A DNA stretch of 64,000 nucleotides from Proteiniphilum sp. X52 (GTDB lineage Bacteria; Bacteroidota; Bacteroidia; Bacteroidales; Dysgonomonadaceae). A program made the position numbers and the translations under genes. Under the pieces are notes generated by a model. It was given only the letters and a program-made list of their open reading frames with translations. It was not told the origin of the DNA and ran no database searches. Shown in pieces: positions 1 through 64,000 of this stretch; the first letter of the stretch is position 1; the number at the start of each line of letters is the position of its first letter. The stretch spans positions 248,001 to 312,000 of the forward strand of contig NZ_RDSD01000002.1 of NCBI RefSeq assembly GCF_003712195.1, read 5' to 3'.

Positions 1-354
1 AATGCCGATGCCGAATGGAACGACTCCCGCCAGAGTCTCTTCTCCGAGTTGATCCTGCAATACGGGAAACTTTTGGGTAGTGATGAGTACAATGAGAGAG
101 GGTGGGCTGCGCTGAAAGCATCGTTTGTAATGATGTATAGTCCCCTTAATCCTGTCACTAAAGCACAATGGGAGAAAGTCTATCCCTTCTTCGGAGAGGA
201 AGATTATGGTTTTATGATGGAAAATTACGGCCATGGAGGGCGTACCAGCCCCGAAGGTGAAGGAATGGGAGAATTCACGATATACGATTGGGGGAACGGT
301 GCAGCGGCGGAAGCCTATAACCGTATTCTCGATAAATTCGGAAAAATCAAGTGA
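1..354 (+). CDS. 3' end of an unidentified protein (partial)
   Basis: The frame is open from the first base and ends at the TGA at 352-354, so about 117 C-terminal residues of a longer protein are visible. The segment is rich in aromatic residues and glycines (FGEEDYGFMMENYGHGG, then FTIYDWGNGAAAEAYNRI) and looks like a folded C-terminal domain. I do not recognise the family. It precedes a lipoprotein gene and a sugar-utilisation cluster, so an exported glycan-active protein is plausible, but that is inference from position only. A TTG at 49 could be read as a start, but the frame continues upstream of it with protein-like sequence. Confidence 0.6.
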   Translation, partial: NADAEWNDSRQSLFSELILQYGKLLGSDEYNERGWAALKASFVMMYSPLNPVTKAQWEKVYPFFGEEDYGFMMENYGHGGRTSPEGEGMGEFTIYDWGNGAAAEAYNRILDKFGKIK

Positions 355-363
355 AATTATTAA

Positions 364-423
364 ATAATCGACGCGGCCAATTACGAAGTAACCGATATTG
401 TCGATAAAGTGTTTGGTTACTGA
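364..423 (+). pseudogene. Possible gene-end remnant downstream of the partial CDS
   Basis: After the TGA (352-354) and a TAA (361-363), the same frame reads IIDAANYEVTDIVDKVFGY before another stop. This looks protein-like and lacks a start codon. It may be the former C-terminus of the upstream gene or of a deleted neighbour, or chance. Confidence is low because the stretch is only 19 codons. Confidence 0.2.
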
Positions 424-454
424 TTCTTGGCTCTTGTGTCTAATTTTTATTCTT

Positions 455-1708
455 ATGCAACGAAAAAAAACTTATCGCAGTGTAATGCCTGCCATCATCG
501 GAGGTGCAATTTTACTCTCCTGTACAGGCAACGTGAAAACATCAGAAAATATGGAAAAGGAATATGAAAAGGGAACTTTCGGATATGATCTTGACTATCT
601 GTCCGAAAAAGATGAGGGATTGATCGTGCTGAAGTCGGAAGATGGAAAGGCACAAATAATCCTCTCGGCGAAGTATCAGGGAAAAGTATTTACTTCCACG
701 GCCAATGGCCCGGAAGGAAATAGTCACGGATTCGTAAATTACAACTTCTTCGATGCGGGTATGGAAGATGAACACATGAACGGTTTCGGCGGAGAAGATC
801 GTTTCTGGCTTGGCCCGGAAGGCGGGAAGTATTCCATCTTCTTTGAGCCGGGGAAAGAACAGGTATATGATAACTGGCATACTCCCAAAGCCGTCGATAT
901 CGAAGAGTGGGAGGTGAAGCGTGTGACTCCAAAAGAGGCTGTTTTTGTCAAGGAAATGGAACAGAAGAACTACTTGGGAAGTCTCCTGCATATCGCGATA
1001 GAGCGGAAAGTTGCATTGCTTTCCCCCAGTGAAATAACGGATAAATTACAGGTTGAAATACCTCAAGGAGTGAATGGCGTGGCCTATGAAACAACCAACA
1101 AAATTGTCAATGGCAATGATTTCGAATGGACGCCGAAGACCGGTACGGTCTGTATATGGATGCTCGACATGTTCAATCCTTCCGAATCTGCCGTCACTGT
1201 GATCCCTTATAATACCGGTGACGGGGAAATACTGGGTAAAGTGGTGACATCCGATTATTTCGGTGACATTCCTGCCGACCGCCTGGTTGACGATAACGGT
1301 ATCCTCTATTTCAAAACCGATGGAAAATCAAGAGGCAAACTGGGAATGAATGCCAAACGCACCAGGTCGATCGCGGGAAATTATGATCCGATTGCAAAGC
1401 GATTGACCATCGTGACATTTGATGCTGACCCGGAGGCGACCTATTTGAATCAGGAATGGAATCCTGACAGGGATCCGCTTACAGGAGATGCGTTGAATGC
1501 TTATAACGACGGTCCGTTGGAAGACGGAAGCATTATGGGCCCCTTCCTCGAACTGGAAAGTTGTTCGCCCGCTGCGTTCCTGAAACCGGGAGAGTCGCTC
1601 TCCCACAGACACAACGTATTCCATTTCACAGGCGATCAGACAAGTCTCTCTCCTATTGCTGAGAAATTATTGGGGGTAAACCTTGAAAAGGTCAGGACAA
1701 TATTTTAA
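455..1708 (+). CDS. DUF6786-like exported lipoprotein
   Basis: This encodes a predicted outer-surface or periplasmic lipoprotein of about 417 residues. I place the start at ATG 455 because it gives a basic N-terminus (MQRKKTYR), a hydrophobic stretch and a lipobox (AILLSC). The in-frame ATG at 398 would put a second hydrophobic segment in front. The mature part is beta-rich, with repeated WxxGPEGG/WTPKTG-type turns and an acidic, aromatic-rich C-terminus (GPFLELESCSPAAFLKPGESLSHRHNVFHF), which resembles the DUF6786 proteins found in Bacteroidetes polysaccharide-utilisation loci. That family call is from memory of its style and was not checked. Function is unknown; a carbohydrate-binding or mutarotase-like fold is possible. 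The next gene is 348 bp away across a repeat element. Confidence 0.65.
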   Translation: MQRKKTYRSVMPAIIGGAILLSCTGNVKTSENMEKEYEKGTFGYDLDYLSEKDEGLIVLKSEDGKAQIILSAKYQGKVFTSTANGPEGNSHGFVNYNFFDAGMEDEHMNGFGGEDRFWLGPEGGKYSIFFEPGKEQVYDNWHTPKAVDIEEWEVKRVTPKEAVFVKEMEQKNYLGSLLHIAIERKVALLSPSEITDKLQVEIPQGVNGVAYETTNKIVNGNDFEWTPKTGTVCIWMLDMFNPSESAVTVIPYNTGDGEILGKVVTSDYFGDIPADRLVDDNGILYFKTDGKSRGKLGMNAKRTRSIAGNYDPIAKRLTIVTFDADPEATYLNQEWNPDRDPLTGDALNAYNDGPLEDGSIMGPFLELESCSPAAFLKPGESLSHRHNVFHFTGDQTSLSPIAEKLLGVNLEKVRTIF

Positions 1709-2056
1709 ATCAGATTGGTCTCTTAGAAACTGTTTTGAATTTTACGAGTAATTATTTCACGCTTATTTTTCCACTCTTTCATCTTGGTTTTTTGCCCTTT
1801 TTCGCGCCTTTGAACTTTCATTTCTTTTAAGTGGCCCGCCACATTTCAATCAATGAAAATCCCAATCCATCAAAAAATGGCTAAAAAACAATGGATGAAA
1901 AAATTCAAAACAGCTTCTTAATTTCTTAACATCAGACTTCTTAAATAATTATTTAAAACAATAAGGGACTGGAAATGAGAGCAAATATCGACTGTTTGAA
2001 AGTTGATTTCAAATATCCTTGCTCTTTGTTCTTGACTCTTTATTCTAAACAAAATT
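1709..2056. other. Intergenic gap dominated by a MITE-like element
   Basis: This 348-bp gap separates the lipoprotein gene from the permease gene. About 198 bp of it is the repeat described at 1723-1920. The remaining ~135 bp before the permease is AT-rich. I see no clear TTG/TAnnTTTG promoter and no copy of the operator found at 5380 and 6502. Confidence 0.6.
1723..1920 (+). repeat. MITE-like element, copy A
   Basis: This 198-bp non-coding element begins with TTAGAAACTGTTTTGAATTT and ends with the imperfect reverse complement of that sequence (ATTCAAAACAGCTTCTTA), giving terminal inverted repeats of about 20 bp. A second copy in reverse orientation lies at 27133-27329. By hand alignment they differ by about five substitutions and one 1-bp indel (about 97% identity). 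Inside is the small palindrome GTGGCCCGCCAC. It encodes no protein, so if mobile it would need a transposase supplied elsewhere. I could not identify a clear target-site duplication. Confidence 0.85.
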
Positions 2057-3505
2057 ATGAACACAAAGAATGTAGAAAAGCCCCGATTGATCCCTCCCGG
2101 GATACTGTTCCCTTTTATCCTTCTTACTTCGCTCTTCTTTATCTGGGCGGTGCCCAACAATATGACCGACACCATGCTGGCGGCGTTCAAGCGCATCATG
2201 AGCCTGACCGATACGCAAACAGCATGGATCCAGGTAGTTTGCTATCTTCTCGGGTACGGTTGTTTCGCCCTTCCCGGAGCAATTTTTATCAAGAGACGCA
2301 CCTTCAAATCAGGAGTATTGTTAGGACTCTCGCTTTGTATAACGGGGTCGATGCTCTTTTATCCGGCTATGCTGGTAAATGATTTCAGTTCGCCATTGAG
2401 TTTCGCCACCTATCTTTTCGGTATTTTCATATTGTTTGCAGGATTATCAGTACTTGAAACTTCTGCCAATGCCTATGTCTATGCACTTGGTGATCCGATA
2501 ACCGCCACCCGCAGATTGAATTTCTCCCAATCGTTCAATCCATTTGGCGCGTTGACCGGTGTGCTGGCCAGCCAGATATTTGTCTTGTCTCAGTTGAATA
2601 CCATGACGGCCGGCGAAAGGGCTGTGCTGAGCTCATCGGAACTGGCCTACATCCAAAGGGGTGAACTGAATGCCGTCACCATGGCCTACCTGATCCTGGG
2701 GGCGGTGATGCTGGTATTGTTACTGCTGATCATATTCACCAGAATGCCGAAAGCACAGGACGATGATAAGAGTTTAGACCTGAAAGCGACATGGGGTCGG
2801 TTGAAAAGGAATAAGAATTACATCTGGGGAGTATTGGCACAGTTTTTCTATGTGGGTGCGCAGATCGCAGTCTGGTCGTTCATCATTCGTTATGTCATGC
2901 AGCAACTCGATTTAGACGCGGTGATCGCCGGCCTGGGTACAGATCCTTCGCAGGAAGCAATTATTGGCGCATTACGCAGTTTAGAACCGGTGGCAGGCGG
3001 TTTCTACGCACTTTGTGATGCGATCGGACTGGATGCGCTCTTGCCTCGTACAGCCGAGCAGGCGGGCGCCACTTACTATATCATGTCGCTTATTTTCTTT
3101 GTTCTCGGACGCTTTATCAGTACCTGGCTGATGAAATATATCCGCCCGGTGAATATATTGTCGGGATTGGGAATTCTGGCGGTAATCTTTTCACTTTTGG
3201 CGATCTACGGAGAAGGATTTGTGGGGGTATATGCCTTGATGGGTATCTCGGGTTGTATGTCCGCCATGTTTCCCACTATTTATGGTCTTGGCATGAGAGG
3301 GCTGGGAGATGATACCAAGATTGCCGGTTCGGGTATGGTAATGGCGATTGCCGGTGCAGCATTGCTGACGCAAGTGCAGGGTATTCTCTCCGATCAGGCG
3401 GGAAGCATTAAGTTCGCTTACTGGGTACCCGCCGTCGCATTCATTATCATTACTTATTACAGTTTTACGATCGCGCGCAGCAAGAAGTTGGGTAACGGAA
3501 AATAG
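2057..3505 (+). CDS. FHS-family sugar:H+ symporter (FucP-like MFS)
   Basis: This is a 482-residue inner-membrane permease with about 12 hydrophobic segments. It resembles the fucose:proton symporter (FHS/FucP) branch of the major facilitator superfamily: N-terminal FPFILLTSLFFIWAVPNNMTD, the AWIQVVCYLLGYGCFALP segment, and SANAYVYALGDPITATRRLNFSQSFNPFG, where the NPFG signature closes the N-terminal half. The C-terminal half carries GCMSAMFPTIYGLGMRGLG. The gene ends 5 bp before the ribulokinase start, so the two are very likely co-transcribed and the permease probably imports the pentose or ketose that feeds the kinase. FHS members carry fucose, glucose, galactose, xylulose and others, so the exact sugar cannot be read from sequence. 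Confidence 0.88.
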   Translation: MNTKNVEKPRLIPPGILFPFILLTSLFFIWAVPNNMTDTMLAAFKRIMSLTDTQTAWIQVVCYLLGYGCFALPGAIFIKRRTFKSGVLLGLSLCITGSMLFYPAMLVNDFSSPLSFATYLFGIFILFAGLSVLETSANAYVYALGDPITATRRLNFSQSFNPFGALTGVLASQIFVLSQLNTMTAGERAVLSSSELAYIQRGELNAVTMAYLILGAVMLVLLLLIIFTRMPKAQDDDKSLDLKATWGRLKRNKNYIWGVLAQFFYVGAQIAVWSFIIRYVMQQLDLDAVIAGLGTDPSQEAIIGALRSLEPVAGGFYALCDAIGLDALLPRTAEQAGATYYIMSLIFFVLGRFISTWLMKYIRPVNILSGLGILAVIFSLLAIYGEGFVGVYALMGISGCMSAMFPTIYGLGMRGLGDDTKIAGSGMVMAIAGAALLTQVQGILSDQAGSIKFAYWVPAVAFIIITYYSFTIARSKKLGNGK

Positions 3506-3510
3506 AATAG

Positions 3511-5160
3511 ATGGATATGGAAAAGTTAGTCATAGGTATTGATTATGGTACCGACTCATGTCGCGCCGTAGCGTTGGACACCCTATCCGGGAAAGAGTTG
3601 GCGACTGCGATCTCGGGTTATGCCCGCTGGGAAAAAGGATTATATTGTGATCCCTCTGCCAACCGCTACCGGCAGCATCCGCAGGATTATATTGATTCGC
3701 TTGTGGAGGTGATTCACCATGTATTGGCACAATTATCACCTGATGAGGTGAAAAATGTGGTTGCTCTTGGAATTGACACCACGGGGAGCACACCCTGCCT
3801 GACGGACCGCGACGGCACACCGTTGGCGTTGCTGCCCGAATATGCCGACGACCCCGATGCCATGTTTATTCTCTGGAAAGATCATACTTCTATCCGGGAG
3901 GCAGATGAAATCAATGCCCTGGCCCGTAAGTGGGAGACCGATTTTACGTCCCGCTCCGGGGGGATCTACTCTTCAGAGTGGTTCTGGGCTAAAGCGCTGC
4001 ACGTACTTCGCGCAAATAAGAAAATAAGGGAGAAAGCCTGTTCCATTATTGAGCATTGCGACTGGATGCCGGCATTATTGACGGGAAATCTGCGGCCTGA
4101 ACAGGTGAAGCGTAGCCGTTGTGCCGCGGGACACAAAGGTATGTGGGCGTCAGCATGGGGCGGTTATCCCTCGCAGGAGTTCCTTTCCGCTCTCGACCCC
4201 TTGTTCAGTGGATTTGCCGCCCTTCTGGAAAACAAAACTTACACAAGCGATGTCTCTGCCGGCAAACTGACCGACGAATGGGCGGGGCGGCTCGGTCTGC
4301 CTCAAAACGTCGATGTGGCCGTCGGCATTATCGATGCGCATGCCGGAGCTATTGGTGCGGGAATCACCGCGCACACGATGGTGAAAATTGTGGGCACCTC
4401 TACCTGCGATATTGTGGTTACCCCAAAAAAGGATATAGCCGGGAAGCTGATCCCCGGTATCAGCGGTCAGGTAGACGGGTCGGTTATTCCCGGCCTGATA
4501 GGTCTCGAGGCAGGACAATCTGCTTTTGGCGATGTGTATGCCTGGTGGAAGGAGATACTTTCCTGGTCGTTGAACCTGCTCCCCGAAGGGCAAAAGAGGG
4601 AAATAACAACCCAGATATTGTCGAAGCTCACCGAAGAGGCGGAAAAACTGCCGCTAACTGAGTCGGATCCGGTGGCCACCGACTGGTTGAACGGACGGCG
4701 TACCCCCTTTGCCGACCTCACCTTGAAGGGAGGCATTGCCGGTATCACTTTGGCTACTACCCCTGCGCAGATCTTCAAAAGCCTGGTGGAAGCCACAGCT
4801 TTCGGCTCCCGTGCTATTATGGAGCATCTTGAGAAAGAGGGTGTGCAGGTCAATGAGGTGATTGGAGTGGGAGGTATTTCATTGAAATCATCCTATGTGA
4901 TGCAGACACTCTCCGATATCATGGGCGTACCTATTAAAGTGGCGGCTACACAACAGGCAGGGGCCTTGGGAGCCGCTATGTGTGCTGCTGTCGCGGCAGG
5001 TGCTTTCAATAGCATGGAAAGTGCCCTCCAATCCCTGGGGCAGGGTTATAAAACCGTATACCTCCCCCGCGTGGAAAACCGGGAGACGTATGATGTGTTG
5101 TATGAAAAATACCGGCAACTGAGCCGGTTTTTGGAAACAAGCGAAACAAATAATTATTAA
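3511..5160 (+). CDS. araB: Ribulokinase
   Basis: This is a cytoplasmic FGGY-family kinase expected to phosphorylate L-ribulose with ATP to L-ribulose 5-phosphate in arabinose catabolism. The 549 residues follow E. coli AraB closely from memory: IGIDYGTDSCRAVALD at the N-terminal phosphate-binding loop, YARWEKGLYCDPSANRYRQHPQDYI, GIDTTGSTP, FILWKDHTS, GGIYSSEWFWAK, CDWMPALLTG, CAAGHKGMW, VGTSTCD, GQVDGSVIPGLIGLEAGQSAFGDVYAW, DWLNGRRTP and a C-terminal GVGGISLKS ATP-binding segment. An in-frame ATG six bases downstream (3517) is an alternative start. A strong terminator follows at 5181. No arabinose isomerase (araA) or ribulose-phosphate epimerase (araD) gene is in the window, so these must be elsewhere or the kinase receives ribulose from another route. 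Confidence 0.93.
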   Translation: MDMEKLVIGIDYGTDSCRAVALDTLSGKELATAISGYARWEKGLYCDPSANRYRQHPQDYIDSLVEVIHHVLAQLSPDEVKNVVALGIDTTGSTPCLTDRDGTPLALLPEYADDPDAMFILWKDHTSIREADEINALARKWETDFTSRSGGIYSSEWFWAKALHVLRANKKIREKACSIIEHCDWMPALLTGNLRPEQVKRSRCAAGHKGMWASAWGGYPSQEFLSALDPLFSGFAALLENKTYTSDVSAGKLTDEWAGRLGLPQNVDVAVGIIDAHAGAIGAGITAHTMVKIVGTSTCDIVVTPKKDIAGKLIPGISGQVDGSVIPGLIGLEAGQSAFGDVYAWWKEILSWSLNLLPEGQKREITTQILSKLTEEAEKLPLTESDPVATDWLNGRRTPFADLTLKGGIAGITLATTPAQIFKSLVEATAFGSRAIMEHLEKEGVQVNEVIGVGGISLKSSYVMQTLSDIMGVPIKVAATQQAGALGAAMCAAVAAGAFNSMESALQSLGQGYKTVYLPRVENRETYDVLYEKYRQLSRFLETSETNNY

Positions 5161-5180
5161 TTTCTCACCATTCAAATATG

Positions 5181-5227
5181 AAACCGGGATTGCCTGTCCA
5201 GTTTGAGCAGGTGGTCCTGGTTTTTTT
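5181..5227 (+). terminator. Rho-independent terminator of the permease-araB unit
   Basis: A 16-bp stem (left arm 5181-5196, right arm 5208-5223, several G-U pairs) with an 11-nt loop is followed directly by a run of seven T (5221-5227). It lies 20 bp after the araB stop and separates that unit from the downstream regulator. Confidence 0.85.
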
Positions 5228-5378
5228 GTAATAAACACATCCCAAAAATGAATAAATTACGCATCAAAATCTAAGATAAAATCGGAATATCTGGTAACAA
5301 AGCCAGCCATTCCAGGGTATTGAAGTGACATACTTTGTGCCAGAACTGAAAAGATGTTGTATAACATATGGATTAATT

Positions 5379-5409
5379 TTGCTAAAACGATTTAATAAAA
5401 CTATTTTTG
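5379..5409 (+). promoter_or_regulatory. Promoter of the LacI-type regulator gene
   Basis: TTG (5379-5381) and TATTTTTG (5402-5409), 20 nt apart, fit the Bacteroidetes housekeeping promoter (TTG/TAnnTTTG). Transcription would begin near 5416, giving a ~22-nt leader before the ATG at 5438. The operator at 5380-5397 lies between the two boxes, as expected for autorepression. Confidence 0.65.
5380..5397. promoter_or_regulatory. Putative LacI-type operator 1
   Basis: The core GCTAAAACGATTTA (5381-5394) matches all 14 corresponding bases of the reverse complement of the palindrome at 6502-6519. It has the central CG typical of LacI/GalR operators and sits inside the regulator promoter. That the adjacent LacI-type protein binds it is inference. 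Confidence 0.6.
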
Positions 5410-5437
5410 TAATTCATTCTTATTCTCTCACCTGCAA

Positions 5438-6454
5438 ATGGAAAAAAAGGTATCGATAAAAGATATTGCGAAAATGGTAGGTGTCTCGCCCGCCCTTGTT
5501 TCAATGGTATTGAATGGGAAGGCTGCGCAATACAGGATCGGGGAGGAAGTTGCCAGGCGGGTTGTGAAGACTGCGAATGAGATGCATTATGCGCCGAATC
5601 TTGTCGCAAAAAATTTACGGTCTGGAAAAACTCAGTTGGTAGGTTTGATCGTTACCGATATTTCCAATCCCTTTTATTCGGCCATCGCGCGAATTGTAGA
5701 GGATAGGGCCAGCGAATTGAATTACACTGTGTTGATAAGTAGTACGGATGAAAATCTGAAAAATACGGAAAGATTGGTGGATGTGCTGCTCAACAAAGGG
5801 GTAGAAGGATTGATACTGGTGCCATGCGATGGTTCGATGAAGCTCATTCAAAGACTGTATGACAGCCATTTCCCTACAGTGTTGCTGGACAGATATTTCC
5901 CGGATATAGATTTGAGCTCATCCTGTTTGGATAATTACAAGGCCACCGAACTGGCCACGGAGCATCTGCTCGGTCAAGGATATAAAAACATCGCGTTGAT
6001 CGCTTATAATACCGAAATGCATCATATTTTAGATCGTATTTCCGGTTATGAGGACACGATGAAAAATGCGGGACTAAGTGCTTATGTGCATGTCAGGAAG
6101 GTAAATATTCTGAATCCGAAACCGGATATCAGAGAAGCGTTGGAAGAATTGATCCATAGCGAGCATGTGGATGCCATTATGTTTTTGACCAATATGCTCG
6201 CCACCAATGGATTGTACTGCTTGAATGAAATGAATGTGAAAATACCGGACGATGTGGCAGTAGTGGGTTTTAATGGAAATGACGCGTTTCATCTCTTTTA
6301 TTCACCCATCACCTATATCAGGCAACCGATCGAGCAAATTGCAAAGGGATCAATCGATATATTGATTAAAAGCATCAAGAAAAGTAATTATAAATCAAAA
6401 CTATTTTTAGAGCCGGAACTGGTGATACAGCAGTCATCCCAAAGGCACCCGTAG
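5438..6454 (+). CDS. LacI/GalR-family transcriptional regulator
   Basis: This is a 338-residue cytoplasmic DNA-binding regulator. Residues 4-60 form a LacI helix-turn-helix and hinge (SIKDIAKMVGVSPALVSMVL, then RVVKTANEMHYAPNLVAKNLRSGKT). Residues 62-330 form a periplasmic-binding-protein-like sensor domain (VGLIVTDISNPFYSAIARIVED, GLILVPCD, FPTVLLDRYF, DDVAVVGFNG, ITYIRQPIEQI). It lies between the permease-kinase unit and the aldolase-SusCD region. A matching palindrome overlaps its own promoter and a second copy precedes the next gene, so it probably represses itself and that gene and responds to a sugar or sugar acid. The inducer is unknown. Length and domain order are normal. Confidence 0.92.
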   Translation: MEKKVSIKDIAKMVGVSPALVSMVLNGKAAQYRIGEEVARRVVKTANEMHYAPNLVAKNLRSGKTQLVGLIVTDISNPFYSAIARIVEDRASELNYTVLISSTDENLKNTERLVDVLLNKGVEGLILVPCDGSMKLIQRLYDSHFPTVLLDRYFPDIDLSSSCLDNYKATELATEHLLGQGYKNIALIAYNTEMHHILDRISGYEDTMKNAGLSAYVHVRKVNILNPKPDIREALEELIHSEHVDAIMFLTNMLATNGLYCLNEMNVKIPDDVAVVGFNGNDAFHLFYSPITYIRQPIEQIAKGSIDILIKSIKKSNYKSKLFLEPELVIQQSSQRHP

Positions 6455-6501
6455 AAAAACAGACTGGAATTATGATGATGGGGAATTTTTGTAGACCTCC
6501 A

Positions 6502-6519
6502 AGCTAAATCGTTTTAGCT
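6502..6519. promoter_or_regulatory. Putative LacI-type operator 2
   Basis: AGCTAAATCGTTTTAGCT is palindromic at 16 of 18 positions around a central CG and lies 91 bp before the aldolase start. Its core is repeated in the regulator promoter at 5380-5397, so both genes are likely controlled together by the LacI-type protein. Confidence 0.65.
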
Positions 6520-6609
6520 GATGGAGTGAAAAAGAGAAAACAAAGAAGAGGGTCTCTTGGACAGGGTAGATAAAAAAGAATAAATTAAAAATAAAATAGT
6601 TTTAATCAT

Positions 6610-7536
6610 ATGCAATACAGGCAAATAAAATCACTTGAAGGGATCATTGTCCCTCTTGTGACACCATTGTCCGGAAATAGCCGGATCGACATCGAAGGAT
6701 TGAATAATCTGGTTGAACACGTGATAAGAGGTGGGGTACATGGTATTTTCATTCTGGGTACCACCGGTGAGGCGCAAAGTTTAAGTATGAACCAGCGTGA
6801 AGAGATGATAAAGGAAACAAGCCGGATACTGCGAAATCGATTACCTCTTTTGGTGGGTATTTCCGACACCTCCCTCAGCGACAGCGCTGCTTTGGCTCAA
6901 AAGGCGTATGAAGCCGGCGCATATGCTGTTGTTGCGACGCCTCCTTATTATTTTGCTGCCGCCCAATCGGAGTTGATCGGCTATTTCGAGAATCTGATTT
7001 CTCTGTTACCCCTCCCTTTGTTTTTGTATAATATGCCTGTGCATACAAAAGTGGCATTTGATCCTAAAACGATTAAGCATATTGCGCAAAATGAAAAGGT
7101 GATTGGTTTTAAAGACAGTTCCGCCAACGGTACTTATCTACAGACTGTGATGTACATCATGAGAGAAAGACCTGAATTCATGATTTTTGTCGGTCCGGAA
7201 GAAATGACTGCTGAAATGGTGTTGATGGGTGCTCACGGAGGAGTCAACGGAGGAGCCAACTTATTCCCTGAATTGTATGTCGAATTGTATAATGCCGCCA
7301 AATCTCATGATATGGAAAAAGTGAGGAGTTTGCAGCAAAAAGTGATGCGGATATCCACCGGTATTTACAGTAGAAGCAAGCATGCCTCCAGCTATCTCAA
7401 AGGCCTCAAATGTGCCTTGTCCGTGGCAGGTATTTGCGGTGATTTCCCGGCTATGCCCTTTTCTCATTTCAATGAGGAGTATCGAAAAGAAATAGAGAAC
7501 GAAATGGCCGCGATGACCGGTCTTCATTTCCGATAA
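6610..7536 (+). CDS. DapA/NanA-superfamily class I aldolase or dehydratase
   Basis: This is a 308-residue cytoplasmic TIM-barrel enzyme of the dihydrodipicolinate synthase / N-acetylneuraminate lyase superfamily. Visible hallmarks are the carboxylate-binding loop GTTGEAQSL (about residues 50-58), the catalytic tyrosine in LFLYNMP (Tyr140) and the Schiff-base lysine in VIGFKDSS (Lys168). The sialate-lyase signature around the substrate glycerol chain (GSTYN in E. coli NanA) is absent; here it reads GGVNGGANLF. It is therefore not a clear sialic acid lyase. Its place between a LacI-type regulator and SusCD, behind an operator, suggests a 2-keto-3-deoxy sugar acid aldolase or dehydratase rather than lysine synthesis. 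The substrate is unresolved. Confidence 0.85.
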   Translation: MQYRQIKSLEGIIVPLVTPLSGNSRIDIEGLNNLVEHVIRGGVHGIFILGTTGEAQSLSMNQREEMIKETSRILRNRLPLLVGISDTSLSDSAALAQKAYEAGAYAVVATPPYYFAAAQSELIGYFENLISLLPLPLFLYNMPVHTKVAFDPKTIKHIAQNEKVIGFKDSSANGTYLQTVMYIMRERPEFMIFVGPEEMTAEMVLMGAHGGVNGGANLFPELYVELYNAAKSHDMEKVRSLQQKVMRISTGIYSRSKHASSYLKGLKCALSVAGICGDFPAMPFSHFNEEYRKEIENEMAAMTGLHFR

Positions 7537-7698
7537 GGGGGGCAGACCGTGGCGCAAGTAACTTTTACTCTACATAGTGCTTCCTGAATTTAATTATCTC
7601 GTAACCCTAATATATTTTATGCCCTCATTCAATTCATTCATTTAATAAAACCATAGTGAATATTATCCAAGTTATTAATCCAAAAACGCAACAATTGT

Positions 7699-8712
7699 AT
7701 GAGAAGAGTTGTCTATTACCTTTCATCCGTTTTTTTGTACCTGCTGGTTCTCATTTTTCCGGCATGCTCAGATGACGGATCACAAACGGAATTTCCGCTT
7801 TCCGCCCGGATTTTCCACAGTATAGCCGGAAAGCAGGCGGCATTTACGGCGCTTACCCACGGTGCGGTAAGCTGGCAGTGGGATTTTGGAGACGGGAACA
7901 CCAGCAACGAGAAAGATCCCGTTCATCTGTACGGGGAGGGCGGCTATTATAAGGCTACATTAACGGCTAAAGACCATGCCGGCAATTCGGTAACCGCGCA
8001 AGTGAGTTTGGCCGTCGCGCTCACTCCTTATGCCCTGTTGACAGGAGACCATACAGCCGAAGGGTACGACGGAAAAACATGGAGACTGACCCAGTCGCAT
8101 ACTTCCAAGGACAAGTTGGTGAACTCGGACCCGAACTTTTCGTTGCTTTCCCCAAAAATCACGTCGCTTCCCAAGGGAGCCTTCGATGTGTATGTGGGAA
8201 TCAAAGAAGCCTATAACGACGAGTTTACTTTTTATCATGACGGCAGGTACAGGCAGAACACTTCAGACGGCACCTCTTTCGGTGGCATTGTCTATGCCAC
8301 GGTATTGAAGCAGGCGGGGTTGGCCCAAATTACCAAGACAGGGGGAAAAGCGGCGTTGGGTCAGGATCTTTTTGCCTTGACAACCTGTACACCCGGCGAA
8401 AATGCGACATTTGTGTTCAATGGGAACGAAGACTTCACCATACCCACTGTTCCTAAATTCGCGACCGGTACGCAACCTTCCGGTATTCCTGTGGTAACCT
8501 ATCCGGGTGTGATGACCTTGGATTTTCCCAACTCGGATGCGTTCATCGGAATAAGGGACTTCCACCGGAAAGTGATTGTGCAGGAGATCACGGACAACTC
8601 CATGCGGTTGGTCATGTTTATGACTTTGGACCCCAAGGCCATATTCAGTCAAAAACCCTTGATTGCCTTAAGCACTTCTGCCGCAATTCTGACATTCGAA
8701 GCAGTTAAATAA
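7699..8712 (+). CDS. PKD-domain surface lipoprotein, possible glycan-binding protein
   Basis: This 337-residue lipoprotein has its lipobox at LIFPAC (Cys23). Residues ~33-106 form a PKD domain (WQWDFGDGNTSNEKDPVHLYGEGGYYKATLTAKD). The rest (~110-337) is a domain I do not recognise; it contains YDGKTWRLTQSHTSK and DEFTFYHDGRYRQNTSDGTS, a pattern I associate with SusE/F-like or surface glycan-binding lipoproteins. The gene ends 23 bp before susC, so it is probably in the same transcript. In many Bacteroidetes loci such a protein follows SusD; here it precedes SusC. It probably binds the target glycan at the cell surface. That role is inferred from context. Confidence 0.75.
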   Translation: MRRVVYYLSSVFLYLLVLIFPACSDDGSQTEFPLSARIFHSIAGKQAAFTALTHGAVSWQWDFGDGNTSNEKDPVHLYGEGGYYKATLTAKDHAGNSVTAQVSLAVALTPYALLTGDHTAEGYDGKTWRLTQSHTSKDKLVNSDPNFSLLSPKITSLPKGAFDVYVGIKEAYNDEFTFYHDGRYRQNTSDGTSFGGIVYATVLKQAGLAQITKTGGKAALGQDLFALTTCTPGENATFVFNGNEDFTIPTVPKFATGTQPSGIPVVTYPGVMTLDFPNSDAFIGIRDFHRKVIVQEITDNSMRLVMFMTLDPKAIFSQKPLIALSTSAAILTFEAVK

Positions 8713-8735
8713 CCCTATTTAAACCCATGTGATCT

Positions 8736-11700
8736 ATGGAAACAAATAAATGGCCAATCCATACATTTCTGAACCGGCATGTGATCCTCTCCCTTGTCAT
8801 CCTCCTGTTTTTTTCAGTGGAAAACGGCTTTGCGGGGACAACCGATACGGGGCAAGGCCCCATCACCGTTACCGGCAAAATAACGTCGGGCTCCGACAGC
8901 ATGCCGCTTATCGGAGTCAGCATCGTCGTGAAAGGAACCGCGGTGGGCACTGTCTCCGATGTGGAAGGAGACTATAAAATAAACGTGCCCTCCAACGCAA
9001 CGCTTGTTTTTTCCTATATAGGATATGTGACGCGGGAAATAGCGGTCGCCGGCCGCGCCAATATCAACATCGTCATGGAAGAGAGTGCTGAAACGCTGAG
9101 AGAAGTAGTCGTTACCGCCCTCGGGATCAGCCGTGAAGAGAAATCACTCGGTTATTCCGTGGGAAAACTGGGCTCCGAAGAAATAGCCAAGGTGGTGCAT
9201 GAGAATGTGCTTACTTCCATGGCGGGAAAAGTAACGGGGGTGACTATCAATTCGACCGGCGGCGCGGGATCCACAGTCAGCATGATCATCCGGGGAGCCA
9301 CCTCCATGAGTACCGATAACCAGCCTTTGTTCGTGATCGATGGGGTGCCGATGGGCAGTTCCGTGAATAATGTGGGCGGTTTTGGAAACGGTAACCTGGT
9401 CGACTACGGGAATGCGATTTCAGACATCGATCCGGAAAGTATTGAAAGCGTTTCCATCCTGAAAGGACCCAGCGCCGCGGCGCTGTACGGTACCCGTGCC
9501 GGTAACGGGGTTGTGCTTATCACTACAAAAAAGTCGGACCGGAGAGGCGGAATGAAAGTGGAAGTGGTATCGAATACCGTTTTCGACATCCCGTCAAGAT
9601 ACTTAGACGTGCAGAACCGTTTTGGATTCGGCTCCAGAAGCTATACGGGCTCAACCTTTCCCGACGGGATCATTCCGGCTTTCAACCCGTCGGAACAGGC
9701 AGGAGCAGGTCCGGAACTGAACAAAGGTTATTGGCAGGTACAGCCCTTTGCGCCACTCGATGCCAATGGAGTTCCCATACCCACGGAATTGGTCTCCTAT
9801 CCCGACAATTACAAGCATTTTATTAATAGTAGCGCCATCACCACTACCAACAGCGTGGCGATTTCAAGCAGCAACGACAAGTTGAACTACCGGCTCGGTG
9901 TCTCCAATATGACCAACAAGGGGTTGGTGCCCAATTCGGACCTGAACCGGAACAACCTCACACTCGCCGCCGTGTCGGAAGTGATGAAAGGGCTTACGGT
10001 CACTACAGATATCAACTACACGCAGAATTGGGCCGACAACAGGCCGGCCACGCAAGAACGGGGTGCCAACCCTCTCCAATGGGCTGCCTGGACACCCCCC
10101 AATGTGGATATCCGCAAATTGAAAGATTATGCGCTTGGCGGGGGAGAAGTGCTCAACATAGGCAAAGGCTGGGAAAATCCATACTTTCTCGCCTATGGCG
10201 TCAATAACAGTTTCAAAAGGAACAGGCTTATCGGGAATGTCTCCCTCACATGGGAGATAATCCCCCAATTGAGCGTGATGGGAAGATACGCGTTGAATAG
10301 ATCGGACGACGTTAAGGAGACAAAAATGGATCCGGGATACTCCAAGGAACCCAATAACGGGGCCTACGGTATTGTTACCAGCGAAAGCACGGAAACCAAT
10401 GCCGATATGCTGGCCACTTACAAAAACCGTTGGAATGACTTCTCCCTTACCGCCTCTGCCGGAGGCAACCTCCTCTATTCCACCTGGGCGAGTGTGAGCA
10501 ATTCCTCGAAACCGGGATCGGGATTGATTATTCCCTATCTGTATACGATCCAGAATATTGAAAACACCTCTTTGAGCTATTTCAATGCCCGTTACGAGAG
10601 GGCAATCAACAGCCTTTACGCCATGGCCAATCTGGGATGGAGAGACATGGCCTATCTCGACCTGACAGCCAGAAACGACTGGGCCAGCACACTCCCTGCG
10701 CAAAACAGATCCTATTTCTATCCCTCCGCCTCTTTGAGTCTTTTGCTGAATAACATGTTTGACATGGGAAGGGATGTAAATCTACTCAAAATAAGGGGAG
10801 GTATCGCCCAAGTAGGAAATGACACCTCCCCCTACAGCCTCTATGCCACCTACCATGATGCGGGACAATGGGGTGACGCGATACGCCTCGGCAAGCCCGG
10901 CGACCTCTTGAATCCCACCTTGCTCCCCGAAGAATTGAAATCCTATGAGGTGGGGATGGACCTGAAAATGTTCAATAACAGGTTGCGATTCGAGGGAACC
11001 TGGTACCGGGCGGATAACCGCAACCAGATCCTTAGCGTGCCGTTGGCCGGGTCGACCGGGTTCGGAAGTATAAAAGTCAATTCCGGCTTGTTGCAAAGCA
11101 AAGGCATGGAATTGATGCTTGGCTTTACGCCAATTGAGACCAAAGACTGGAGATGGGACCTGAACGTAAATTTCACAAAGAATAAAACTTGGTTGCTGCA
11201 ATTGTCGGAAGGGACCGATTTTGTGCAGTTCTGGAATGAAGCCCGGGTGAGAAATATTGCTTATGCGAAAGATGAATCCTTGGGCAGGGACGGGTTGATC
11301 GGCAACCTTTATACCCGGAAGATACTGCGGGTGACCGACAAAAACTCCAAATATTACGGTTATCCGCTGTTGCCGGAGAACGACGAAGATGCCGAATGGC
11401 AGTCGGAGGACGATTACTCCAAGGCAGGTAACTATAACCCCGATTTTATCATGGGACTCCAGACCTCCGTCACATACAAGAATTTTACTTTGAGCATGAC
11501 GTTCGACTGGCGATCGGGAGGCCAGTATGTGTCACAAACCTGGCGTTACCTCACCGAGGGGGTTGTTTCAAACACATGGCTTAACCAGTTGGTCACGCCA
11601 CCCGACGGATTGGGAGGTAGCCCCAGTCAGGCGCTTCGTGATTGGGTGGTGGCCAATGCCGACAGGTTGATTTATACCAATAATCCACGGCCTGTGGGGG

Positions 11701-12170
11701 GGCCCACTCCCGATTTCGGCGGGTTTTACAACACGTTCTTCACAGGTGTCGGAGCATACGACGGCACTTTTGCCCCAGGCGTATACGGCCGCTATGACGA
11801 TAATGGCAATTTTATCCTTATCAGGGAGAACCTGGGAAATGAGGGTACTGAATTCAGGCCCTATGTGATGAGTTATCCGTGGGATATCGGCGAGGTCAAT
11901 ATTTTTGACGCGGACTATGTGAAGTTGAGGGAGATCGCGTTGAACTACAGCGTTCCCGATAAGGCGGCCCGGAAATTGAGGATGAGAGACCTCAACATCT
12001 CCGTATATAGCAGGAACATCATGCTTTGGACCAAAAACGCCGGAATGGGAATAGACCCCGAAAGGGCCTACCAATCAGACAGTGGCGGAGGTTTTAAGCA
12101 AGGCGTCGAACGTTTTAACGCCGAGCCCTGGGTGGTTCCGGTCGGGTTTAAATTAAGTTTTACTTTTTAA
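8736..12170 (+). CDS. susC: SusC/RagA-type TonB-dependent outer-membrane transporter
   Basis: This is an outer-membrane beta-barrel importer of 1144 residues, the usual size for SusC. After a signal sequence comes a carboxypeptidase-regulatory-like domain (~43-125: VTGKITSGSDSMPLIGVSIV, GTVSDVEGDYKINVP), then the Ton-box region and plug (REVVVTALGISREEKSLGYS, GGAGSTVSMIIRGATS, PLFVIDGVPM, SVSILKGPSAAALYGTRAGNGVVLITTK), then the barrel ending in an aromatic residue (VGFKLSFTF). With the SusD partner 13 bp downstream it would bring oligosaccharides into the periplasm using TonB energy. No anti-sigma or ECF sigma gene lies next to it, so control is probably through the LacI-type regulator or a distant sensor. 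The substrate cannot be told from sequence. Confidence 0.95.
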   Translation: METNKWPIHTFLNRHVILSLVILLFFSVENGFAGTTDTGQGPITVTGKITSGSDSMPLIGVSIVVKGTAVGTVSDVEGDYKINVPSNATLVFSYIGYVTREIAVAGRANINIVMEESAETLREVVVTALGISREEKSLGYSVGKLGSEEIAKVVHENVLTSMAGKVTGVTINSTGGAGSTVSMIIRGATSMSTDNQPLFVIDGVPMGSSVNNVGGFGNGNLVDYGNAISDIDPESIESVSILKGPSAAALYGTRAGNGVVLITTKKSDRRGGMKVEVVSNTVFDIPSRYLDVQNRFGFGSRSYTGSTFPDGIIPAFNPSEQAGAGPELNKGYWQVQPFAPLDANGVPIPTELVSYPDNYKHFINSSAITTTNSVAISSSNDKLNYRLGVSNMTNKGLVPNSDLNRNNLTLAAVSEVMKGLTVTTDINYTQNWADNRPATQERGANPLQWAAWTPPNVDIRKLKDYALGGGEVLNIGKGWENPYFLAYGVNNSFKRNRLIGNVSLTWEIIPQLSVMGRYALNRSDDVKETKMDPGYSKEPNNGAYGIVTSESTETNADMLATYKNRWNDFSLTASAGGNLLYSTWASVSNSSKPGSGLIIPYLYTIQNIENTSLSYFNARYERAINSLYAMANLGWRDMAYLDLTARNDWASTLPAQNRSYFYPSASLSLLLNNMFDMGRDVNLLKIRGGIAQVGNDTSPYSLYATYHDAGQWGDAIRLGKPGDLLNPTLLPEELKSYEVGMDLKMFNNRLRFEGTWYRADNRNQILSVPLAGSTGFGSIKVNSGLLQSKGMELMLGFTPIETKDWRWDLNVNFTKNKTWLLQLSEGTDFVQFWNEARVRNIAYAKDESLGRDGLIGNLYTRKILRVTDKNSKYYGYPLLPENDEDAEWQSEDDYSKAGNYNPDFIMGLQTSVTYKNFTLSMTFDWRSGGQYVSQTWRYLTEGVVSNTWLNQLVTPPDGLGGSPSQALRDWVVANADRLIYTNNPRPVGGPTPDFGGFYNTFFTGVGAYDGTFAPGVYGRYDDNGNFILIRENLGNEGTEFRPYVMSYPWDIGEVNIFDADYVKLREIALNYSVPDKAARKLRMRDLNISVYSRNIMLWTKNAGMGIDPERAYQSDSGGGFKQGVERFNAEPWVVPVGFKLSFTF

Positions 12171-12183
12171 TCGAGATAATGTC

Positions 12184-13839
12184 ATGCACAAGTTAAAAAA
12201 CAGTTTTACCATATTTTTAACGCTTGTACTCGGATTGGTGGTTTCGTGCAAGGACCTGGATGAGCTGAATATCAATCCGAACGGCGTGGATCCGGCAATC
12301 GCGGATCTAAACTACTTGTTGCCCACGATTCAGACGAATTTGGGGCAGACCGTTTATGATATTGGTTTTGGCACCTTCTCCGGAATTATGCAACATACCC
12401 AGCAAACCGGCTGGTTCCGCGGTTATAATAATTACGATTGGAACACCCTTTCACATAGCTGGAACGGGTATTACACCATTTTGATGAATAACGACGAGTA
12501 TTTCAAAAAAGCGGTCAAACAAGATTACAAATTCCACGAGGGGGTGGCCCGGATCATGCGGGCTTATGTCTTCGGCCTGATCACCGATATATGGGGCGAC
12601 GCTCCTTATAAAGAAGCGCTTAAGGCGGAACAGGGATCAAACCACTTTATGCCGGCCTTCGATCCGCAACGGGAAATTTATCACGGTATCCTCGCCGACT
12701 TGGACACGGCCAATACGCTCTTGTCGGAAAGCGCGGGCAAGTATCGAAACATTGTGCCCAAACAGGATGTGATATACCGGGGCGATGTCTCCAAATGGCG
12801 AAAATTCGCCAATTCCCTGGCATTGCGTTACTATATGAGGCTACAAGCCAAAGAGCCGGCGTTTGCGGAAGAGGGAATCAAGAAAATTGCAGGTGATCCT
12901 GTCAAACACCCCCTGATAAGGTCGGCCGACGACGATGCCAACATCAGTTTTCCCGGCACCTCGTTAGATACTTCCAACCCATTGAACACCGTGTATGACC
13001 TAAAACCGGACGGGGCTTACATGAGAGTAAAAATGGGAAAAACATTGGTGGACGTAATGAGGAAACAGGATGATCCCCGTTTGGGAATATGGGCTGATAA
13101 GATTCAAATCCCGTTGATTCTGGTTTCGGGAACAGAGATTGACCGGATCAATGACAAGGGTGAAAGAGAGGTTTCGCAGGACAAGGTGACCGCTTTTGAA
13201 GCCAATGGCATGAAGGTGGATTTTGATTCGGAGTTTGTCGGAGTGACCATCTCCCATCCGTTGGTGCAGATTTTCAATATGAACAATGCCAATGCCGCCC
13301 AGGGAACAGTAAATCCGCATGCCTCCCATTTAAACGGCAGGTATAAGAAGACTTCCGATCCTCTTGTGCTGATGAGGTTGATCTCTGCCGCGGAGGTCAA
13401 CCTGATACTCGCCGAAGCCGCGTTCAGGGGATGGATCGCCGGTAATCCGGCCGATTATTATGCCGACGGAGTGAGGGAGTCATTTAAAGCATGGGGAGTG
13501 GAAAAGGAGTGGGGCACTTATATTGAAAACGCTCCTTATGATGGATTGGAAAGTATTATTGAACAAAAGTGGATTGCCCATTGGACAACTGCACATGAAG
13601 CTTGGTTCGACTGGAGGAGAACCGGCTTGCCGGCGTTGAAAACAGGGCCGGCGGCTGCGCGTCCCGTGTTGCCTGTCCGTTGGTATTACCATACCACCGA
13701 TGAGATTGAAAAGAACAGGGCCAATGCTGAAGCGGCTATCGCAAAGTTGGAAGCCACGCCGTATCAGGGTACCGACCAAACCAAAAACAGTGCCTGGTCG
13801 AAGATGTGGCTCCTTCAGGGGACAGATAAACCGTGGTGA
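12184..13839 (+). CDS. susD: SusD/RagB-type nutrient-binding lipoprotein (SusD-like_2 group)
   Basis: This is the surface lid of the SusCD importer, a 551-residue lipoprotein with lipobox VVSC near residue 22. The opening CKDLDELNINPNGVDPAIADLNYLLPTIQTN is typical of the SusD-like_2 branch (starch-binding-associated lipoproteins that open with LNxNPN). The alpha-helical core shows TPR-like segments such as GVARIMRAYVFGLITDIWGDAPY and KWRKFANSLALRYYMRL, and near the C-terminus EAWFDWRRTGLPAL. It starts 13 bp after the susC stop. The 3' flank carries a hairpin and degenerate repeats before the next gene. Confidence 0.94.
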   Translation: MHKLKNSFTIFLTLVLGLVVSCKDLDELNINPNGVDPAIADLNYLLPTIQTNLGQTVYDIGFGTFSGIMQHTQQTGWFRGYNNYDWNTLSHSWNGYYTILMNNDEYFKKAVKQDYKFHEGVARIMRAYVFGLITDIWGDAPYKEALKAEQGSNHFMPAFDPQREIYHGILADLDTANTLLSESAGKYRNIVPKQDVIYRGDVSKWRKFANSLALRYYMRLQAKEPAFAEEGIKKIAGDPVKHPLIRSADDDANISFPGTSLDTSNPLNTVYDLKPDGAYMRVKMGKTLVDVMRKQDDPRLGIWADKIQIPLILVSGTEIDRINDKGEREVSQDKVTAFEANGMKVDFDSEFVGVTISHPLVQIFNMNNANAAQGTVNPHASHLNGRYKKTSDPLVLMRLISAAEVNLILAEAAFRGWIAGNPADYYADGVRESFKAWGVEKEWGTYIENAPYDGLESIIEQKWIAHWTTAHEAWFDWRRTGLPALKTGPAAARPVLPVRWYYHTTDEIEKNRANAEAAIAKLEATPYQGTDQTKNSAWSKMWLLQGTDKPW

Positions 13840-13856
13840 TGAAATGGAACCAAGAG

Positions 13857-14061
13857 TCAAGAACCAAGACTTTGGATTTAAGATGTGGGATTTATGATTT
13901 TAGATGTAAGATGTGAGACTTAGGATGTGGAATTTGAATATGTCGATTTTCAATCGAGATGTGGGATTTGGGAATTGAAAACTTTTCGTTCCCAATCCCT
14001 CACTCTTCACTCTTCACTTTTCACTTTTAATTTTTCATTCTTCACTTTTAATTTTTAATTA
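13857..14061. repeat. Degenerate short repeats between susD and the next gene
   Basis: The first part (13857-13975) repeats variants of AGATGTGGGATTT. The second (14000-14061) is a heptad-like array of TTCACTC/TTCACTT units running into AT-rich sequence just before the next ATG. A similar array in the opposite sense lies at 27060-27112. No ORF is supported here. Confidence 0.7.
13963..13999. other. Stable hairpin after susD
   Basis: GGGATTTGGGAA (13963-13974) pairs with TTCCCAATCCC (13989-13999) with one bulged base and a 14-nt loop. No T-run follows, so it is not a standard terminator. It could protect the upstream susCD mRNA from 3' decay or limit read-through; that is inference. Confidence 0.5.
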
Positions 14062-14062
14062 T

Positions 14063-16243
14063 ATGAAATTCAGCCATATAGGTGTTTTTCTGTGCCTCTT
14101 GTTGGCAAAGCCTGCTTTTGCGGGAAAAGTTGACCTGCCGGTAAAGGACGAGCCTTATGCCGTCCCGGTATCGGTGAAGTATGCATTATCTCCGAAATGG
14201 AAAGATGTCCGCTTCAAGAAAGTTGTGGCAGATGGGGATAACAGTATTTTCATATTGACTGATGCCGGCCTCTTCCGTGATTTTCCGGGGGAAATCATTT
14301 CCAAGGATCTCCGGTACGCCTCCCTGGCAGATAAATGTCCTGTCGATATTTGTGTCCAGGAAGGGACTGGTTATCTCTATTATCTGTATCCCGACCGTTT
14401 CCTTACCAATAAACATGCCGGTGCAATATGCGGCCTGCTGCCTGAAAACAAATACAGTCACATGGCCGTAAACAGCAAGGATGACGTCTTGTTGATAGGG
14501 GAGCGGGCGGGTGTGGTATATAACCGAAACACCAAGGTCAGGGAGTTGGGTCTTCCTCCTGATGGGCTGGTCAGGGTGTATGTGTCGGACGACCGATTCT
14601 GGTATCTGTCTGCCACAGGCATCTATTGGCTTGACCGTGACAAATGGGTGAAGATCCATTCCGGTAAAAACCTGACAGCAATGGCATTCAATGGGGATAA
14701 GATAGCCGTGGGTACCACGGATGGCTATTACGTGATTGACCGGAGCGGAAAAATCGTTGAATCTCATAACAATAAGCTTCCCGTACCCCTTATTAACGTG
14801 ATGTTGGCCGTGGATGGAAACTATTGGTTTGCAACCGATCAGGGCGCTTTTGTCAAACAACCCGGGGGGTTCGACTATTACGCCTCCAAACGTTGGCTCG
14901 ATCAGGACAAGATCATAGATATGGCCGCGGACAGCGACGGAAACCTTTACTTTTTAACCCCGTCCGGTTTGAACAAGGTGCAGTTTGAACAGGAAACACT
15001 GGCTGAAAAAGCAGCGTTTCTGCAGGACAACCTGCGCAAGTATCATCTCCGTTATGGTTTCTCATCCGCTTCGCGGTTGGTCGACCCGGATGATCCTGCC
15101 ACCCTGCGCCTCGACGATGATGACAATGACGGTTTATGGACCTCATTCTATCTGGGAAGTCAGGCATTCCGTTATGCCGTCACCAAAGAGGAGAAAGCCA
15201 AAGAGTATGTATGGGAATCATTCGAGGCTTTTGAAAGATTACTGACTATCCATCCCATAGAGGGATTTTCGGCAAGGACATTCGAGCGGACAGGTTATAT
15301 CGCCGGAGACACCATCCCCTGGAGGCCCGCCCCCGACAAGAACTGGTGGTGGAAGGGAACCACCAGCACCGATGAGTTTGTGGGTTATCTGTTCGTCACC
15401 TCCGTGATAGACCAGTTTGTCGCGCAGACGCCGGAAGAGAAAAAACGGGTGGCGGACTATTTCGATGCTATCATGACCCATATCATCGCCAACGATTATT
15501 ATTTTATCGATCATGATGGTAAACCCACACTCTGGGGCAGATGGAATCCCGAGTATGTGAACTCTTTTGCCACCACCCAGTTCGACCGCAGGTTGAACAG
15601 CACATTGACCATCACCGGGTTGCAATTGGCCTATAAACTCACAGGAAAAGAGATCTATAAGAGTGAGGCGTTTCGTATGATGGAAGAGCATGGATATCTG
15701 GATAATATGAAAATACCGATGGGCAATATCCGTTTTACCCCGGGATTCCAGCACCAGGGAATCACCATGGGAGAGGACTGGAACCATTCTGATGATGAGA
15801 TGGCATTCCTTACCTATTGGGTGTTATACCATTATGCGTTTGACGATACCTTAAAGCGGGAATATGCGAAAATGATACGCGATCATTGGGAGATTGAGAA
15901 ACCGGAACGCAATGCACTCTGGAACCTGCTGGCCTATGGAACATCGGGTGATATCGATCTGGAATCCACCCTCTGGTATCTGCAAGGGTTTCCCAAAGAC
16001 CGTCGCCGTTATGTGGTGAAAAACTCACACCGGAAAGACCTGGAATTTCTGCCGAAAGATGCCAGCACCAACTTCAGGGAGCAGACAACTACCCAACTTA
16101 TCCCTAAAAGGGAACGGCCGCTGAATAGGCATAATAATAACGAATTTATTATTGACGGAGGAAGGGGCACGCATCAGCAGCTTACCGGCGATGAGTTTCT
16201 GTTGCCTTATTGGATGGCGCGTTACCTTGATGTGATTCGATGA
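14063..16243 (+). CDS. Exported beta-propeller plus (alpha/alpha)-barrel protein, possible glycan-active enzyme
   Basis: This is a 726-residue protein with an N-terminal signal sequence (FLCLLLAKPAFAG). Residues ~45-310 are a beta-propeller-like repeat region with blade-like strings (ADGDNSIFILTDAGLFRD, NVMLAVDGNYWFATDQGAFVK, DMAADSDGNLYFLTPSGLNKV) like those in the sensor half of hybrid two-component systems, but no kinase follows. Residues ~330-726 are helix-rich with paired W/Y/H motifs (DDDNDGLWTSFYLGSQAFRYA, IHPIEGFSARTFERTGY, WKGTTSTDEFVGYLF) and look like an (alpha/alpha) toroid of the kind used by many glycoside hydrolases and lyases. Acidic residues in LDDDDNDGLW and STDEF could be catalytic. 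It follows SusD in the polysaccharide locus. I know no characterised homologue. Confidence 0.6.
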   Translation: MKFSHIGVFLCLLLAKPAFAGKVDLPVKDEPYAVPVSVKYALSPKWKDVRFKKVVADGDNSIFILTDAGLFRDFPGEIISKDLRYASLADKCPVDICVQEGTGYLYYLYPDRFLTNKHAGAICGLLPENKYSHMAVNSKDDVLLIGERAGVVYNRNTKVRELGLPPDGLVRVYVSDDRFWYLSATGIYWLDRDKWVKIHSGKNLTAMAFNGDKIAVGTTDGYYVIDRSGKIVESHNNKLPVPLINVMLAVDGNYWFATDQGAFVKQPGGFDYYASKRWLDQDKIIDMAADSDGNLYFLTPSGLNKVQFEQETLAEKAAFLQDNLRKYHLRYGFSSASRLVDPDDPATLRLDDDDNDGLWTSFYLGSQAFRYAVTKEEKAKEYVWESFEAFERLLTIHPIEGFSARTFERTGYIAGDTIPWRPAPDKNWWWKGTTSTDEFVGYLFVTSVIDQFVAQTPEEKKRVADYFDAIMTHIIANDYYFIDHDGKPTLWGRWNPEYVNSFATTQFDRRLNSTLTITGLQLAYKLTGKEIYKSEAFRMMEEHGYLDNMKIPMGNIRFTPGFQHQGITMGEDWNHSDDEMAFLTYWVLYHYAFDDTLKREYAKMIRDHWEIEKPERNALWNLLAYGTSGDIDLESTLWYLQGFPKDRRRYVVKNSHRKDLEFLPKDASTNFREQTTTQLIPKRERPLNRHNNNEFIIDGGRGTHQQLTGDEFLLPYWMARYLDVIR

Positions 16244-16291
16244 CGTGATGGTGTGTAATTCATTATAAAACTAAAAAATAAAATTGAACGT

Positions 16292-17647
16292 ATGAAGAGA
16301 TTACTGTTTATTTTAACTGTCTATTTTTGCGTTATTGTTGGATTTGGCCAACAAGCGATTACGCCTGAAACGGCACTGGATGCCTATGTCCACAACGATG
16401 ATCCTACCTGGGGATGGGAAGTGCGCAACAGATACCCAATCGATGACACGGAGGTCTATTCCTTGCTGTTCATCTCTCAGAAATGGCATGGGATGCTATG
16501 GAAGCATGAACTCATTGTCTTTGTCCCGCAATCTGTAAAACAGGACGGAGCACTCCTGTTTATTGACGGAGGGTCGGTAAATGACGGCATTCCCAAATTT
16601 TCGAAGGAGGATAATGCCTTGTTCATGTTCCTCTCGGCCCTGGCCAACCGGAATAATGCCCTTGTATGTATATTGAAACAGGTGCCCAATCAACCCCTTT
16701 ATGGCGGCTTGAAAGAAGATGCGTTGATCTCCCATACGCTCAATGAGTTCAGGAAAGACAAAGATTACTCCTGGCCATTGCTTTTTCCTATGACCAAAAC
16801 GGCGTACAAGGCCATGGATGCGGTGCAGGAATTTGCCGCGCGGCAATTGGACCGGCAGGTAAACCGTTTCCTGGTTTCAGGGGCATCGAAGCGGGGATGG
16901 ACAACCTGGCTTACCGGGGCGCTTCAGGATCCACGTGTGGAAGCCATCGCTCCCATGGTGATTGAAATGCTGAACATGCCGGCCAGCCTGGATTATCAGA
17001 AACAGGTATACGGTGAATATAGTGAAGAGATCAATGATTATGTCAAACTGGAGATCCCGCAGGCAATCCACAGTGAATTTGGAAACGCTGTGGTACAGAT
17101 GATAGACCCTTATTCCTACCGCGAAAAACTGACAATGCCCAAAATGATTTTTATGGGAACAAATGACCCTTATTGGGTTGTGGACGCCATTAAACATTAT
17201 ATCAACGATATTCCCGGGCATAACCTGTTGCATTACGTTCCCAACGCAGGCCACGGTTTGGGAGATAAGAGGCAGGCTTTTGCAGCGCTCGGTTCGTTCT
17301 TCGCCCATATGCTGGACAAGACGGATTATCCTGCCTGTGAGTGGAACCTGACGGGGAAAGGTAAAAATATTGACCTGAAGGTGAAAGCCTCTCCCGATAA
17401 CTTGGTAGGGGCTACCCTATGGAAATCGGTCTCGGACAGCAGGGATTTCCGTAAAGCGACCTGGACCAAAAGCGACATACAGCTGAATGCCAAGAACAGG
17501 TCGGCTGTCGACCTCAGGATTCAATATCCGAAAAAAGGATTCCAGGCCTTTTATGTGGACCTGGTCTATAAAGATCCTCATGGCGACGAATACACGGTCA
17601 GTACACGGACCTTTGTCTCGGACAACAAAAAAGTATTTGTAGAGTAA
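16292..17647 (+). CDS. PhoPQ-activated pathogenicity-related (PqaA-type) alpha/beta hydrolase, exported
   Basis: This 451-residue protein has a short signal sequence (LLFILTVYFCVIVGFGQ). Its sequence fits the PhoPQ-activated pathogenicity-related family (PqaA): TPETALDAYVHNDDPTWGWEV, SQKWHGMLWKHELIVFVP, LLFIDGG, and the nucleophile elbow LVSGASKRGWTTW with probable Ser199. A later Asp (FMGTNDPYW) and His (NAGHGLG) complete a likely triad. The family's reaction is poorly defined; an esterase or peptidase acting in the periplasm is plausible. Here it sits between a glycan-active protein and a deacetylase, which favours removal of an ester or other substituent from the glycan, by inference. The next gene begins 32 bp later. 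Confidence 0.82.
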   Translation: MKRLLFILTVYFCVIVGFGQQAITPETALDAYVHNDDPTWGWEVRNRYPIDDTEVYSLLFISQKWHGMLWKHELIVFVPQSVKQDGALLFIDGGSVNDGIPKFSKEDNALFMFLSALANRNNALVCILKQVPNQPLYGGLKEDALISHTLNEFRKDKDYSWPLLFPMTKTAYKAMDAVQEFAARQLDRQVNRFLVSGASKRGWTTWLTGALQDPRVEAIAPMVIEMLNMPASLDYQKQVYGEYSEEINDYVKLEIPQAIHSEFGNAVVQMIDPYSYREKLTMPKMIFMGTNDPYWVVDAIKHYINDIPGHNLLHYVPNAGHGLGDKRQAFAALGSFFAHMLDKTDYPACEWNLTGKGKNIDLKVKASPDNLVGATLWKSVSDSRDFRKATWTKSDIQLNAKNRSAVDLRIQYPKKGFQAFYVDLVYKDPHGDEYTVSTRTFVSDNKKVFVE

Positions 17648-17679
17648 TGGCTGATTTTTAATTAATAAATAGATCAAAA

Positions 17680-18600
17680 GTGATGAGAGGAATTCTGATA
17701 CTGGGTTTATTGTTTTTTATAGCAAGCCTGCCCGCCCAAACGCTGGCGGAACGCTTGGGATATAAAAAAACGGATAAACTGCTAATTATCAACAATGACG
17801 ATGCCGGTATGTGCCATGCTGCCAATACCGCTACGATTGAAGGGATGGAGAACGGGTTTATCAGCTCGGCTACCATCATGATGCCCTGTTCCTGGTCGAA
17901 TGAGATCGTAAAGTATGCGAAAGAAAATCCGGATAAAGGATTTGGCGTGCACCTCACATTGACCTCGGAATGGAAGAACTACCGATGGGGAACCGTGGCG
18001 CCGCGCGATGAAGTCCCGGGGTTATACGACGGGCAGGGCTATATGTGGAAAGGTGTGAGGGAGGTGTACAATGCCTCCAATACCGAAGAAGCCTTGATTG
18101 AAGGCAGGGCGCAGATCCGTAAGGCGTTGGATGCAGGGGTACGGGTCACCCATATCGACTCCCATATGGGAACCTATCAGTACTCACCGGACTATATGTA
18201 TGTCTACCTGCAATTGGCAGAAGAGTTTAACCTGCCGGCGCGTATGCCGTCGCAATCCACACTGGACAATATGGGAGCCCCTTCTTTCAGGGATATCTGT
18301 AAGGAGAAAGGAATTATTCATCCCGATTACTTCATTCACGAGGAGTTGCAAGACTACAAAACAGAAAATCTGGAGGAGTTCTGGACTGGGTATATTAAAA
18401 ATATACAGCCCGGAGTGACGGAAATTTATATTCATGCGGCCACAGAGGGGGACGAAATACGGGCGATCACCGGTTCTGCTCCCAAACGCATAAAGGAATT
18501 GGAATTTTTTACCAGTGACCGGTTCAGGCAATTGATTGAAGAGGAGGGTATCATGGTTATCAGTTACCATCCCTTGTTTGAATTGCAAAGAAAAAAATGA
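17680..18600 (+). CDS. YdjC/ChbG-type carbohydrate deacetylase, exported
   Basis: This 306-residue protein is related to chitooligosaccharide deacetylase ChbG/YdjC, which removes N-acetyl groups from GlcNAc-containing oligosaccharides using a metal. Visible features are a signal sequence (ILILGLLFFIASLPAQ), the metal/catalytic motif LIINNDDAGMCHAANTATIEGM (Asp pair), FGVHLTLTSEW with a metal-binding His, VTHIDSHMGT and a C-terminal HPLFELQ. Most ChbG homologues are cytoplasmic, so a signal peptide points to a periplasmic role. The stop overlaps the next start (ATGA at 18597-18600), so translation with the metallophosphoesterase is likely coupled. Deacetylation followed by an exo-glucosaminidase two genes later would make biochemical sense. 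Confidence 0.85.
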   Translation: MMRGILILGLLFFIASLPAQTLAERLGYKKTDKLLIINNDDAGMCHAANTATIEGMENGFISSATIMMPCSWSNEIVKYAKENPDKGFGVHLTLTSEWKNYRWGTVAPRDEVPGLYDGQGYMWKGVREVYNASNTEEALIEGRAQIRKALDAGVRVTHIDSHMGTYQYSPDYMYVYLQLAEEFNLPARMPSQSTLDNMGAPSFRDICKEKGIIHPDYFIHEELQDYKTENLEEFWTGYIKNIQPGVTEIYIHAATEGDEIRAITGSAPKRIKELEFFTSDRFRQLIEEEGIMVISYHPLFELQRKK

Positions 18601-20522
18601 AAAAAATAAAAATCATAGGGATCTCGTTGCTGGTGTTGCTTCTCCTGGCCTGTATTTACAGTTACACCAATATGCGCGACCGTCATCCGGGATATAGTAT
18701 CGACCTGAAAATCGAAAGTAAGGAACCGGGAGTCATGCGCGCCGGCTTTGCCGCGGTTACGATCACGCCTGAGTATATGGAACCGTGGAACGATATGGAC
18801 AACAATGCCCCACTCCCTTCTGTGATCGAACAGACGAGGGATGCACTGTTGGAACGGATTATTTCTGAAATTCCGGCAGGGAAATTGAATGGGTTGAACC
18901 ATCAGCAACTATTGGGAATGATCACTGAAGAGGAAAAAGAGATCTTCGCCAATGGTCATTGGCGTTTTACAGTTGATAATCCTGCCCTGGTGTCGGTAAT
19001 GCGTCATAAAGGGCAGGAAATCTTTCCTTTCTGGCTGGAGGAAAAGGGATTCCACAAGACCGATATGTCGGTATCCAACGAAAATTACGACTATGAAGTA
19101 TGGCAAAAGGAGTTTCCTGCCGGAGAGATTAACCTCGGTATCAACGGATTTGACCTGCACCGGGTGGTCTATTTTGTGACGATCGGTCCCGTTGCCGGAA
19201 ATCAGATGCCAAAAATTTTACATCATTCCCCCGCCAGATGGAAAGTGACCCCGATGGAAAAAGGAGCTTATACCTATAACGACTGGGATGAATTGGTGAT
19301 CGAACAACTACCCGAAGAGCTTGAAGGGCATATTCTCTTTACCACTATACGGGGACGTGCACGTGAAGCCGCCATATTGAATTCTTTCCGGGAGACAACC
19401 TATCCAGCATCACCTGAAGCGGACCAGATTGTACTGACCTGGTGTGATGACCCGGCTACTACACAGGCGATCCAGTGGAGAACCGATACTTCGGTCGATA
19501 AAATGACGATTCGTTATAGGAGTAAAGAGAGTGATAAGCAGGAATTCTCGGAGGCACCGGCTTCACAACAACTGCTTAGCGATAAGTATATCCACAACAA
19601 CCCCGTTGTAAAACATTGGGAAGTAAATATTACAGGTTTACAGCCTGATAATGAATATAGTTATCAGATATATAATTCAGATAGCGGGAAAGAGAGTCCG
19701 GTTTATACATTCCGTACAGCACCCGGGGAAAAATCGTCATTCAGCTTTATCCATCTGGGTGATACCCATAACGACGATATCGTGGAAACGGTGTTGAAAC
19801 AGGCAGTGAAAGAAGTGCCGGATGCCGCATTCCTGGTACATTCGGGAGACCATGTAAATACCGGGCTGTTCAGGGACCTATGGGATAAATACCTACATTC
19901 CGGAAGGGATGTTTTTCCCCGATTCTCTTTTGTTCCCACTCTGGGCAACCACGACAGCCAGGATGGCCTGCCGCCTACGCTCTATACACAACTGTTTATG
20001 TTGCCTAAGGACAATGCATGCTGTTTGTCCCCGGAGCGTAATTATGCCTTCTCTTACGGGGATGCACGTTTTTTTATGATTGATGCCACGGGCGATATTG
20101 AAAAGATTGCCTGCTGGCTGGAAGAAGAACTCAGACAGACCAAAGAGAAATGGAAAATAGTTGTCACCCACTTTCCACCTTATGTGGAGGATAACTCCTA
20201 CCTGGAAATACGCAGATCATGGTGTTCACTGTTCGACCAATATCATGTCGATCTGGTGCTGTCCGGACATGCACATCAATATTTCCGCTCCTATCCGATT
20301 AATAATGGGGAGGTAGTAACCGATGCAAAAAATGGAACGATCTATCTCTCTTCGGTAGTGGTTGAGCCTCGCAAACCTGAACCGCCATCCGAAAAGTATA
20401 ATGAAGTGTATGCCAATAAGGGAGGATTGTTCCAGGTTATCCGTATCGATAACAATACCCTCGATTTTATATCCAAACGATTTGACGGTACGATCATAGA
20501 TCAGTTTTCACTCAAGAAATAA
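18597..20522 (+). CDS. Calcineurin-like metallophosphoesterase with an N-terminal ceramidase-like leader
   Basis: This 641-residue exported protein has a single N-terminal hydrophobic segment (ISLLVLLLLACIYSYT). Residues ~270-375 look like an FN3-type domain as in purple acid phosphatases. Residues ~384-640 carry the metal site: GDTHND (Asp389), HSGDHVNTG (Asp418), LGNHDS (Asn451, His452), VVTHFPP (His525) and SGHAHQYF (His558, His560). It should hydrolyse phosphate monoesters or diesters in the periplasm. Residues ~30-71 (HPGYSIDLKI, then MRAGFAAVTITPEYMEPWND) resemble the opening of Bacteroidetes neutral-ceramidase-like proteins and then change abruptly to unrelated sequence (71-270, not recognised). 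The start overlaps the upstream stop. A phosphatase fused to such a leader suggests a recombined gene. Confidence 0.82.
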   Translation: MKKIKIIGISLLVLLLLACIYSYTNMRDRHPGYSIDLKIESKEPGVMRAGFAAVTITPEYMEPWNDMDNNAPLPSVIEQTRDALLERIISEIPAGKLNGLNHQQLLGMITEEEKEIFANGHWRFTVDNPALVSVMRHKGQEIFPFWLEEKGFHKTDMSVSNENYDYEVWQKEFPAGEINLGINGFDLHRVVYFVTIGPVAGNQMPKILHHSPARWKVTPMEKGAYTYNDWDELVIEQLPEELEGHILFTTIRGRAREAAILNSFRETTYPASPEADQIVLTWCDDPATTQAIQWRTDTSVDKMTIRYRSKESDKQEFSEAPASQQLLSDKYIHNNPVVKHWEVNITGLQPDNEYSYQIYNSDSGKESPVYTFRTAPGEKSSFSFIHLGDTHNDDIVETVLKQAVKEVPDAAFLVHSGDHVNTGLFRDLWDKYLHSGRDVFPRFSFVPTLGNHDSQDGLPPTLYTQLFMLPKDNACCLSPERNYAFSYGDARFFMIDATGDIEKIACWLEEELRQTKEKWKIVVTHFPPYVEDNSYLEIRRSWCSLFDQYHVDLVLSGHAHQYFRSYPINNGEVVTDAKNGTIYLSSVVVEPRKPEPPSEKYNEVYANKGGLFQVIRIDNNTLDFISKRFDGTIIDQFSLKK

Positions 20523-20604
20523 ATAATCAAACATAAAAGAGATGCGCTACATTTAGCAGTGATACAACTATGCCAAATGAATAAATAGAAAGAGATATAG
20601 TCAT

Positions 20605-23262
20605 ATGAAAATCAGTTATATTATCATACCATTAGCATGCGTTTTATTTTTGTGTTCCTGCAGGCAGAAAAGCACGATTGAAGAACTCATCCTGACAGAT
20701 AACTGGTATATCCATTCCGCTGAGGGATTGGATCAGGATGGAGCGGCATTATCTGTCTCTCCGCTGACAGATAACTGGCTACAAACATCTTTACCCGCCA
20801 CGGTGTTGGGGGCATTATGCAACGCAGGCGTATACGAAGAACCCTTTTTCGGCATGAATCTGGAAGAGATACCGGTTGAGCAGTTCAAAAAACCGTGGTG
20901 GTACCGGACCTCTTTCGACCTGGCAGGGTTCGATCCGGAGAAAGAACAGACGAAGTTGCTGCTGGACGGCATCAATTACAGCGCCAATGTATGGCTCAAC
21001 GGCCACCTGATCCTTTCGGCAGACACTGCTTTCGGAGCCTTCCGGCAGTTCGCCTGCGATATCACCTCTATCGCTTTGGAATCGGGAAATAATCTGGCTA
21101 TCGAGATATTGCCTCCGCAGCCGGGTGATTTCTATATGGGGTTCGTCGACTGGGCGCCTGTCCCACCCGACCATAACATGGGTGTGTACCGGCCGGTAAG
21201 GATCAAGCGGAGTGGAAAGGCTTCCATCGACCGCCCTTTTGTGACAACCCATCTCAACACCCAAACATTGGATGAAGCCACCCTGTCCATTTCGGCAGAA
21301 CTGACCAATCATCATTCCGAACCAAAAAAAATGACCCTGGAAGCCAGGATAGAAAACAGTGTGGTCAGTCAGACATTTACCGTGGAGCCGGGTAAGACCT
21401 TTCTGGCCGAACTTGACCCTGAGAAATTCAAAGAGTTGACCATAAAGAATCCCCGTCTCTGGTGGCCAAATGGACTGGGAAATCCGGAGATGTACACCAT
21501 GCATCTGTCGCTGAAAGAGGGGAGCACGCTCTGCGACACGGCGACGGTCCGCTTCGGTATACGCACCATAGCTACCTATCTCAATAAACAAAACGTACGG
21601 GGATATACAGTAAACGGAAGGGAAGTGCTGATCAAGAGCGCCGGTTGGGTTGACGACCTCTTTCTTCGCGATAACACCCGCAGTAACAGGGCGCAGATAC
21701 GCTACGTAAAGGAGATGAACCTTAATTCTCTCCGGTTTGAAGGCTTCTGGGGGACGAGCCGGGAGATATATGACCTCTGCGACGAAAACGGTATCCTGCT
21801 GATGGTCGGATGGAGCTGTCAATGGGAATGGCCCGATTACCTCGGCCTGGAGATGGAGGTTCCGGAAGAGGATGAGAATATCCCCATCAATGAGGGGGTC
21901 GACAAATATGGCGTGAAAATCACTCCTGAAGAAGCACAATTGTTGTCCGACATGTTCAGGGACCAGCTGTTGTGGCTGCGTAACCACCCCTCTATTTTTG
22001 TCTGGGCGGTGGGCAGCGATGCCATGCCTAAACCCTCATTGGAAAAGAAATACCTCGAGACAATGCGGAGGTATGACAAAAGCCGTTCGTTACTGGTCTC
22101 TGCCGGTGATTTTACCAGCGACCTCTCCGGAGTAACGGGGATGAAGATGAACGGCCCTTATGAATACGTCCCTCCCGTCTATTGGTTCGAAGATAAAAAA
22201 CTGGGGGGCGCTTTCGGGTTCAATACCGAAACAGGCCCCGGACCGCAAATACCCCCGATAAGCAGTATCAGGAAAATGATCCCCGAAGAATATCTTTGGC
22301 CGCCATTGAACCAGATGTGGGATTATCACTCGGGACGGAAGGACTTCAACAGTGTGAAAGTCTACCTGAATGCGTTAAACAAAAGATACGGCACACCCGA
22401 GAATCTGGAAGAACTGGCCATGAAGGCGCAATGGGCGAATTATGAAGCCATCCGGCCGATGTTCGAGGCATTCGTCGTAAACCGTCCGCAAGCAACCGGA
22501 GTGGTGCAATGGCAGTTGAATTCAGCCTGGCCCGAATTTTACTGGCAACTTTACGATTGGTATTTAATGCCTACCGGTGCCTATTTCGGCACAAAGAAAG
22601 CCTGTCAACCCATCAATATCATTTACAACTACCATGACAGGAAAATATATGTTTCCAACGATATATTGGGTGATATTACCGAACATACGGTCAGGGCAAC
22701 ATTGTACGACAGTCAGTCCCGAATAATATTCGAACAGGGGAAAAAGTTATCTGTTAAAGAGAATAGATCCGTTGTTTTTACGGAGTTGCCGGAGCTGCCC
22801 GATAAAAAAGGGACCTATTTCCTGAATTTGACCTTGCATGACAGTCAGCACAAGCGGGTTGCCGACAATTTTTATTGGTTGTCGGGTCAGGAAGATCAGA
22901 TGGATTGGGATCAATACTATTGGTTCTATACTCCTCAGAAGCGATATGCCGATTTCCACGAATTGAATGACCTGCCTCAGCCTCAGGTGAGTGTCACAAA
23001 GAAAGTGTACAAAGAGGACGACGAATGGGTGGTGGAGGTGAATCTGGACAATACGAGTAAAAATATCGCATTCGGCATAGAGTTACTATTAGTGGACAAT
23101 CAAACGGAAAATCCCGTACTTCCGGTATATTGGAGCGATAATTATGTATCTTTGGTGAATGATGACACCAGAACGATTACGGCTCGCTGTAGCCTGGCTG
23201 ACGCGCCATCCGAACCTTCGGTAATCATACAGGGAATAAATGTGGAACGGATAAAAAAATAA
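20605..23262 (+). CDS. GH2 lipoprotein of the exo-beta-D-glucosaminidase (CsxA) type
   Basis: This is an 885-residue exported lipoprotein (lipobox FLCSC, Cys19). Residues ~50-200 form the GH2 sugar-binding domain (WWYRTSFDL, LLLDGINYSANVWLNG), ~210-320 the immunoglobulin-like domain, and ~325-650 the TIM barrel. In ordinary GH2 enzymes the acid/base lies in an NE pair; here that position reads VGSDAMP, with Asp472 replacing Glu. The nucleophile is Glu542 in FNTETGPGPQIP. An Asp acid/base is a mark of the exo-beta-D-glucosaminidase branch (CsxA uses Asp469/Glu541, from memory). The enzyme would release GlcN from non-reducing ends, matching the deacetylase two genes upstream. Beta-mannosidase or mannosylglycoprotein endo-beta-mannosidase relatives are alternatives. 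Confidence 0.82.
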   Translation: MKISYIIIPLACVLFLCSCRQKSTIEELILTDNWYIHSAEGLDQDGAALSVSPLTDNWLQTSLPATVLGALCNAGVYEEPFFGMNLEEIPVEQFKKPWWYRTSFDLAGFDPEKEQTKLLLDGINYSANVWLNGHLILSADTAFGAFRQFACDITSIALESGNNLAIEILPPQPGDFYMGFVDWAPVPPDHNMGVYRPVRIKRSGKASIDRPFVTTHLNTQTLDEATLSISAELTNHHSEPKKMTLEARIENSVVSQTFTVEPGKTFLAELDPEKFKELTIKNPRLWWPNGLGNPEMYTMHLSLKEGSTLCDTATVRFGIRTIATYLNKQNVRGYTVNGREVLIKSAGWVDDLFLRDNTRSNRAQIRYVKEMNLNSLRFEGFWGTSREIYDLCDENGILLMVGWSCQWEWPDYLGLEMEVPEEDENIPINEGVDKYGVKITPEEAQLLSDMFRDQLLWLRNHPSIFVWAVGSDAMPKPSLEKKYLETMRRYDKSRSLLVSAGDFTSDLSGVTGMKMNGPYEYVPPVYWFEDKKLGGAFGFNTETGPGPQIPPISSIRKMIPEEYLWPPLNQMWDYHSGRKDFNSVKVYLNALNKRYGTPENLEELAMKAQWANYEAIRPMFEAFVVNRPQATGVVQWQLNSAWPEFYWQLYDWYLMPTGAYFGTKKACQPINIIYNYHDRKIYVSNDILGDITEHTVRATLYDSQSRIIFEQGKKLSVKENRSVVFTELPELPDKKGTYFLNLTLHDSQHKRVADNFYWLSGQEDQMDWDQYYWFYTPQKRYADFHELNDLPQPQVSVTKKVYKEDDEWVVEVNLDNTSKNIAFGIELLLVDNQTENPVLPVYWSDNYVSLVNDDTRTITARCSLADAPSEPSVIIQGINVERIKK

Positions 23263-23293
23263 CAGACTGGTCGCCATGTACAGACTTGAAATC

Positions 23294-25633
23294 ATGAATA
23301 AAGGGAATGCGGCGTTGAAAATCTGCCTTGTTTTATTGTGCATTTCCTCCACCCTTTTTGCCGGTGAGATCGATCTTTCCGGCAGCAGGTTGCTTGTGTC
23401 GCCTTCCATCAAATCTCCCGTGAAGGAGACCATCATTCAGCTCTTGCAGGAAGAGATCCACAGGCGTACGGGCATTCATTTAGGTGTTACCGACGCCTGG
23501 GGCGGTTCGCCGGTCATCGCTTTGGCACTCTCTTCGGATGGGATATTGAACGGCAAGGCGCTTCCTGACACGCTTCCTGAAAAGACAAAACTCCCCCTGC
23601 AAGCCGAATCATTCAGCGTGGTGGTGCAAGAGGACGCCCCCCGGCCGGTGATCTGGCTTGTCGGAGCCGATGAGCGCGGGGTTTTGTTTGCCGCGGGACA
23701 CCTGCTGCGCACATCTTTGCTTGCCGACAAGCAGATCCTGTTCGACTCTTCAAACGCCGTACAAAGCGCACCCGATTATCCCATCCGAGGACATCAGTTG
23801 GGTTATCGCAATACCGCCAATTCCTACGATGCATGGACAAAGGAGCAGTATGAGCAATATATCCGGGAGTTGGCGATTTTCGGGACAAACTGTATAGAGA
23901 CGATTCCTTTTGACAATACGCCTAGTCCCCACATGAAACTCTCCAAGGAAGAGATGAACCGGCATATAAGCACCGTATGCGGGAATTATGGCATTGATTA
24001 TTGGGTATGGACACCGGCCAACGTGGATCTGTCGGATGAAAACCTGTTCAGGGCCGAAGTGAAGAAGCACAGCGATTACTACAGGCAATGTCCGCATCTG
24101 AGCCATGTCTTTGTGCCGGGCGGTGATCCCGGGGATAATCATCCGCGGCATGTGATGCCTTTCCTGAAAGCGATTGCCGCCGAGCTGGAAAAGTACCATC
24201 CCCGTGCAGGAGTTTGGGTTTCATTGCAGGGTTTCAGCGATGAGCAGATCGATTATTTTTACCATTACCTGGAGACAGAAAATCCGGATTGGTTGCGGGG
24301 AGTGGTAAGCGGCCCGGGTAGCCCTTCCCTGTCTGACACGCGCTACCGGTTACCCGGGAAGTATATGCACCGCCATTACCCCGATATTACCCATACTGTC
24401 CGATGCCTCTATCCCACCCTCCGCTGGGATCAGGCGTTCGCCCTTACGTTGGGCCGCGAGCCGGTCAACCCGCAACCATTCTATTACGCGGAGTTACACG
24501 ACCGGTATGCCCCTTTCACCGATGGTTTCCTCACCTACTCCGACGGAGCGCATGACGATCTGAACAAGTTCGTCTGGAGCCGCAAAGGATGGAGTATGGA
24601 GGAAGATGCCGCCGGTATCACGGAGCAATATGTACGGTTCTTCTTTGGCGCCAAACCCGATGATCGGGTAACCGACGCCATACTGGCATTGGAACGCAAC
24701 TGGGACGGACCCATAGAGGCAAACGGGGGGATAGAGATGACTTTCCTGCGCTGGCGGCAGCTTGAAGAGGACTATCCCCGCCTACAAAGCGACTGGCGAT
24801 GGCAGATGCTGTTGCTCCGCGCGTATTATGACACTTATACCAAGAGGCGGAAGTTATTCGAACAAAGGTTGGAGCGCGAAGCCGCTAAATGGCTCGGGAA
24901 GGCCTCCGAAATGGGTGCTGCCGGGGCGATGAAACAGGCTTTGGAGAAAGTGAACGAGGCCGACCGGGTAAATATTGCCCCTTCGTTGAGAAAGAAGATC
25001 GATGATTATTGCGACGCGTTGTATAAATCGGTAGGTTTGCAGACAAGCGTGGAAAAATATCAGGCCAGCGGCGCTGAACGAGGCTGTGTGCTCGATTTCG
25101 CGGACTATCCGCTGAACAACCGCTGGTGGTTGTCCGACCGGTTTGAAAAGATCGGACAAATGGAAACCGAAGCCGAAAAGCTGGCCGCTTTAGAGGTGAT
25201 CGCCCGATGGGAAAATCCCGGAAAGGGGAGTTATTACGATAACATATCGGATATCAGCCGGAGTCCGCGGGTAAAGACAACGGTCTATGACGCTACCGAT
25301 GTGGCCTGGTGGGACGGCGGAATGAGTCGTAAGAGGCTGTCTACCCAGTTATTCCAGAACTTCCCGAAACTCCTGTACGAGGATCTTGATCCCAAAGCGC
25401 GTTACCTGATCCGTACCGCCGGATACGGCGATGCGTTGCTCAGGGTGGATGGAGAGCGCATATCCCCTACCCTCTACAATAGGGAGCTGGAGGAATTCAA
25501 AGAGTTCCCCATAGATAGAAGATTCTTTCAGGACGGTAAGCTGGAGGTTTCATTCGATGAACCGGAAGAGTCTCACCTGAACTGGCGTCAATATTCCAAG
25601 ATTTGTGATATCTGGCTTATAAAAATAAATTGA
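23294..25633 (+). CDS. Exported alpha-glucuronidase/hexosaminidase-like protein
   Basis: This is a ~779-residue protein. I start it at ATG 23294, which begins a normal signal sequence (MNKGNAALKICLVLLCISS); the in-frame ATG at 23276 adds six residues. Residues ~25-150 resemble the small alpha/beta domain in front of GH20, GH67, GH84 and GH115 catalytic barrels (KETIIQLLQEEIHRRTG, VIWLVGADERGVLFAAGHLLR). A TIM-barrel-like region follows (PIRGHQLGYRNTANSYDAW, FGTNCIETIPFDN, WVWTPANVD, HVFVPGGDPGDNHP), then a helical segment and a beta-rich C-terminus (KARYLIRTAGYGDALLRVDG). Conserved acidic residues such as PGGDPGD and YSDGAHDDLNKF are candidates for catalysis. I cannot assign a GH family. It lies 31 bp after the GH2 gene in the same operon. 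Confidence 0.65.
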   Translation: MNKGNAALKICLVLLCISSTLFAGEIDLSGSRLLVSPSIKSPVKETIIQLLQEEIHRRTGIHLGVTDAWGGSPVIALALSSDGILNGKALPDTLPEKTKLPLQAESFSVVVQEDAPRPVIWLVGADERGVLFAAGHLLRTSLLADKQILFDSSNAVQSAPDYPIRGHQLGYRNTANSYDAWTKEQYEQYIRELAIFGTNCIETIPFDNTPSPHMKLSKEEMNRHISTVCGNYGIDYWVWTPANVDLSDENLFRAEVKKHSDYYRQCPHLSHVFVPGGDPGDNHPRHVMPFLKAIAAELEKYHPRAGVWVSLQGFSDEQIDYFYHYLETENPDWLRGVVSGPGSPSLSDTRYRLPGKYMHRHYPDITHTVRCLYPTLRWDQAFALTLGREPVNPQPFYYAELHDRYAPFTDGFLTYSDGAHDDLNKFVWSRKGWSMEEDAAGITEQYVRFFFGAKPDDRVTDAILALERNWDGPIEANGGIEMTFLRWRQLEEDYPRLQSDWRWQMLLLRAYYDTYTKRRKLFEQRLEREAAKWLGKASEMGAAGAMKQALEKVNEADRVNIAPSLRKKIDDYCDALYKSVGLQTSVEKYQASGAERGCVLDFADYPLNNRWWLSDRFEKIGQMETEAEKLAALEVIARWENPGKGSYYDNISDISRSPRVKTTVYDATDVAWWDGGMSRKRLSTQLFQNFPKLLYEDLDPKARYLIRTAGYGDALLRVDGERISPTLYNRELEEFKEFPIDRRFFQDGKLEVSFDEPEESHLNWRQYSKICDIWLIKIN

Positions 25634-25696
25634 ATAAATTGTGGCCCATGAGTGCATGAACTATAATTGTTTAACAACATAATTTTCATATTTGTC

Positions 25697-27055
25697 ATGG
25701 AAAATAGAAGGGAGTTTATTAAGAAAGTATCGGCCGGCGTAGCTGCCATGGCTGTTAGTAGTAAGGGTTTTGATCTGAGCGCCGGGAGTTATGCCCATAT
25801 CCCCGGTGCGAATGATAAGATCCGTGTGGGAATTGTCGGTTTTTCCGACAGGTTCAGGAGTTCGCTTTTACCCGCCTTTATGAGCCATGCCAGGGAGTTG
25901 AATTTCGAACTGGTGGCGCTGTCGGATATCTGGAACCGCCGTCGTGAGGAGGGAAGAGCCTATATCAAGGAAAAAACCGGGTGGAATGTGGCCCTGTGCC
26001 GCAATAACGATGAGTTGTATGACCGCAACGACATTGATGCGGTCATTATCAGTACCGCAGATTTCCAGCACGCGTTGCATCTGGTGGAAGCGGCAAAGGC
26101 GGGTAAGGATGCCTATTGCGAAAAACCGTTTGCGGAAACCATGGATGATGCCAATGCCGCATTAAAAGCCTGTAAGGAAAGCGGTATAGTGGTGCAGATA
26201 GGATCACAACGCCGCAGTGGGGCGAATTACCATGCCGCCCATGATTATATCCGTTCCGGGAATTTCGGCGATATCGTGATTGCCGAGATGTGCTGGAACG
26301 TGAACCAACCGGGCCGTTGGCGCAGGCCGGCGTTATGTGCTTCCATCAGGGAGGGCGACGTGGACTGGAACCGCTATCTGATGAACCGTCCCAAAGTGGC
26401 GTGGGACCCCCGCAAATACCTTGAATACCGCCTGTTCTGGCCCTATTCGTCAGGCATACCGGGACAATGGATGTGTCACCAGATCGACACCGTACACTGG
26501 TTCACAGGCTTCCCCTATCCGCGCAGTGTGGTGTCCAACGGAGGGATTTACCAGTGGAAAGACGGTCGTACCAACGCCGATACGCTCACCTCGGTATTCG
26601 ATTACGGGCCGTTGGATGATGAGAGCAAAGGTTTTCAGGTAGTCTATTCGTCCCGTTTCAGTAATTCTGCCGGCGGCACAAAAGAACTTTACTATTCGAA
26701 CGGCGGGATGTTGAACCTGGATACCAACGAAATTACTCCCGAGGGTGGATTGGGTGAGCGAGAGGCATCTGCGATGGGATTAAAGGCCAACCGGCTCGAT
26801 AAGCTCACTCTGCCGAAAGTTACCGTGGAAGCAGAAGCCAATACGGGAGCCGATCCCCTCACATCCGCCCATATGCGCAACTGGATGGAGTGCGTCAGGG
26901 CGAAGAATGTGGCCACCAACTGCCCGGTGGAAGCAGGGCATAGCCATACGATTGCCTGCGCCATGGCAAACGCCGCCTACCGGACAGGTATGCGCGCGGT
27001 GTACGATCCCGAAACACAGCAGATTATGGCGGGAGGAAAAGTATTTAAGTACTAA
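25697..27055 (+). CDS. Tat-exported Gfo/Idh/MocA-family oxidoreductase
   Basis: This is a ~452-residue NAD(P)-dependent oxidoreductase-fold protein. ATG 25697 gives a twin-arginine signal (MENRREFIKKVSAGVAAMAVSS); the upstream in-frame ATG at 25667 would add hydrophobic residues in front of the RR and is less likely. The Rossmann domain shows KIRVGIVGFSDRFRSS, and the family signature is KDAYCEKPFAETMDDANAALKAC, followed by IVVQIGSQRRSG. The C-terminal domain ends with a His-rich segment (CPVEAGHSHTIACAMAN). Exported Gfo/Idh proteins in polysaccharide loci include GH109-type NAD-dependent glycosidases and sugar 3-dehydrogenases. Which applies here is unknown; acting on a GlcNAc-type residue would fit the neighbours. 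Confidence 0.85.
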   Translation: MENRREFIKKVSAGVAAMAVSSKGFDLSAGSYAHIPGANDKIRVGIVGFSDRFRSSLLPAFMSHARELNFELVALSDIWNRRREEGRAYIKEKTGWNVALCRNNDELYDRNDIDAVIISTADFQHALHLVEAAKAGKDAYCEKPFAETMDDANAALKACKESGIVVQIGSQRRSGANYHAAHDYIRSGNFGDIVIAEMCWNVNQPGRWRRPALCASIREGDVDWNRYLMNRPKVAWDPRKYLEYRLFWPYSSGIPGQWMCHQIDTVHWFTGFPYPRSVVSNGGIYQWKDGRTNADTLTSVFDYGPLDDESKGFQVVYSSRFSNSAGGTKELYYSNGGMLNLDTNEITPEGGLGEREASAMGLKANRLDKLTLPKVTVEAEANTGADPLTSAHMRNWMECVRAKNVATNCPVEAGHSHTIACAMANAAYRTGMRAVYDPETQQIMAGGKVFKY

Positions 27056-27059
27056 AATA

Positions 27060-27112
27060 GAATTAAAAATGAAAAATGAAGAATGAAGAGTGAAGAATGA
27101 AGAGTGAAGAAT
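27060..27112. repeat. Heptad-type simple repeat
   Basis: Imperfect tandem units of GAAGAATGAAGAGT follow the Gfo/Idh stop codon. The reverse complement closely matches the TTCACTC array at 14000-14061, so the two lie in opposite orientation within the window. Confidence 0.7.
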
Positions 27113-27132
27113 CCATATCACACCATTGAAAA

Positions 27133-27329
27133 TAAGAAGCTGTTTTGAATTTTTTCATCCATTGTTTTTTAGCCATTTTTTGATGGATTTGGATTTTCAT
27201 TGATTGAAATGTGGCGGGCCACTTGAAAGAAATGAAAGTTCAAAGGCGCGAAAAAGGGCAAAAAACAATATGAAAGAGCGGAAAAATAAGCGTAAAATAA
27301 TTACTCGTAAAATTCAAAACAGTTTCTAA
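27133..27329 (-). repeat. MITE-like element, copy B (inverted relative to copy A)
   Basis: This is the reverse-orientation partner of 1723-1920, 197 bp, beginning TAAGAAGCTGTTTTGAATTT and ending in the complementary repeat (ATTCAAAACAGTTTCTAA). It has no coding capacity. The pair could support homologous recombination that would invert the ~25 kb between them. Confidence 0.85.
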
Positions 27330-27375
27330 ATATTTTTAGTCATATGAAACCGACCTGTTTACAATAATCATTACA

Positions 27376-27510
27376 TACCCGAAGGGAATGAATATTTCCG
27401 TTAAGCTAAATGAGCAAAGGACAAACTTGTTTGGACTATGCCATAGCGAGGAATTGAAAATCGAGGAGCGAAGGCGACTCAAATATCTAACTTTAGTGAA
27501 TATTTTGCAC
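27376..27510. repeat. Degenerate copy of the GTTAAGC/CTAACTTTAGTGAA repeat
   Basis: This region shares TCCGTTAAGC, GACAAACTTGTTT, ACTATG and CTAACTTTAGTGAA with the region 44239-44352 in the same order. Compared with that region it carries an extra block of about 29 bp (27453-27481). Confidence 0.55.
27453..27481 (-). repeat. Solitary 29-bp unit identical to the array at 52262-52434
   Basis: The 29 bases here are the exact reverse complement of the last unit of the tandem array near mnmG (52406-52434). A match of this length 25 kb away shows that the unit is a dispersed genomic repeat. Confidence 0.8.
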
Positions 27511-27516
27511 ATCAAA

Positions 27517-27537
27517 GGTTCCATATACCGAAATAAA
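27517..27537 (+). promoter_or_regulatory. Leader motif shared with the lacZ-type gene
   Basis: GGTTCCATATACCGAAATAA plus one A lies 16 nt before the ATG and occurs identically (on the minus strand) 17 nt before the GH2 gene that starts at 47834. The bases between motif and ATG are also nearly the same. Its function is unknown. Confidence 0.6.
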
Positions 27538-27553
27538 GAAATAAGATAATCAT

Positions 27554-28411
27554 ATGAAATCTTTTTATTACACTATAATGTTGGCATGCCTTGTGTTTGG
27601 AATGACATCTTTTTCCGGCCTTTATGAGCCGGAATTTGCTGTGTGTACAAGCGTGTCCAATTATCCGTTGCTCAAAGCGACAGGGTATACGTATGTCGAG
27701 TCGAACGTGTCATACCTGATGCCTGACAAGAGTGATGCTGATTTTCAGGAACATCTGGATGAAATAAGGAAATTAGAGGCCAGAATTATTTCCTGTACCA
27801 GTTTTATTCCCGGCAGTTTGCCGCTGACCGGTCATGAAGCCAGACATGATCAAGCGGTGGTCTGGGCCGATTCTGCCTTGCGTAGGGCGGGAATGGTAAA
27901 TATTCCTTACATCGTTTTCGGAAGCGGAAAAGCCCGTAATGTGCCGGAAAATTTCAGTAAGGAAGAAGCTACGGAACAATTCATTTCTTTCTGTAAACAG
28001 ATCGCTCCGTTGGCTCAGAAGTACAAAGTGACGGTGGTTATCGAACCCCTGAACAGGTCGGAAACCAACCTGATCAATTCCCTGGAGGAAGGCGCCCGGA
28101 TCGTGGAAGCAGTCGATCATCCTAATCTGCAGTTACTCTGTGATATATACCACATGATGCGGGAAGAGGAACCCGCATCGGAGATAGTGAAATATGGTAA
28201 GTATATCCGGCATTGCCATATTGCCGAAAAAGAGGAGCGTACCTCTCCCGGCACCAAGGGTGATGATTTCAGGCCCTATTTCAAGGCATTGAAACAAATA
28301 GGGTATAAGGGTTGCGTTTCTATTGAATGCAGATGGAAAGATCTGGATAAGGAAATACAACCGGCGTTGTCTTCCATGCGGGAGCAGTTTCGCTCTTTGT
28401 CAATCAGATGA
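27554..28411 (+). CDS. Exported xylose-isomerase-like TIM-barrel protein (sugar phosphate isomerase/epimerase superfamily)
   Basis: This 285-residue protein has an N-terminal signal sequence (YYTIMLACLVFGMTSFSG). The rest is an AP-endonuclease-2/xylose-isomerase-like barrel. Likely metal ligands are Glu in VVIEPLNRSETN, Asp and His in LQLLCDIYHMM, His in RHCHIAE and Glu in CVSIECRW. Members isomerise or epimerise sugars or act on related compounds. An exported form would act in the periplasm, possibly on 3-keto sugars made by Gfo/Idh enzymes such as the one upstream; that link is inference. The gene has its own upstream region with a leader motif shared with the beta-galactosidase gene at 47834. 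Confidence 0.8.
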   Translation: MKSFYYTIMLACLVFGMTSFSGLYEPEFAVCTSVSNYPLLKATGYTYVESNVSYLMPDKSDADFQEHLDEIRKLEARIISCTSFIPGSLPLTGHEARHDQAVVWADSALRRAGMVNIPYIVFGSGKARNVPENFSKEEATEQFISFCKQIAPLAQKYKVTVVIEPLNRSETNLINSLEEGARIVEAVDHPNLQLLCDIYHMMREEEPASEIVKYGKYIRHCHIAEKEERTSPGTKGDDFRPYFKALKQIGYKGCVSIECRWKDLDKEIQPALSSMREQFRSLSIR

Positions 28412-28493
28412 ATATAAAAAATAGTAGATTCTTTGATAAAAAAATCAATGTGTAAAACTCATCGGAAATTATTCTCACGAAATATATTAAATT

Positions 28494-29591
28494 ATGAAAA
28501 GAATTCATTTATCGCTTCTTATCGTTTTATCGGTATTTTTTGTTCAGTGCTCATCTGCCGGCCATAAAACCGGACAGGATACCCCTCCGCGGGTGAAGAA
28601 CGTGATCGTGATGATCGGAGATGGAATGGGCGTTAGCCAGGTATATGCGGGACTAACCGCAAATAAGGGATCGCTCCATCTGGAACAGTGTCAGTTCGTG
28701 GGATTTTCCAAAACTTACTCTGCCAATAATTATATAACAGACTCCGGCGCGGGAGGAACTGCCATCGCGTGCGGAACCAAAACCAAGAATGGCGCCATTG
28801 GCGTGGATGTGGATGGGAAACCGGTTCAATCGATCCTTGAATATGCCGCGGCACACGGTCTGTCAACCGGTGTGGTGGCAAGCTGTGCCGTCACTCATGC
28901 TACGCCGGCATCATTCGTGGCACACCAGCCCAGCCGTAAAATGGAAGAAGAAATTGCAGCGGATTTTGTAAACTCCGACATCACGGTTTTTATCGGAGGC
29001 GGAAAAAGATACTTTGATGCCCGTTCTGATAATGAAAACCTGTTGGATAAACTGGAAACGAAAGGTTTTCGGGTTGCGCTCAATATGGATGACGTGAAGA
29101 AAGTCACCACGGGCAAACTGGCGGGACTCGTGGCGGACGAACATCCGGCTCCCTATCCTGAAAGGGGGGAATTTCTTCCCGAAAGCGTGCAAGCAGCGAT
29201 CAATCTGCTGAAAAACAATGAAAAAGGATTCTTCCTGATGGTGGAAGGTTCTCAAATAGACTGGGCTTGCCACGCGAATGAAAAAGACGCCACCGTGAAT
29301 GAAATGCTGGACTTTGACCGGGCGATTAAAGTGGCTTTCGATTACGCGGACCAGGACCCGCACACGCTGGTTATTATCACGGCAGACCATGAGACGGGGG
29401 GTATGGCGCTTACCGGCGGTGACCTGTCAACCGGAGAGGTGGAAGCGACCTATGCCTTAACGGGGCATACCGCCGTGATGGTTCCCGTTTTTGCTTATGG
29501 CGCGGGTGCCGTTGCATTTGCCGGTATATACCAGAATACCGATATTTTCACCAAAATGCTGAATTTATATGGTTTTGGAACGGAAAAATAA
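28494..29591 (+). CDS. Alkaline phosphatase (PhoA family) lipoprotein
   Basis: This is a 365-residue lipoprotein (FFVQCSS lipobox, Cys19). The alkaline phosphatase superfamily core is clear: VIVMIGDGMGVSQV with metal ligand Asp43, the nucleophile segment YITDSGAGGTAIACG with Ser84 after Asp83, ATPASFVAHQPSR, FLMVEGSQIDWACHAN, and VIITADHETGGM supplying Asp/His metal ligands. It should hydrolyse phosphate monoesters in the periplasm or at the surface. It lacks the insertions of longer PhoA proteins, as is common in Bacteroidetes. Within this locus it is the second phosphatase. It lies 82 bp after the TIM-barrel gene and 66 bp before the sialidase-like gene. Confidence 0.9.
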   Translation: MKRIHLSLLIVLSVFFVQCSSAGHKTGQDTPPRVKNVIVMIGDGMGVSQVYAGLTANKGSLHLEQCQFVGFSKTYSANNYITDSGAGGTAIACGTKTKNGAIGVDVDGKPVQSILEYAAAHGLSTGVVASCAVTHATPASFVAHQPSRKMEEEIAADFVNSDITVFIGGGKRYFDARSDNENLLDKLETKGFRVALNMDDVKKVTTGKLAGLVADEHPAPYPERGEFLPESVQAAINLLKNNEKGFFLMVEGSQIDWACHANEKDATVNEMLDFDRAIKVAFDYADQDPHTLVIITADHETGGMALTGGDLSTGEVEATYALTGHTAVMVPVFAYGAGAVAFAGIYQNTDIFTKMLNLYGFGTEK

Positions 29592-29657
29592 GCCCTTTTC
29601 ATCCCGGAATAGGGTATCTGGGCGCCCATTATGGTTGTAAACAAATAAAATTGTCGC

Positions 29658-30710
29658 ATGGTGAATAGAAAAATTACAGTACTGTTATGCCTGCTGTTAC
29701 TATCAGCAGGCCGGTTACCCGCAAATGAATCCTTTTCCGCGCGAACGGAAAGGGAAAGATTACGCGCCATCCAACCCGTGATTCTTCATTCGGAAATAAT
29801 CCCGGCACCGGCTTTGGTGCCATCGGCACATGCCTCGACCATTGTGGAGACCGATGATGGCTTACTGGCGGCATGGTTCGGAGGGACTTACGAAAGGCAT
29901 CCTGACGTGAGTATTTACACCTCCAGGTTCAAAAACGGCCAGTGGAGTCTCCCCGTGATGGTAGCCGATGGCGTACAGGATGAATCGCAGCGGTTCCCCT
30001 GTTGGAATCCGGTCTTGTTCAAACGAGAGAACGGAGATCTGATCCTTTATTACAAAGTGGGGCCGAGCCCCAGTACCTGGTGGGGGGAATATAAGATATC
30101 ATCGGACGAGGGCAAGACCTGGTCTGCCATGGAGACTATTCCGCGCGGATGCCTCGGGCCGATCAAAAACAAACCGGTGATCATCCCCGGAGGCAAAATA
30201 CTCTACCCTACCAGCATAGAAATTCCAGGAAAATGGAATGTCTATATGGAGATGTCGAACCAGGATCTGACGGACTGGGAAAAAATAGAGATCGACAACA
30301 ACGGTTTTGACGCTATCCAGCCTTCGGTATTGTTTCATAAGGATGGAGCCCTGCAGATCCTCTGCCGTTCGAAAAACGAAACTGTGGTGGAGTCCTGGTC
30401 GTATGATAACGGCAAAACCTGGTCGTCCCTGGCGCCTACACGACTGCCCAATAACAACTCCGGCACGGATGCCGTAACCTTGCCTAACGGCTTGCAGTTG
30501 ATTATTTATAATCCGATTACCTCAGGGAGGAATAAACTGGCGATAGCCGGCTCGTATGACGGCAGGACATGGGAAAAACTGATCGATCTGGAAGACCAGC
30601 CCTCCGGTGAATTCAGTTACCCCGCTATTATCCGGGATAAGAAAGGAAATGTCCATGTGACCTATACCTACAACCGCGAAAAGATCAAATATGTGCGGTT
30701 GAAGTTCTAA
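29658..30710 (+). CDS. Exported BNR-repeat sialidase-like glycosidase
   Basis: This 350-residue secreted protein has a signal sequence (ITVLLCLLLLSAGRLPA) and a six-bladed sialidase-like fold of the BNR_2 type. Asp-box motifs are visible as SSDEGKTWS and SYDNGKTWS, with the related SYDGRTWE. The N-terminal region ASTIVETDDGLLAAWFGGTYE and the following RFPCWNPVLF and GCLGPIKNKPVIIPGG are typical of the family. BNR_2 proteins include exo-alpha-sialidases but also enzymes for other sugars such as rhamnose. Without the three-arginine triad confirmed, I leave the substrate open. No sialic acid lyase or transporter of clear type is in the window. Confidence 0.78.
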   Translation: MVNRKITVLLCLLLLSAGRLPANESFSARTERERLRAIQPVILHSEIIPAPALVPSAHASTIVETDDGLLAAWFGGTYERHPDVSIYTSRFKNGQWSLPVMVADGVQDESQRFPCWNPVLFKRENGDLILYYKVGPSPSTWWGEYKISSDEGKTWSAMETIPRGCLGPIKNKPVIIPGGKILYPTSIEIPGKWNVYMEMSNQDLTDWEKIEIDNNGFDAIQPSVLFHKDGALQILCRSKNETVVESWSYDNGKTWSSLAPTRLPNNNSGTDAVTLPNGLQLIIYNPITSGRNKLAIAGSYDGRTWEKLIDLEDQPSGEFSYPAIIRDKKGNVHVTYTYNREKIKYVRLKF

Positions 30711-30793
30711 ATTGAAAGGGGCAGGGGAAAAGTTCCCGCACCAAGAGATGATTCAATGTGGATTCCGTGTAACGAAAAAGATAAGTTCATCGT

Positions 30794-32071
30794 ATGAAGA
30801 ACCCCATGTCAAATTTGACGTCAAAAAAATCCTACCCCTGGTTAGTGGCGGGTATGCTCTGGTTTGTCGCGCTGTTGAACTATCTCGACCGGCAGATGCT
30901 CGCCACCATGAAGCCTTTCATGGAGGTAGATATTGCAGAGCTGGTTACGGCCACCAACTTCGGACGACTCATGGCGGTATTTCTCTGGATATACGCCTTT
31001 ATGAGCCCGTTGTCGGGTATCATCGCCGACCGGCTGAACCGCAAATGGCTGATTGTGGTCAGCCTGTTTGTCTGGTCAGGAGTAACGCTTGCCATGGGGT
31101 ATGCCCGGAATATCGATCAGTTATTTATCCTAAGGGCTGCCATGGGTGTGAGCGAGGCCTTTTATGTACCCGCCGCCCTGTCGCTGATCGCGGATTATCA
31201 CCAAGGGAAAACCCGCTCCTTAGCCATTGGATTCCATACTTCCGGGATTTACCTGGGACAGGCTTTCGGCGGCTTTGGTGCGACGCTGGCTGCGGGGACC
31301 TCCTGGCAATTTACTTTTCATACTTTTGGCCTTATCGGAATGGTATATAGTTTGATATTGATTGCCTTTCTCCGTGAAAAGAAGACCTATGTGATCGACA
31401 CGAGCCGGAAAAGATCCCTCAGGCGGGAGTTAAGTGCGATGGGGAAAGGGTTGACCATGCTTTTCTCGAATATTGCCTTCTGGGTGATCCTGTTTTACTT
31501 TTCCGCGCCGAGTTTACCGGGATGGGCGACTAAAAACTGGCTGCCGACCCTGTTTTCGGAATCGCTGAACATGGTTATGGAACAGGCGGGGCCGTTATCG
31601 ACCATGACGTTGGCGATGTCATCATTGATCGGCGTGTTGGTCGGCGGTTATGTATCCGACCGTTGGGTGGCGAAGCGACTCAAAGGGAGGATCTATACCG
31701 GTGTGATCGGATTGGGACTGACCATTCCCGCGTTGGTGTTGATCGGTTACGGGGGCGGATTATTCATGATCGTTACCGGAGCACTTTTGTTCGGATTGGG
31801 TTTCGGGATATTCGATGTGAATAATATGCCGATCCTATGCCAGTTTGTGCCGTCGCGCTACCGGGCTACCGGTTACGGGTTCATGAATCTGGCGGGCATA
31901 TCGGCGGGTGCGGTAATCACCAACGAATTGGGCAAAGCGCTGGATGCCGGCCACATGAATATGGTTTTTGTTGTGATGATCGCAGCGGTGGCCCTGGCCG
32001 TCATCCTGCAATTGAGCGTGCTCAAGCCGAAGACTGTCGATATGACCGATGAACTGTTAATCCTAGATTAA
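30794..32071 (+). CDS. MFS transporter, anion:cation symporter (ACS) type
   Basis: This is a 425-residue inner-membrane carrier with about 12 transmembrane segments. Motifs are LLNYLDRQMLATMKPFM in helix 1, the MFS signature GIIADRLNRKWLI between helices 2 and 3, RAAMGVSEAFYVPAALSLIADY in helix 4, and a second-half GGYVSDRWVAKR. The ACS family carries organic anions such as hexuronates, sialate and phosphate-linked compounds, so it probably imports the acidic monosaccharide released by the locus. The ATG at 30806 is an alternative start. It ends the + strand run; the next gene is convergent, with 65 bp between them. Confidence 0.85.
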   Translation: MKNPMSNLTSKKSYPWLVAGMLWFVALLNYLDRQMLATMKPFMEVDIAELVTATNFGRLMAVFLWIYAFMSPLSGIIADRLNRKWLIVVSLFVWSGVTLAMGYARNIDQLFILRAAMGVSEAFYVPAALSLIADYHQGKTRSLAIGFHTSGIYLGQAFGGFGATLAAGTSWQFTFHTFGLIGMVYSLILIAFLREKKTYVIDTSRKRSLRRELSAMGKGLTMLFSNIAFWVILFYFSAPSLPGWATKNWLPTLFSESLNMVMEQAGPLSTMTLAMSSLIGVLVGGYVSDRWVAKRLKGRIYTGVIGLGLTIPALVLIGYGGGLFMIVTGALLFGLGFGIFDVNNMPILCQFVPSRYRATGYGFMNLAGISAGAVITNELGKALDAGHMNMVFVVMIAAVALAVILQLSVLKPKTVDMTDELLILD

Positions 32072-32136
32072 TACCCCGGCTCACGCTGTATCAGTAACTC
32101 TTTTTATGATCCTCTTTGGCCGACAGGAGGCGTGGG

Positions 32137-33591
32137 CTAACCGGCGGATTTCATCATCTTGAGGAGGCTTTTTAATTCTACCGTGGCGACCCGGGTGGTG
32201 ATATCCGACATGGCGTAAGGGATGATCAGGTGGTCGTTGAAGAGCATTGCCCCGCATGTGTAAAGCACATTCGGCACATATCCAATCCGTTCTTCCTCAT
32301 TGGGCGACAGTAAGGGTTCCCGCAGTCGCGCGACGATCTTTGTAGGATCGTTGAGGTCGAGCAGGACGGCGCTGATACAATATTGCCGCATGGGACCCAC
32401 GCCATGGGTCAGCACCAGCCAGCCTTCTTTCAGTTCGATCGGGGACCCGCAGTTCCCGATTTGTATGAATTCCCAGGGATAGAGCGGTGCCTGGATAATC
32501 TGCGAAGTATGCCAGAAGTGCAGGTTGTCGGAGAACATGATATGGTTGTTCTCGCCGTCCTGTCGCGACAGCATGGCGTACAAACCGTTTATCTTGCGGG
32601 GAAACAATGCCAGGCCTTTGTTTTGTATGGCATTCCCGTTCAGGGTGGATATGTTGAAAGTCATGAAATCTTTTGTTTCGATCAGTTGCGGCAGGATGTG
32701 TTGGCCGTTATAGGCAGTGTAAGTGGCATAATAGACCGTTTTGCCGTTGTCCTTTGTAAACTGGACGAAACGGGCATCCTCGATACCTTTGCTTTCATTC
32801 TCGGAGACCGGATAGATCACCCGTTCCGAGAGTTGGGTCTTATCGTTGAACTTTATCTTGTAATTGGAATTGGCCAGCCAGTTGATGGCATTGATGGCGT
32901 TATCGTCGCTTTTGTCAGGATCTTCCTGATATACCTCATGGATACTGAATTTGAGATCCTGGTAAGTGAAAAAGGGTTGCAACCGGCCCAGGATACGTTG
33001 GGAAGTGTCGTTCCAGGCCCCCATCTCCTGAAGGGTCAGGCAGAAAAGATGGTTATCGTAAAAGGGATCGTGAAGCATGGCTGGCGTTTCCACGAATTCC
33101 GACACGCTGTCGAACATAAGCGAAAAATCGTTATAGATGATTCCGCTCCGGAACACGATCGATGAGATATGTCCTTCGCCTGTCGCGCGCAGGCTCATGG
33201 CAAACCGGGCGCCGCCCTCGGGGACATTGCTTTGATCGGGATGGAGGACGATGGAAGGATTGAAAAGGGCGGCCGACTCGATGGAGTATTCCTTGGTAAA
33301 ATAAGAGCCTATAAGCATTTTCTTGACCCGTGAGATGTGGGCCGTAGGGGGAATGTATTCGGCAACCTTTTCAAAATTTATCAATAATAACTCCTCCAGA
33401 TTCCGGTGCCGGTCGGAGAAATCGTGGCGGATTTGCAGCAATATCTTTTTAGCAGTAGTGTCGGAGAGGCCCAATACCTTGGAAAGCAGGTTGTTCACCC
33501 TGGAAAGATCTCCCGGAATATAAGGTCGGGTGATCACCCGGGAAGGATCCCTTTCTATCCTCGCTTTTTTCCTTTTCACAATTTCTTGCAT
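32137..33591 (-). CDS. GH130-family mannoside phosphorylase-like enzyme
   Basis: This 484-residue cytoplasmic protein has no signal peptide. The five-bladed propeller of GH130 can be seen from ~residue 105 on (ALFNPSIVLHPDQS, GARFAMSLRATGEGHISSI, GIEDARFVQF, MLSRQDGENNHIMFSD, GNCGSPIELKEGWLVLTHGVG, PLLSPNEEERIGYVPNVLYTCG). The first ~100 residues (IERDPSRVITRPYIPGDLSR) are an extension common to one GH130 subgroup. Family members phosphorolyse or hydrolyse beta-mannosides. It is the last gene of an operon with two glycosyltransferases (15-bp gap to the upstream gene), so it may turn over, or in reverse build, the glycan those enzymes make. Confidence 0.88.
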   Translation of the reverse strand: MQEIVKRKKARIERDPSRVITRPYIPGDLSRVNNLLSKVLGLSDTTAKKILLQIRHDFSDRHRNLEELLLINFEKVAEYIPPTAHISRVKKMLIGSYFTKEYSIESAALFNPSIVLHPDQSNVPEGGARFAMSLRATGEGHISSIVFRSGIIYNDFSLMFDSVSEFVETPAMLHDPFYDNHLFCLTLQEMGAWNDTSQRILGRLQPFFTYQDLKFSIHEVYQEDPDKSDDNAINAINWLANSNYKIKFNDKTQLSERVIYPVSENESKGIEDARFVQFTKDNGKTVYYATYTAYNGQHILPQLIETKDFMTFNISTLNGNAIQNKGLALFPRKINGLYAMLSRQDGENNHIMFSDNLHFWHTSQIIQAPLYPWEFIQIGNCGSPIELKEGWLVLTHGVGPMRQYCISAVLLDLNDPTKIVARLREPLLSPNEEERIGYVPNVLYTCGAMLFNDHLIIPYAMSDITTRVATVELKSLLKMMKSAG

Positions 33592-33606
33592 AACCTTATA
33601 CCTTTT

Positions 33607-34644
33607 TTACCAGCCGGATATTCCGGCTGGGCTGTGTGATTGTAATACCTTTTCATATGTATCGATATAGTTCCTCACCATTTCTTTATCGCTGAAACGG
33701 TTTTCGGCCCAGAGCCGGCAATAGCGCCGGTCAATGGCAGAGACATGCTTTACGGCTTCTGCCGACTCGTCGACCCCGGCGGTGAGGAAGCCTGTTTTTC
33801 CGTCCTGGATCAGCTCGGGCATGGAGCCTCGATTGAAGGCTATGACCGGTGTCCCGCACATCATGGCTTCAGCAACGCTCAATCCGAAGGGCTCGTCGAA
33901 AGAGATGGGATGCAACAGGGCATAGGCATGGCCGAGCAACCGTTCACGCTCTCGGGGTCCGGAATTGCCCGTATAAATCACGCGCTCGCCGTCAACGAAA
34001 GGGCGTACATGTTCGTCAAAATAGGCTTCGTCCTGTATTAATCCGGAAATGATGAGTCGCCGTTTTACCTGCCGGGCGATCCGGATGGCTTCGCGTGTGC
34101 CTTTATCGGGGTGGATCCTGCCGAAAAACAGCAGATAGTCGTCCGGAGAGGCGTTGAATGGGAAATCCCCGGTGTGTATGCCGTTGTATACCGTGGCCGT
34201 ATAGTGCAGTTCGGGACTGCGGTCGGCATTGCTGATGGATACGTAGTAGTTGCTGTTGTTATATTTCTTGTACACCGGCAGGATGGCAGGTGAGGAAAAC
34301 CCGTGGATGGTGGTAACCATGGGGGTACGTATCAACCCTGAATAGGTGAGGGGCAGGAAGTCGAAATGGTTATGTATGATGTCGAACCGGTGTGCTTGTT
34401 CCATCAGGTGACTGATATGCAGGCATTCCCACACTTTGGCGTCGAGCGAGGGGTCTTCGGCATAACCTGTGCCGCAGACAGACGCGAGCGTGCCCTTTGT
34501 CACCGAATCACCCGTGGCGAAAAGGGTAACATCCATGCCGGCCTGTACCAACCCTTCGGCCACGTTCGACGCTACCTGTTCCCACGGGCCATATTTCCGA
34601 GGCGGCGTCCGCCATGCGATGGGTGATAAAATTGCGATTTTCAT
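33607..34644 (-). CDS. GT4-family glycosyltransferase
   Basis: This 345-residue cytoplasmic enzyme has a GT-B fold. The N-terminal Rossmann domain reads MKIAILSPIAWRTPPRKYGP and WEQVASNVAEGLVQAGMDVTLFATG. The C-terminal donor domain has FFGRIHPDKGTREAIRIA, YTGNSGPRERERLLGHAYALLHPI and the GT4 signature EPFGLSVAEAMMCGTPVIAF followed by PELIQDGKTGFL, in which the two glutamates contact the nucleotide sugar. The donor and acceptor are unknown. Gaps of 11 bp to the upstream fusion protein and 15 bp to the GH130 gene show a tight operon. Confidence 0.9.
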   Translation of the reverse strand: MKIAILSPIAWRTPPRKYGPWEQVASNVAEGLVQAGMDVTLFATGDSVTKGTLASVCGTGYAEDPSLDAKVWECLHISHLMEQAHRFDIIHNHFDFLPLTYSGLIRTPMVTTIHGFSSPAILPVYKKYNNSNYYVSISNADRSPELHYTATVYNGIHTGDFPFNASPDDYLLFFGRIHPDKGTREAIRIARQVKRRLIISGLIQDEAYFDEHVRPFVDGERVIYTGNSGPRERERLLGHAYALLHPISFDEPFGLSVAEAMMCGTPVIAFNRGSMPELIQDGKTGFLTAGVDESAEAVKHVSAIDRRYCRLWAENRFSDKEMVRNYIDTYEKVLQSHSPAGISGW

Positions 34645-34655
34645 AGATCCCGGCG

Positions 34656-36890
34656 CTAATCTTTTCTGTAATATTCTTCGTGTGCCTCCAGCACGACCAG
34701 GTAAGCAATCAGGTAGGCGAGCGTACTCTCAGCCCCCTGATTGCGGCTTATACCATCTCGTTCCAGGCCATCGAAGCAACCCTGGGTCTCATAATTATAG
34801 AGGCTGAGACGGAGATCGTTTTCACCCAGAAACCACCGGAAGGAAGCAAACAGCTTTTTCAGATAGTCGCTGTTGTCGGTCATTTTGTATGCTTGATGAA
34901 ACATTAACACCATGCACATGGCGTCCACAGGCTGTTGGGCAAAATCAGAGCGGGTACCCTCCCGGCGGTACCATTTTTCGTTTCCGATAATCGACAAATA
35001 CCCCTCCTTGAAGGTAATATCTGAGAGGAATTGCATCGACTCGAAGGCAATTCTCCGGACTTCTTCATCCTTAAGGATATCCGCAGCGTGCAGCATGGCG
35101 AGGGGGAGCATGCCGTTGTCGTAGGCGAACAATGTTTCATACCACTTCCAGCCGTCGCGGGTATTTTGCCGGTATTCCTCCGCCAAAAAAGCGGTGAGCT
35201 TGCGCAATCGTTCGATCATGACATCATCTCCCATATTTTTTCTTAAATAGTAAGAAACACCGATGATGACATTGGCGATGCTGCGTACCGAACGAAGCGT
35301 GTCGAATACCGGAAGGGCCTTGTCGAGCATGAATTTTCCGATTTGATAGTAAGAGTCGTCCGGGGCATTGTCCATCATGTATCCTATAGCCCATATAGCA
35401 CGCCCGAAGGCGTCTTCAGAGCCTCTTTCATCAAGAAAGCCGCGGTCGAACTTCAAGAAATTCCGAAATGTGCCGTCATCGTTTTGCATATAATGGATAT
35501 AGCTCAGATAAACCGGGCATAGTTCCAGCGCTTCGCGGTTTTTGGTTTCCTTATAAGCCATCAGGGCCATGATGAGCGCCCGGGCGTTATCGTCAAGACA
35601 ATAGCCCTCCTTCAAGTTGGGAATACTGAATTTGGTGTGCTGTATGATCCCCGTGTCGTCGGTAAGACGTTTTATATGCGCCAATGAAAAGGGAGGCAGT
35701 ATTTTTATGTCGAAGGGGATAGAGTCTTTTTTGGGGATTTTCACCTGCTCGGCCGTTACTTTTTTGACCAGGCTGTTATATTTGTTGCCGATTTTGGGCC
35801 AACTGATCTGATGGCCGTATTCATAAGCGTTCCTGCTCAGGCGGAGCCGCTTTTGGGGATGGCCCAGCAAATCGACCAGGATATCGGCCAACTGCCCGTG
35901 GTTACTGAAATCGAAGAGTACCCCCTTGTTGTCAGCCAGTAATTCCACCGCATGCCAATAGGGAGTGGAAACCACAGGGCACCCTACGCCTACGGCATAG
36001 GAGAGGGTACCGCTGGTAATCTGCGCTTCGTTGAGATAAGGGGTGATGTAAATGTCGGCCGCATAGAGATATTTGAACAATTCCCGTTCGTCGACAAATT
36101 TGTCGATAAACACCACATTATTTTCCAGGTGCAATTCGTCCACAAGCTGGATAAGGTAATTGCGGTATTCCTCACCCATGTAACGGAGCACATGGGGGTG
36201 CGTCTTGCCCAGCACGATATACAATACTTCGGGATGTTTTTTAACGACTTCAGGCAAAGCCTTTATCACCGTCTCGATGCCTTTGTTGCGACTGACAAAC
36301 CCGAAGGTCAGGAGTACTTGGTTCTTTTCGAGTTTGAACTCTTTCTTGGCTTCCTGCCGCGAAAATTTGAAGTCGGGTACGCCGTGCTCGATATAGGCTA
36401 TCTTCTCTTTCGGCACATCATAGATAGTTTGGAGGAAATCCACGGCCTGCCGGCTCATGACCACCACGCGGTGAGCCGTCCGGCAAATCCGTTGCAGTAT
36501 CTCTTTCTGGTCATAGGAAGGAGTTTTTAACACGGTATGGAAGGTCACCACCAGAGGCATTTTAAGGCGATGAAGGAGCGAGAGGATATATACACCGTTG
36601 CGGCCGCCGAAAATTCCGAATTCATGTTCCAAGATGCAACAGTCGGCTCCGCTGAGGTTGATATATTCCGCCGCTGCCAGATAATCGTGTTGATATTCCT
36701 GGCGGATGGTAAACTTGACTTCTTCCGGATATTCGTATTCCTGACCAAAATCGTTCATCGCGACAACAAAACTCTCGTTGTTGCCCTTTTTGAGCTCTTT
36801 TTTGCCGGACATAGCCTGCCGCAGGTTGTGGGTAAAGGTTCCGATCCCGCACCTGCGGGGCGGATACGTTCCGATATATACTGTCTTCAT
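34656..36890 (-). CDS. Bifunctional GT4 glycosyltransferase with a C-terminal (alpha/alpha) domain
   Basis: This is a 744-residue soluble protein. Residues 1-~390 are a GT4 glycosyltransferase: TYPPRRCGIGTFTHNLRQAM at the start, GIFGGRNGVYILSLLHRLKM, VLLTFGFVSRNKGIETVIKAL, and YITPYLNEAQITSGTLSYAVG as the donor-binding segment. Residues ~410-744 form a second, helix-rich domain (YCLDDNARALIMALMAYKET, RNFLKFDRGFLDERGSEDAFGRAIWAIGYMM, YETLFAYDNGMLPLAMLHAA, GAESTLAYLIAYLVV) that looks like an (alpha/alpha) toroid and keeps several acidic residues, so it may be a glycosidase or phosphorylase-like module. It is the first gene of the GT-GT-GH130 operon. No exporter or signal is nearby, which points to an intracellular glycan. 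Confidence 0.85.
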   Translation of the reverse strand: MKTVYIGTYPPRRCGIGTFTHNLRQAMSGKKELKKGNNESFVVAMNDFGQEYEYPEEVKFTIRQEYQHDYLAAAEYINLSGADCCILEHEFGIFGGRNGVYILSLLHRLKMPLVVTFHTVLKTPSYDQKEILQRICRTAHRVVVMSRQAVDFLQTIYDVPKEKIAYIEHGVPDFKFSRQEAKKEFKLEKNQVLLTFGFVSRNKGIETVIKALPEVVKKHPEVLYIVLGKTHPHVLRYMGEEYRNYLIQLVDELHLENNVVFIDKFVDERELFKYLYAADIYITPYLNEAQITSGTLSYAVGVGCPVVSTPYWHAVELLADNKGVLFDFSNHGQLADILVDLLGHPQKRLRLSRNAYEYGHQISWPKIGNKYNSLVKKVTAEQVKIPKKDSIPFDIKILPPFSLAHIKRLTDDTGIIQHTKFSIPNLKEGYCLDDNARALIMALMAYKETKNREALELCPVYLSYIHYMQNDDGTFRNFLKFDRGFLDERGSEDAFGRAIWAIGYMMDNAPDDSYYQIGKFMLDKALPVFDTLRSVRSIANVIIGVSYYLRKNMGDDVMIERLRKLTAFLAEEYRQNTRDGWKWYETLFAYDNGMLPLAMLHAADILKDEEVRRIAFESMQFLSDITFKEGYLSIIGNEKWYRREGTRSDFAQQPVDAMCMVLMFHQAYKMTDNSDYLKKLFASFRWFLGENDLRLSLYNYETQGCFDGLERDGISRNQGAESTLAYLIAYLVVLEAHEEYYRKD

Positions 36891-37181
36891 TTCCTTTAAA
36901 TATTTAATTATGAGTGGACATATAAAGAACAGTTATACACGATGCTTTGTTTAAAAGGGATACAACCGCATCATACAGTGATCCATACAATCGGGGATCT
37001 CTTCTTTAGGGTGGGTCGGGCATCCTTGGAACGACATTTTCCAATGCAATGCGAGTTTCGCGTGTAAGTTTGAAATGCGTGCAACTATAGGTCTCCGCTT
37101 TAGTCGCGATCATGCCCCTTGCGAAAGTTGAGTGATGCAATAAAAGCCGGCCATGGCGGTTTAAAATGAAACGCGGCATTA
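36891..37181. other. Intergenic region upstream of the GT operon
   Basis: This 291-bp gap lies between two minus-strand genes. I found no ORF, tRNA or convincing hairpin in it. It should contain the promoter of the glycosyltransferase operon, but I could not recognise a good TTG/TAnnTTTG pair. Confidence 0.5.
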
Positions 37182-37961
37182 TTATCCTGCCACATTGGTT
37201 TGTATCCCTAACTCCTCCACTCTGGCCGCTATTTTCCGCAAATCGTCGACAGGCACCTTTTCAAGCTCTTTGGCGGGCGTTTCCCGGTCAATGGTATAGA
37301 TCATCACCTCGCGGGGGTTAAGCGTCCTGACCAGCTCTAACCAGGCTGAAATCTCCTTTTCGGTGGTGTTGTCGACTTCCTGTCCTTCAAACCGGCCTCT
37401 CACGAACATGGTCTGCAAGATGAAATTACCCTGAAAGCGGTGATAGCGTGCTACCTGTTTGGCTACTGAATAACCGGGAGCGTTGGGGCGGTCGATCAGG
37501 CGTACGGTCTCATCGAATGCCGAGTCGAGTTTCACTATGGGGTTCTCTGTCTTTTGGAGCGCCTCGAATACCTCGGGTTTGTGGAGGTGCATGCCGTTGG
37601 TGAGCACGCTTATTTTGGCGGCCGGAAAATAACGATCCCGCAGCCCGATAGTATCGTCGATAATGCCTTCAAACTGCGGGTGCATCGTCGGCTCCCCGTT
37701 ACCGGCAAAAGTGATCACATCGGGTGTGATTCCTTCCTGGCGGAGTGACAACAGTTTATCCTCCAGCGCCGCCCATACATTTTCCCGGTCGGGCAATTGG
37801 GTCTTTGTTCGGAAGTCTTTATTGAATCCGCATTCGCAGTAGATGCAGTCGAATGAACAGAGTTTACCGTCATACGGCAGCAGGTTTATTCCAAGCGATA
37901 ACCCCAGCCTCCTGCTGTGGATGGGCCCAAAAACAATCTCATGAAATAATATGGTGGACAT
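37182..37961 (-). CDS. Radical SAM protein
   Basis: This is a 259-residue iron-sulfur enzyme. The SAM-binding cluster motif is Cys35-x3-Cys39-x2-Cys42 in LCSFDCIYCECG, preceded by FGPIHSRRLGLSLGINLLP, a pattern of a conserved group of small radical SAM proteins found across bacteria and archaea. The glycine-rich motif FAGNGEPTMHP follows, with ISVLTNG downstream. The substrate is not known. It stands alone between the glycosyltransferase operon and an unrelated lipoprotein gene. The C-terminus ends near GIQTNVAG, so no extra iron-sulfur (SPASM) domain is present. Confidence 0.88.
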   Translation of the reverse strand: MSTILFHEIVFGPIHSRRLGLSLGINLLPYDGKLCSFDCIYCECGFNKDFRTKTQLPDRENVWAALEDKLLSLRQEGITPDVITFAGNGEPTMHPQFEGIIDDTIGLRDRYFPAAKISVLTNGMHLHKPEVFEALQKTENPIVKLDSAFDETVRLIDRPNAPGYSVAKQVARYHRFQGNFILQTMFVRGRFEGQEVDNTTEKEISAWLELVRTLNPREVMIYTIDRETPAKELEKVPVDDLRKIAARVEELGIQTNVAG

Positions 37962-38251
37962 TTAGATGATCTTTAAAAAATCGGACGGCGTCATTGCATT
38001 CTTTCACGAAAATAGAAAAAAACATTCACACCTGCAAAGGTTTCAACAAAAACAGATCTGGTTTTACTTTTTCCGATTACAAGTCGAGAATCTTTCCTCA
38101 AACGGGGCACAGTTAAGTTTACTTTTTCTGATACCGATTACAAGCGTTTCTCGCTCACAACCCCCAGGATTCTCAAAATAAGGGTATTGCGCAACGGTTG
38201 CCGCACGATTGAGATAAGGAACGGATGCGGAAAATTAAAAAATCGCCTCCT
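37962..38251. other. Intergenic region, no gene recognised
   Basis: This 290-bp gap carries two similar stretches (ACTTTTTCCGATTACAAG and ACTTTTTCTGATACCGATTAC), which may be a short degenerate repeat. I saw no coding sequence or clear terminator. Confidence 0.4.
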
Positions 38252-38782
38252 TTAAAACCATATATATCCGCTGTCTTCGAGAGGATTGACCCCTTTCCAA
38301 TTGCCGTTCTTGTGGTTTTTCCACCATTCGATATACAATTCCCTTACGGCAAGAATCTCTTTGGTAGTCAACGCCATGTAGTTGCCGTCGGTATCTGTTT
38401 CGGATCTTACAAGAAACGGGTCTAAGGAGCCATATCTTGCCCCGTTGCGGATTCCTTCGACTGTCCATAAAAGACACTCGCCCAAAATAAAATATCCCCG
38501 TCCTTCGGGAAAGGGCCGGCGGGAAGATATCGGGTTCAACGGATAATCCCGGATATGGGTCGTGTCCGAAGCCAGTTCCAGTAAAACCGGGATATCAACC
38601 GGCGAGAACACGGGCATCTCCAACCAAAGATTGTCCCCGTTTTCGCCTTTTTTATGCAACCGGTACGTTCCTTGCTTAATTTGTTTTACAAATAAATGTG
38701 GATCGGGGTCATTTAATTTCAACTCTTTATTGCAGGAGACGAATAAAAGAGTTAAACAAGTAAAAAAAACCATCTTTTTCAT
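38252..38782 (-). CDS. Small exported lipoprotein of unknown function
   Basis: I start this gene at the ATG at 38782, which gives a short basic N-terminus and lipobox (MKKMVFFTCLTLLFVSC), about 176 residues in all. The frame is open for another 78 codons upstream, but that part is Phe/Asn-rich and not protein-like, so it is probably leader DNA. The mature protein contains FPEGRGYFILGECLLWTVEG, an Arg-rich segment before LDPFLV, and ends WWKNHKNGNWKGVNPLEDSGYIWF. I do not recognise a characterised family; a DUF4943-type lipoprotein is possible, from memory only. It is monocistronic as far as the spacing shows. Confidence 0.7.
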   Translation of the reverse strand: MKKMVFFTCLTLLFVSCNKELKLNDPDPHLFVKQIKQGTYRLHKKGENGDNLWLEMPVFSPVDIPVLLELASDTTHIRDYPLNPISSRRPFPEGRGYFILGECLLWTVEGIRNGARYGSLDPFLVRSETDTDGNYMALTTKEILAVRELYIEWWKNHKNGNWKGVNPLEDSGYIWF

Positions 38783-39046
38783 TGCTGCCAGATGAAGGTG
38801 TTCACTGAATGTATGACGGTATATCGGAAAAAATGTTGCGTGAAAAATGTTAAGATTTAACTTTTTAACAAATTTCCCGCATTGGGCGCTTGTCGATAAA
38901 AACAAATATGGCATTGCGTATGAGGGAATATTTTTATTGGATGAATTCATTGTAAAGTTCCTCTTAAAAAAAGTCCGAAATATCGGCAAATTGTTTGTCG
39001 ACAATTTGATTGCCAATATGTTTTTGTTTATTGCCGACAGAGAACT

Positions 39047-39499
39047 TTAAAATATTTCCAACAATTTATCGGTTCCAAATCCGATTAACAGGTAGCGCAA
39101 AAATTTCCCGGTAGTCATCGAGGCCATTACCACCGGCATGTTTGCCCGCATGAACCCCAGTGCGACCAGCATCAAATCGCCTATGGCCGGGAGAAAGCCG
39201 AAAAACCCCATGACCGCCCCTTTTCTTCGCAGCCGGAGAGTCATACGGTCGACCTTCTCGGGTTTTATGTGAAACCATTTTTCCAACCATTCAGTCTTGC
39301 CCAGTCGTCCCAAATAATAGCAGGTTGCACCCCCTAGGGAATTTCCTATGGTAGCATAGACGATACAACTCCCTATGTCATATCCCGCGGCAATCAACGC
39401 GGCGAAAACCACTTCCGAACTTAATGGCAAGATAGTGGCTGCCAAGAAAGAAGCCAGCAGTAGTCCCCAGAAACCGAATTCCGCTAATCCGTCCAACAT
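39047..39499 (-). CDS. YqaA-like DedA-related membrane protein
   Basis: This 150-residue protein has about four hydrophobic segments: LLLASFLAATILPLSSEVVFAALIAAG, IGSCIVYATIGNSLGGATCYYLG, AVMGFFGFLPAIGDLMLVALGFM and FLRYLLIGFG. The GNSLGGATCYYLGR and GFLPAIGD motifs are typical of the small YqaA branch of the DedA/SNARE-associated family. Members are inner-membrane proteins, probably lipid or ion transporters; the specific role is unknown. The gene follows polA on the same strand across a repeat-bearing gap of ~134 bp. Confidence 0.85.
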   Translation of the reverse strand: MLDGLAEFGFWGLLLASFLAATILPLSSEVVFAALIAAGYDIGSCIVYATIGNSLGGATCYYLGRLGKTEWLEKWFHIKPEKVDRMTLRLRRKGAVMGFFGFLPAIGDLMLVALGFMRANMPVVMASMTTGKFLRYLLIGFGTDKLLEIF

Positions 39500-39511
39500 A
39501 CAACTAATTTT

Positions 39512-39637
39512 ACTAATGAGTCAATATGCCAATAAGCCAATGAATAGAGAGTGAAAGGTGAGTAACCCGTAGCGCGTTTCATTTGCATTTTAGTTAATTA
39601 GCACATTAGCAAATTGATATATTGTCTCATTGATTAG
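39512..39637. repeat. Inverted ATGCCAATAAGCCAATG-type repeat after polA
   Basis: The left part (ACTAATGAGTCAATATGCCA...) and right part (TTAATTAGCACATTAGCAAA...) are related as inverted copies and resemble the stronger repeat at 56469-56627. The end overlaps the polA stop. This is a dispersed intergenic repeat and may form a hairpin in the polA transcript. Confidence 0.5.
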
Positions 39638-42432
39638 TGCGCTGCCAGCCAGTTTTCCCCCACCCCTATGTCGGTCTTCAGCGGGATCGACAATTGACAG
39701 GCATTTTCCATCTCTTCCTTCACAATTGCTTTTACTTTTTCCAATTCTTCCGGCAATACATTGAAATTCAATTCGTCATGTACCTGGAGGATCATTTTGG
39801 ATTGGAGCTTCTCCTTTTGTAGCCGGGTGAAGATGCGGATCATGGCCATTTTGATGATATCTGCCGCGCTCCCCTGGATGGGGGCGTTGATGGCATTCCG
39901 TTCAGCATAGCCACGTACCACGGCGTTGCGCGAGTTGATATCGGCAAGATACCGCTTACGTCCCAGAAGCGTCTCCACAAAGCCTTTCTCACGCGCCTGG
40001 GAAATGCTTTCATCCATATATTGTTTCACCTGAGGGAAAGTCTCAAAATATCCATCGATCAATTCTTTGGCTTCGGTACGGGAGATGGCAAGCCGTTCCG
40101 ACAGGCCGAAGGGTGTGATGCCGTAGATAATCCCGAAGTTGGCTGTCTTTGCCTTACGCCGCATATCCCCGGTGACCTCTTCCAGGGGAATCTTATAGAT
40201 CTTGGCAGCGGTGGCGGCATGGATATCCTGCCCTTTACTGAACGCTTCGGTCATGTTCTTGTCGCCGCTCAGGTGAGCCATGATACGCAGTTCGATCTGT
40301 GAGTAGTCCGATGAAACGAACAGGCATCCTTGGTCGGGAATAAATACTTTCCGCATCTCTTTACCCCGTTCATCGCGGATAGGGATATTCTGCAGATTGG
40401 GGTTGGTGCTGCTCAGCCGTCCTGTGGCGGCTACCGTCTGGTTGAATGAGGTGTGTATCTTACCCGTACGGGGATTGATAAGCAGCGGGAATGCATCGAT
40501 ATAAGTGCCGAGCAGTTTTTTAAGTCCCCTCTGTTCCAGTATCTTTTCGATGATCGGATGTTTCGAGCGGATTTTCTCCAGCTCTTCCTCACTGGTTTTA
40601 TATTGTCCGGTCTTGGTCTTTTTCGGCTTATCCACGATCATCAGCCTGTCAAACAAGATCTCACCGATTTGTTTGGGAGAATTGACATTGAACGCAATGC
40701 CGGCCATATCGGTAATCTCTTTTTCAATCCGTTGCAGTTCGGCGGTGTATTGGGTGGAAAGCTCTTCCAATGCTTTCAGGTCGAGCCTTACCCCGGTCCA
40801 TTCCATATCGGCCAGCACATAGATAAGCGGACATTCAATGTCGTAGAACAGCTTCTCCAGATGGCTGTCGCGGATCTCACGTTCCAGTATATTTTTCAAT
40901 TTCAGCGTGATGTCGGCATCTTCCGCGGCATAATCGGCCACGATCTTCGGATCCACAGCGCGCATGCTTTTCTGGTTCTTGCCTCTTGGACCGATCAGTT
41001 CTTCGATATGGATCGTCCGGTATTTCAGGTAGGTTTCTGCCATATAATCCATCCCGTGCCGGATTTCCGGGTTCAGGAGATAGTGGGCGATCATGGTGTC
41101 GAAGAGTTTCCCTTTCACCTGGATATCATAATTGCGGAGTGACAGGATATCATATTTGAGGTTTTGGCCGATCTTACCAATAGCCTCATTTTCAAAGAAA
41201 GGCTTGAATATCGCTGCCTGGCGGCAAGCCTCTTCGCGGTCGGCAGAAATAGGCACATACCAGGCTTCCCCCTCGTTGAACGCGAAGGAGAGTCCCACCA
41301 GGTCACTCAATAACGGATCCATGCCGGTAGTTTCCGTGTCGAAGCAGACCGATGGCTGTGCCGTTAATTTTTTGCATAGCTCCACCATTTCCTCTTCCGA
41401 CCGTATCATGGTGTATTGATGGGGTGTTGTGTGGATGTTGGCGTAGCCGGCGGACAACTCGACCGGTGGAAGCATTGCTATTTCTGTTTCCGTTTCCTCT
41501 TCGACCGTTTCAAACAGATTACCCTGTACGGGCCCTCTGGGTGCAACGGCCACAGGCGTGCGGTTGAACAGACGATTCAGGAAGGTGCGGAATTCCAGCA
41601 GTTCGAAAAGGGCCTTCAGGGCCTCTCGGTTCATCTCTTTCCGGGCAAAATCATCCTCTCTTACCTCAATGGGCACGTCGGTCTTGATAGTGGCCAGGAA
41701 TTTTGAGAAAAGGATCTGCTCCCGATTATCCTCCACTTTCTTTTGCAACGCCCCTTTGAGTTGATGGCTTTGTGCAAGCAGGTTTTCGATGGTGCCGAAC
41801 TCTCTGAGCAGTTTTATAGCCGTCTTTTCCCCTACACTCGGGCACCCCGGGATATTATCAGAGGTGTCTCCCATCAGCCCCAGCAGGTCGACCATCTGGG
41901 CCGGACTCGAGAGGTGATACTTTTCCATTACCTTTTTATCGTCCAGGATATCGAAATCATTGCTGCCGTATTTGGGTTTGTAGATGAAGATATGGGACTC
42001 GGCAAGCTGCCCGTAGTCTTTGTCGGGTGTCATCATATACACATCAAAACGGTCTTTATCTACCCGTTTGGCAATAGTGCCGATCACATCATCGGCTTCA
42101 TAGCCCGGCACTTCGAGTATGGGAATATTGTATGCGGCGATGACCTGCTTGATGATGGGAACCGATCGCTTGATATCTTCAGGGGTCGCTTCACGTTGCG
42201 CCTTGTAGGACTCGAATTCCTGATGACGGAAAGTGGGGCCGTCAGGATCGAAAGCCACCGCGATATGTGACGGGTTTTCCTTATGGAGCACTTCTTCCAG
42301 GGTGTTGACAAACCCGAAAATGGCGGATGTGTTCTCACCTTTTGAGTTTACCCTCGGGTTCCTGATGAAAGCATAGTAGGAACGGTAAATAAGAGCATAG
42401 GCGTCCAGAAGGAATAGTTTGTTCTTGTGCAT
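39634..42432 (-). CDS. polA: DNA polymerase I
   Basis: This is a ~932-residue replication and repair polymerase. Starting at ATG 42432 gives MHKNKLFLLDAYALIYRSYYAF, matching Bacteroidetes PolA; the in-frame ATG four codons upstream is an alternative. Domains are a 5'-nuclease (1-~290: ALIYRSYYAFIRNPR, GYEADDVIGTIA, MTPDKDYGQL, GLMGDTSDNIPG), a 3'-5' exonuclease with apparently intact acids (CFDTETTGMDPLL, IGQNLKYDILSL, DYAAEDADI) and the polymerase (ATGRLSSTNPNLQNIPIRDERG, SSDYSQIELRIMAHLS, RRKAKTANFGIIYG, QVHDELNFNV). It removes primers and fills gaps. A proofreading site that looks complete is worth noting since many PolA proteins have lost it. Confidence 0.96.
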   Translation of the reverse strand: MHKNKLFLLDAYALIYRSYYAFIRNPRVNSKGENTSAIFGFVNTLEEVLHKENPSHIAVAFDPDGPTFRHQEFESYKAQREATPEDIKRSVPIIKQVIAAYNIPILEVPGYEADDVIGTIAKRVDKDRFDVYMMTPDKDYGQLAESHIFIYKPKYGSNDFDILDDKKVMEKYHLSSPAQMVDLLGLMGDTSDNIPGCPSVGEKTAIKLLREFGTIENLLAQSHQLKGALQKKVEDNREQILFSKFLATIKTDVPIEVREDDFARKEMNREALKALFELLEFRTFLNRLFNRTPVAVAPRGPVQGNLFETVEEETETEIAMLPPVELSAGYANIHTTPHQYTMIRSEEEMVELCKKLTAQPSVCFDTETTGMDPLLSDLVGLSFAFNEGEAWYVPISADREEACRQAAIFKPFFENEAIGKIGQNLKYDILSLRNYDIQVKGKLFDTMIAHYLLNPEIRHGMDYMAETYLKYRTIHIEELIGPRGKNQKSMRAVDPKIVADYAAEDADITLKLKNILEREIRDSHLEKLFYDIECPLIYVLADMEWTGVRLDLKALEELSTQYTAELQRIEKEITDMAGIAFNVNSPKQIGEILFDRLMIVDKPKKTKTGQYKTSEEELEKIRSKHPIIEKILEQRGLKKLLGTYIDAFPLLINPRTGKIHTSFNQTVAATGRLSSTNPNLQNIPIRDERGKEMRKVFIPDQGCLFVSSDYSQIELRIMAHLSGDKNMTEAFSKGQDIHAATAAKIYKIPLEEVTGDMRRKAKTANFGIIYGITPFGLSERLAISRTEAKELIDGYFETFPQVKQYMDESISQAREKGFVETLLGRKRYLADINSRNAVVRGYAERNAINAPIQGSAADIIKMAMIRIFTRLQKEKLQSKMILQVHDELNFNVLPEELEKVKAIVKEEMENACQLSIPLKTDIGVGENWLAAH

Positions 42433-42538
42433 AATTATATTCAAATAAATTTAATTTTTTTCTATGCTTGACTTTGCTGATTTAGCTTAACGAAAACGTT
42501 CAAAATCTGATTAAGAAATGTAAAGTTACGAATATTTG

Positions 42539-42568
42539 TTGCTGGGAGGAGAATAATTTATAAATTTG
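42539..42568 (+). promoter_or_regulatory. Promoter of the polyprenyl synthase gene
   Basis: TTG (42539-42541), a 19-nt spacer and TAAATTTG (42561-42568) match the Bacteroidetes promoter consensus. The predicted start is near 42575, about 15 nt before the ATG at 42590. Confidence 0.75.
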
Positions 42569-42589
42569 TGACATAAAATTCAGGATGCG

Positions 42590-43564
42590 ATGGATCAGAG
42601 TCAGGTCATAAGAGACTTTCTACAGGAAGAACTGGAACTTTTTGATACTTATTTGCGAGAATCAATCAAAAACAGTAATCCCCGCATTGCAGGAATTATC
42701 GATTATGTTTTCAAGGGAAACGGTAAACGGTTAAGGCCTATGTTGGTTTTATTGGCCGCAAAAGCCTGCGGGCAGATTATCCCGGAGACGTATCATGGCG
42801 CTGTGACGGTTGAGTTGTTACATACAGCCACGCTTGTGCATGATGATGTGATTGATAAGTCCGATATGCGCAGGGGCAGGCGCTCGGTGAATGCTGTTTT
42901 CGACAACACCAAGGCGGTACTTGTGGGTGATTATCTTTTGTCGTCGGCTTTGGCTGAGAGTGTAAAGACCAAGGATTTCAATATTGTACGTATCATGTCG
43001 GAGTTGGGGAAAAGCCTGGCGGAAGGGGAGTTGGTGCAGTTTGCGCTTGCTGAGGAGATCCTGATTGATGAAGCATCCTATTTTCAGGTGATCGAGAAGA
43101 AGACGGCCTCTTTATTGCGTGCCAGCATTACCATCGGAGCTATTACCGGAGGCGCTTCCCCGCAGGTTACCTCCGAATTCGGCCGGTTGGGAGGCATCTT
43201 GGGTATCTGTTTTCAGATAAGGGATGATATCTTTGATTATTACAAAAATGATGTGGGTAAGCCTACCGGCAACGATATCCGGGAAGGAAAAGTGACACTT
43301 CCCCTGATATATGCTTTGCAGCATGCACCCCGGACGGTTTCGGACGGGATGTTGAAAATCATTCAATCGCGGGATTATTCGGATGAGAATATCGGACGGG
43401 TGCTTGATTTTGCCAAAGAGTATGGTGGAGTGGAGTATGCCCACAAAAAGATGCGGGAATTGCTGGATGAGGGCGAAACGATCATCTCGGAGCTCCCCGT
43501 CGATGACCAAATCAAAACTCTTTTGCGTCTTCTCCTGATCTATTTGAATGAACGGGACCATTAA
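42590..43564 (+). CDS. ispB: Polyprenyl diphosphate synthase (octaprenyl/heptaprenyl type)
   Basis: This is a 324-residue cytoplasmic trans-prenyltransferase that extends isoprenoid diphosphates to make the side chain of menaquinone. Motifs are GKRLRPMLVLLAAKACG, the first Asp-rich motif LVHDDVIDKSDMRRGRRSVN (Asp85, Asp86, Asp89), VGDYLLSSAL, and the second motif FQIRDDIFDYYKNDVGKPTGNDIREGKVTLPLI. The chain length of the product depends on residues before the first motif, which I cannot interpret reliably; octaprenyl or heptaprenyl is usual. It has its own promoter and is convergent with the Hsp20 gene across a hairpin terminator. The symbol ispB is by family resemblance. Confidence 0.88.
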   Translation: MDQSQVIRDFLQEELELFDTYLRESIKNSNPRIAGIIDYVFKGNGKRLRPMLVLLAAKACGQIIPETYHGAVTVELLHTATLVHDDVIDKSDMRRGRRSVNAVFDNTKAVLVGDYLLSSALAESVKTKDFNIVRIMSELGKSLAEGELVQFALAEEILIDEASYFQVIEKKTASLLRASITIGAITGGASPQVTSEFGRLGGILGICFQIRDDIFDYYKNDVGKPTGNDIREGKVTLPLIYALQHAPRTVSDGMLKIIQSRDYSDENIGRVLDFAKEYGGVEYAHKKMRELLDEGETIISELPVDDQIKTLLRLLLIYLNERDH

Positions 43565-43571
43565 AAAAGAA

Positions 43572-43593
43572 GAGTGGAACCATTGGTCCACTC
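43572..43593. terminator. Bidirectional terminator between ispB and hsp20
   Basis: GAGTGG-ACC pairs with GGT-CCACTC around a 3-nt loop (one bulged A). A-rich DNA lies to the left and T/C-rich DNA to the right, so it could end both convergent transcripts. Confidence 0.6.
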
Positions 43594-43619
43594 CCTTTCT
43601 TCGTTACCTTTTCTGTCGA

Positions 43620-44045
43620 TTATTGGATTTCAATCAGCTTGGATGTGGAAACTTTTTCTTCTTCCACAGTGGGGATTTCAACGGTCAAAACCCCGTTTTC
43701 CACCTTTGCGCAGATCTTATCCTTTTCCACGTTCTCGGGCAATACCATTCTTCTTTGGAACTGCGTATAAGAAAATTCACGTCTCAGGTAAGCTCCCTTT
43801 TTATCTTTCTCTTCCTGTTCATTCTTCTTCTCAAAGGAGATCACCAGATTATTTTCCTCATCGATCCTCACCACACAGTCTTCTTTGGTCATGCCCGGAG
43901 CCGCAACTTCCACCGTAAATCCTTTTTCATTCTGCTGGATATTGATGGCAGGCACAGATCTGCTGCTGTTTTCCATCCATTCATTACCGAAAAAGTCATT
44001 GAAAATACTCGGTAACCAGTTGTTTGTACGTCTGATAATTGCCAT
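43620..44045 (-). CDS. Hsp20/alpha-crystallin small heat-shock protein
   Basis: This is a 141-residue cytoplasmic ATP-independent chaperone that binds unfolding proteins. The alpha-crystallin domain runs from ~38 to 135: FTVEVAAPGMTKEDCVVRID, ENNLVISFEK, REFSYTQFQRRMVLPENVEK, ICAKVENGVLTVEIPTVEEEK. The C-terminus ends in a short tail with LIEIQ, which contains an I/L-x-I assembly motif. Unusually for this phylum, a strong Shine-Dalgarno (AAAGGAG) precedes the start with a 6-nt spacer. Expression is likely heat-inducible, but I could not identify a heat-shock promoter. Confidence 0.94.
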   Translation of the reverse strand: MAIIRRTNNWLPSIFNDFFGNEWMENSSRSVPAINIQQNEKGFTVEVAAPGMTKEDCVVRIDEENNLVISFEKKNEQEEKDKKGAYLRREFSYTQFQRRMVLPENVEKDKICAKVENGVLTVEIPTVEEEKVSTSKLIEIQ

Positions 44046-44051
44046 AATTTA

Positions 44052-44058
44052 CTCCTTT
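44052..44058 (-). promoter_or_regulatory. Strong ribosome-binding site of hsp20
   Basis: On the minus strand AAAGGAG ends 6 nt before the ATG at 44045. Most genes in this window lack such a site, so hsp20 translation is probably initiated unusually well. Confidence 0.7.
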
Positions 44059-44238
44059 CTTTTAGTTTTCTTTTGTTACACTATCAACAGTGCAAAATAG
44101 ATGCCGGGAGGGAATTTATCCCGTTTTGGAGCATGTTTGTGACAAAATGGCCGAAAAACATCAAAAAACAGTTGGATATTGCAAAATGTAAAGACAAAAT
44201 GGCAGAGCCTGGGGGTGGTGATCAATCTTTACGGGAGG

Positions 44239-44352
44239 GTGAACTTTTTCGTTAAGCGAGAACAGAGGAAAAACTTGTTTTTACTATGTCGAGCGTAGAA
44301 AAAGCCTAACTTTAGTGAACTTTTTCGTTAAGCGAGAACAGAGGAAAAACTT
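44239..44352. repeat. Two 38-bp direct repeats with a related middle part
   Basis: The 38 bases starting GTGAACTTTTTCGTTAAGCG are identical at 44239-44276 and 44315-44352, 76 bp apart. The sequence between them (ACTATGTCGAGCG ... CCTAACTTTA) resembles the copy at 27376-27510. Confidence 0.85.
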
Positions 44353-44362
44353 AAACAAAACA

Positions 44363-44392
44363 GGCAGAAGGCCGGAAAACCGGCCCTCTGCC
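44363..44392 (-). terminator. Terminator of the lacZ-type GH2 gene
   Basis: GGCAGA-GGCCGG pairs with CCGGCC-TCTGCC around AAAA, giving a GC-rich stem of about 12 bp. On the minus strand it is followed by a T-rich tail (TGTTTTGTTTAAG). It lies 44 bp after the GH2 stop. Confidence 0.8.
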
Positions 44393-44435
44393 CGTGGAAA
44401 TAGGATCTGAAACCATTTTATGGAACTGAAACCCT

Positions 44436-47843
<3,408 letters not shown>

Positions 47844-47851
47844 TTATTTTT

Positions 47852-47872
47852 TTTATTTCGGTATATGGAACC
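47852..47872 (-). promoter_or_regulatory. Leader motif shared with the gene at 27554
   Basis: On the minus strand this reads GGTTCCATATACCGAAATAA plus one A, identical to 27517-27537, and lies 17 nt before the ATG. The downstream bases up to and past the ATG also nearly match. Confidence 0.6.
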
Positions 47873-47981
47873 TGCCCCGGTCGTTCGAGAACTGTCACGA
47901 TTTTTGGGGAAATAGCGGCAATTCCGTCAACACGGGGCAAGTGGTGCTGATTAATTACGAATCATCTCATTCCTTAAATCA

Positions 47982-48848
47982 TCAACCTTCTATCTTTGAG
48001 AGAAGGTTATCCGCCAGTCGGCTGGCCCCGATACGGAACAGGCTGTTGTGGCACCATTCTTCGCCAAGTGTCTCTTTTATAATGGTATAGTATTTAACCG
48101 CATCTTCTGTGGTGGCAATTCCTCCGGACATCTTCAGGCCGATTTTTCTTCCGGTTTTGGTATGATAGGAGAGAACGGCATGGCACATCACATACGCTGC
48201 TTCAGGGGTGGCGCCGGGATACCCTTTTCCGGTGGATGTCTTCAGAAAGTCGGCGCCGCAATAGAGTGACAAGATGGCGGCATTGTGGATATTCTTCACA
48301 TTTTGTAACGCACCGGTCTCAAGGATCACTTTCAGTGAGGCGTGACGGCAGGCTTCTTTTATTTCGGTAAGTTCTTCACACATCTCTTCATATTCACCAT
48401 CTAAAAATTTTCCCACGTTGATGACTACGTCGATTTCATCCGCTCCGTCTGCCACGGCCAGCGATGTTTCCGCTACTTTGATCTCGCTGAAGGTTTGGGA
48501 TGAGGGAAATCCTCCTGCCACACAAGCAATCTTTACATCGGCAGTCAATGCCTCTTTCACCGTACGGGCAAAATTGGGATACACACAAATGGCCGCGACA
48601 TTGTCCATTTCCGGATTAGAGCCGTCGAATTTGTTAATCTTTTCAGCAAATTTCCAGATGCTCTCATTCGAGTCGGTAGTGTTGAGAGAGGTGAGGTCTA
48701 TACAACTGTACAGTTTTTTGTAAACTCCCGGATTGTTATTTTCGCTGTATTTTTCGGCGATAAGGTCGTTTACTTTTTTCGAAACCTCCTCGTCCGTCAG
48801 TGTGAACGGATGCGTATCGATTGCTTTGCTATATTTGTTTGTCTCCAT
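47982..48848 (-). CDS. deoC: Deoxyribose-phosphate aldolase
   Basis: This is a 288-residue cytoplasmic class I aldolase that splits 2-deoxyribose 5-phosphate into acetaldehyde and glyceraldehyde 3-phosphate in nucleoside salvage. The Schiff-base lysine is Lys203 in CGADFLKTSTGKGYPGATPE, with a second lysine in IGLKMSGGI. Other motifs are ICVYPNFARTVKEAL, VAGGFPSSQT and DEIDVVINVGKFLDG. The protein is longer than E. coli DeoC (259) at its N-terminus, as usual for Bacteroidetes. It is the last gene of the mnmG-side minus-strand series, 39 bp after the MazG-like gene. Confidence 0.96.
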   Translation of the reverse strand: METNKYSKAIDTHPFTLTDEEVSKKVNDLIAEKYSENNNPGVYKKLYSCIDLTSLNTTDSNESIWKFAEKINKFDGSNPEMDNVAAICVYPNFARTVKEALTADVKIACVAGGFPSSQTFSEIKVAETSLAVADGADEIDVVINVGKFLDGEYEEMCEELTEIKEACRHASLKVILETGALQNVKNIHNAAILSLYCGADFLKTSTGKGYPGATPEAAYVMCHAVLSYHTKTGRKIGLKMSGGIATTEDAVKYYTIIKETLGEEWCHNSLFRIGASRLADNLLSKIEG

Positions 48849-48887
48849 CGTTTTTTGTTTTACGCTATTTATATGTCCTCTTGAATG

Positions 48888-49229
48888 TTATTTGTCAGTA
48901 TTATCTTGTAATTTTTTGTTGTTCAGATGTCTGTCAGCATCTCTCCGTGTCTTTTTCCCTATGTTTTTAACTAACGCTTCCTCCAGATCTACTCCGGTTT
49001 GGTTGGCCAGACAGAGTAATACCCAAAGCACATCGGCCATCTCGTCTGCCAGATTTTTCGACAAGTCTGATTTTTTAAATGACTGGTCGCCGTAGGTGCG
49101 TGCCATAATCCGGGCCAGTTCGCCGATTTCTTCGGTGAGGATAGCCATATTGGTCAGCTCACTGAAATAGCGTACACCATAGGTTTTGATCCATTCATCC
49201 ACTTGTTTTTGGGCCTCTTGTATCGTCAT
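48888..49229 (-). CDS. MazG-like nucleotide pyrophosphohydrolase
   Basis: This is a ~113-residue all-alpha NTP pyrophosphatase. I start it at ATG 49229 (MTIQEAQKQVDEWIKTYG); the frame is open 19 codons further (ATG 49286), but that part is polar and unlike the family. The metal-binding helices carry ILTEEIGELARIMARTYG and LADEMADVLWVLLCLANQTG, the ExxE and ExxD pattern of the MazG/iMazG fold. It would hydrolyse non-canonical or excess NTPs. It sits between dtd and deoC, with 135 bp of C-rich DNA between it and dtd. Confidence 0.88.
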   Translation of the reverse strand: MTIQEAQKQVDEWIKTYGVRYFSELTNMAILTEEIGELARIMARTYGDQSFKKSDLSKNLADEMADVLWVLLCLANQTGVDLEEALVKNIGKKTRRDADRHLNNKKLQDNTDK

Positions 49230-49364
49230 CTTGTCTCGTGTCTGTTGCTGGTTACTTTCTGCGATTCGTCCGATTTTTCCGTTCATCCGGTCACTCTGTC
49301 ATCGTCATCCCGTATCCCCGGTCATCCCTCGGTCCCGGTTGCCCTCTCTCCCCGGCCTTTCTAT

Positions 49365-49817
49365 CTATTCCCTGTTCCTGGAATCGATCCAGATGGTTAC
49401 AGGACCGTCATTCACCAATTCCACCTGCATGTCGGCACCAAATTCTCCGGTGGCTACCTGCTTTTTGAGCATATCCGACAAGATGACACAAAATTGTTCA
49501 TAAAGAGGAACCGATATTTCCGGTTTGGCCGCGCGCAGATAGGAAGGGCGATTTCCCTTTTTTGTGCTGGCATGCAGCGTAAATTGAGAAACGACTAATA
49601 TCTCACCGCCGGTTTCGAGCACCGATCGGTTCATAATCCCCTTTTCATCGTCAAATATACGTAAATTTACCGTTTTTTTGCCTAAAAAAACAATATCTTC
49701 TTCGGTATCGGCTTCTTCTATGCCCACAAAAAGCAACAGACCCTCGCCAATACTGCTTGTCTTCTCTCCGCCGATATGGACGGACGCTTTTTTTACCCGT
49801 TGAATAAGTAGTCTCAT
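49365..49817 (-). CDS. dtd: D-aminoacyl-tRNA deacylase
   Basis: This 150-residue cytoplasmic enzyme removes D-amino acids and glycine mischarged on tRNA. The active-site motif SQFTLHASTKKGNRPSY and the cross-subunit Gly-cisPro motif NDGPVTIWIDS are both intact, and the N-terminus MRLLIQRVKKASVHI is typical. The length is the family norm. The gene starts 6 bp after the uvrC stop, so the two are cotranscribed. Confidence 0.96.
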   Translation of the reverse strand: MRLLIQRVKKASVHIGGEKTSSIGEGLLLFVGIEEADTEEDIVFLGKKTVNLRIFDDEKGIMNRSVLETGGEILVVSQFTLHASTKKGNRPSYLRAAKPEISVPLYEQFCVILSDMLKKQVATGEFGADMQVELVNDGPVTIWIDSRNRE

Positions 49818-49823
49818 AATTGG

Positions 49824-51620
49824 TCATTCTCCTCCTCTTATCCACTTCCAAGCGATCTCACCTTTACTCTTTCCGATCACAGAAACGATCTCTTCTTTGG
49901 TTGCCTCTTTAATCCTTTTAATACTTTTGAAATGGATCAGTAATCTCTTTTTTGTTTCGGGGCCGATACCTTTGATCTGGTCCAATTCCGACGTTGTTTG
50001 TGATTTGCTTCTTTTTTGCCGGTGAAAGGAGATTCCAAACCGGTGCGCCTCATCCCGGGCCTGCTGGATAAGCTTTAACGTTTCCGAACTTTTATCGATG
50101 TAGAGTGGGACAGGGTCTTCCGGGAAATAGATTTCCTCCAGACGCTTGGCAATACCGATGATCGCAATTTTTCCGTATAATCCGATTTTCTGAAGCGATT
50201 CCACAGCAGCATGCAATTGCCCCTTACCTCCGTCAATGACAATGAGTTGGGGCAGGGAAGCGCCTTCGTTAAGCAGCCGAGAGTAGCGTCTTTCCACAAT
50301 CTCACGCATCGATGCGAAATCATCGGGCCCTACAACGCTTTTCACATTGTAATGGCGGTAATCTTTTTTCGATGGTTTGGCTTTTTTGAAAACGACACAG
50401 GCTGCCACCGGATTTGTTCCCTGAATATTGGAGTTGTCGAAGCACTCGATATGCCAGGGAATTTCTTTCAATTGCAAATCGTTTTGTACTCCCTTCAGAA
50501 TGCGGGTTGCCCGTTGTTCGGGATTGAGCATCTCCGCCTTTTTAAGTTTATCGATCTTGTATTGCTTCACATTCTTTTCCGACAGGCTGAGGAGTTTTCG
50601 CTTTTCACCTCTTTGAGGAATGGTGAACTCTACTGCCGGCAGTTTCAAGTCCGGCATAAAGGGGACAATGATCTCTTTCATGTCACTGCCGAACCGTTGA
50701 CGCATCTCCACAATCCCCATGCCCAGCAATTCTTCGGGAGATTCATCGAGTTTCTTTTTGTATTCGAATGTATATGCCTGATTCACAGCGCCATTCACCA
50801 CATGCAGGTAGTTGATGTATGCTGAATTTTCAGCTTCTTCCATCGAGAAGACATCCAAGTTATAGTTTATATTGCTTACTACCTGCGATTTCTCCCTGAA
50901 ATTCTGGATCAGCAGCAGTTTTTCCTTTAACCTGTGTGCCTCTTCAAAGCGCAGTTGTTCCGCAAGGGCCTGCATATCTTCATGAATCTGTCTTTCGATA
51001 ATTGCCACATTTCCTTTCAATATCTCAATGATCTCTTCAATATTTTTATTGTAGTCTGCCAGTGATTGCAAAGCCTCACACGGCCCTTCGCATTGCTTGA
51101 TATGATACTGGAGGCATACCTTGAATTTTCCGGCGGCAATATTTTCGGGAGTCAGATTGAGCCGGCATGTGCGTATTTTGTATACGCGCCTGAAAATATC
51201 CAGCAGGGCATTCACCGATTGTACCGACGTATAGGGGCCGAAATATTTGGAGCCATCCTTCACTACATTCCGGGTTTTATAGACCCGGGGGAAATATTCG
51301 TTTTTCACCACGATAAACGGGTAGGATTTGTCATCCTTCAGCATCACGTTATAACGGGGTTTTAGCTGCTTGATCAGGTTGTTTTCCAGTAGAAAAGTAT
51401 CCTCTTCCGAATTGACGACAACATATTTTATCTTCTGAATCTTTCTAACCAGGATGCGCGTTTTCGGATGTTCGTGATGTTTGTTGAAATAGGACGAGAC
51501 CCTTTTTTTCAGATCCTTGGCTTTACCGACATATATCACAGTGCCGTTCTCATCAACGAACTGGTAACAGCCCGGTTGATGCGGAATAACAGCAAGCGTA
51601 TTTTTAATTTCATCGGTCAT
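49824..51620 (-). CDS. uvrC: UvrC excinuclease subunit
   Basis: This 598-residue nuclease makes both cuts in nucleotide excision repair with UvrA and UvrB. The N-terminal GIY-YIG domain has HQPGCYQFVDENGTVIYVGKAKDLKKRVSSYF. The Cys-containing central part reads CLQYHIKQCEGPCEALQSLADYNKN, and the UVR segment is EQLRFEEAHRLKEKLLLIQNF. The RNase H-like C-terminal nuclease begins IECFDNSNIQGTNPVA and includes VIDGGKGQLHAA, and a helix-hairpin-helix pair ends the protein (IKGIGPETKKRLLIHFKS). It lies between apt and dtd in the minus-strand series, with 92 bp to apt. Confidence 0.97.
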   Translation of the reverse strand: MTDEIKNTLAVIPHQPGCYQFVDENGTVIYVGKAKDLKKRVSSYFNKHHEHPKTRILVRKIQKIKYVVVNSEEDTFLLENNLIKQLKPRYNVMLKDDKSYPFIVVKNEYFPRVYKTRNVVKDGSKYFGPYTSVQSVNALLDIFRRVYKIRTCRLNLTPENIAAGKFKVCLQYHIKQCEGPCEALQSLADYNKNIEEIIEILKGNVAIIERQIHEDMQALAEQLRFEEAHRLKEKLLLIQNFREKSQVVSNINYNLDVFSMEEAENSAYINYLHVVNGAVNQAYTFEYKKKLDESPEELLGMGIVEMRQRFGSDMKEIIVPFMPDLKLPAVEFTIPQRGEKRKLLSLSEKNVKQYKIDKLKKAEMLNPEQRATRILKGVQNDLQLKEIPWHIECFDNSNIQGTNPVAACVVFKKAKPSKKDYRHYNVKSVVGPDDFASMREIVERRYSRLLNEGASLPQLIVIDGGKGQLHAAVESLQKIGLYGKIAIIGIAKRLEEIYFPEDPVPLYIDKSSETLKLIQQARDEAHRFGISFHRQKRSKSQTTSELDQIKGIGPETKKRLLIHFKSIKRIKEATKEEIVSVIGKSKGEIAWKWIRGGE

Positions 51621-51712
51621 AAAAGGGTAGGGCTTTGTTTGAGTGGGCCGTGGAGATCACTTGTGAACTGTAATTGATTATCTGTCATTGCTCTCGGAGA
51701 TATCCCGGGCGT

Positions 51713-52237
51713 TTAGAATTTGATAACCGAATTTACTTCCACTTCTTTCGGGAAATGATCTATACCTTTCAATTCTTCCAGCTCTATGAGGAAGTTGATG
51801 TATATCTTTTTCACACCCAGTTTTTTCACGAGATTGTACGCCGCCACCATGGTCCCGCCGGTTGCCAGCAGGTCGTCGTGCAGCAATACCACGTCATCAT
51901 TCGACAACGCATCTTCGTGGATCTGTATTGTGTCTTCCCCGTATTCTTTGGTGTAGGTTTCCTCAATCACCCTATAGGGAAGTTTGCCGGGTTTGCGGAT
52001 AGGTACAAATCCCGCACCTAATCGGATCGCCACGGCAGGGCCCATAAAAAAACCTCTGGACTCAATTCCCACCACCTTGGTGATTCCCCTCTCCTTGTAT
52101 CTTTCATACAGTATGTCCGATAGTTCTTTCAGGTGAGAAGGTGATTGAAACAGGGTGGTAATGTCTCTGAAAAGAACTCCCGGTATTGGGAAGTCCTGGA
52201 TGTTCCTGACTGCTGAAGTAAGTGTTTCGATACTCAT
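51713..52237 (-). CDS. apt: Adenine phosphoribosyltransferase
   Basis: This 174-residue cytoplasmic enzyme makes AMP from adenine and PRPP in purine salvage. Motifs are IQDFPIPGVLFRDITTLFQ near the N-terminus, GIESRGFFMGPAVAIRLGAGFVPIRKPGKLP, and the PRPP-binding loop VVLLHDDLLATGGTMVAAYNLV. The upstream DNA on the minus strand is the 29-bp tandem repeat array, so its promoter must lie within or beyond that array or transcription reads through from mnmG. Confidence 0.96.
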   Translation of the reverse strand: MSIETLTSAVRNIQDFPIPGVLFRDITTLFQSPSHLKELSDILYERYKERGITKVVGIESRGFFMGPAVAIRLGAGFVPIRKPGKLPYRVIEETYTKEYGEDTIQIHEDALSNDDVVLLHDDLLATGGTMVAAYNLVKKLGVKKIYINFLIELEELKGIDHFPKEVEVNSVIKF

Positions 52238-52261
52238 TTTTTGTTTTAAAATTAGTCGTTT

Positions 52262-52434
52262 TGTGTCGCTTTCGCTCCTCGATTTTCAATTGTGTCGCGT
52301 CCGCCCCTGAATGATTATTGCGTCGCGTCCGCTCCTGAATGATTAATTGAGCCGCCTTCGCTCCTCAGCACTCAATTGAGCCGCCTTCGCTCCTCAGCAC
52401 TCAATTGAGTCGCCTTCGCTCCTCGATTTTCAAT
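52262..52434. repeat. Six tandem 29-bp repeats between apt and mnmG
   Basis: Units lie at 52262-52290, 52291-52318 (28 bp), 52319-52347, 52348-52376, 52377-52405 and 52406-52434. The first ~18 bases are conserved (TCGCCTTCGCTCCTC core) and the last ~11 vary: units 4 and 5 are identical, 1 and 6 share GATTTTCAAT, and 2 and 3 share GAATGATTA. One exact copy of unit 6 occurs at 27453-27481. No spacers separate the units. Confidence 0.88.
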
Positions 52435-52512
52435 TTTCTCGATGGCGGAGTATACGCGGGGTTATGCTCCTTTGGCTTGATGAAAGTGGCTTGATAATTT
52501 GTTTTTTTTGGA

Positions 52513-52528
52513 TGTTCCACGTGAAACA
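52513..52528. promoter_or_regulatory. parS-like centromere site
   Basis: TGTTCCACGTGAAACA fits the bacterial chromosomal parS consensus TGTTnCACGTGAAACA at all defined positions. It lies 10 bp after the mnmG stop. ParB binds such sites near the replication origin to direct chromosome segregation. ParB binding in this organism is inferred. Confidence 0.75.
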
Positions 52529-52537
52529 TTTGAGATC

Positions 52538-54412
52538 TCAGCGCCCCAACAACACAAGCAAAACGGAGATGTCGTTGGGTGAGACGCCCGGTATTCTGCT
52601 TGCCTGGGCAATCGTTTCCGGGTTGATTTTCGTCAGTTTTTGTCGTGCTTCCGTGGAGAGCGATTGTATCTCATTATAGTTGAATTTGTCTTTGATGCGG
52701 ATATCCTCCAGACGGGTAATCTTGTCGGCCATGATCCGTTCCCGTTTGATGTAACCATTATACTTTATCTCTATGTCGGCCGACTCTATGATTTCCTCTT
52801 TGCGCTCGTCGATAGTATCCAGCAGTGCTTTGAGAGGAGCGATTTGCTGTGCCATCAACGATAAATCGATGTGCGGCCTTGTCAGCAGGTCGTGCAGTTT
52901 CACTCCATGCTTCAATGGTGCTGTTCCGATATGTTCCAGGAAAGGATTGATCCGGTCTGCCTTGACGGAGAAATTACGGACAAAATCGATGATCTGTGCT
53001 ACTTTTTCTTCTTTGCGCTGGAGTAATCGCAGCCTTTCGTTGGTCGCCAGGCCTATCTCGTGCGCCTTTTTTGTGAGCCTTTCGTCGGCATTGTCCTGAC
53101 GAAGGAGGATGCGGTATTCAGCGCGTGATGTGAACATCCTGTAGGGTTCATCCACCCCTTTGGTGATCAGATCGTCGATCAGAACTCCTATGTAGGCTTC
53201 ATGCCTGCGCAGTACGAAGGGAGATCCTCCGTGGCAATTGATGTGGGCGTTGATGCCGGCAATCAGGCCTTGCCCGGCCGCCTCTTCATACCCTGTGGTG
53301 CCGTTGATCTGTCCCGCAAAAAAGAGGTTTTTTACCGGTTTTGTCTCGAGTGTGGGATGCAATTGCCGCGGGTCGAAAAAGTCATATTCTATGGCGTATC
53401 CCGGACGGAAAATATGCACATTCCGAAAAGCCGGGATGCGTTGTAAAGCCTTCAATTGTGTCTGTAAGGGCAGGGAAGAGGAGAAGCCGTTGAGATAACA
53501 CTCATGGGTTGTTTCGCCTTCCGGTTCGAGAAACAGTTGATGGCTTGTCTTGTCGGAGAAGGTGACGATCTTGGTCTCTATACTGGGACAATAACGGGGT
53601 CCTATACTTTGTATCTGCCCATTGTAGAGAGGTGAGTCGTGAAGTCCTTCCCGTAAGGCGTCATGCACCTCCTCGGAGGTATAGGCTATCCAGCAGCTTT
53701 TTTGTCGAAGTGTCCGTCGCACTTCGGGAAGATAAGAGAATTTATGAAAATCCACATCTCCTTTTTGCTCTTCCAATAGGGAAAAGTCGACCGTTCTGGC
53801 GTCAATACGTACCGGCGTGCCGGTCTTCATCCGGTCGGTGGTGAATCCCAGATCACGCAGCTGTTCCGTTATTCCGACAGAGGCCGGTTCGGAAATGCGG
53901 CCTCCGCCGATCTGTACCTTGCCGATATGGATCAACCCGTTGAGAAAAGTACCGTTGGTAAGTACCACTGCTTTGCAGAAGAACTCCACCCCCATGCCGG
54001 TCTTTACTCCGGCAATGGTTGAATCCCTACAGATAAGTCCGGTCACCATATCCTGCCACATGTCCAGATTAGGCGTATTTTCGATGATATCACGCCATGT
54101 TTCGATGAACTTTATCCGATCGCTTTGTACCCGGGGACTCCACATGGCAGGACCTTTTGAACGATTCAGCATACGGAACTGAATGGCGGTTTTATCGCTC
54201 ACTATCCCAGTCTGTCCGCCCAATGCGTCAATTTCACGCACAATCTGCCCCTTGGCAATACCACCAACGGCGGGATTGCAGCTCATCTGGGCAATCTTGT
54301 TCATATCCATCGTGATCAGCAGTGTCCTGGAGCCCATATTGGCGGCGGCAACAGCCGCTTCGCACCCGGCATGGCCTGCCCCCACAACTATGATATCGTA
54401 ATTGAATGTCAT
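52538..54412 (-). CDS. mnmG: tRNA uridine-5-carboxymethylaminomethyl modification enzyme MnmG
   Basis: This is a ~624-residue FAD protein that works with MnmE to modify the wobble uridine of several tRNAs. ATG 54412 gives MTFNYDIIVVGAGHAGCEAAVAAA, with the FAD-binding GxGxxG in place; the ATG at 54433 lies within the predicted promoter, so it is unlikely. Other motifs are CNPAVGGIAKGQIVREIDALGG, GTFLNGLIHIG, RMKTGTPVRID, FFAGQINGTTGYEEAAGQGL and the C-terminal MnmE-binding helical domain. It lies upstream of apt on the minus strand. In many bacteria mnmG (gidA) sits close to the replication origin, which agrees with the parS-like site beside it. Confidence 0.96.
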   Translation of the reverse strand: MTFNYDIIVVGAGHAGCEAAVAAANMGSRTLLITMDMNKIAQMSCNPAVGGIAKGQIVREIDALGGQTGIVSDKTAIQFRMLNRSKGPAMWSPRVQSDRIKFIETWRDIIENTPNLDMWQDMVTGLICRDSTIAGVKTGMGVEFFCKAVVLTNGTFLNGLIHIGKVQIGGGRISEPASVGITEQLRDLGFTTDRMKTGTPVRIDARTVDFSLLEEQKGDVDFHKFSYLPEVRRTLRQKSCWIAYTSEEVHDALREGLHDSPLYNGQIQSIGPRYCPSIETKIVTFSDKTSHQLFLEPEGETTHECYLNGFSSSLPLQTQLKALQRIPAFRNVHIFRPGYAIEYDFFDPRQLHPTLETKPVKNLFFAGQINGTTGYEEAAGQGLIAGINAHINCHGGSPFVLRRHEAYIGVLIDDLITKGVDEPYRMFTSRAEYRILLRQDNADERLTKKAHEIGLATNERLRLLQRKEEKVAQIIDFVRNFSVKADRINPFLEHIGTAPLKHGVKLHDLLTRPHIDLSLMAQQIAPLKALLDTIDERKEEIIESADIEIKYNGYIKRERIMADKITRLEDIRIKDKFNYNEIQSLSTEARQKLTKINPETIAQASRIPGVSPNDISVLLVLLGR

Positions 54413-54430
54413 TTTTTTATTTTCAGAGAG

Positions 54431-54438
54431 CAAAGATA
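54431..54438 (-). promoter_or_regulatory. -7 element of the mnmG promoter
   Basis: On the minus strand TATCTTTG, followed by C, matches the Bacteroidetes -7 consensus exactly. The predicted start lies near 54424, 12 nt before the chosen ATG. The -33 box is weak. Confidence 0.6.
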
Positions 54439-54652
54439 CTAAAAAAGAAAAAGTTAACTGTCGATGGGATGTTAATTACCGATAAGAATAAGTCAACATG
54501 CTTTGTTTCAGCTGAATATGTGGAGATGCGGGAGATGGTCGCCATATCTCTCCGGAAGGATCGGCAGAGTAGGTCTCACCCGCTATTGATTTCTCTTCCT
54601 GGCAGCGATTGGTTTTTTCCAAGGGTCTTTATATATGGCGGGAATCACAGAG

Positions 54653-55081
54653 TCAATTCCCGCTTTCTTTTCTCAGCTTGAGAGCTCTTTCTTCAGCCTC
54701 TTTCATCTGTTTGCTTTCGGAATCCGATTTATCGTTGAGGCCGCATAGATGAAGCACACCGTGGATAATGACTCGGTATAACTCCTCCTCGAAATCAGTG
54801 TGATATTGAATTGAATTTGACAATACCGTATCGATACTGATAAAGATATCTCCCGACATACGTTCACCTTCGGAATAATCGAATGTGATGATATCGGTAT
54901 AAAAATCATGTTGCAGGTATTGGCGGTTAATTTCCAGAATTTTTTCATCGGTGCAAAAAAGATAGGAAATATCGCCGGCCTGTTTTCCGTAATTTTTCAC
55001 GACGTTTTTTATCCAGTTGGCAGTCTCCCGTTTTTTGATCTTCGGGAAATCTATGTTTTCAGCGTAGAAAGTAATTGCCAT
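54653..55081 (-). CDS. ybeY: Endoribonuclease YbeY (rRNA maturation)
   Basis: This 142-residue metal-dependent RNase takes part in 16S rRNA 3'-end processing. The family core is clear: LFCTDEKILEINRQYLQHDFYTDIITFDY and GDIFIS, then the metal motif IIHGVLHLCGLND. The first two histidines are present, but the third ligand position, usually His in GxDH, reads Leu-Asn-Asp here. Bacteroidetes homologues I recall have a similar change, so this may be normal for the phylum. It lies 220 bp from the mnmG promoter and 38 bp after spmAB. Confidence 0.93.
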   Translation of the reverse strand: MAITFYAENIDFPKIKKRETANWIKNVVKNYGKQAGDISYLFCTDEKILEINRQYLQHDFYTDIITFDYSEGERMSGDIFISIDTVLSNSIQYHTDFEEELYRVIIHGVLHLCGLNDKSDSESKQMKEAEERALKLRKESGN

Positions 55082-55119
55082 TTTATTAACATTTATTTGC
55101 TTGGAGAATCCCCTGTTTA

Positions 55120-56352
55120 TTATCCGAAAAAGAGGTAGGCCACAAAAATGGCGGCAATAATACCTGCCAAATCGGCCAAAAGCGCATAGGGAACGGTATA
55201 GCGGGAATTTTTGATGTTCACCGCGCCGTAATAAACAGCCACGATATAGAAGGTGGTGTCGGTAGCTCCCTGCAGCACGGAGGATAATCGGCCGGTAAAT
55301 GAGTCGGCTCCGAAAGTCTGCATGGCGTCGATCATCATCCCCCTGGCACCACTGCCGCTTAGTGGTTTCATCAGTGCGGTAGGCATCCCATCCACCCAGC
55401 GGGTATCGAGACCTGTCAATGCTACCAGGTCCCGCACTCCTTCCATCAGGAAATCCATCGCTCCAGAAGCGCGGAAGACCCCAATGCCCACCAGTATGGC
55501 AATAAGGAAGGGAATAATGGTGACAGCAGTCTTAAAACCCTCTTTTGCTCCGTCGATAAACGCATCGAAGATATTGATCCGGCGGCGTAATGCCTTTACA
55601 ATGAAAAGCACGATAATAGTGAAGAGAAAGATATTCGCGGCAAGTCCGGAGACCATATTGATCTGTTCCTGCGACATCGACCGGAAGAGAATGATTGTGC
55701 CGATGATAAGGACGGCTATGCTCAATACAAAACCCATGATCGCCTTGTTGAAGATAGTGATGCGTTGTTTCATACACACGGCAATCATGCCGGTCACAGT
55801 AGAGGAAAAGGTGGCGATCATAATAGGGATAAACACATCGGCAGGATTGGCGGCACCCAATTGTGCACGATAAACCATAATGGTGACGGGAATCAATGTC
55901 AAACCCGATGCATTCAGGATCAGGAACATGATCATGGGATTGGAGGCTTCCCCTTTTTTCGGGTTAATCTCCTGTAGTTCCTGCATCGCTTTCAACCCGA
56001 ACGGTGTCGCCGCATTGTCAAGTCCCAGCATATTGGCGGAGAGGTTCATCAGGATGGAACCCGAAACAGGATGATTCTTGGGTATATCGGGGAAAAGACG
56101 GGAAAAAAGAGGAGAGACAGCTCTGGAAAAAAGCTCCACCATACCCCCCCGTTCACCTATCTTCATCACGCCCAGCCAGAGCGACAACACCCCCGTTAAT
56201 CCCAAAGAAATTTCGAATCCGGTTCTGGCAGACTCATAGGTGGAATTCATGATCTCAGTAAAGACGTTTACATCTCCCAAAAAGACGAACTTTACCAAAG
56301 CCACCACGAAAGCGATCAAAAAAAATGCAATCCAAATGTAATTCAATACCAT
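55120..56352 (-). CDS. SpmA-SpmB fusion, nucleoside-recognition (Gate) membrane protein
   Basis: This is a ~410-residue inner-membrane protein with about ten hydrophobic segments. ATG 56352 is chosen because the earlier in-frame ATG (56406) overlaps the predicted promoter. The N-terminal half resembles SpmA (NSTYESARTGFEISLGLTGVLSLWLGVMKIGERGG, NMLGLDNAATPFGLKAMQEL) and the C-terminal half SpmB (DAFIDGAKEGFKTAVTIIPFLIAILVGIGVFRASGAM, KPLSGSGARGMMIDAM, LQGATDTTFYIVAVYYGAV). Fused forms are common in non-sporing Bacteroidetes, where the transported substrate is unknown. The spore-maturation name is historical. Confidence 0.9.
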   Translation of the reverse strand: MVLNYIWIAFFLIAFVVALVKFVFLGDVNVFTEIMNSTYESARTGFEISLGLTGVLSLWLGVMKIGERGGMVELFSRAVSPLFSRLFPDIPKNHPVSGSILMNLSANMLGLDNAATPFGLKAMQELQEINPKKGEASNPMIMFLILNASGLTLIPVTIMVYRAQLGAANPADVFIPIMIATFSSTVTGMIAVCMKQRITIFNKAIMGFVLSIAVLIIGTIILFRSMSQEQINMVSGLAANIFLFTIIVLFIVKALRRRINIFDAFIDGAKEGFKTAVTIIPFLIAILVGIGVFRASGAMDFLMEGVRDLVALTGLDTRWVDGMPTALMKPLSGSGARGMMIDAMQTFGADSFTGRLSSVLQGATDTTFYIVAVYYGAVNIKNSRYTVPYALLADLAGIIAAIFVAYLFFG

Positions 56353-56403
56353 ACCTTGCGGAAATCTTTGATTTGACGGATATATCAGCGGAAAAAGATT
56401 CAC

Positions 56404-56411
56404 CAAAGATA
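56404..56411 (-). promoter_or_regulatory. -7 element of the spmAB promoter
   Basis: On the minus strand TATCTTTG, followed by G, matches the Bacteroidetes -7 consensus and lies 51 nt before the ATG at 56352. It helps choose that start over 56406. Confidence 0.6.
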
Positions 56412-56468
56412 CAATTTATGACTATTTATTAAAAAGAAAACAATATAATTTCTAACTTTAAGGCAGTT

Positions 56469-56627
56469 TAATGTGCCAATGTGCCAATTTGCCAATGTGA
56501 AGAATGTGGCAAACAACGCTCAACGGAGCGAAGCGTAGTGAATATGCCAATGAATTTGGATGGCACGATGATTTAATAATTTAATTGGCACATTGGCACA
56601 TTGGCACATTGATTAATTAGCACATTA
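56469..56627. repeat. Inverted AATGTGCCA repeat block
   Basis: The left arm (56469-56499) repeats AATGTGCCA-type units and the right arm (56581-56627) repeats TTGGCACAT units, so the two are complementary and could fold into a long hairpin. A related, weaker block occurs at 39512-39637. It occupies the space between the divergent spmAB and HhH genes. Confidence 0.75.
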
Positions 56628-56634
56628 CAAAGAC

Positions 56635-57417
56635 ATGCGCTGGAAAGATTTCCTATATTTTCAAAGAAGTTCAAAAACGGCGGTGATTCTGTTGCTTGTT
56701 CTTATTGTGTTGACCCTTATTTTGAATGCGCTCCTAAGCTACAGGAACTCGTCGGATGTCATTCTGATACAGAATGACTCGCTGGTTCGGGAGTTTGAGG
56801 AATTTCGGCGTGCATCAAAGGTAAGGGAATCTTCCGCCGTTGCTGTTCCAAACGAGAGAGGGGTTCCATTAAAGCGGAAAAGTTGGTCGGACAAGGTCGA
56901 CTCTGCCGATAAGAGCTTGTCTCGTCAAGGTGGGAGGAATGCCACAGAAGAGTATCCCCCGCAAAGCGGTGATATCTCATCCTTCCGTGCTGCTTCCCCG
57001 TCCATAGAGAAACTCTCCCAAGGAGAAACGATATCCCTGAACAAAGCCGATACGTCCGAATGGAAGAAAGTGCCCGGTATCGGTAGTGTGTATGCCTTCC
57101 GTATTGTGAGGTACCGCGACTTGCTGGGCGGATTTGTATCTGTTGAGCAACTATTGGAAGTATATGGTATTGATCAGGAACTTTTCTCCCGTATATCTGT
57201 TTATATTGAACCTGATGGCAATTTCCGCAGGATCCAGCTGAATCAATCGGATTTCAAGGAATTATTGCGTCATCCCTACCTGAATTACAAACAGGTGCAG
57301 GCTATCATGGGACTTCGTCGCAAAAAAGGCGATATCACTTCTATCCGGGAACTCTCCATCCTCGATGAGTTTACTTCCGAAGATATCCTCCGCCTAGAAC
57401 CCTATCTGGAGTTTTAA
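56635..57417 (+). CDS. Membrane-anchored helix-hairpin-helix protein (ComEA-like)
   Basis: This 260-residue protein has one transmembrane segment (TAVILLLVLIVLTLILNALLS, residues ~14-34) and a polar linker rich in Ser/Arg/Lys (~35-130). Two helix-hairpin-helix modules follow (~131-190: LNKADTSEWKKVPGIGSVYAFRIVRYRDLLGG, FVSVEQLLEVYGID; ~200-258: LNQSDFKELLRHPYLNYKQVQAIMGLRRKKGDI, ILDEFTSEDILRLEPYLEF). The family binds DNA non-specifically and in other bacteria takes part in DNA uptake (ComEA). Whether it serves competence here is unknown. The start at 56635 lies just after the repeat block. Confidence 0.88.
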   Translation: MRWKDFLYFQRSSKTAVILLLVLIVLTLILNALLSYRNSSDVILIQNDSLVREFEEFRRASKVRESSAVAVPNERGVPLKRKSWSDKVDSADKSLSRQGGRNATEEYPPQSGDISSFRAASPSIEKLSQGETISLNKADTSEWKKVPGIGSVYAFRIVRYRDLLGGFVSVEQLLEVYGIDQELFSRISVYIEPDGNFRRIQLNQSDFKELLRHPYLNYKQVQAIMGLRRKKGDITSIRELSILDEFTSEDILRLEPYLEF

Positions 57418-57567
57418 ATAATGATTTTATGAATCAGCGAATTGACTTGGCTTTTGTATCTAAATTTTGATTGTATGGAACGAGCACCTGAACCCTTATT
57501 ACCCTCGAACATTACGTACAGTATGCGAGTTCCATGCCACCTTAATGCTAAAAATAATTATTGTCGT

Positions 57568-60500
57568 ATGAAACGAACATCTCTCCCTTTTTTTTCTGTT
57601 TTATTTACGGTTGTTCTCTTGCTCTCAACCGGATGCAATACAAAGGGCAGTAAGGGAATTGACCCTGAGTTTGCCCGCTATATCTCGGCATTTACCTATG
57701 GAAACGTTTCTTCCGACGCGTTCATTCAGATAGAACTTGTGCAGGAAATCCCTGCCGTGGAATTGAACGCCGAGGTGAAAGAGAAACTGTTTTCGTTTTC
57801 ACCGTCACTGAAAGGGCAGACTTTCTGGGTGAACGGGAACACCCTCCGCTTTACGCCGGAGGCGGGGGCCTTGGAACCCGGAAAGGAATACAATATTAGC
57901 TTTCACCTGGGCAAGGTATTGGATGTGGAGGAAAAATTCCGTCAATTCAATTTTTCCATCCGTGTGAATGAACAGAGTTTTACCGCCGACGTAGTTCCGT
58001 TTTCACCCATGAGCGTGTCCGATCTGACCTGGAACACGGTGGAGGTGACGATGAATCTGTCCAATCCCGTTTCAGCCGACGACGTAGCCGAAATGTTCAA
58101 TGTGAAAGGGACGCGACATCCGAAAGTCCGGGTAATGCCTGCCGGCGTCTCATCGTTTCGCGTTTTGATAGACAGCCTGCAGCGGACGGATAAACCCGGA
58201 CAATATATGCTGACCATCGACGGGAAAGCAATTAATTCAAAAAAGAAACTCGAACATACCATCGATATTCCCGCATTTTCAAAAGAGCATTTTGAAGTGA
58301 CGGATGTGCGTGTGGTACAGGCTTCCGACCCTCATATCCGGCTGACTTTCAGTGATCCGGTTTCACAGACGCAGGATCTGGAAGGATTGATCCTGCCCTC
58401 CGGTGTGAAGAATTTCACTTACCGTATCGACAAGAATGTGATCAAAATATATCCCGAATCCCTGCCCAAAGGACAGATGGAGCTGCAAATCCATGAGGGT
58501 CTTAAAAACAACTCCGGATTGAGCCTCGACAAGACTTATCTCTACCAACTGCAGGTGGAGGATGACAAACCGCAGATAAAATTTGAGAAGAGTGGAAATA
58601 TTCTTCCCAACTCGGAGCAACTCTTGCTTCCGTTCAGTGCTGTGAACCTCTGGGCCGTGGATGTGAAAGTGATAAAAGTATATCGCGACAACCTGCTTTA
58701 TTATCTGCAGTCCTCTTCCCTGAATAATAACCAGTCAGGTGGAGAATTACGCCGATTCGGGCGGTTGGTAATGAAAAAACGGATACGTCTGGACAGGGAC
58801 AAACAGTTGGACTTGTCAAAATGGAACAACTTCACCATCGATCTTTCCCGGATGATCGGGAAAGATCCCGGCGCGCTCTATGCGGTACAGCTCTCGATGC
58901 GATCCGATTATTCGCTCTATCCCTGTGAGGGAATCAGGCCGCAAGTTCCTGATGATGTGAATATGAAACGCTTCTCTGATGATGAGATTTCCGAAGAAGA
59001 TGAAGCCCTATGGGATGAAACATCGCCTTATTACTACGAGCCGGTCGACTGGAGCGGTTATAAATGGGAGGAGCGTGACAACCCTTGTAAACCAACCTAT
59101 TATATGAGTTCCGAGCGCATGGCACAGACCATGCTCATGGCGTCGAACATGGGTATCATCGCCAAAGCCGGGCAGGGACATACCATGAGTGTGGCCGTGA
59201 CCGATATTCTCTCCACCGAGCCTGTCTCCGGAGCCGAAGTGACCATATACAACTATCAGATGCGGGTCATGGGTTCGGCTAAGACCGATCGCAACGGCTT
59301 CGCTGAGATCGATTACAAGAAAGGGCGACCGTTTGTCGTGACGGCAGCCAAAGGGAATGATACCGGCTATCTGGAAGTGGAAGAGCAGGCGTCGTTATCG
59401 CTCAGCCGGTTCGATGTGGGCGGAAAAGAAATACAAAGAGGGCTGAAAGGCTATGTCTATGCCGAGCGGGGCGTATGGCGCCCCGGCGACACCATTTTCG
59501 TATCGTTTATTCTTGAAGACAAGGAGAAAAAATTGCCGGAGGGACACCCCGTGACCCTTGAGGTCTACACCCCCCGGGGACAATTCTATCAAAGACAGGT
59601 GAAGAGCGACGGCCTGAACGGGTTCTACACTTTCACCGTGCCGACGGATCCGGCCGCGGAGACCGGTGTCTGGCAGGGACAGGTAAAAGTGGGCGGTACC
59701 ACCTTCCATAAGTCACTTCGCATAGAAACCATCAAACCTAACCGGTTAAGGGTGCGTTTGGATACCGACTCCATTATTGACGCGTCAAATGGCGTTATCT
59801 CGGGTACGCTTACATCGCAATGGCTGCACGGCGCGCCGGCTTCGAACCTGAAAGCAGATATAGACCTGACGCTCTACGCATCAGAGAACCCGTTCAAAGG
59901 ATATGTCGGCTATTCGTTCAATAATCCGATAGTGAAATTCGAGACAAGCAAGACGAAAATATTCGAGGGGATACTCAATGCTTCGGGTGTGGCGGGAGTC
60001 AATGCCAAAGTCCCGGTGGCCGAAAATGCGCCGGGGATGTTGCGGGGGAATATCCTTTCACGCGTGTATGAGACCGGTGGGGATATGAGTTTTTATGCAC
60101 AGACGGTCTTTTACTCGCCTTATAAAACCTATGTGGGAGTAAAGGCACCCGCCTTGCGTCCCGGCGAATTCCTGGAGACCGACAGCCCGATCCCGTTCGA
60201 GGTGGTTACGGTGGATGCTTACGGCAAGCCCGTTTCGGGAATTGTGGAATACACCGTTTATAAGCTCAACTGGAGCTGGTGGTGGAATAGTACGCAGGAG
60301 GATCTGGGGTCGTATGTGAACAATACTGCCGCCAACATCGTGTCAAGCGGGGAAGTAACCCTCACCCGCGGAAAGGGTAAAATCGATTTCCAGGTGAATT
60401 ATCCCGATTGGGGACGCTACCTGCTTCTGGTGAAAGACAAGACGGGCAAGCATGCCACAGGAACGGTCTTTTATGTCGATTGGCCATTGTGGCGTGGACG

Positions 60501-63141
60501 CGCGGCCAAGAGCGACCCGGAAGGGCTGACCATGCTGTCATTCTCCACCGACAAACCGTCGTATGAAACCGGGGAGAAAGCCACGGTTATCATCCCCAAG
60601 AGCTCCGAAGGCCGCGTGCTCGTCAGCATCGAAAACGGATCGGGAATCCTTCATCGGGAATGGGTGAAAGCTTCCGGTGAGGAAGACACCAAATATGTGA
60701 TAGAGGTCACCGAGAAGATGGCGCCCAACTTCTATGTGTTCGCCACCATGCTGCAACCGCACGCGCAGACGGTGAACGACCTGCCTATCCGGATGTATGG
60801 TGTGGTGAATGTGGGTGTGGAGAACAGAAACAGTACTCTCGAACCGGTTATCCGGATGCCGGATACACTTCATCCTGAAAAAGAGTTCACCATCTCGGTA
60901 TCGGAAAAAACAAAAAAACCGATGACCTATACGCTGGCCATCGTGGATGAAGGGTTACTCGATCTGACCGCGTTCAAGACGCCCAATGCGTGGAGCGAGT
61001 TTTATGCACGTGAAGCCCTTGGCGTGCGCACTTGGGACCTGTTCGACCGCGTATTGGGGGCAAACACCGGTATGATGGGATCTTTGCTGGGTATCGGCGG
61101 TGATGAAGCGTTGAAGCCGTCACGCGACAACGTGAACCGCTTCAAACCCGTGGTGAAGTTCATCGGTCCGTTCGAGTTGAAAGGAGGTGAGACAAAATCG
61201 CATACGATCCGGCTTCCGCAGTATATCGGGTCGGTACGTGTGATGGTAGTGGCCGGTGGAGACGGTGCCTATGGCAACGCCGAGAAAACCGTCGCAGTGA
61301 AAAATGAGCTGATGACACTTTCCACGCTTCCGCGCATCTTGGGGCCGGACGAGGAGGTATGGCTCCCGGTCAATGTCTTTGCCATGGGAAATAGCGTGAA
61401 AAATATACAGGTTACCATTCAGACAAAAGGATTGCTCAAACCCACCGATGGGACCACCAAGAGCCTGTCGTTTGACAAGCCGGGCGACAAAATCGTTTTC
61501 TTCAAACTGGCATCCGGCAAGGAAACCGGGGCAGAACAAGTGGAAATCAAAGCCACGGCTAACGGTAGGTCGTTCACGGAGACCATCGATATCGCGGTCC
61601 GTAATCCGAATCCGCCCATAGTACTCACACAGGCAAAGATCGTCGAACCCGGCGGATCGGTAACGCTCGATATTCAGACCGGGAGTGTTCAGCCGGATGA
61701 TTGGGCTACCCTCGAACTCTCGCGTTTGCCGAGCGTGAACTTCAGCCAGAATATGAATTTCCTGCTCGAGTACCCGCACGGATGTACCGAACAAATCACT
61801 TCGCAGGCTTTCCCGTTGCTCTACGTGGAGCAATTCACGGTATTGAAAGAAGACGAAAAGAAGCGGATGACCGCGAAAGTGAACGAGGTGATCCGGATGC
61901 TTTCATCCCGGCAATTGGCCGATGGAGGGTTTATGTACTGGTATGGAGATAATTACTCCTCGGAATGGGCAACCACCTACGCCGGACATTTTCTGGTTGA
62001 GGCGAAAAACAAAGGGTATGAGGTGCCGGAAACCGTGTTGTTGCGATGGACCCAGTTCCAGAAGAGGCTCGCACAGAACTGGCTGCCCACCAATCCCCAC
62101 CGTGGTTATTACGCTCTTTCGATGGTCGAACTCCAGCAGGCGTACCGCCTCTACACGCTGGCGTTGAACGGAAGTACCGAGCTCGGAGCCATGAACCGAA
62201 TGAGAGAACTGTCCGGTTTGTCGCTGCAGGCACGCTGGCGGTTGGCAGCTGCTTATGCCCTGGCAGGAAGAAAGGATGTCGCCAATTCGCTTGTCTTTAA
62301 CCTGCCCGATGAGGTGGAAGACTATAGTTTCAATAACGACACCTATGGAACATCGGCGCGGGACAGGGCGATGATACTGGAAACATACCTGTTGCTCGAT
62401 AATGTGGAAAAAGCGATGTCGTTGGCGCCGTCAGTGGCACAATCATTGTCGTCGGATTATGTCACTACCCAGACTGCGGCGTTCGGACTGGTGGCAATGG
62501 CGAAACTTGCCGCGCAAGTCGGTTCGGGAAATATCGATGTCGGCTGGACGTTGAACGGCAGAAATATGGAGAATGTGAATACGCCCAAAGCGATTTATCA
62601 GGTAGACATAAAGCCGGACAAGAGTCTTTCGGCAAATCTCACCAATAAGGGAAAAGGCAAGCTCTATGCGCGCCTTTCGGCCAGGACAATTCCACAGGTC
62701 GGTACGGACCAGGAACCGACACAAGGGCGGTTTCGGATGACGGTGAGGTATGTCGATCTGAACGGCAACCCGCTGAGTGTGGAGTCGCTCCCCCAGGGAA
62801 CGGAATTCACGGCGGTGGTGACTCTTCAGAACAGTGCCGAACAGGCCTTTACTGATCTGGCGCTGACACAGGTATTCCCGTCCGGTTGGGAGATTTTCAA
62901 TGAACGGATGCTCGAAGCGGATGCTTCCGCTCCCGATGGAGGATATAATTACCGCGATATTCGCGACGACCGGGTACTGACCTATTTCAACCTTGGTGCG
63001 GGACAAACGAAAACATTCCGCGTGCGTTTGCAGGCGGCATACCGGGGTAATTATTATCTGCCGCCGGTATCGTGCCAGGCAATGTATGCGCCGCGGGAAC
63101 AGGCAAGAAACAGAGGTGCGTGGGTGAAGGTTGTGGAATGA
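57568..63141 (+). CDS. Bacterial alpha-2-macroglobulin lipoprotein
   Basis: This ~1857-residue periplasmic lipoprotein traps proteases. ATG 57568 gives MKRTSLPFFSVLFTVVLLLSTGC with a lipobox at the Cys; the upstream in-frame ATG (57442) would add a non-signal stretch. The MG1-type domain and macroglobulin-like repeats fill the first ~1100 residues (YVYAERGVWRPGDTIFVSFI, the MG domain with the bait region nearby). The thioester motif is intact: EYPHGCTEQITSQAFP with Cys1406 and Gln1409. The (alpha/alpha) TED domain follows (LADGGFMYWYGDN, SSEWATTYAGHFLVEAKNKGYEVP), then a C-terminal beta domain. It is paired with PBP1C downstream, as in other bacteria, to guard the periplasm when the wall is breached. 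Confidence 0.94.
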   Translation: MKRTSLPFFSVLFTVVLLLSTGCNTKGSKGIDPEFARYISAFTYGNVSSDAFIQIELVQEIPAVELNAEVKEKLFSFSPSLKGQTFWVNGNTLRFTPEAGALEPGKEYNISFHLGKVLDVEEKFRQFNFSIRVNEQSFTADVVPFSPMSVSDLTWNTVEVTMNLSNPVSADDVAEMFNVKGTRHPKVRVMPAGVSSFRVLIDSLQRTDKPGQYMLTIDGKAINSKKKLEHTIDIPAFSKEHFEVTDVRVVQASDPHIRLTFSDPVSQTQDLEGLILPSGVKNFTYRIDKNVIKIYPESLPKGQMELQIHEGLKNNSGLSLDKTYLYQLQVEDDKPQIKFEKSGNILPNSEQLLLPFSAVNLWAVDVKVIKVYRDNLLYYLQSSSLNNNQSGGELRRFGRLVMKKRIRLDRDKQLDLSKWNNFTIDLSRMIGKDPGALYAVQLSMRSDYSLYPCEGIRPQVPDDVNMKRFSDDEISEEDEALWDETSPYYYEPVDWSGYKWEERDNPCKPTYYMSSERMAQTMLMASNMGIIAKAGQGHTMSVAVTDILSTEPVSGAEVTIYNYQMRVMGSAKTDRNGFAEIDYKKGRPFVVTAAKGNDTGYLEVEEQASLSLSRFDVGGKEIQRGLKGYVYAERGVWRPGDTIFVSFILEDKEKKLPEGHPVTLEVYTPRGQFYQRQVKSDGLNGFYTFTVPTDPAAETGVWQGQVKVGGTTFHKSLRIETIKPNRLRVRLDTDSIIDASNGVISGTLTSQWLHGAPASNLKADIDLTLYASENPFKGYVGYSFNNPIVKFETSKTKIFEGILNASGVAGVNAKVPVAENAPGMLRGNILSRVYETGGDMSFYAQTVFYSPYKTYVGVKAPALRPGEFLETDSPIPFEVVTVDAYGKPVSGIVEYTVYKLNWSWWWNSTQEDLGSYVNNTAANIVSSGEVTLTRGKGKIDFQVNYPDWGRYLLLVKDKTGKHATGTVFYVDWPLWRGRAAKSDPEGLTMLSFSTDKPSYETGEKATVIIPKSSEGRVLVSIENGSGILHREWVKASGEEDTKYVIEVTEKMAPNFYVFATMLQPHAQTVNDLPIRMYGVVNVGVENRNSTLEPVIRMPDTLHPEKEFTISVSEKTKKPMTYTLAIVDEGLLDLTAFKTPNAWSEFYAREALGVRTWDLFDRVLGANTGMMGSLLGIGGDEALKPSRDNVNRFKPVVKFIGPFELKGGETKSHTIRLPQYIGSVRVMVVAGGDGAYGNAEKTVAVKNELMTLSTLPRILGPDEEVWLPVNVFAMGNSVKNIQVTIQTKGLLKPTDGTTKSLSFDKPGDKIVFFKLASGKETGAEQVEIKATANGRSFTETIDIAVRNPNPPIVLTQAKIVEPGGSVTLDIQTGSVQPDDWATLELSRLPSVNFSQNMNFLLEYPHGCTEQITSQAFPLLYVEQFTVLKEDEKKRMTAKVNEVIRMLSSRQLADGGFMYWYGDNYSSEWATTYAGHFLVEAKNKGYEVPETVLLRWTQFQKRLAQNWLPTNPHRGYYALSMVELQQAYRLYTLALNGSTELGAMNRMRELSGLSLQARWRLAAAYALAGRKDVANSLVFNLPDEVEDYSFNNDTYGTSARDRAMILETYLLLDNVEKAMSLAPSVAQSLSSDYVTTQTAAFGLVAMAKLAAQVGSGNIDVGWTLNGRNMENVNTPKAIYQVDIKPDKSLSANLTNKGKGKLYARLSARTIPQVGTDQEPTQGRFRMTVRYVDLNGNPLSVESLPQGTEFTAVVTLQNSAEQAFTDLALTQVFPSGWEIFNERMLEADASAPDGGYNYRDIRDDRVLTYFNLGAGQTKTFRVRLQAAYRGNYYLPPVSCQAMYAPREQARNRGAWVKVVE

Positions 63142-63202
63142 TGAAATAAGCCGCAAGATTGGGTTGCATACATTCCGTCGAAAAAAAGATGGGTGAGGGG
63201 AG

Positions 63203-64000
63203 ATGGGTGAGAAGCTAAAAGGTGTAAAGAAAACTGGAGAGTGGATATCCCTATGCATGAGTAGACTCCTACAGTGGTTTTACGTGTTGCATTCACGGAA
63301 AAAAATTGCCCTGTCGGTACTTGCTTTCCTGTTGGTCTGGTATCTCTTTTCTTTACCCGGCACCTTGTTCGACGCACCATACAGTACGCTGGTGTCGGAC
63401 CGGAACGGTGAACTGTTGGGAGCCCGCATTGCATCCGACGGACAATGGCGCTTCCCTCCGGCCGACAGCGTCCCCGGGAAATATGAAATCTGCCTTATCC
63501 AGTTTGAAGACAGGCATTTCCGTTATCATCCGGGCGTAAACCCTTTGGCGCTTGGCAGGGCGATGACGCAGAACCTGAAAGCGGGTAGGGTGGTGAGCGG
63601 CGGAAGCACCATCACCATGCAGACCGTCCGGCTGACGCGCCGGAATAAACGCACCTATTTCGAAAAGTTCATCGAAGTGATCCTGGCTACCCGGCTTGAA
63701 TTATCATACTCAAAAAAGCAGATTCTGGCCTTGTATGCTTCCCACGCGCCGATGGGAGGAAATGTGGTGGGTATCGATGCCGCCTCGTGGCGTTATTTCG
63801 GACATAGCGCTGAGTCGTTGTCATGGGGGGAGGCGGCTGTGCTGGCCGTATTGCCCAATTCGCCCGGGATGATGCACTTCGGCCGTGACCGGGAAGGATT
63901 GTTGAAGAAGCGAAACCGTCTCTTGCGACAATTGCTCGATGACAATACCATTGACCGGACAGATTATGAACTGGCCGTGTCGGAGCCATTGCCCGACCAC
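63203..64000 (+). CDS. pbpC: Penicillin-binding protein 1C, N-terminal part (runs off the window)
   Basis: The frame is open from ATG 63203 (63257 is an alternative, giving MSRLLQWFYVLHSRKKIALS) to the window end, covering ~266 residues. One transmembrane segment (IALSVLAFLLVWYLFSLPG) is followed by the GT51 glycosyltransferase domain, which polymerises lipid II: FEDRHFRYHPGVNPLALGRAM with the catalytic Glu, GGSTITMQTVRL, KFIEVILATRLELSYSKKQILALY and GGNVVGIDAASWRYFG. The transpeptidase and C-terminal domains lie beyond the window. PBP1C and alpha-2-macroglobulin genes are neighbours in many bacteria; the two here are 61 bp apart. Confidence 0.92.
   Translation, partial: MGEKLKGVKKTGEWISLCMSRLLQWFYVLHSRKKIALSVLAFLLVWYLFSLPGTLFDAPYSTLVSDRNGELLGARIASDGQWRFPPADSVPGKYEICLIQFEDRHFRYHPGVNPLALGRAMTQNLKAGRVVSGGSTITMQTVRLTRRNKRTYFEKFIEVILATRLELSYSKKQILALYASHAPMGGNVVGIDAASWRYFGHSAESLSWGEAAVLAVLPNSPGMMHFGRDREGLLKKRNRLLRQLLDDNTIDRTDYELAVSEPLPDH

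Follow-up and report, generated by a model that had tools for sequence, protein, structure and literature searches.

A stretch of 64,000 nucleotides from Proteiniphilum sp. X52 (the window) contains a SusC/SusD polysaccharide utilisation locus whose substrate is probably a phosphorylated amino-sugar glycoconjugate. The susC and susD genes are adjacent with a 13-base gap and lie beside genes for carbohydrate enzymes (Table 1). A sequence-only reading had described a run at 14063-32071, to which 11 genes were assigned, all on the + strand. The enzymes it named (a YdjC/ChbG-type deacetylase, a GH2, two phosphatases, a PqaA-type hydrolase, an alpha-glucuronidase/hexosaminidase-like protein, a Gfo/Idh protein and a BNR protein) were all recovered there by family matches, the glycosidase-like P2 at the level of fold, and its remark that sulfatases and polysaccharide lyases are missing held for the 30 window proteins scanned. 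Its protein list was incomplete, leaving out P1, the AP_endonuc_2 protein and the MFS transporter, and it missed the start of the locus near 5438, where genes for a LacI-family regulator, an aldolase resembling N-acetylneuraminate lyase (NAL), a protein at the SusE position, SusC and SusD occupy 5438-13839. A LacI-type gene also lies close to the aldolase in G051, G054 and G055 (82-96%) and in G041, G050, G046 and Massilibacteroides vaginae (39-57%).

Table 1. Features of the locus with their positions in the window and the matches on which each assignment is based.
Feature	Position	Strand	Basis
LacI-family regulator, 338 aa	5438..6454	+	PF00356/PF00532
DHDPS-family aldolase, NAL-like block GPEEM	6610..7536	+	PF00701 E 3.4e-58
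PKD-domain protein, SusE position	7699..8712	+	PF18911/PF00801; SusC starts 23 bases on
SusC/RagA TonB-linked receptor	8736..12170	+	TIGR04056, 600 bits vs cut-off 368
SusD-like protein	12184..13839	+	PF12771 E 7.3e-76
P1, unnamed family: Reg_prop-like beta-propeller and C-terminal all-alpha half	14063..16243	+	
PhoPQ_related (PqaA-like) protein	16292..17647	+	PF10142 E 9.5e-105
YdjC/ChbG-type deacetylase family protein, signal peptide by eye	17680..18600	+	PF04794 E 3.6e-57
Purple-acid-phosphatase-type metallophosphoesterase, 641 aa	18597..20522	+	PF00149/PF16656, Pur_ac_phosph_N
Remnant ends of second metallophosphoesterase gene	20523..20604		DNA comparison with L029
GH2, exo-beta-D-glucosaminidase type	20605..23262	+	PDB 2vzs E 1.8e-149; Ig_GlcNase PF18368
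P2, unnamed glycosidase-like family: GH67N/GH20b-like N-terminal domain and TIM barrel	23276..25633	+	
Gfo/Idh oxidoreductase, exported by eye	25667..27055	+	PF01408 E 3.1e-17
AP_endonuc_2 TIM-barrel protein, exported by eye	27554..28411	+	PF01261 E 5.7e-38
PhoA-type alkaline phosphatase	28494..29591	+	PF00245 E 4.3e-77
BNR_2 sialidase-fold protein	29658..30710	+	PF13088 E 7.3e-88
MFS transporter	30794..32071	+	PF07690

The cluster was found again in Proteiniphilum, in a further genus of the same family and in M. vaginae, and more loosely in distant Bacteroidia. P1 is the marker of this module. In the 23 genomes carrying it, partner genes lie within 25 kb of P1 more often than expected by chance, with 15 of 29 YdjC genes (expected 0.39), 19 of 69 Pur_ac_phosph_N matches above cut-off (expected 0.96) and 10 of 58 Ceramidase_alk matches above cut-off (expected 0.85), these genomes not being independent trials because they are mutually related and were picked for having P1. 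Counts of partners below are across the 24 P1 loci compared. P1 itself matches no family in Pfam or NCBIfam, its profile matching the BT4663-type sensor propellers in the PDB (E 1.9e-22) with nothing significant for the C-terminal half in the same search; its predicted model (pLDDT 84.7) was compared by Foldseek. P2 has no Pfam match, a paralog in L051 reaching 21.0 bits against a GH67N cut-off of 24.3. The P2 profile matches the O-GlcNAcase 6pv5 (E 9.8e-6) and GH67 (E 8.8e-4), both over the N-terminal domain only, while the best Foldseek match of the model is 4c91 (GH115; E 3.4e-16, TM 0.48), such that the predicted fold resembles GH115/GH67 alpha-glucuronidases and GH20/GH84 hexosaminidases.

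An amino sugar is indicated by the GH2 protein, which matches the exo-beta-D-glucosaminidase 2vzs along residues 35-880, with D472 and E542 aligned opposite D469 and E541, the catalytic residues of that enzyme. Both acids are kept in 7/7 aligned rows from six distinct loci, and this similarity over the full length places the protein with the GH2 exo-beta-D-glucosaminidases, which would suit beta-linked GlcN such as that of lipid A; no chitosanase family was detected in the locus proteins. The YdjC protein (PDB 8jqe, E 3.3e-51) carries the Asp/His metal motif of the YdjC/ChbG deacetylase family, D40, D41, H91, H158 and H162, in 15/15 rows from 13 distinct loci. The chitin disaccharide deacetylase model (NF002559) is matched below its cut-off, at 91 against 227 bits. 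The PhoPQ_related protein, present at 14/24 loci, is a candidate esterase or deacylase. At three loci lacking GH2 there is an HGSNAT-like acetyltransferase, found also at the P2-paralog locus L074, which possibly offers an alternative route releasing GlcN once the non-acetyl group is off; one of the three, G390, also has a GH20 and a ROK kinase.

Phosphate is indicated by the PhoA protein, in which D43, S84, E251, D256, H260, D298, H299 and H325 are kept in 9/9 rows from eight distinct loci, and by the metallophosphoesterase, whose metal motif is kept in the rows aligned. The first 71 residues of the latter match the first 71 of the L002 protein at 100%, and its residues 72-641 match 519-1088 of that protein at 98.6%, so that the window protein is a 1088-aa fusion of ceramidase-like domain and phosphatase that has lost residues 72-518 in frame, an event overlooked by the sequence-only reading. 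At 12 places in the 23 genomes YdjC has a ceramidase-like domain no more than 3 kb away, and at six of them (G041, G051, G054, G062, G086 and G088) a single open frame of 1092-1117 codons covers both this domain and the phosphatase. The name Ceramidase_alk itself tells little, since the family is common in these genomes, the L002 copy barely exceeds the cut-off (34.0 against 32.1 bits) and searching PDB sequences with the domain gave no match. A second metallophosphoesterase gene, encoding 417 aa in L029 and present in G051, G054, G055, G062 and G088, has its middle deleted and its start codon altered in the window. The relatives' loci add PafA (731 bits, cut-off 650) and, at 4/24 loci, GDPD phosphodiesterases; GDPD is absent from the window locus proteins. 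Pooled over relatives the phosphatases are of four types (PhoA, PafA and two of purple-acid type), with GDPD besides, and none of the loci compared combines them all.

A phosphorylated, N-acylated amino-sugar class is therefore supported by the type of GH2, the motifs of PhoA, metallophosphoesterase and YdjC, the relatives' phosphatases and GDPD, and the ceramidase-like domain. The amino sugar and phosphate of the sequence-only reading are thus supported at the level of class by family membership by itself; its examples, LPS core, teichoic acid or other phosphoglycans, cannot be distinguished on the window sequence, and comparison with relatives tends to favour an LPS inner region that bears Kdo. 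A Kdo-like acid is hinted at by the NAL-like aldolase, the sialidase-fold protein and an L-fucose/D-arabinose isomerase in the M. vaginae operon, and hence the LPS inner region.

The aldolase, with no signal peptide seen by eye, falls below every NCBIfam cut-off (dapA 174.8 against 206 bits; NAL models 138.6 against 281 and 104.5 against 382). It keeps the Tyr and Lys of NAL and a GPEE block, with GTTGE, Y140, K168 and E197 in 9/9 rows and E198 in 8/9, the block in NAL being G-P-D-E-Q (PMC4016182). NALs can join D-arabinose and pyruvate into Kdo, albeit at a rate 1-1.5% of that with ManNAc (PMC4016182), and the protein is a candidate ulosonic acid (Kdo) aldolase. The BNR_2 protein, weakly matching sialidases in the PDB (best E 1e-4), has H58, R237, R291 and Y321 in 11/11 rows from 10 distinct loci, with a conserved His in place of the sialidase N-terminal Arg as judged by eye, that stretch being unaligned in the PDB comparison; in M. 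vaginae BNR is fused to GDPD. CAZy family GH33 includes a Kdo hydrolase alongside sialidase (PMC9120202), and the BNR_2 protein is a candidate ulosonic-acid (Kdo) hydrolase. The MFS transporter is below cut-off and nearest to organic-anion groups (TIGR00893, 137 against 395 bits; sialate group, 41 against 553). Fucose isomerase is found at 2/24 loci. In M. vaginae the sole match of the genome sits 30 bases behind the aldolase in the same operon, and GH172/DUF2961 has no match in that genome, while in G080 FucI sits among D-arabinan-type genes. In the window genome FucI belongs with the neighbouring upstream locus, and the FucP and AraB of Proteiniphilum are likewise accounted for by D-arabinan-type genes.

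That the substrate class includes a Kdo-like acid branch is held tentatively, at somewhat below even chances. The favoured single substrate is Gram-negative LPS itself, namely its inner region of Kdo and the lipid A backbone of beta-1,6-linked glucosamine, taken from dead cells, although its own probability is well below even; it is marginally less likely that this is a dedicated Bacteroidota SusC/SusD locus for Kdo-lipid A breakdown with an amidase-phosphatase fusion, P1 and P2 as new families and a Kdo-to-D-arabinose branch. In such a scheme SusC/SusD would capture and import the substrate, acyl chains would be taken off by the PqaA-type protein and in relatives also by the ceramidase-like domain, and phosphate by PhoA and the purple-acid phosphatase(s). 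The BNR protein would free the ulosonic acid, and YdjC would take off N-acetyl before GH2 releases free glucosamine. The MFS protein would bring the acid into the cell, where the NAL-like aldolase of the cytoplasm would cleave it to pyruvate and, in the case of Kdo, D-arabinose, the latter being passed on to an L-fucose/D-arabinose isomerase and a ribulokinase. Against LPS stand the six distant P1 loci at which partners are few or absent, the loss from the window copy of both the second phosphatase and the ceramidase-like domain, the low counts of GDPD and FucI over the loci, the aldolase scores below cut-off, the His in place of the sialidase Arg in BNR, and the failure to recognise any heptosidase, any lipid A O-deacylase or any enzyme specific for Kdo; nor does LPS explain the alpha-glucuronidase-like fold of P2 or the Gfo/AP_endonuc_2 pair.

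These two features would find a place if the substrate were a glycosyl inositol phosphoryl ceramide (GIPC) or similar phosphosphingolipid of plants or fungi, an improbable reading in which P2 acts as alpha-glucuronidase, GDPD as phosphodiesterase beside the phosphatases, the ceramidase-like domain as amidase, Gfo and AP_endonuc_2 on inositol and the HGSNAT-like protein on alpha-GlcN. The P2 model is closest to GH115/GH67 alpha-glucuronidases, relatives carry Ceramidase_alk and GDPD, L047 has GH92 and L043 a GH92-like gene, and Gfo and AP_endonuc_2 lie weakly near inositol/keto-gluconate enzymes, below cut-off (iolG 74 against 355 bits; IolO 107 against 300), but GIPC gives no role to the exo-beta-glucosaminidase, aldolase, fucose isomerase or BNR protein. 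The amino sugar of plant GIPC is alpha-linked, Gfo occurs at 6/24 loci and AP_endonuc_2 at 5/24, and Ceramidase_alk is widespread and deleted in the window copy, where a ceramidase paired with a diesterase is not found, all of which argue against it. About equally improbable is a sialylated or other nonulosonic-acid glycan, degraded by a BNR sialidase, NAL-like aldolase and sialate-type transporter with GlcNAc passing through YdjC and GH2. The NAL-like residues, BNR_2, the MFS protein and an SSF symporter adjoining the L046 aldolase fit this, but it leaves the phosphatases unexplained, no NanE or GlcNAc epimerase family is among the 30 window proteins scanned, and the failed NAL models and the N-terminal Arg not seen in BNR speak against a sialic acid (nan) cluster.

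The neighbouring genes suggest an actinobacterial envelope substrate (arabinogalactan, lipoarabinomannan), slightly less probable again, in which the locus would complete the adjoining D-arabinan-type locus as its second half and act on a phosphorylated GlcNAc or inositol anchor. On the window contig P1 is preceded, at a distance of 16-37 kb, by three DUF2961/GH172 genes and FucI, with DUF6786, FucP and AraB in the interval; GH172 also comes within about 11-31 kb of P1 in G051, G054, G042 and G080, the distance in G055 being about 40 kb. On the other side, GH172 is unlinked in G041 and G050, being elsewhere on the chromosome (G088, with other contigs, is uninformative), M. vaginae has the locus but no GH172, and GH43- and GH92-type genes are missing from the window locus proteins. 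A teichoic acid whose polyol-phosphate chain carries beta-GlcNAc, very unlikely, would account for the relatives' GDPD, the phosphomonoesterases, the beta-GlcN(Ac) enzymes and the esterase-like protein. It gives no role to the aldolase, BNR, fucose isomerase or amidase-like domain, and GDPD is absent from the window locus proteins. YdjC with an exo-glucosaminidase is a known chitobiose route, and GH20 and ROK occur in L055 and L074; even so, amino-sugar oligomers from chitin or peptidoglycan, with phosphatases serving general phosphate scavenging, are the least probable substrate, as phosphatases recur at these loci and no chitinase or muramidase family is among the window locus proteins.

If the substrate is LPS, the locus would be a nutritional route of endotoxin breakdown bearing on the turnover of dead bacteria and on gut endotoxin; no LPS-utilising locus of such kind is reported by title or abstract start among the matches listed, which scarcely cover subscription papers. 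Already at class level, P1 and P2, both modelled and of unnamed family, are linked to a phosphate-rich amino-sugar substrate, and the locus provides an enzyme set for ordered assay.

Among known systems, the 3-keto-glycoside pathway BT2156-2159 of Bacteroides thetaiotaomicron also has an exported-looking Gfo/Idh and an AP_endonuc_2 protein; BT_2158 is the best NCBIfam match of the window Gfo/Idh, but at 77.4 against 750 bits the cut-off is far missed, the pair varies in relatives and no DUF1080 was found among the 30 window proteins scanned. P2 shares an N-terminal domain and TIM barrel with GH115/GH67 and GH84/GH20, at 9-13% identity among the Foldseek matches listed and with no family model above cut-off. 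Unlike 2vzs, the window GH2 sits among phosphatases and a deacetylase. The D-arabinan PUL42 of Dysgonomonas gadei contains DUF2961, DUF4185 and fucose isomerase (PMC10115798); two of these families, DUF2961/GH172 and fucose isomerase, are represented here in the locus adjoining upstream, outside the present operon, a resemblance counted for the actinobacterial substrate. With Bacteroidetes SusC/SusD loci in general the present one has in common the SusC/SusD pair, SusE-position protein, regulator, exported-looking hydrolases and MFS transporter; it differs, with no sulfatase or lyase among the scanned proteins, in its two phosphatase folds, deacetylase, aldolase and two unnamed families.

Every gene assigned between 5438 and 32071 is on the + strand; neighbouring genes are separated by -4 to 223 bases, save for one gap of 498 (window G000:C29:248001-312000, G000 being the organism's own genome of 4.43 Mb and C29 its contig). 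The sequence-only reading saw in 14063-32071 a system for an amino-sugar glycan that may be phosphorylated, and all the proteins it named are present in the window. Its gene list stood for the proteins named and fell short in omitting P1 (the unnamed-family module marker starting at 14063), the AP_endonuc_2 protein, the MFS transporter and the upstream half, comprising LacI, the aldolase, the SusE-position protein, SusC and SusD. A GH130-family protein and two glycosyltransferases (32137-36890) run on the opposite strand, ending 65 bases behind the locus. On the other side DUF6786, FucP and AraB (398-5160) adjoin an upstream locus with DUF2961/GH172 and FucI, a region partly covered by L062 (G000:C29:234001-248800), and FucP and AraB (2057-5160) were set aside as locus members for this reason. 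On gene content, a D-arabinan-type locus is predicted immediately upstream of the putative phosphorylated-amino-sugar locus.

Coordinates of the unnamed proteins of the window and of recurrent or neighbouring genes
Feature	Coordinates	Position
P1	14063-16243 (+)	window
P2 (unnamed, glycosidase-like)	23276-25633 (+)	window
DUF2961/GH172 genes	C29:227021, 243412, 245060	upstream of window
FucI	C29:224807	upstream of window
Unnamed membrane protein	L038:3691-4998, L041:9688-10965, L048:696-2006, L054:13058-15172, L073:1871-3178 (L, compared loci)	recurrent in P1/P2 loci

The GH2 protein matches the exo-beta-D-glucosaminidase of PDB 2vzs (E 1.8e-149), D472 and E542 aligning to D469 and E541, and the YdjC protein matches PDB 8jqe (E 3.3e-51) with Asp/His motifs kept in the aligned rows. 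The metal-site residues and nucleophile Ser of PhoA are conserved in the aligned rows, as are the Asp, GD, GNH, H and GHxH motifs of the metallophosphoesterase; some of the 20 rows behind the latter are second-phosphatase paralogs. Two relatives (G088 and G042) each entered the motif alignment twice via overlapping loci. From these motifs and family matches, removal of phosphate, N-acetyl and terminal beta-GlcN is predicted, which is sound as a family reading, and membership of the GH2, YdjC, PhoA and metallophosphoesterase families likewise supports a putative amino-sugar substrate bearing phosphate, as a class.

Among 24 loci that carry P1, SusC occurs in 18, SusD in 16, PqaA and YdjC in 14 each and P2 in 13. 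Metallophosphoesterase and BNR (11 each), a ceramidase-like domain (10, leaving out the window's hit, a 71-residue remnant), the aldolase (10), PhoA and LacI (9 each), a second phosphatase and MFS (8 each), Gfo (6), AP_endonuc_2 and an unnamed membrane protein (5 each), GDPD and SSF (4 each) and FucI (2) follow; GH2 (6) and an HGSNAT-like protein (3) were never found together in the 24, small as these numbers are. In these counts G000 enters with the window's first 36 kb, and absence is no proof in the several loci that are fragments of contigs, some of them short. Gene labels come from BLAST against labelled proteins, in some cases at 23-30% identity (among them the aldolase in G482 and Gfo in G342b). 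The Proteiniphilum-type genes form a conserved set. Distant loci are more loosely composed and add GDPD, HGSNAT-like, GH20, ROK and PafA; six distant P1 loci (G442b, G342a, G342b, G482, G427 and G465) have few or no partners. The unnamed membrane protein, polytopic by eye and matching no Pfam family over cut-off, adjoins the aldolase in L038, L041 and L043.

The phosphatase gene of L002, L005, L006 and L007 encodes 1088 aa, with a Ceramidase_alk-like part at 1-518 (34.0 bits, cut-off 32.1) followed by phosphatase at 519-1088; L005 is the complete form of the related locus in P. acetatigenes DSM 18083. In L004, L040, L043 and L047 the ceramidase-like protein is separate, and in L003, L009, L044 and L046 the phosphatase is. 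The window's phosphatase is the 1088-aa form minus residues 72-518, in frame (18597-20604 region), and of the second phosphatase gene (417 aa), which comes next in relatives, only the two ends remain. The window copy is therefore reduced relative to that of the close relative G062, with which it shares 96.6-99.1% DNA identity over most aligned stretches and only 78-79% at the SusD end and phoA. A PDB sequence search with the ceramidase-like part of L005 gave no match at E 0.01. Ceramidase_alk was dropped as proof of a sphingolipid substrate because 58 matches exceed the cut-off across 23 genomes. Some Bacteroidia have many members of this family; one genome, G442, has 19 matches, some below cut-off.

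P1 matches neither a Pfam nor an NCBIfam family. A profile of it matches BT4663-type sensor propellers (E 1.9e-22), nothing significant was returned in profile searches for its C-terminal alpha-helical half, and its AlphaFold model has a pLDDT of 84.7. Of 101 genomes of the bacterial family 16 carry P1, as do 8 of the 395 sampled from the class, counting G000 itself; in G342 P1 genes occur in tandem pairs (L049:1464-5920 and L053:10769-15414). P2, which has no Pfam match, occurs in 3 of the 395 genomes sampled from the phylum, counting G000 itself, and the eight named relatives from one scan are four Proteiniphilum records, including P. acetatigenes DSM 18083, two unclassified Bacteroidetes/Bacteroidia, Massilibacteroides vaginae and Chitinophagaceae bacterium DXS. 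The P2 model (pLDDT 78.1) is nearest to GH115 and GH67 alpha-glucuronidases, then GH20 and GH84, and a profile search recovers the N-terminal domain of O-GlcNAcase and of GH67. Since the structural matches have 9-13% identity, a query-normalised TM of about 0.3-0.5 and large rmsd, the modelled likeness is at fold level only.

The aldolase carries GTTGE, Y140, K168 and E197 in 9/9 rows and E198 in 8/9. Assignment as DapA was dropped, as the score is under the DapA cut-off and what we take to be the DapA Arg position is His or Asn by eye. Sialic-acid-type aldolases (NALs) are described as having Tyr and Lys plus a G-P-D-E-Q block, and in that account with one NAL, D-arabinose and pyruvate were converted to Kdo at 80%, but at a relative activity of only 1-1.5% versus ManNAc (PMC4016182). 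M. vaginae has its genes in the order P1, phosphatase, GH2, P2, PhoA, a GDPD phosphodiesterase domain fused to BNR_2 (L009:13398-15209), LacI, aldolase, FucI and MFS; the genome has one FucI match, scoring above L-fucose isomerase cut-offs, and no match to DUF2961/GH172. L-fucose isomerase also takes D-arabinose. Because aldol cleavage of Kdo yields D-arabinose, Kdo is favoured over sialic acid as the candidate ulosonic acid. Against this, the Proteiniphilum FucI, FucP and AraB belong with the neighbouring D-arabinan-type locus, and L-fucose itself would explain FucI. Five BNR_2 matches occur in G000, one of them (G000:C14:47933-48754; L069, L072) sharing 45-46% identity over the compared part and sitting in another SusC-bearing region. 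A PL42-type Rha-GlcA lyase was dropped for the BNR protein, which is BNR_2, PL42 being BNR_4 (PF15892; PMC8377490).

In the library searched, no paper was found joining glycosyl inositol phosphorylceramide to polysaccharide utilization, a further query led to one plant review, and among the matches listed there was nothing on point for lipopolysaccharide (LPS)/Kdo polysaccharide utilisation loci; ceramidase with such loci led to two Tenacibaculum genome papers, and accounts of Kdo hydrolases gave background only (PMC9120202, PMC5371381, PMC12342981). The LPS inner region leaves over P2, Gfo and AP_endonuc_2, with no recognised heptosidase. Nevertheless, as a putative substrate it would fit more parts than any rival named, and the cluster is classed as a utilisation locus, not as an established LPS system.
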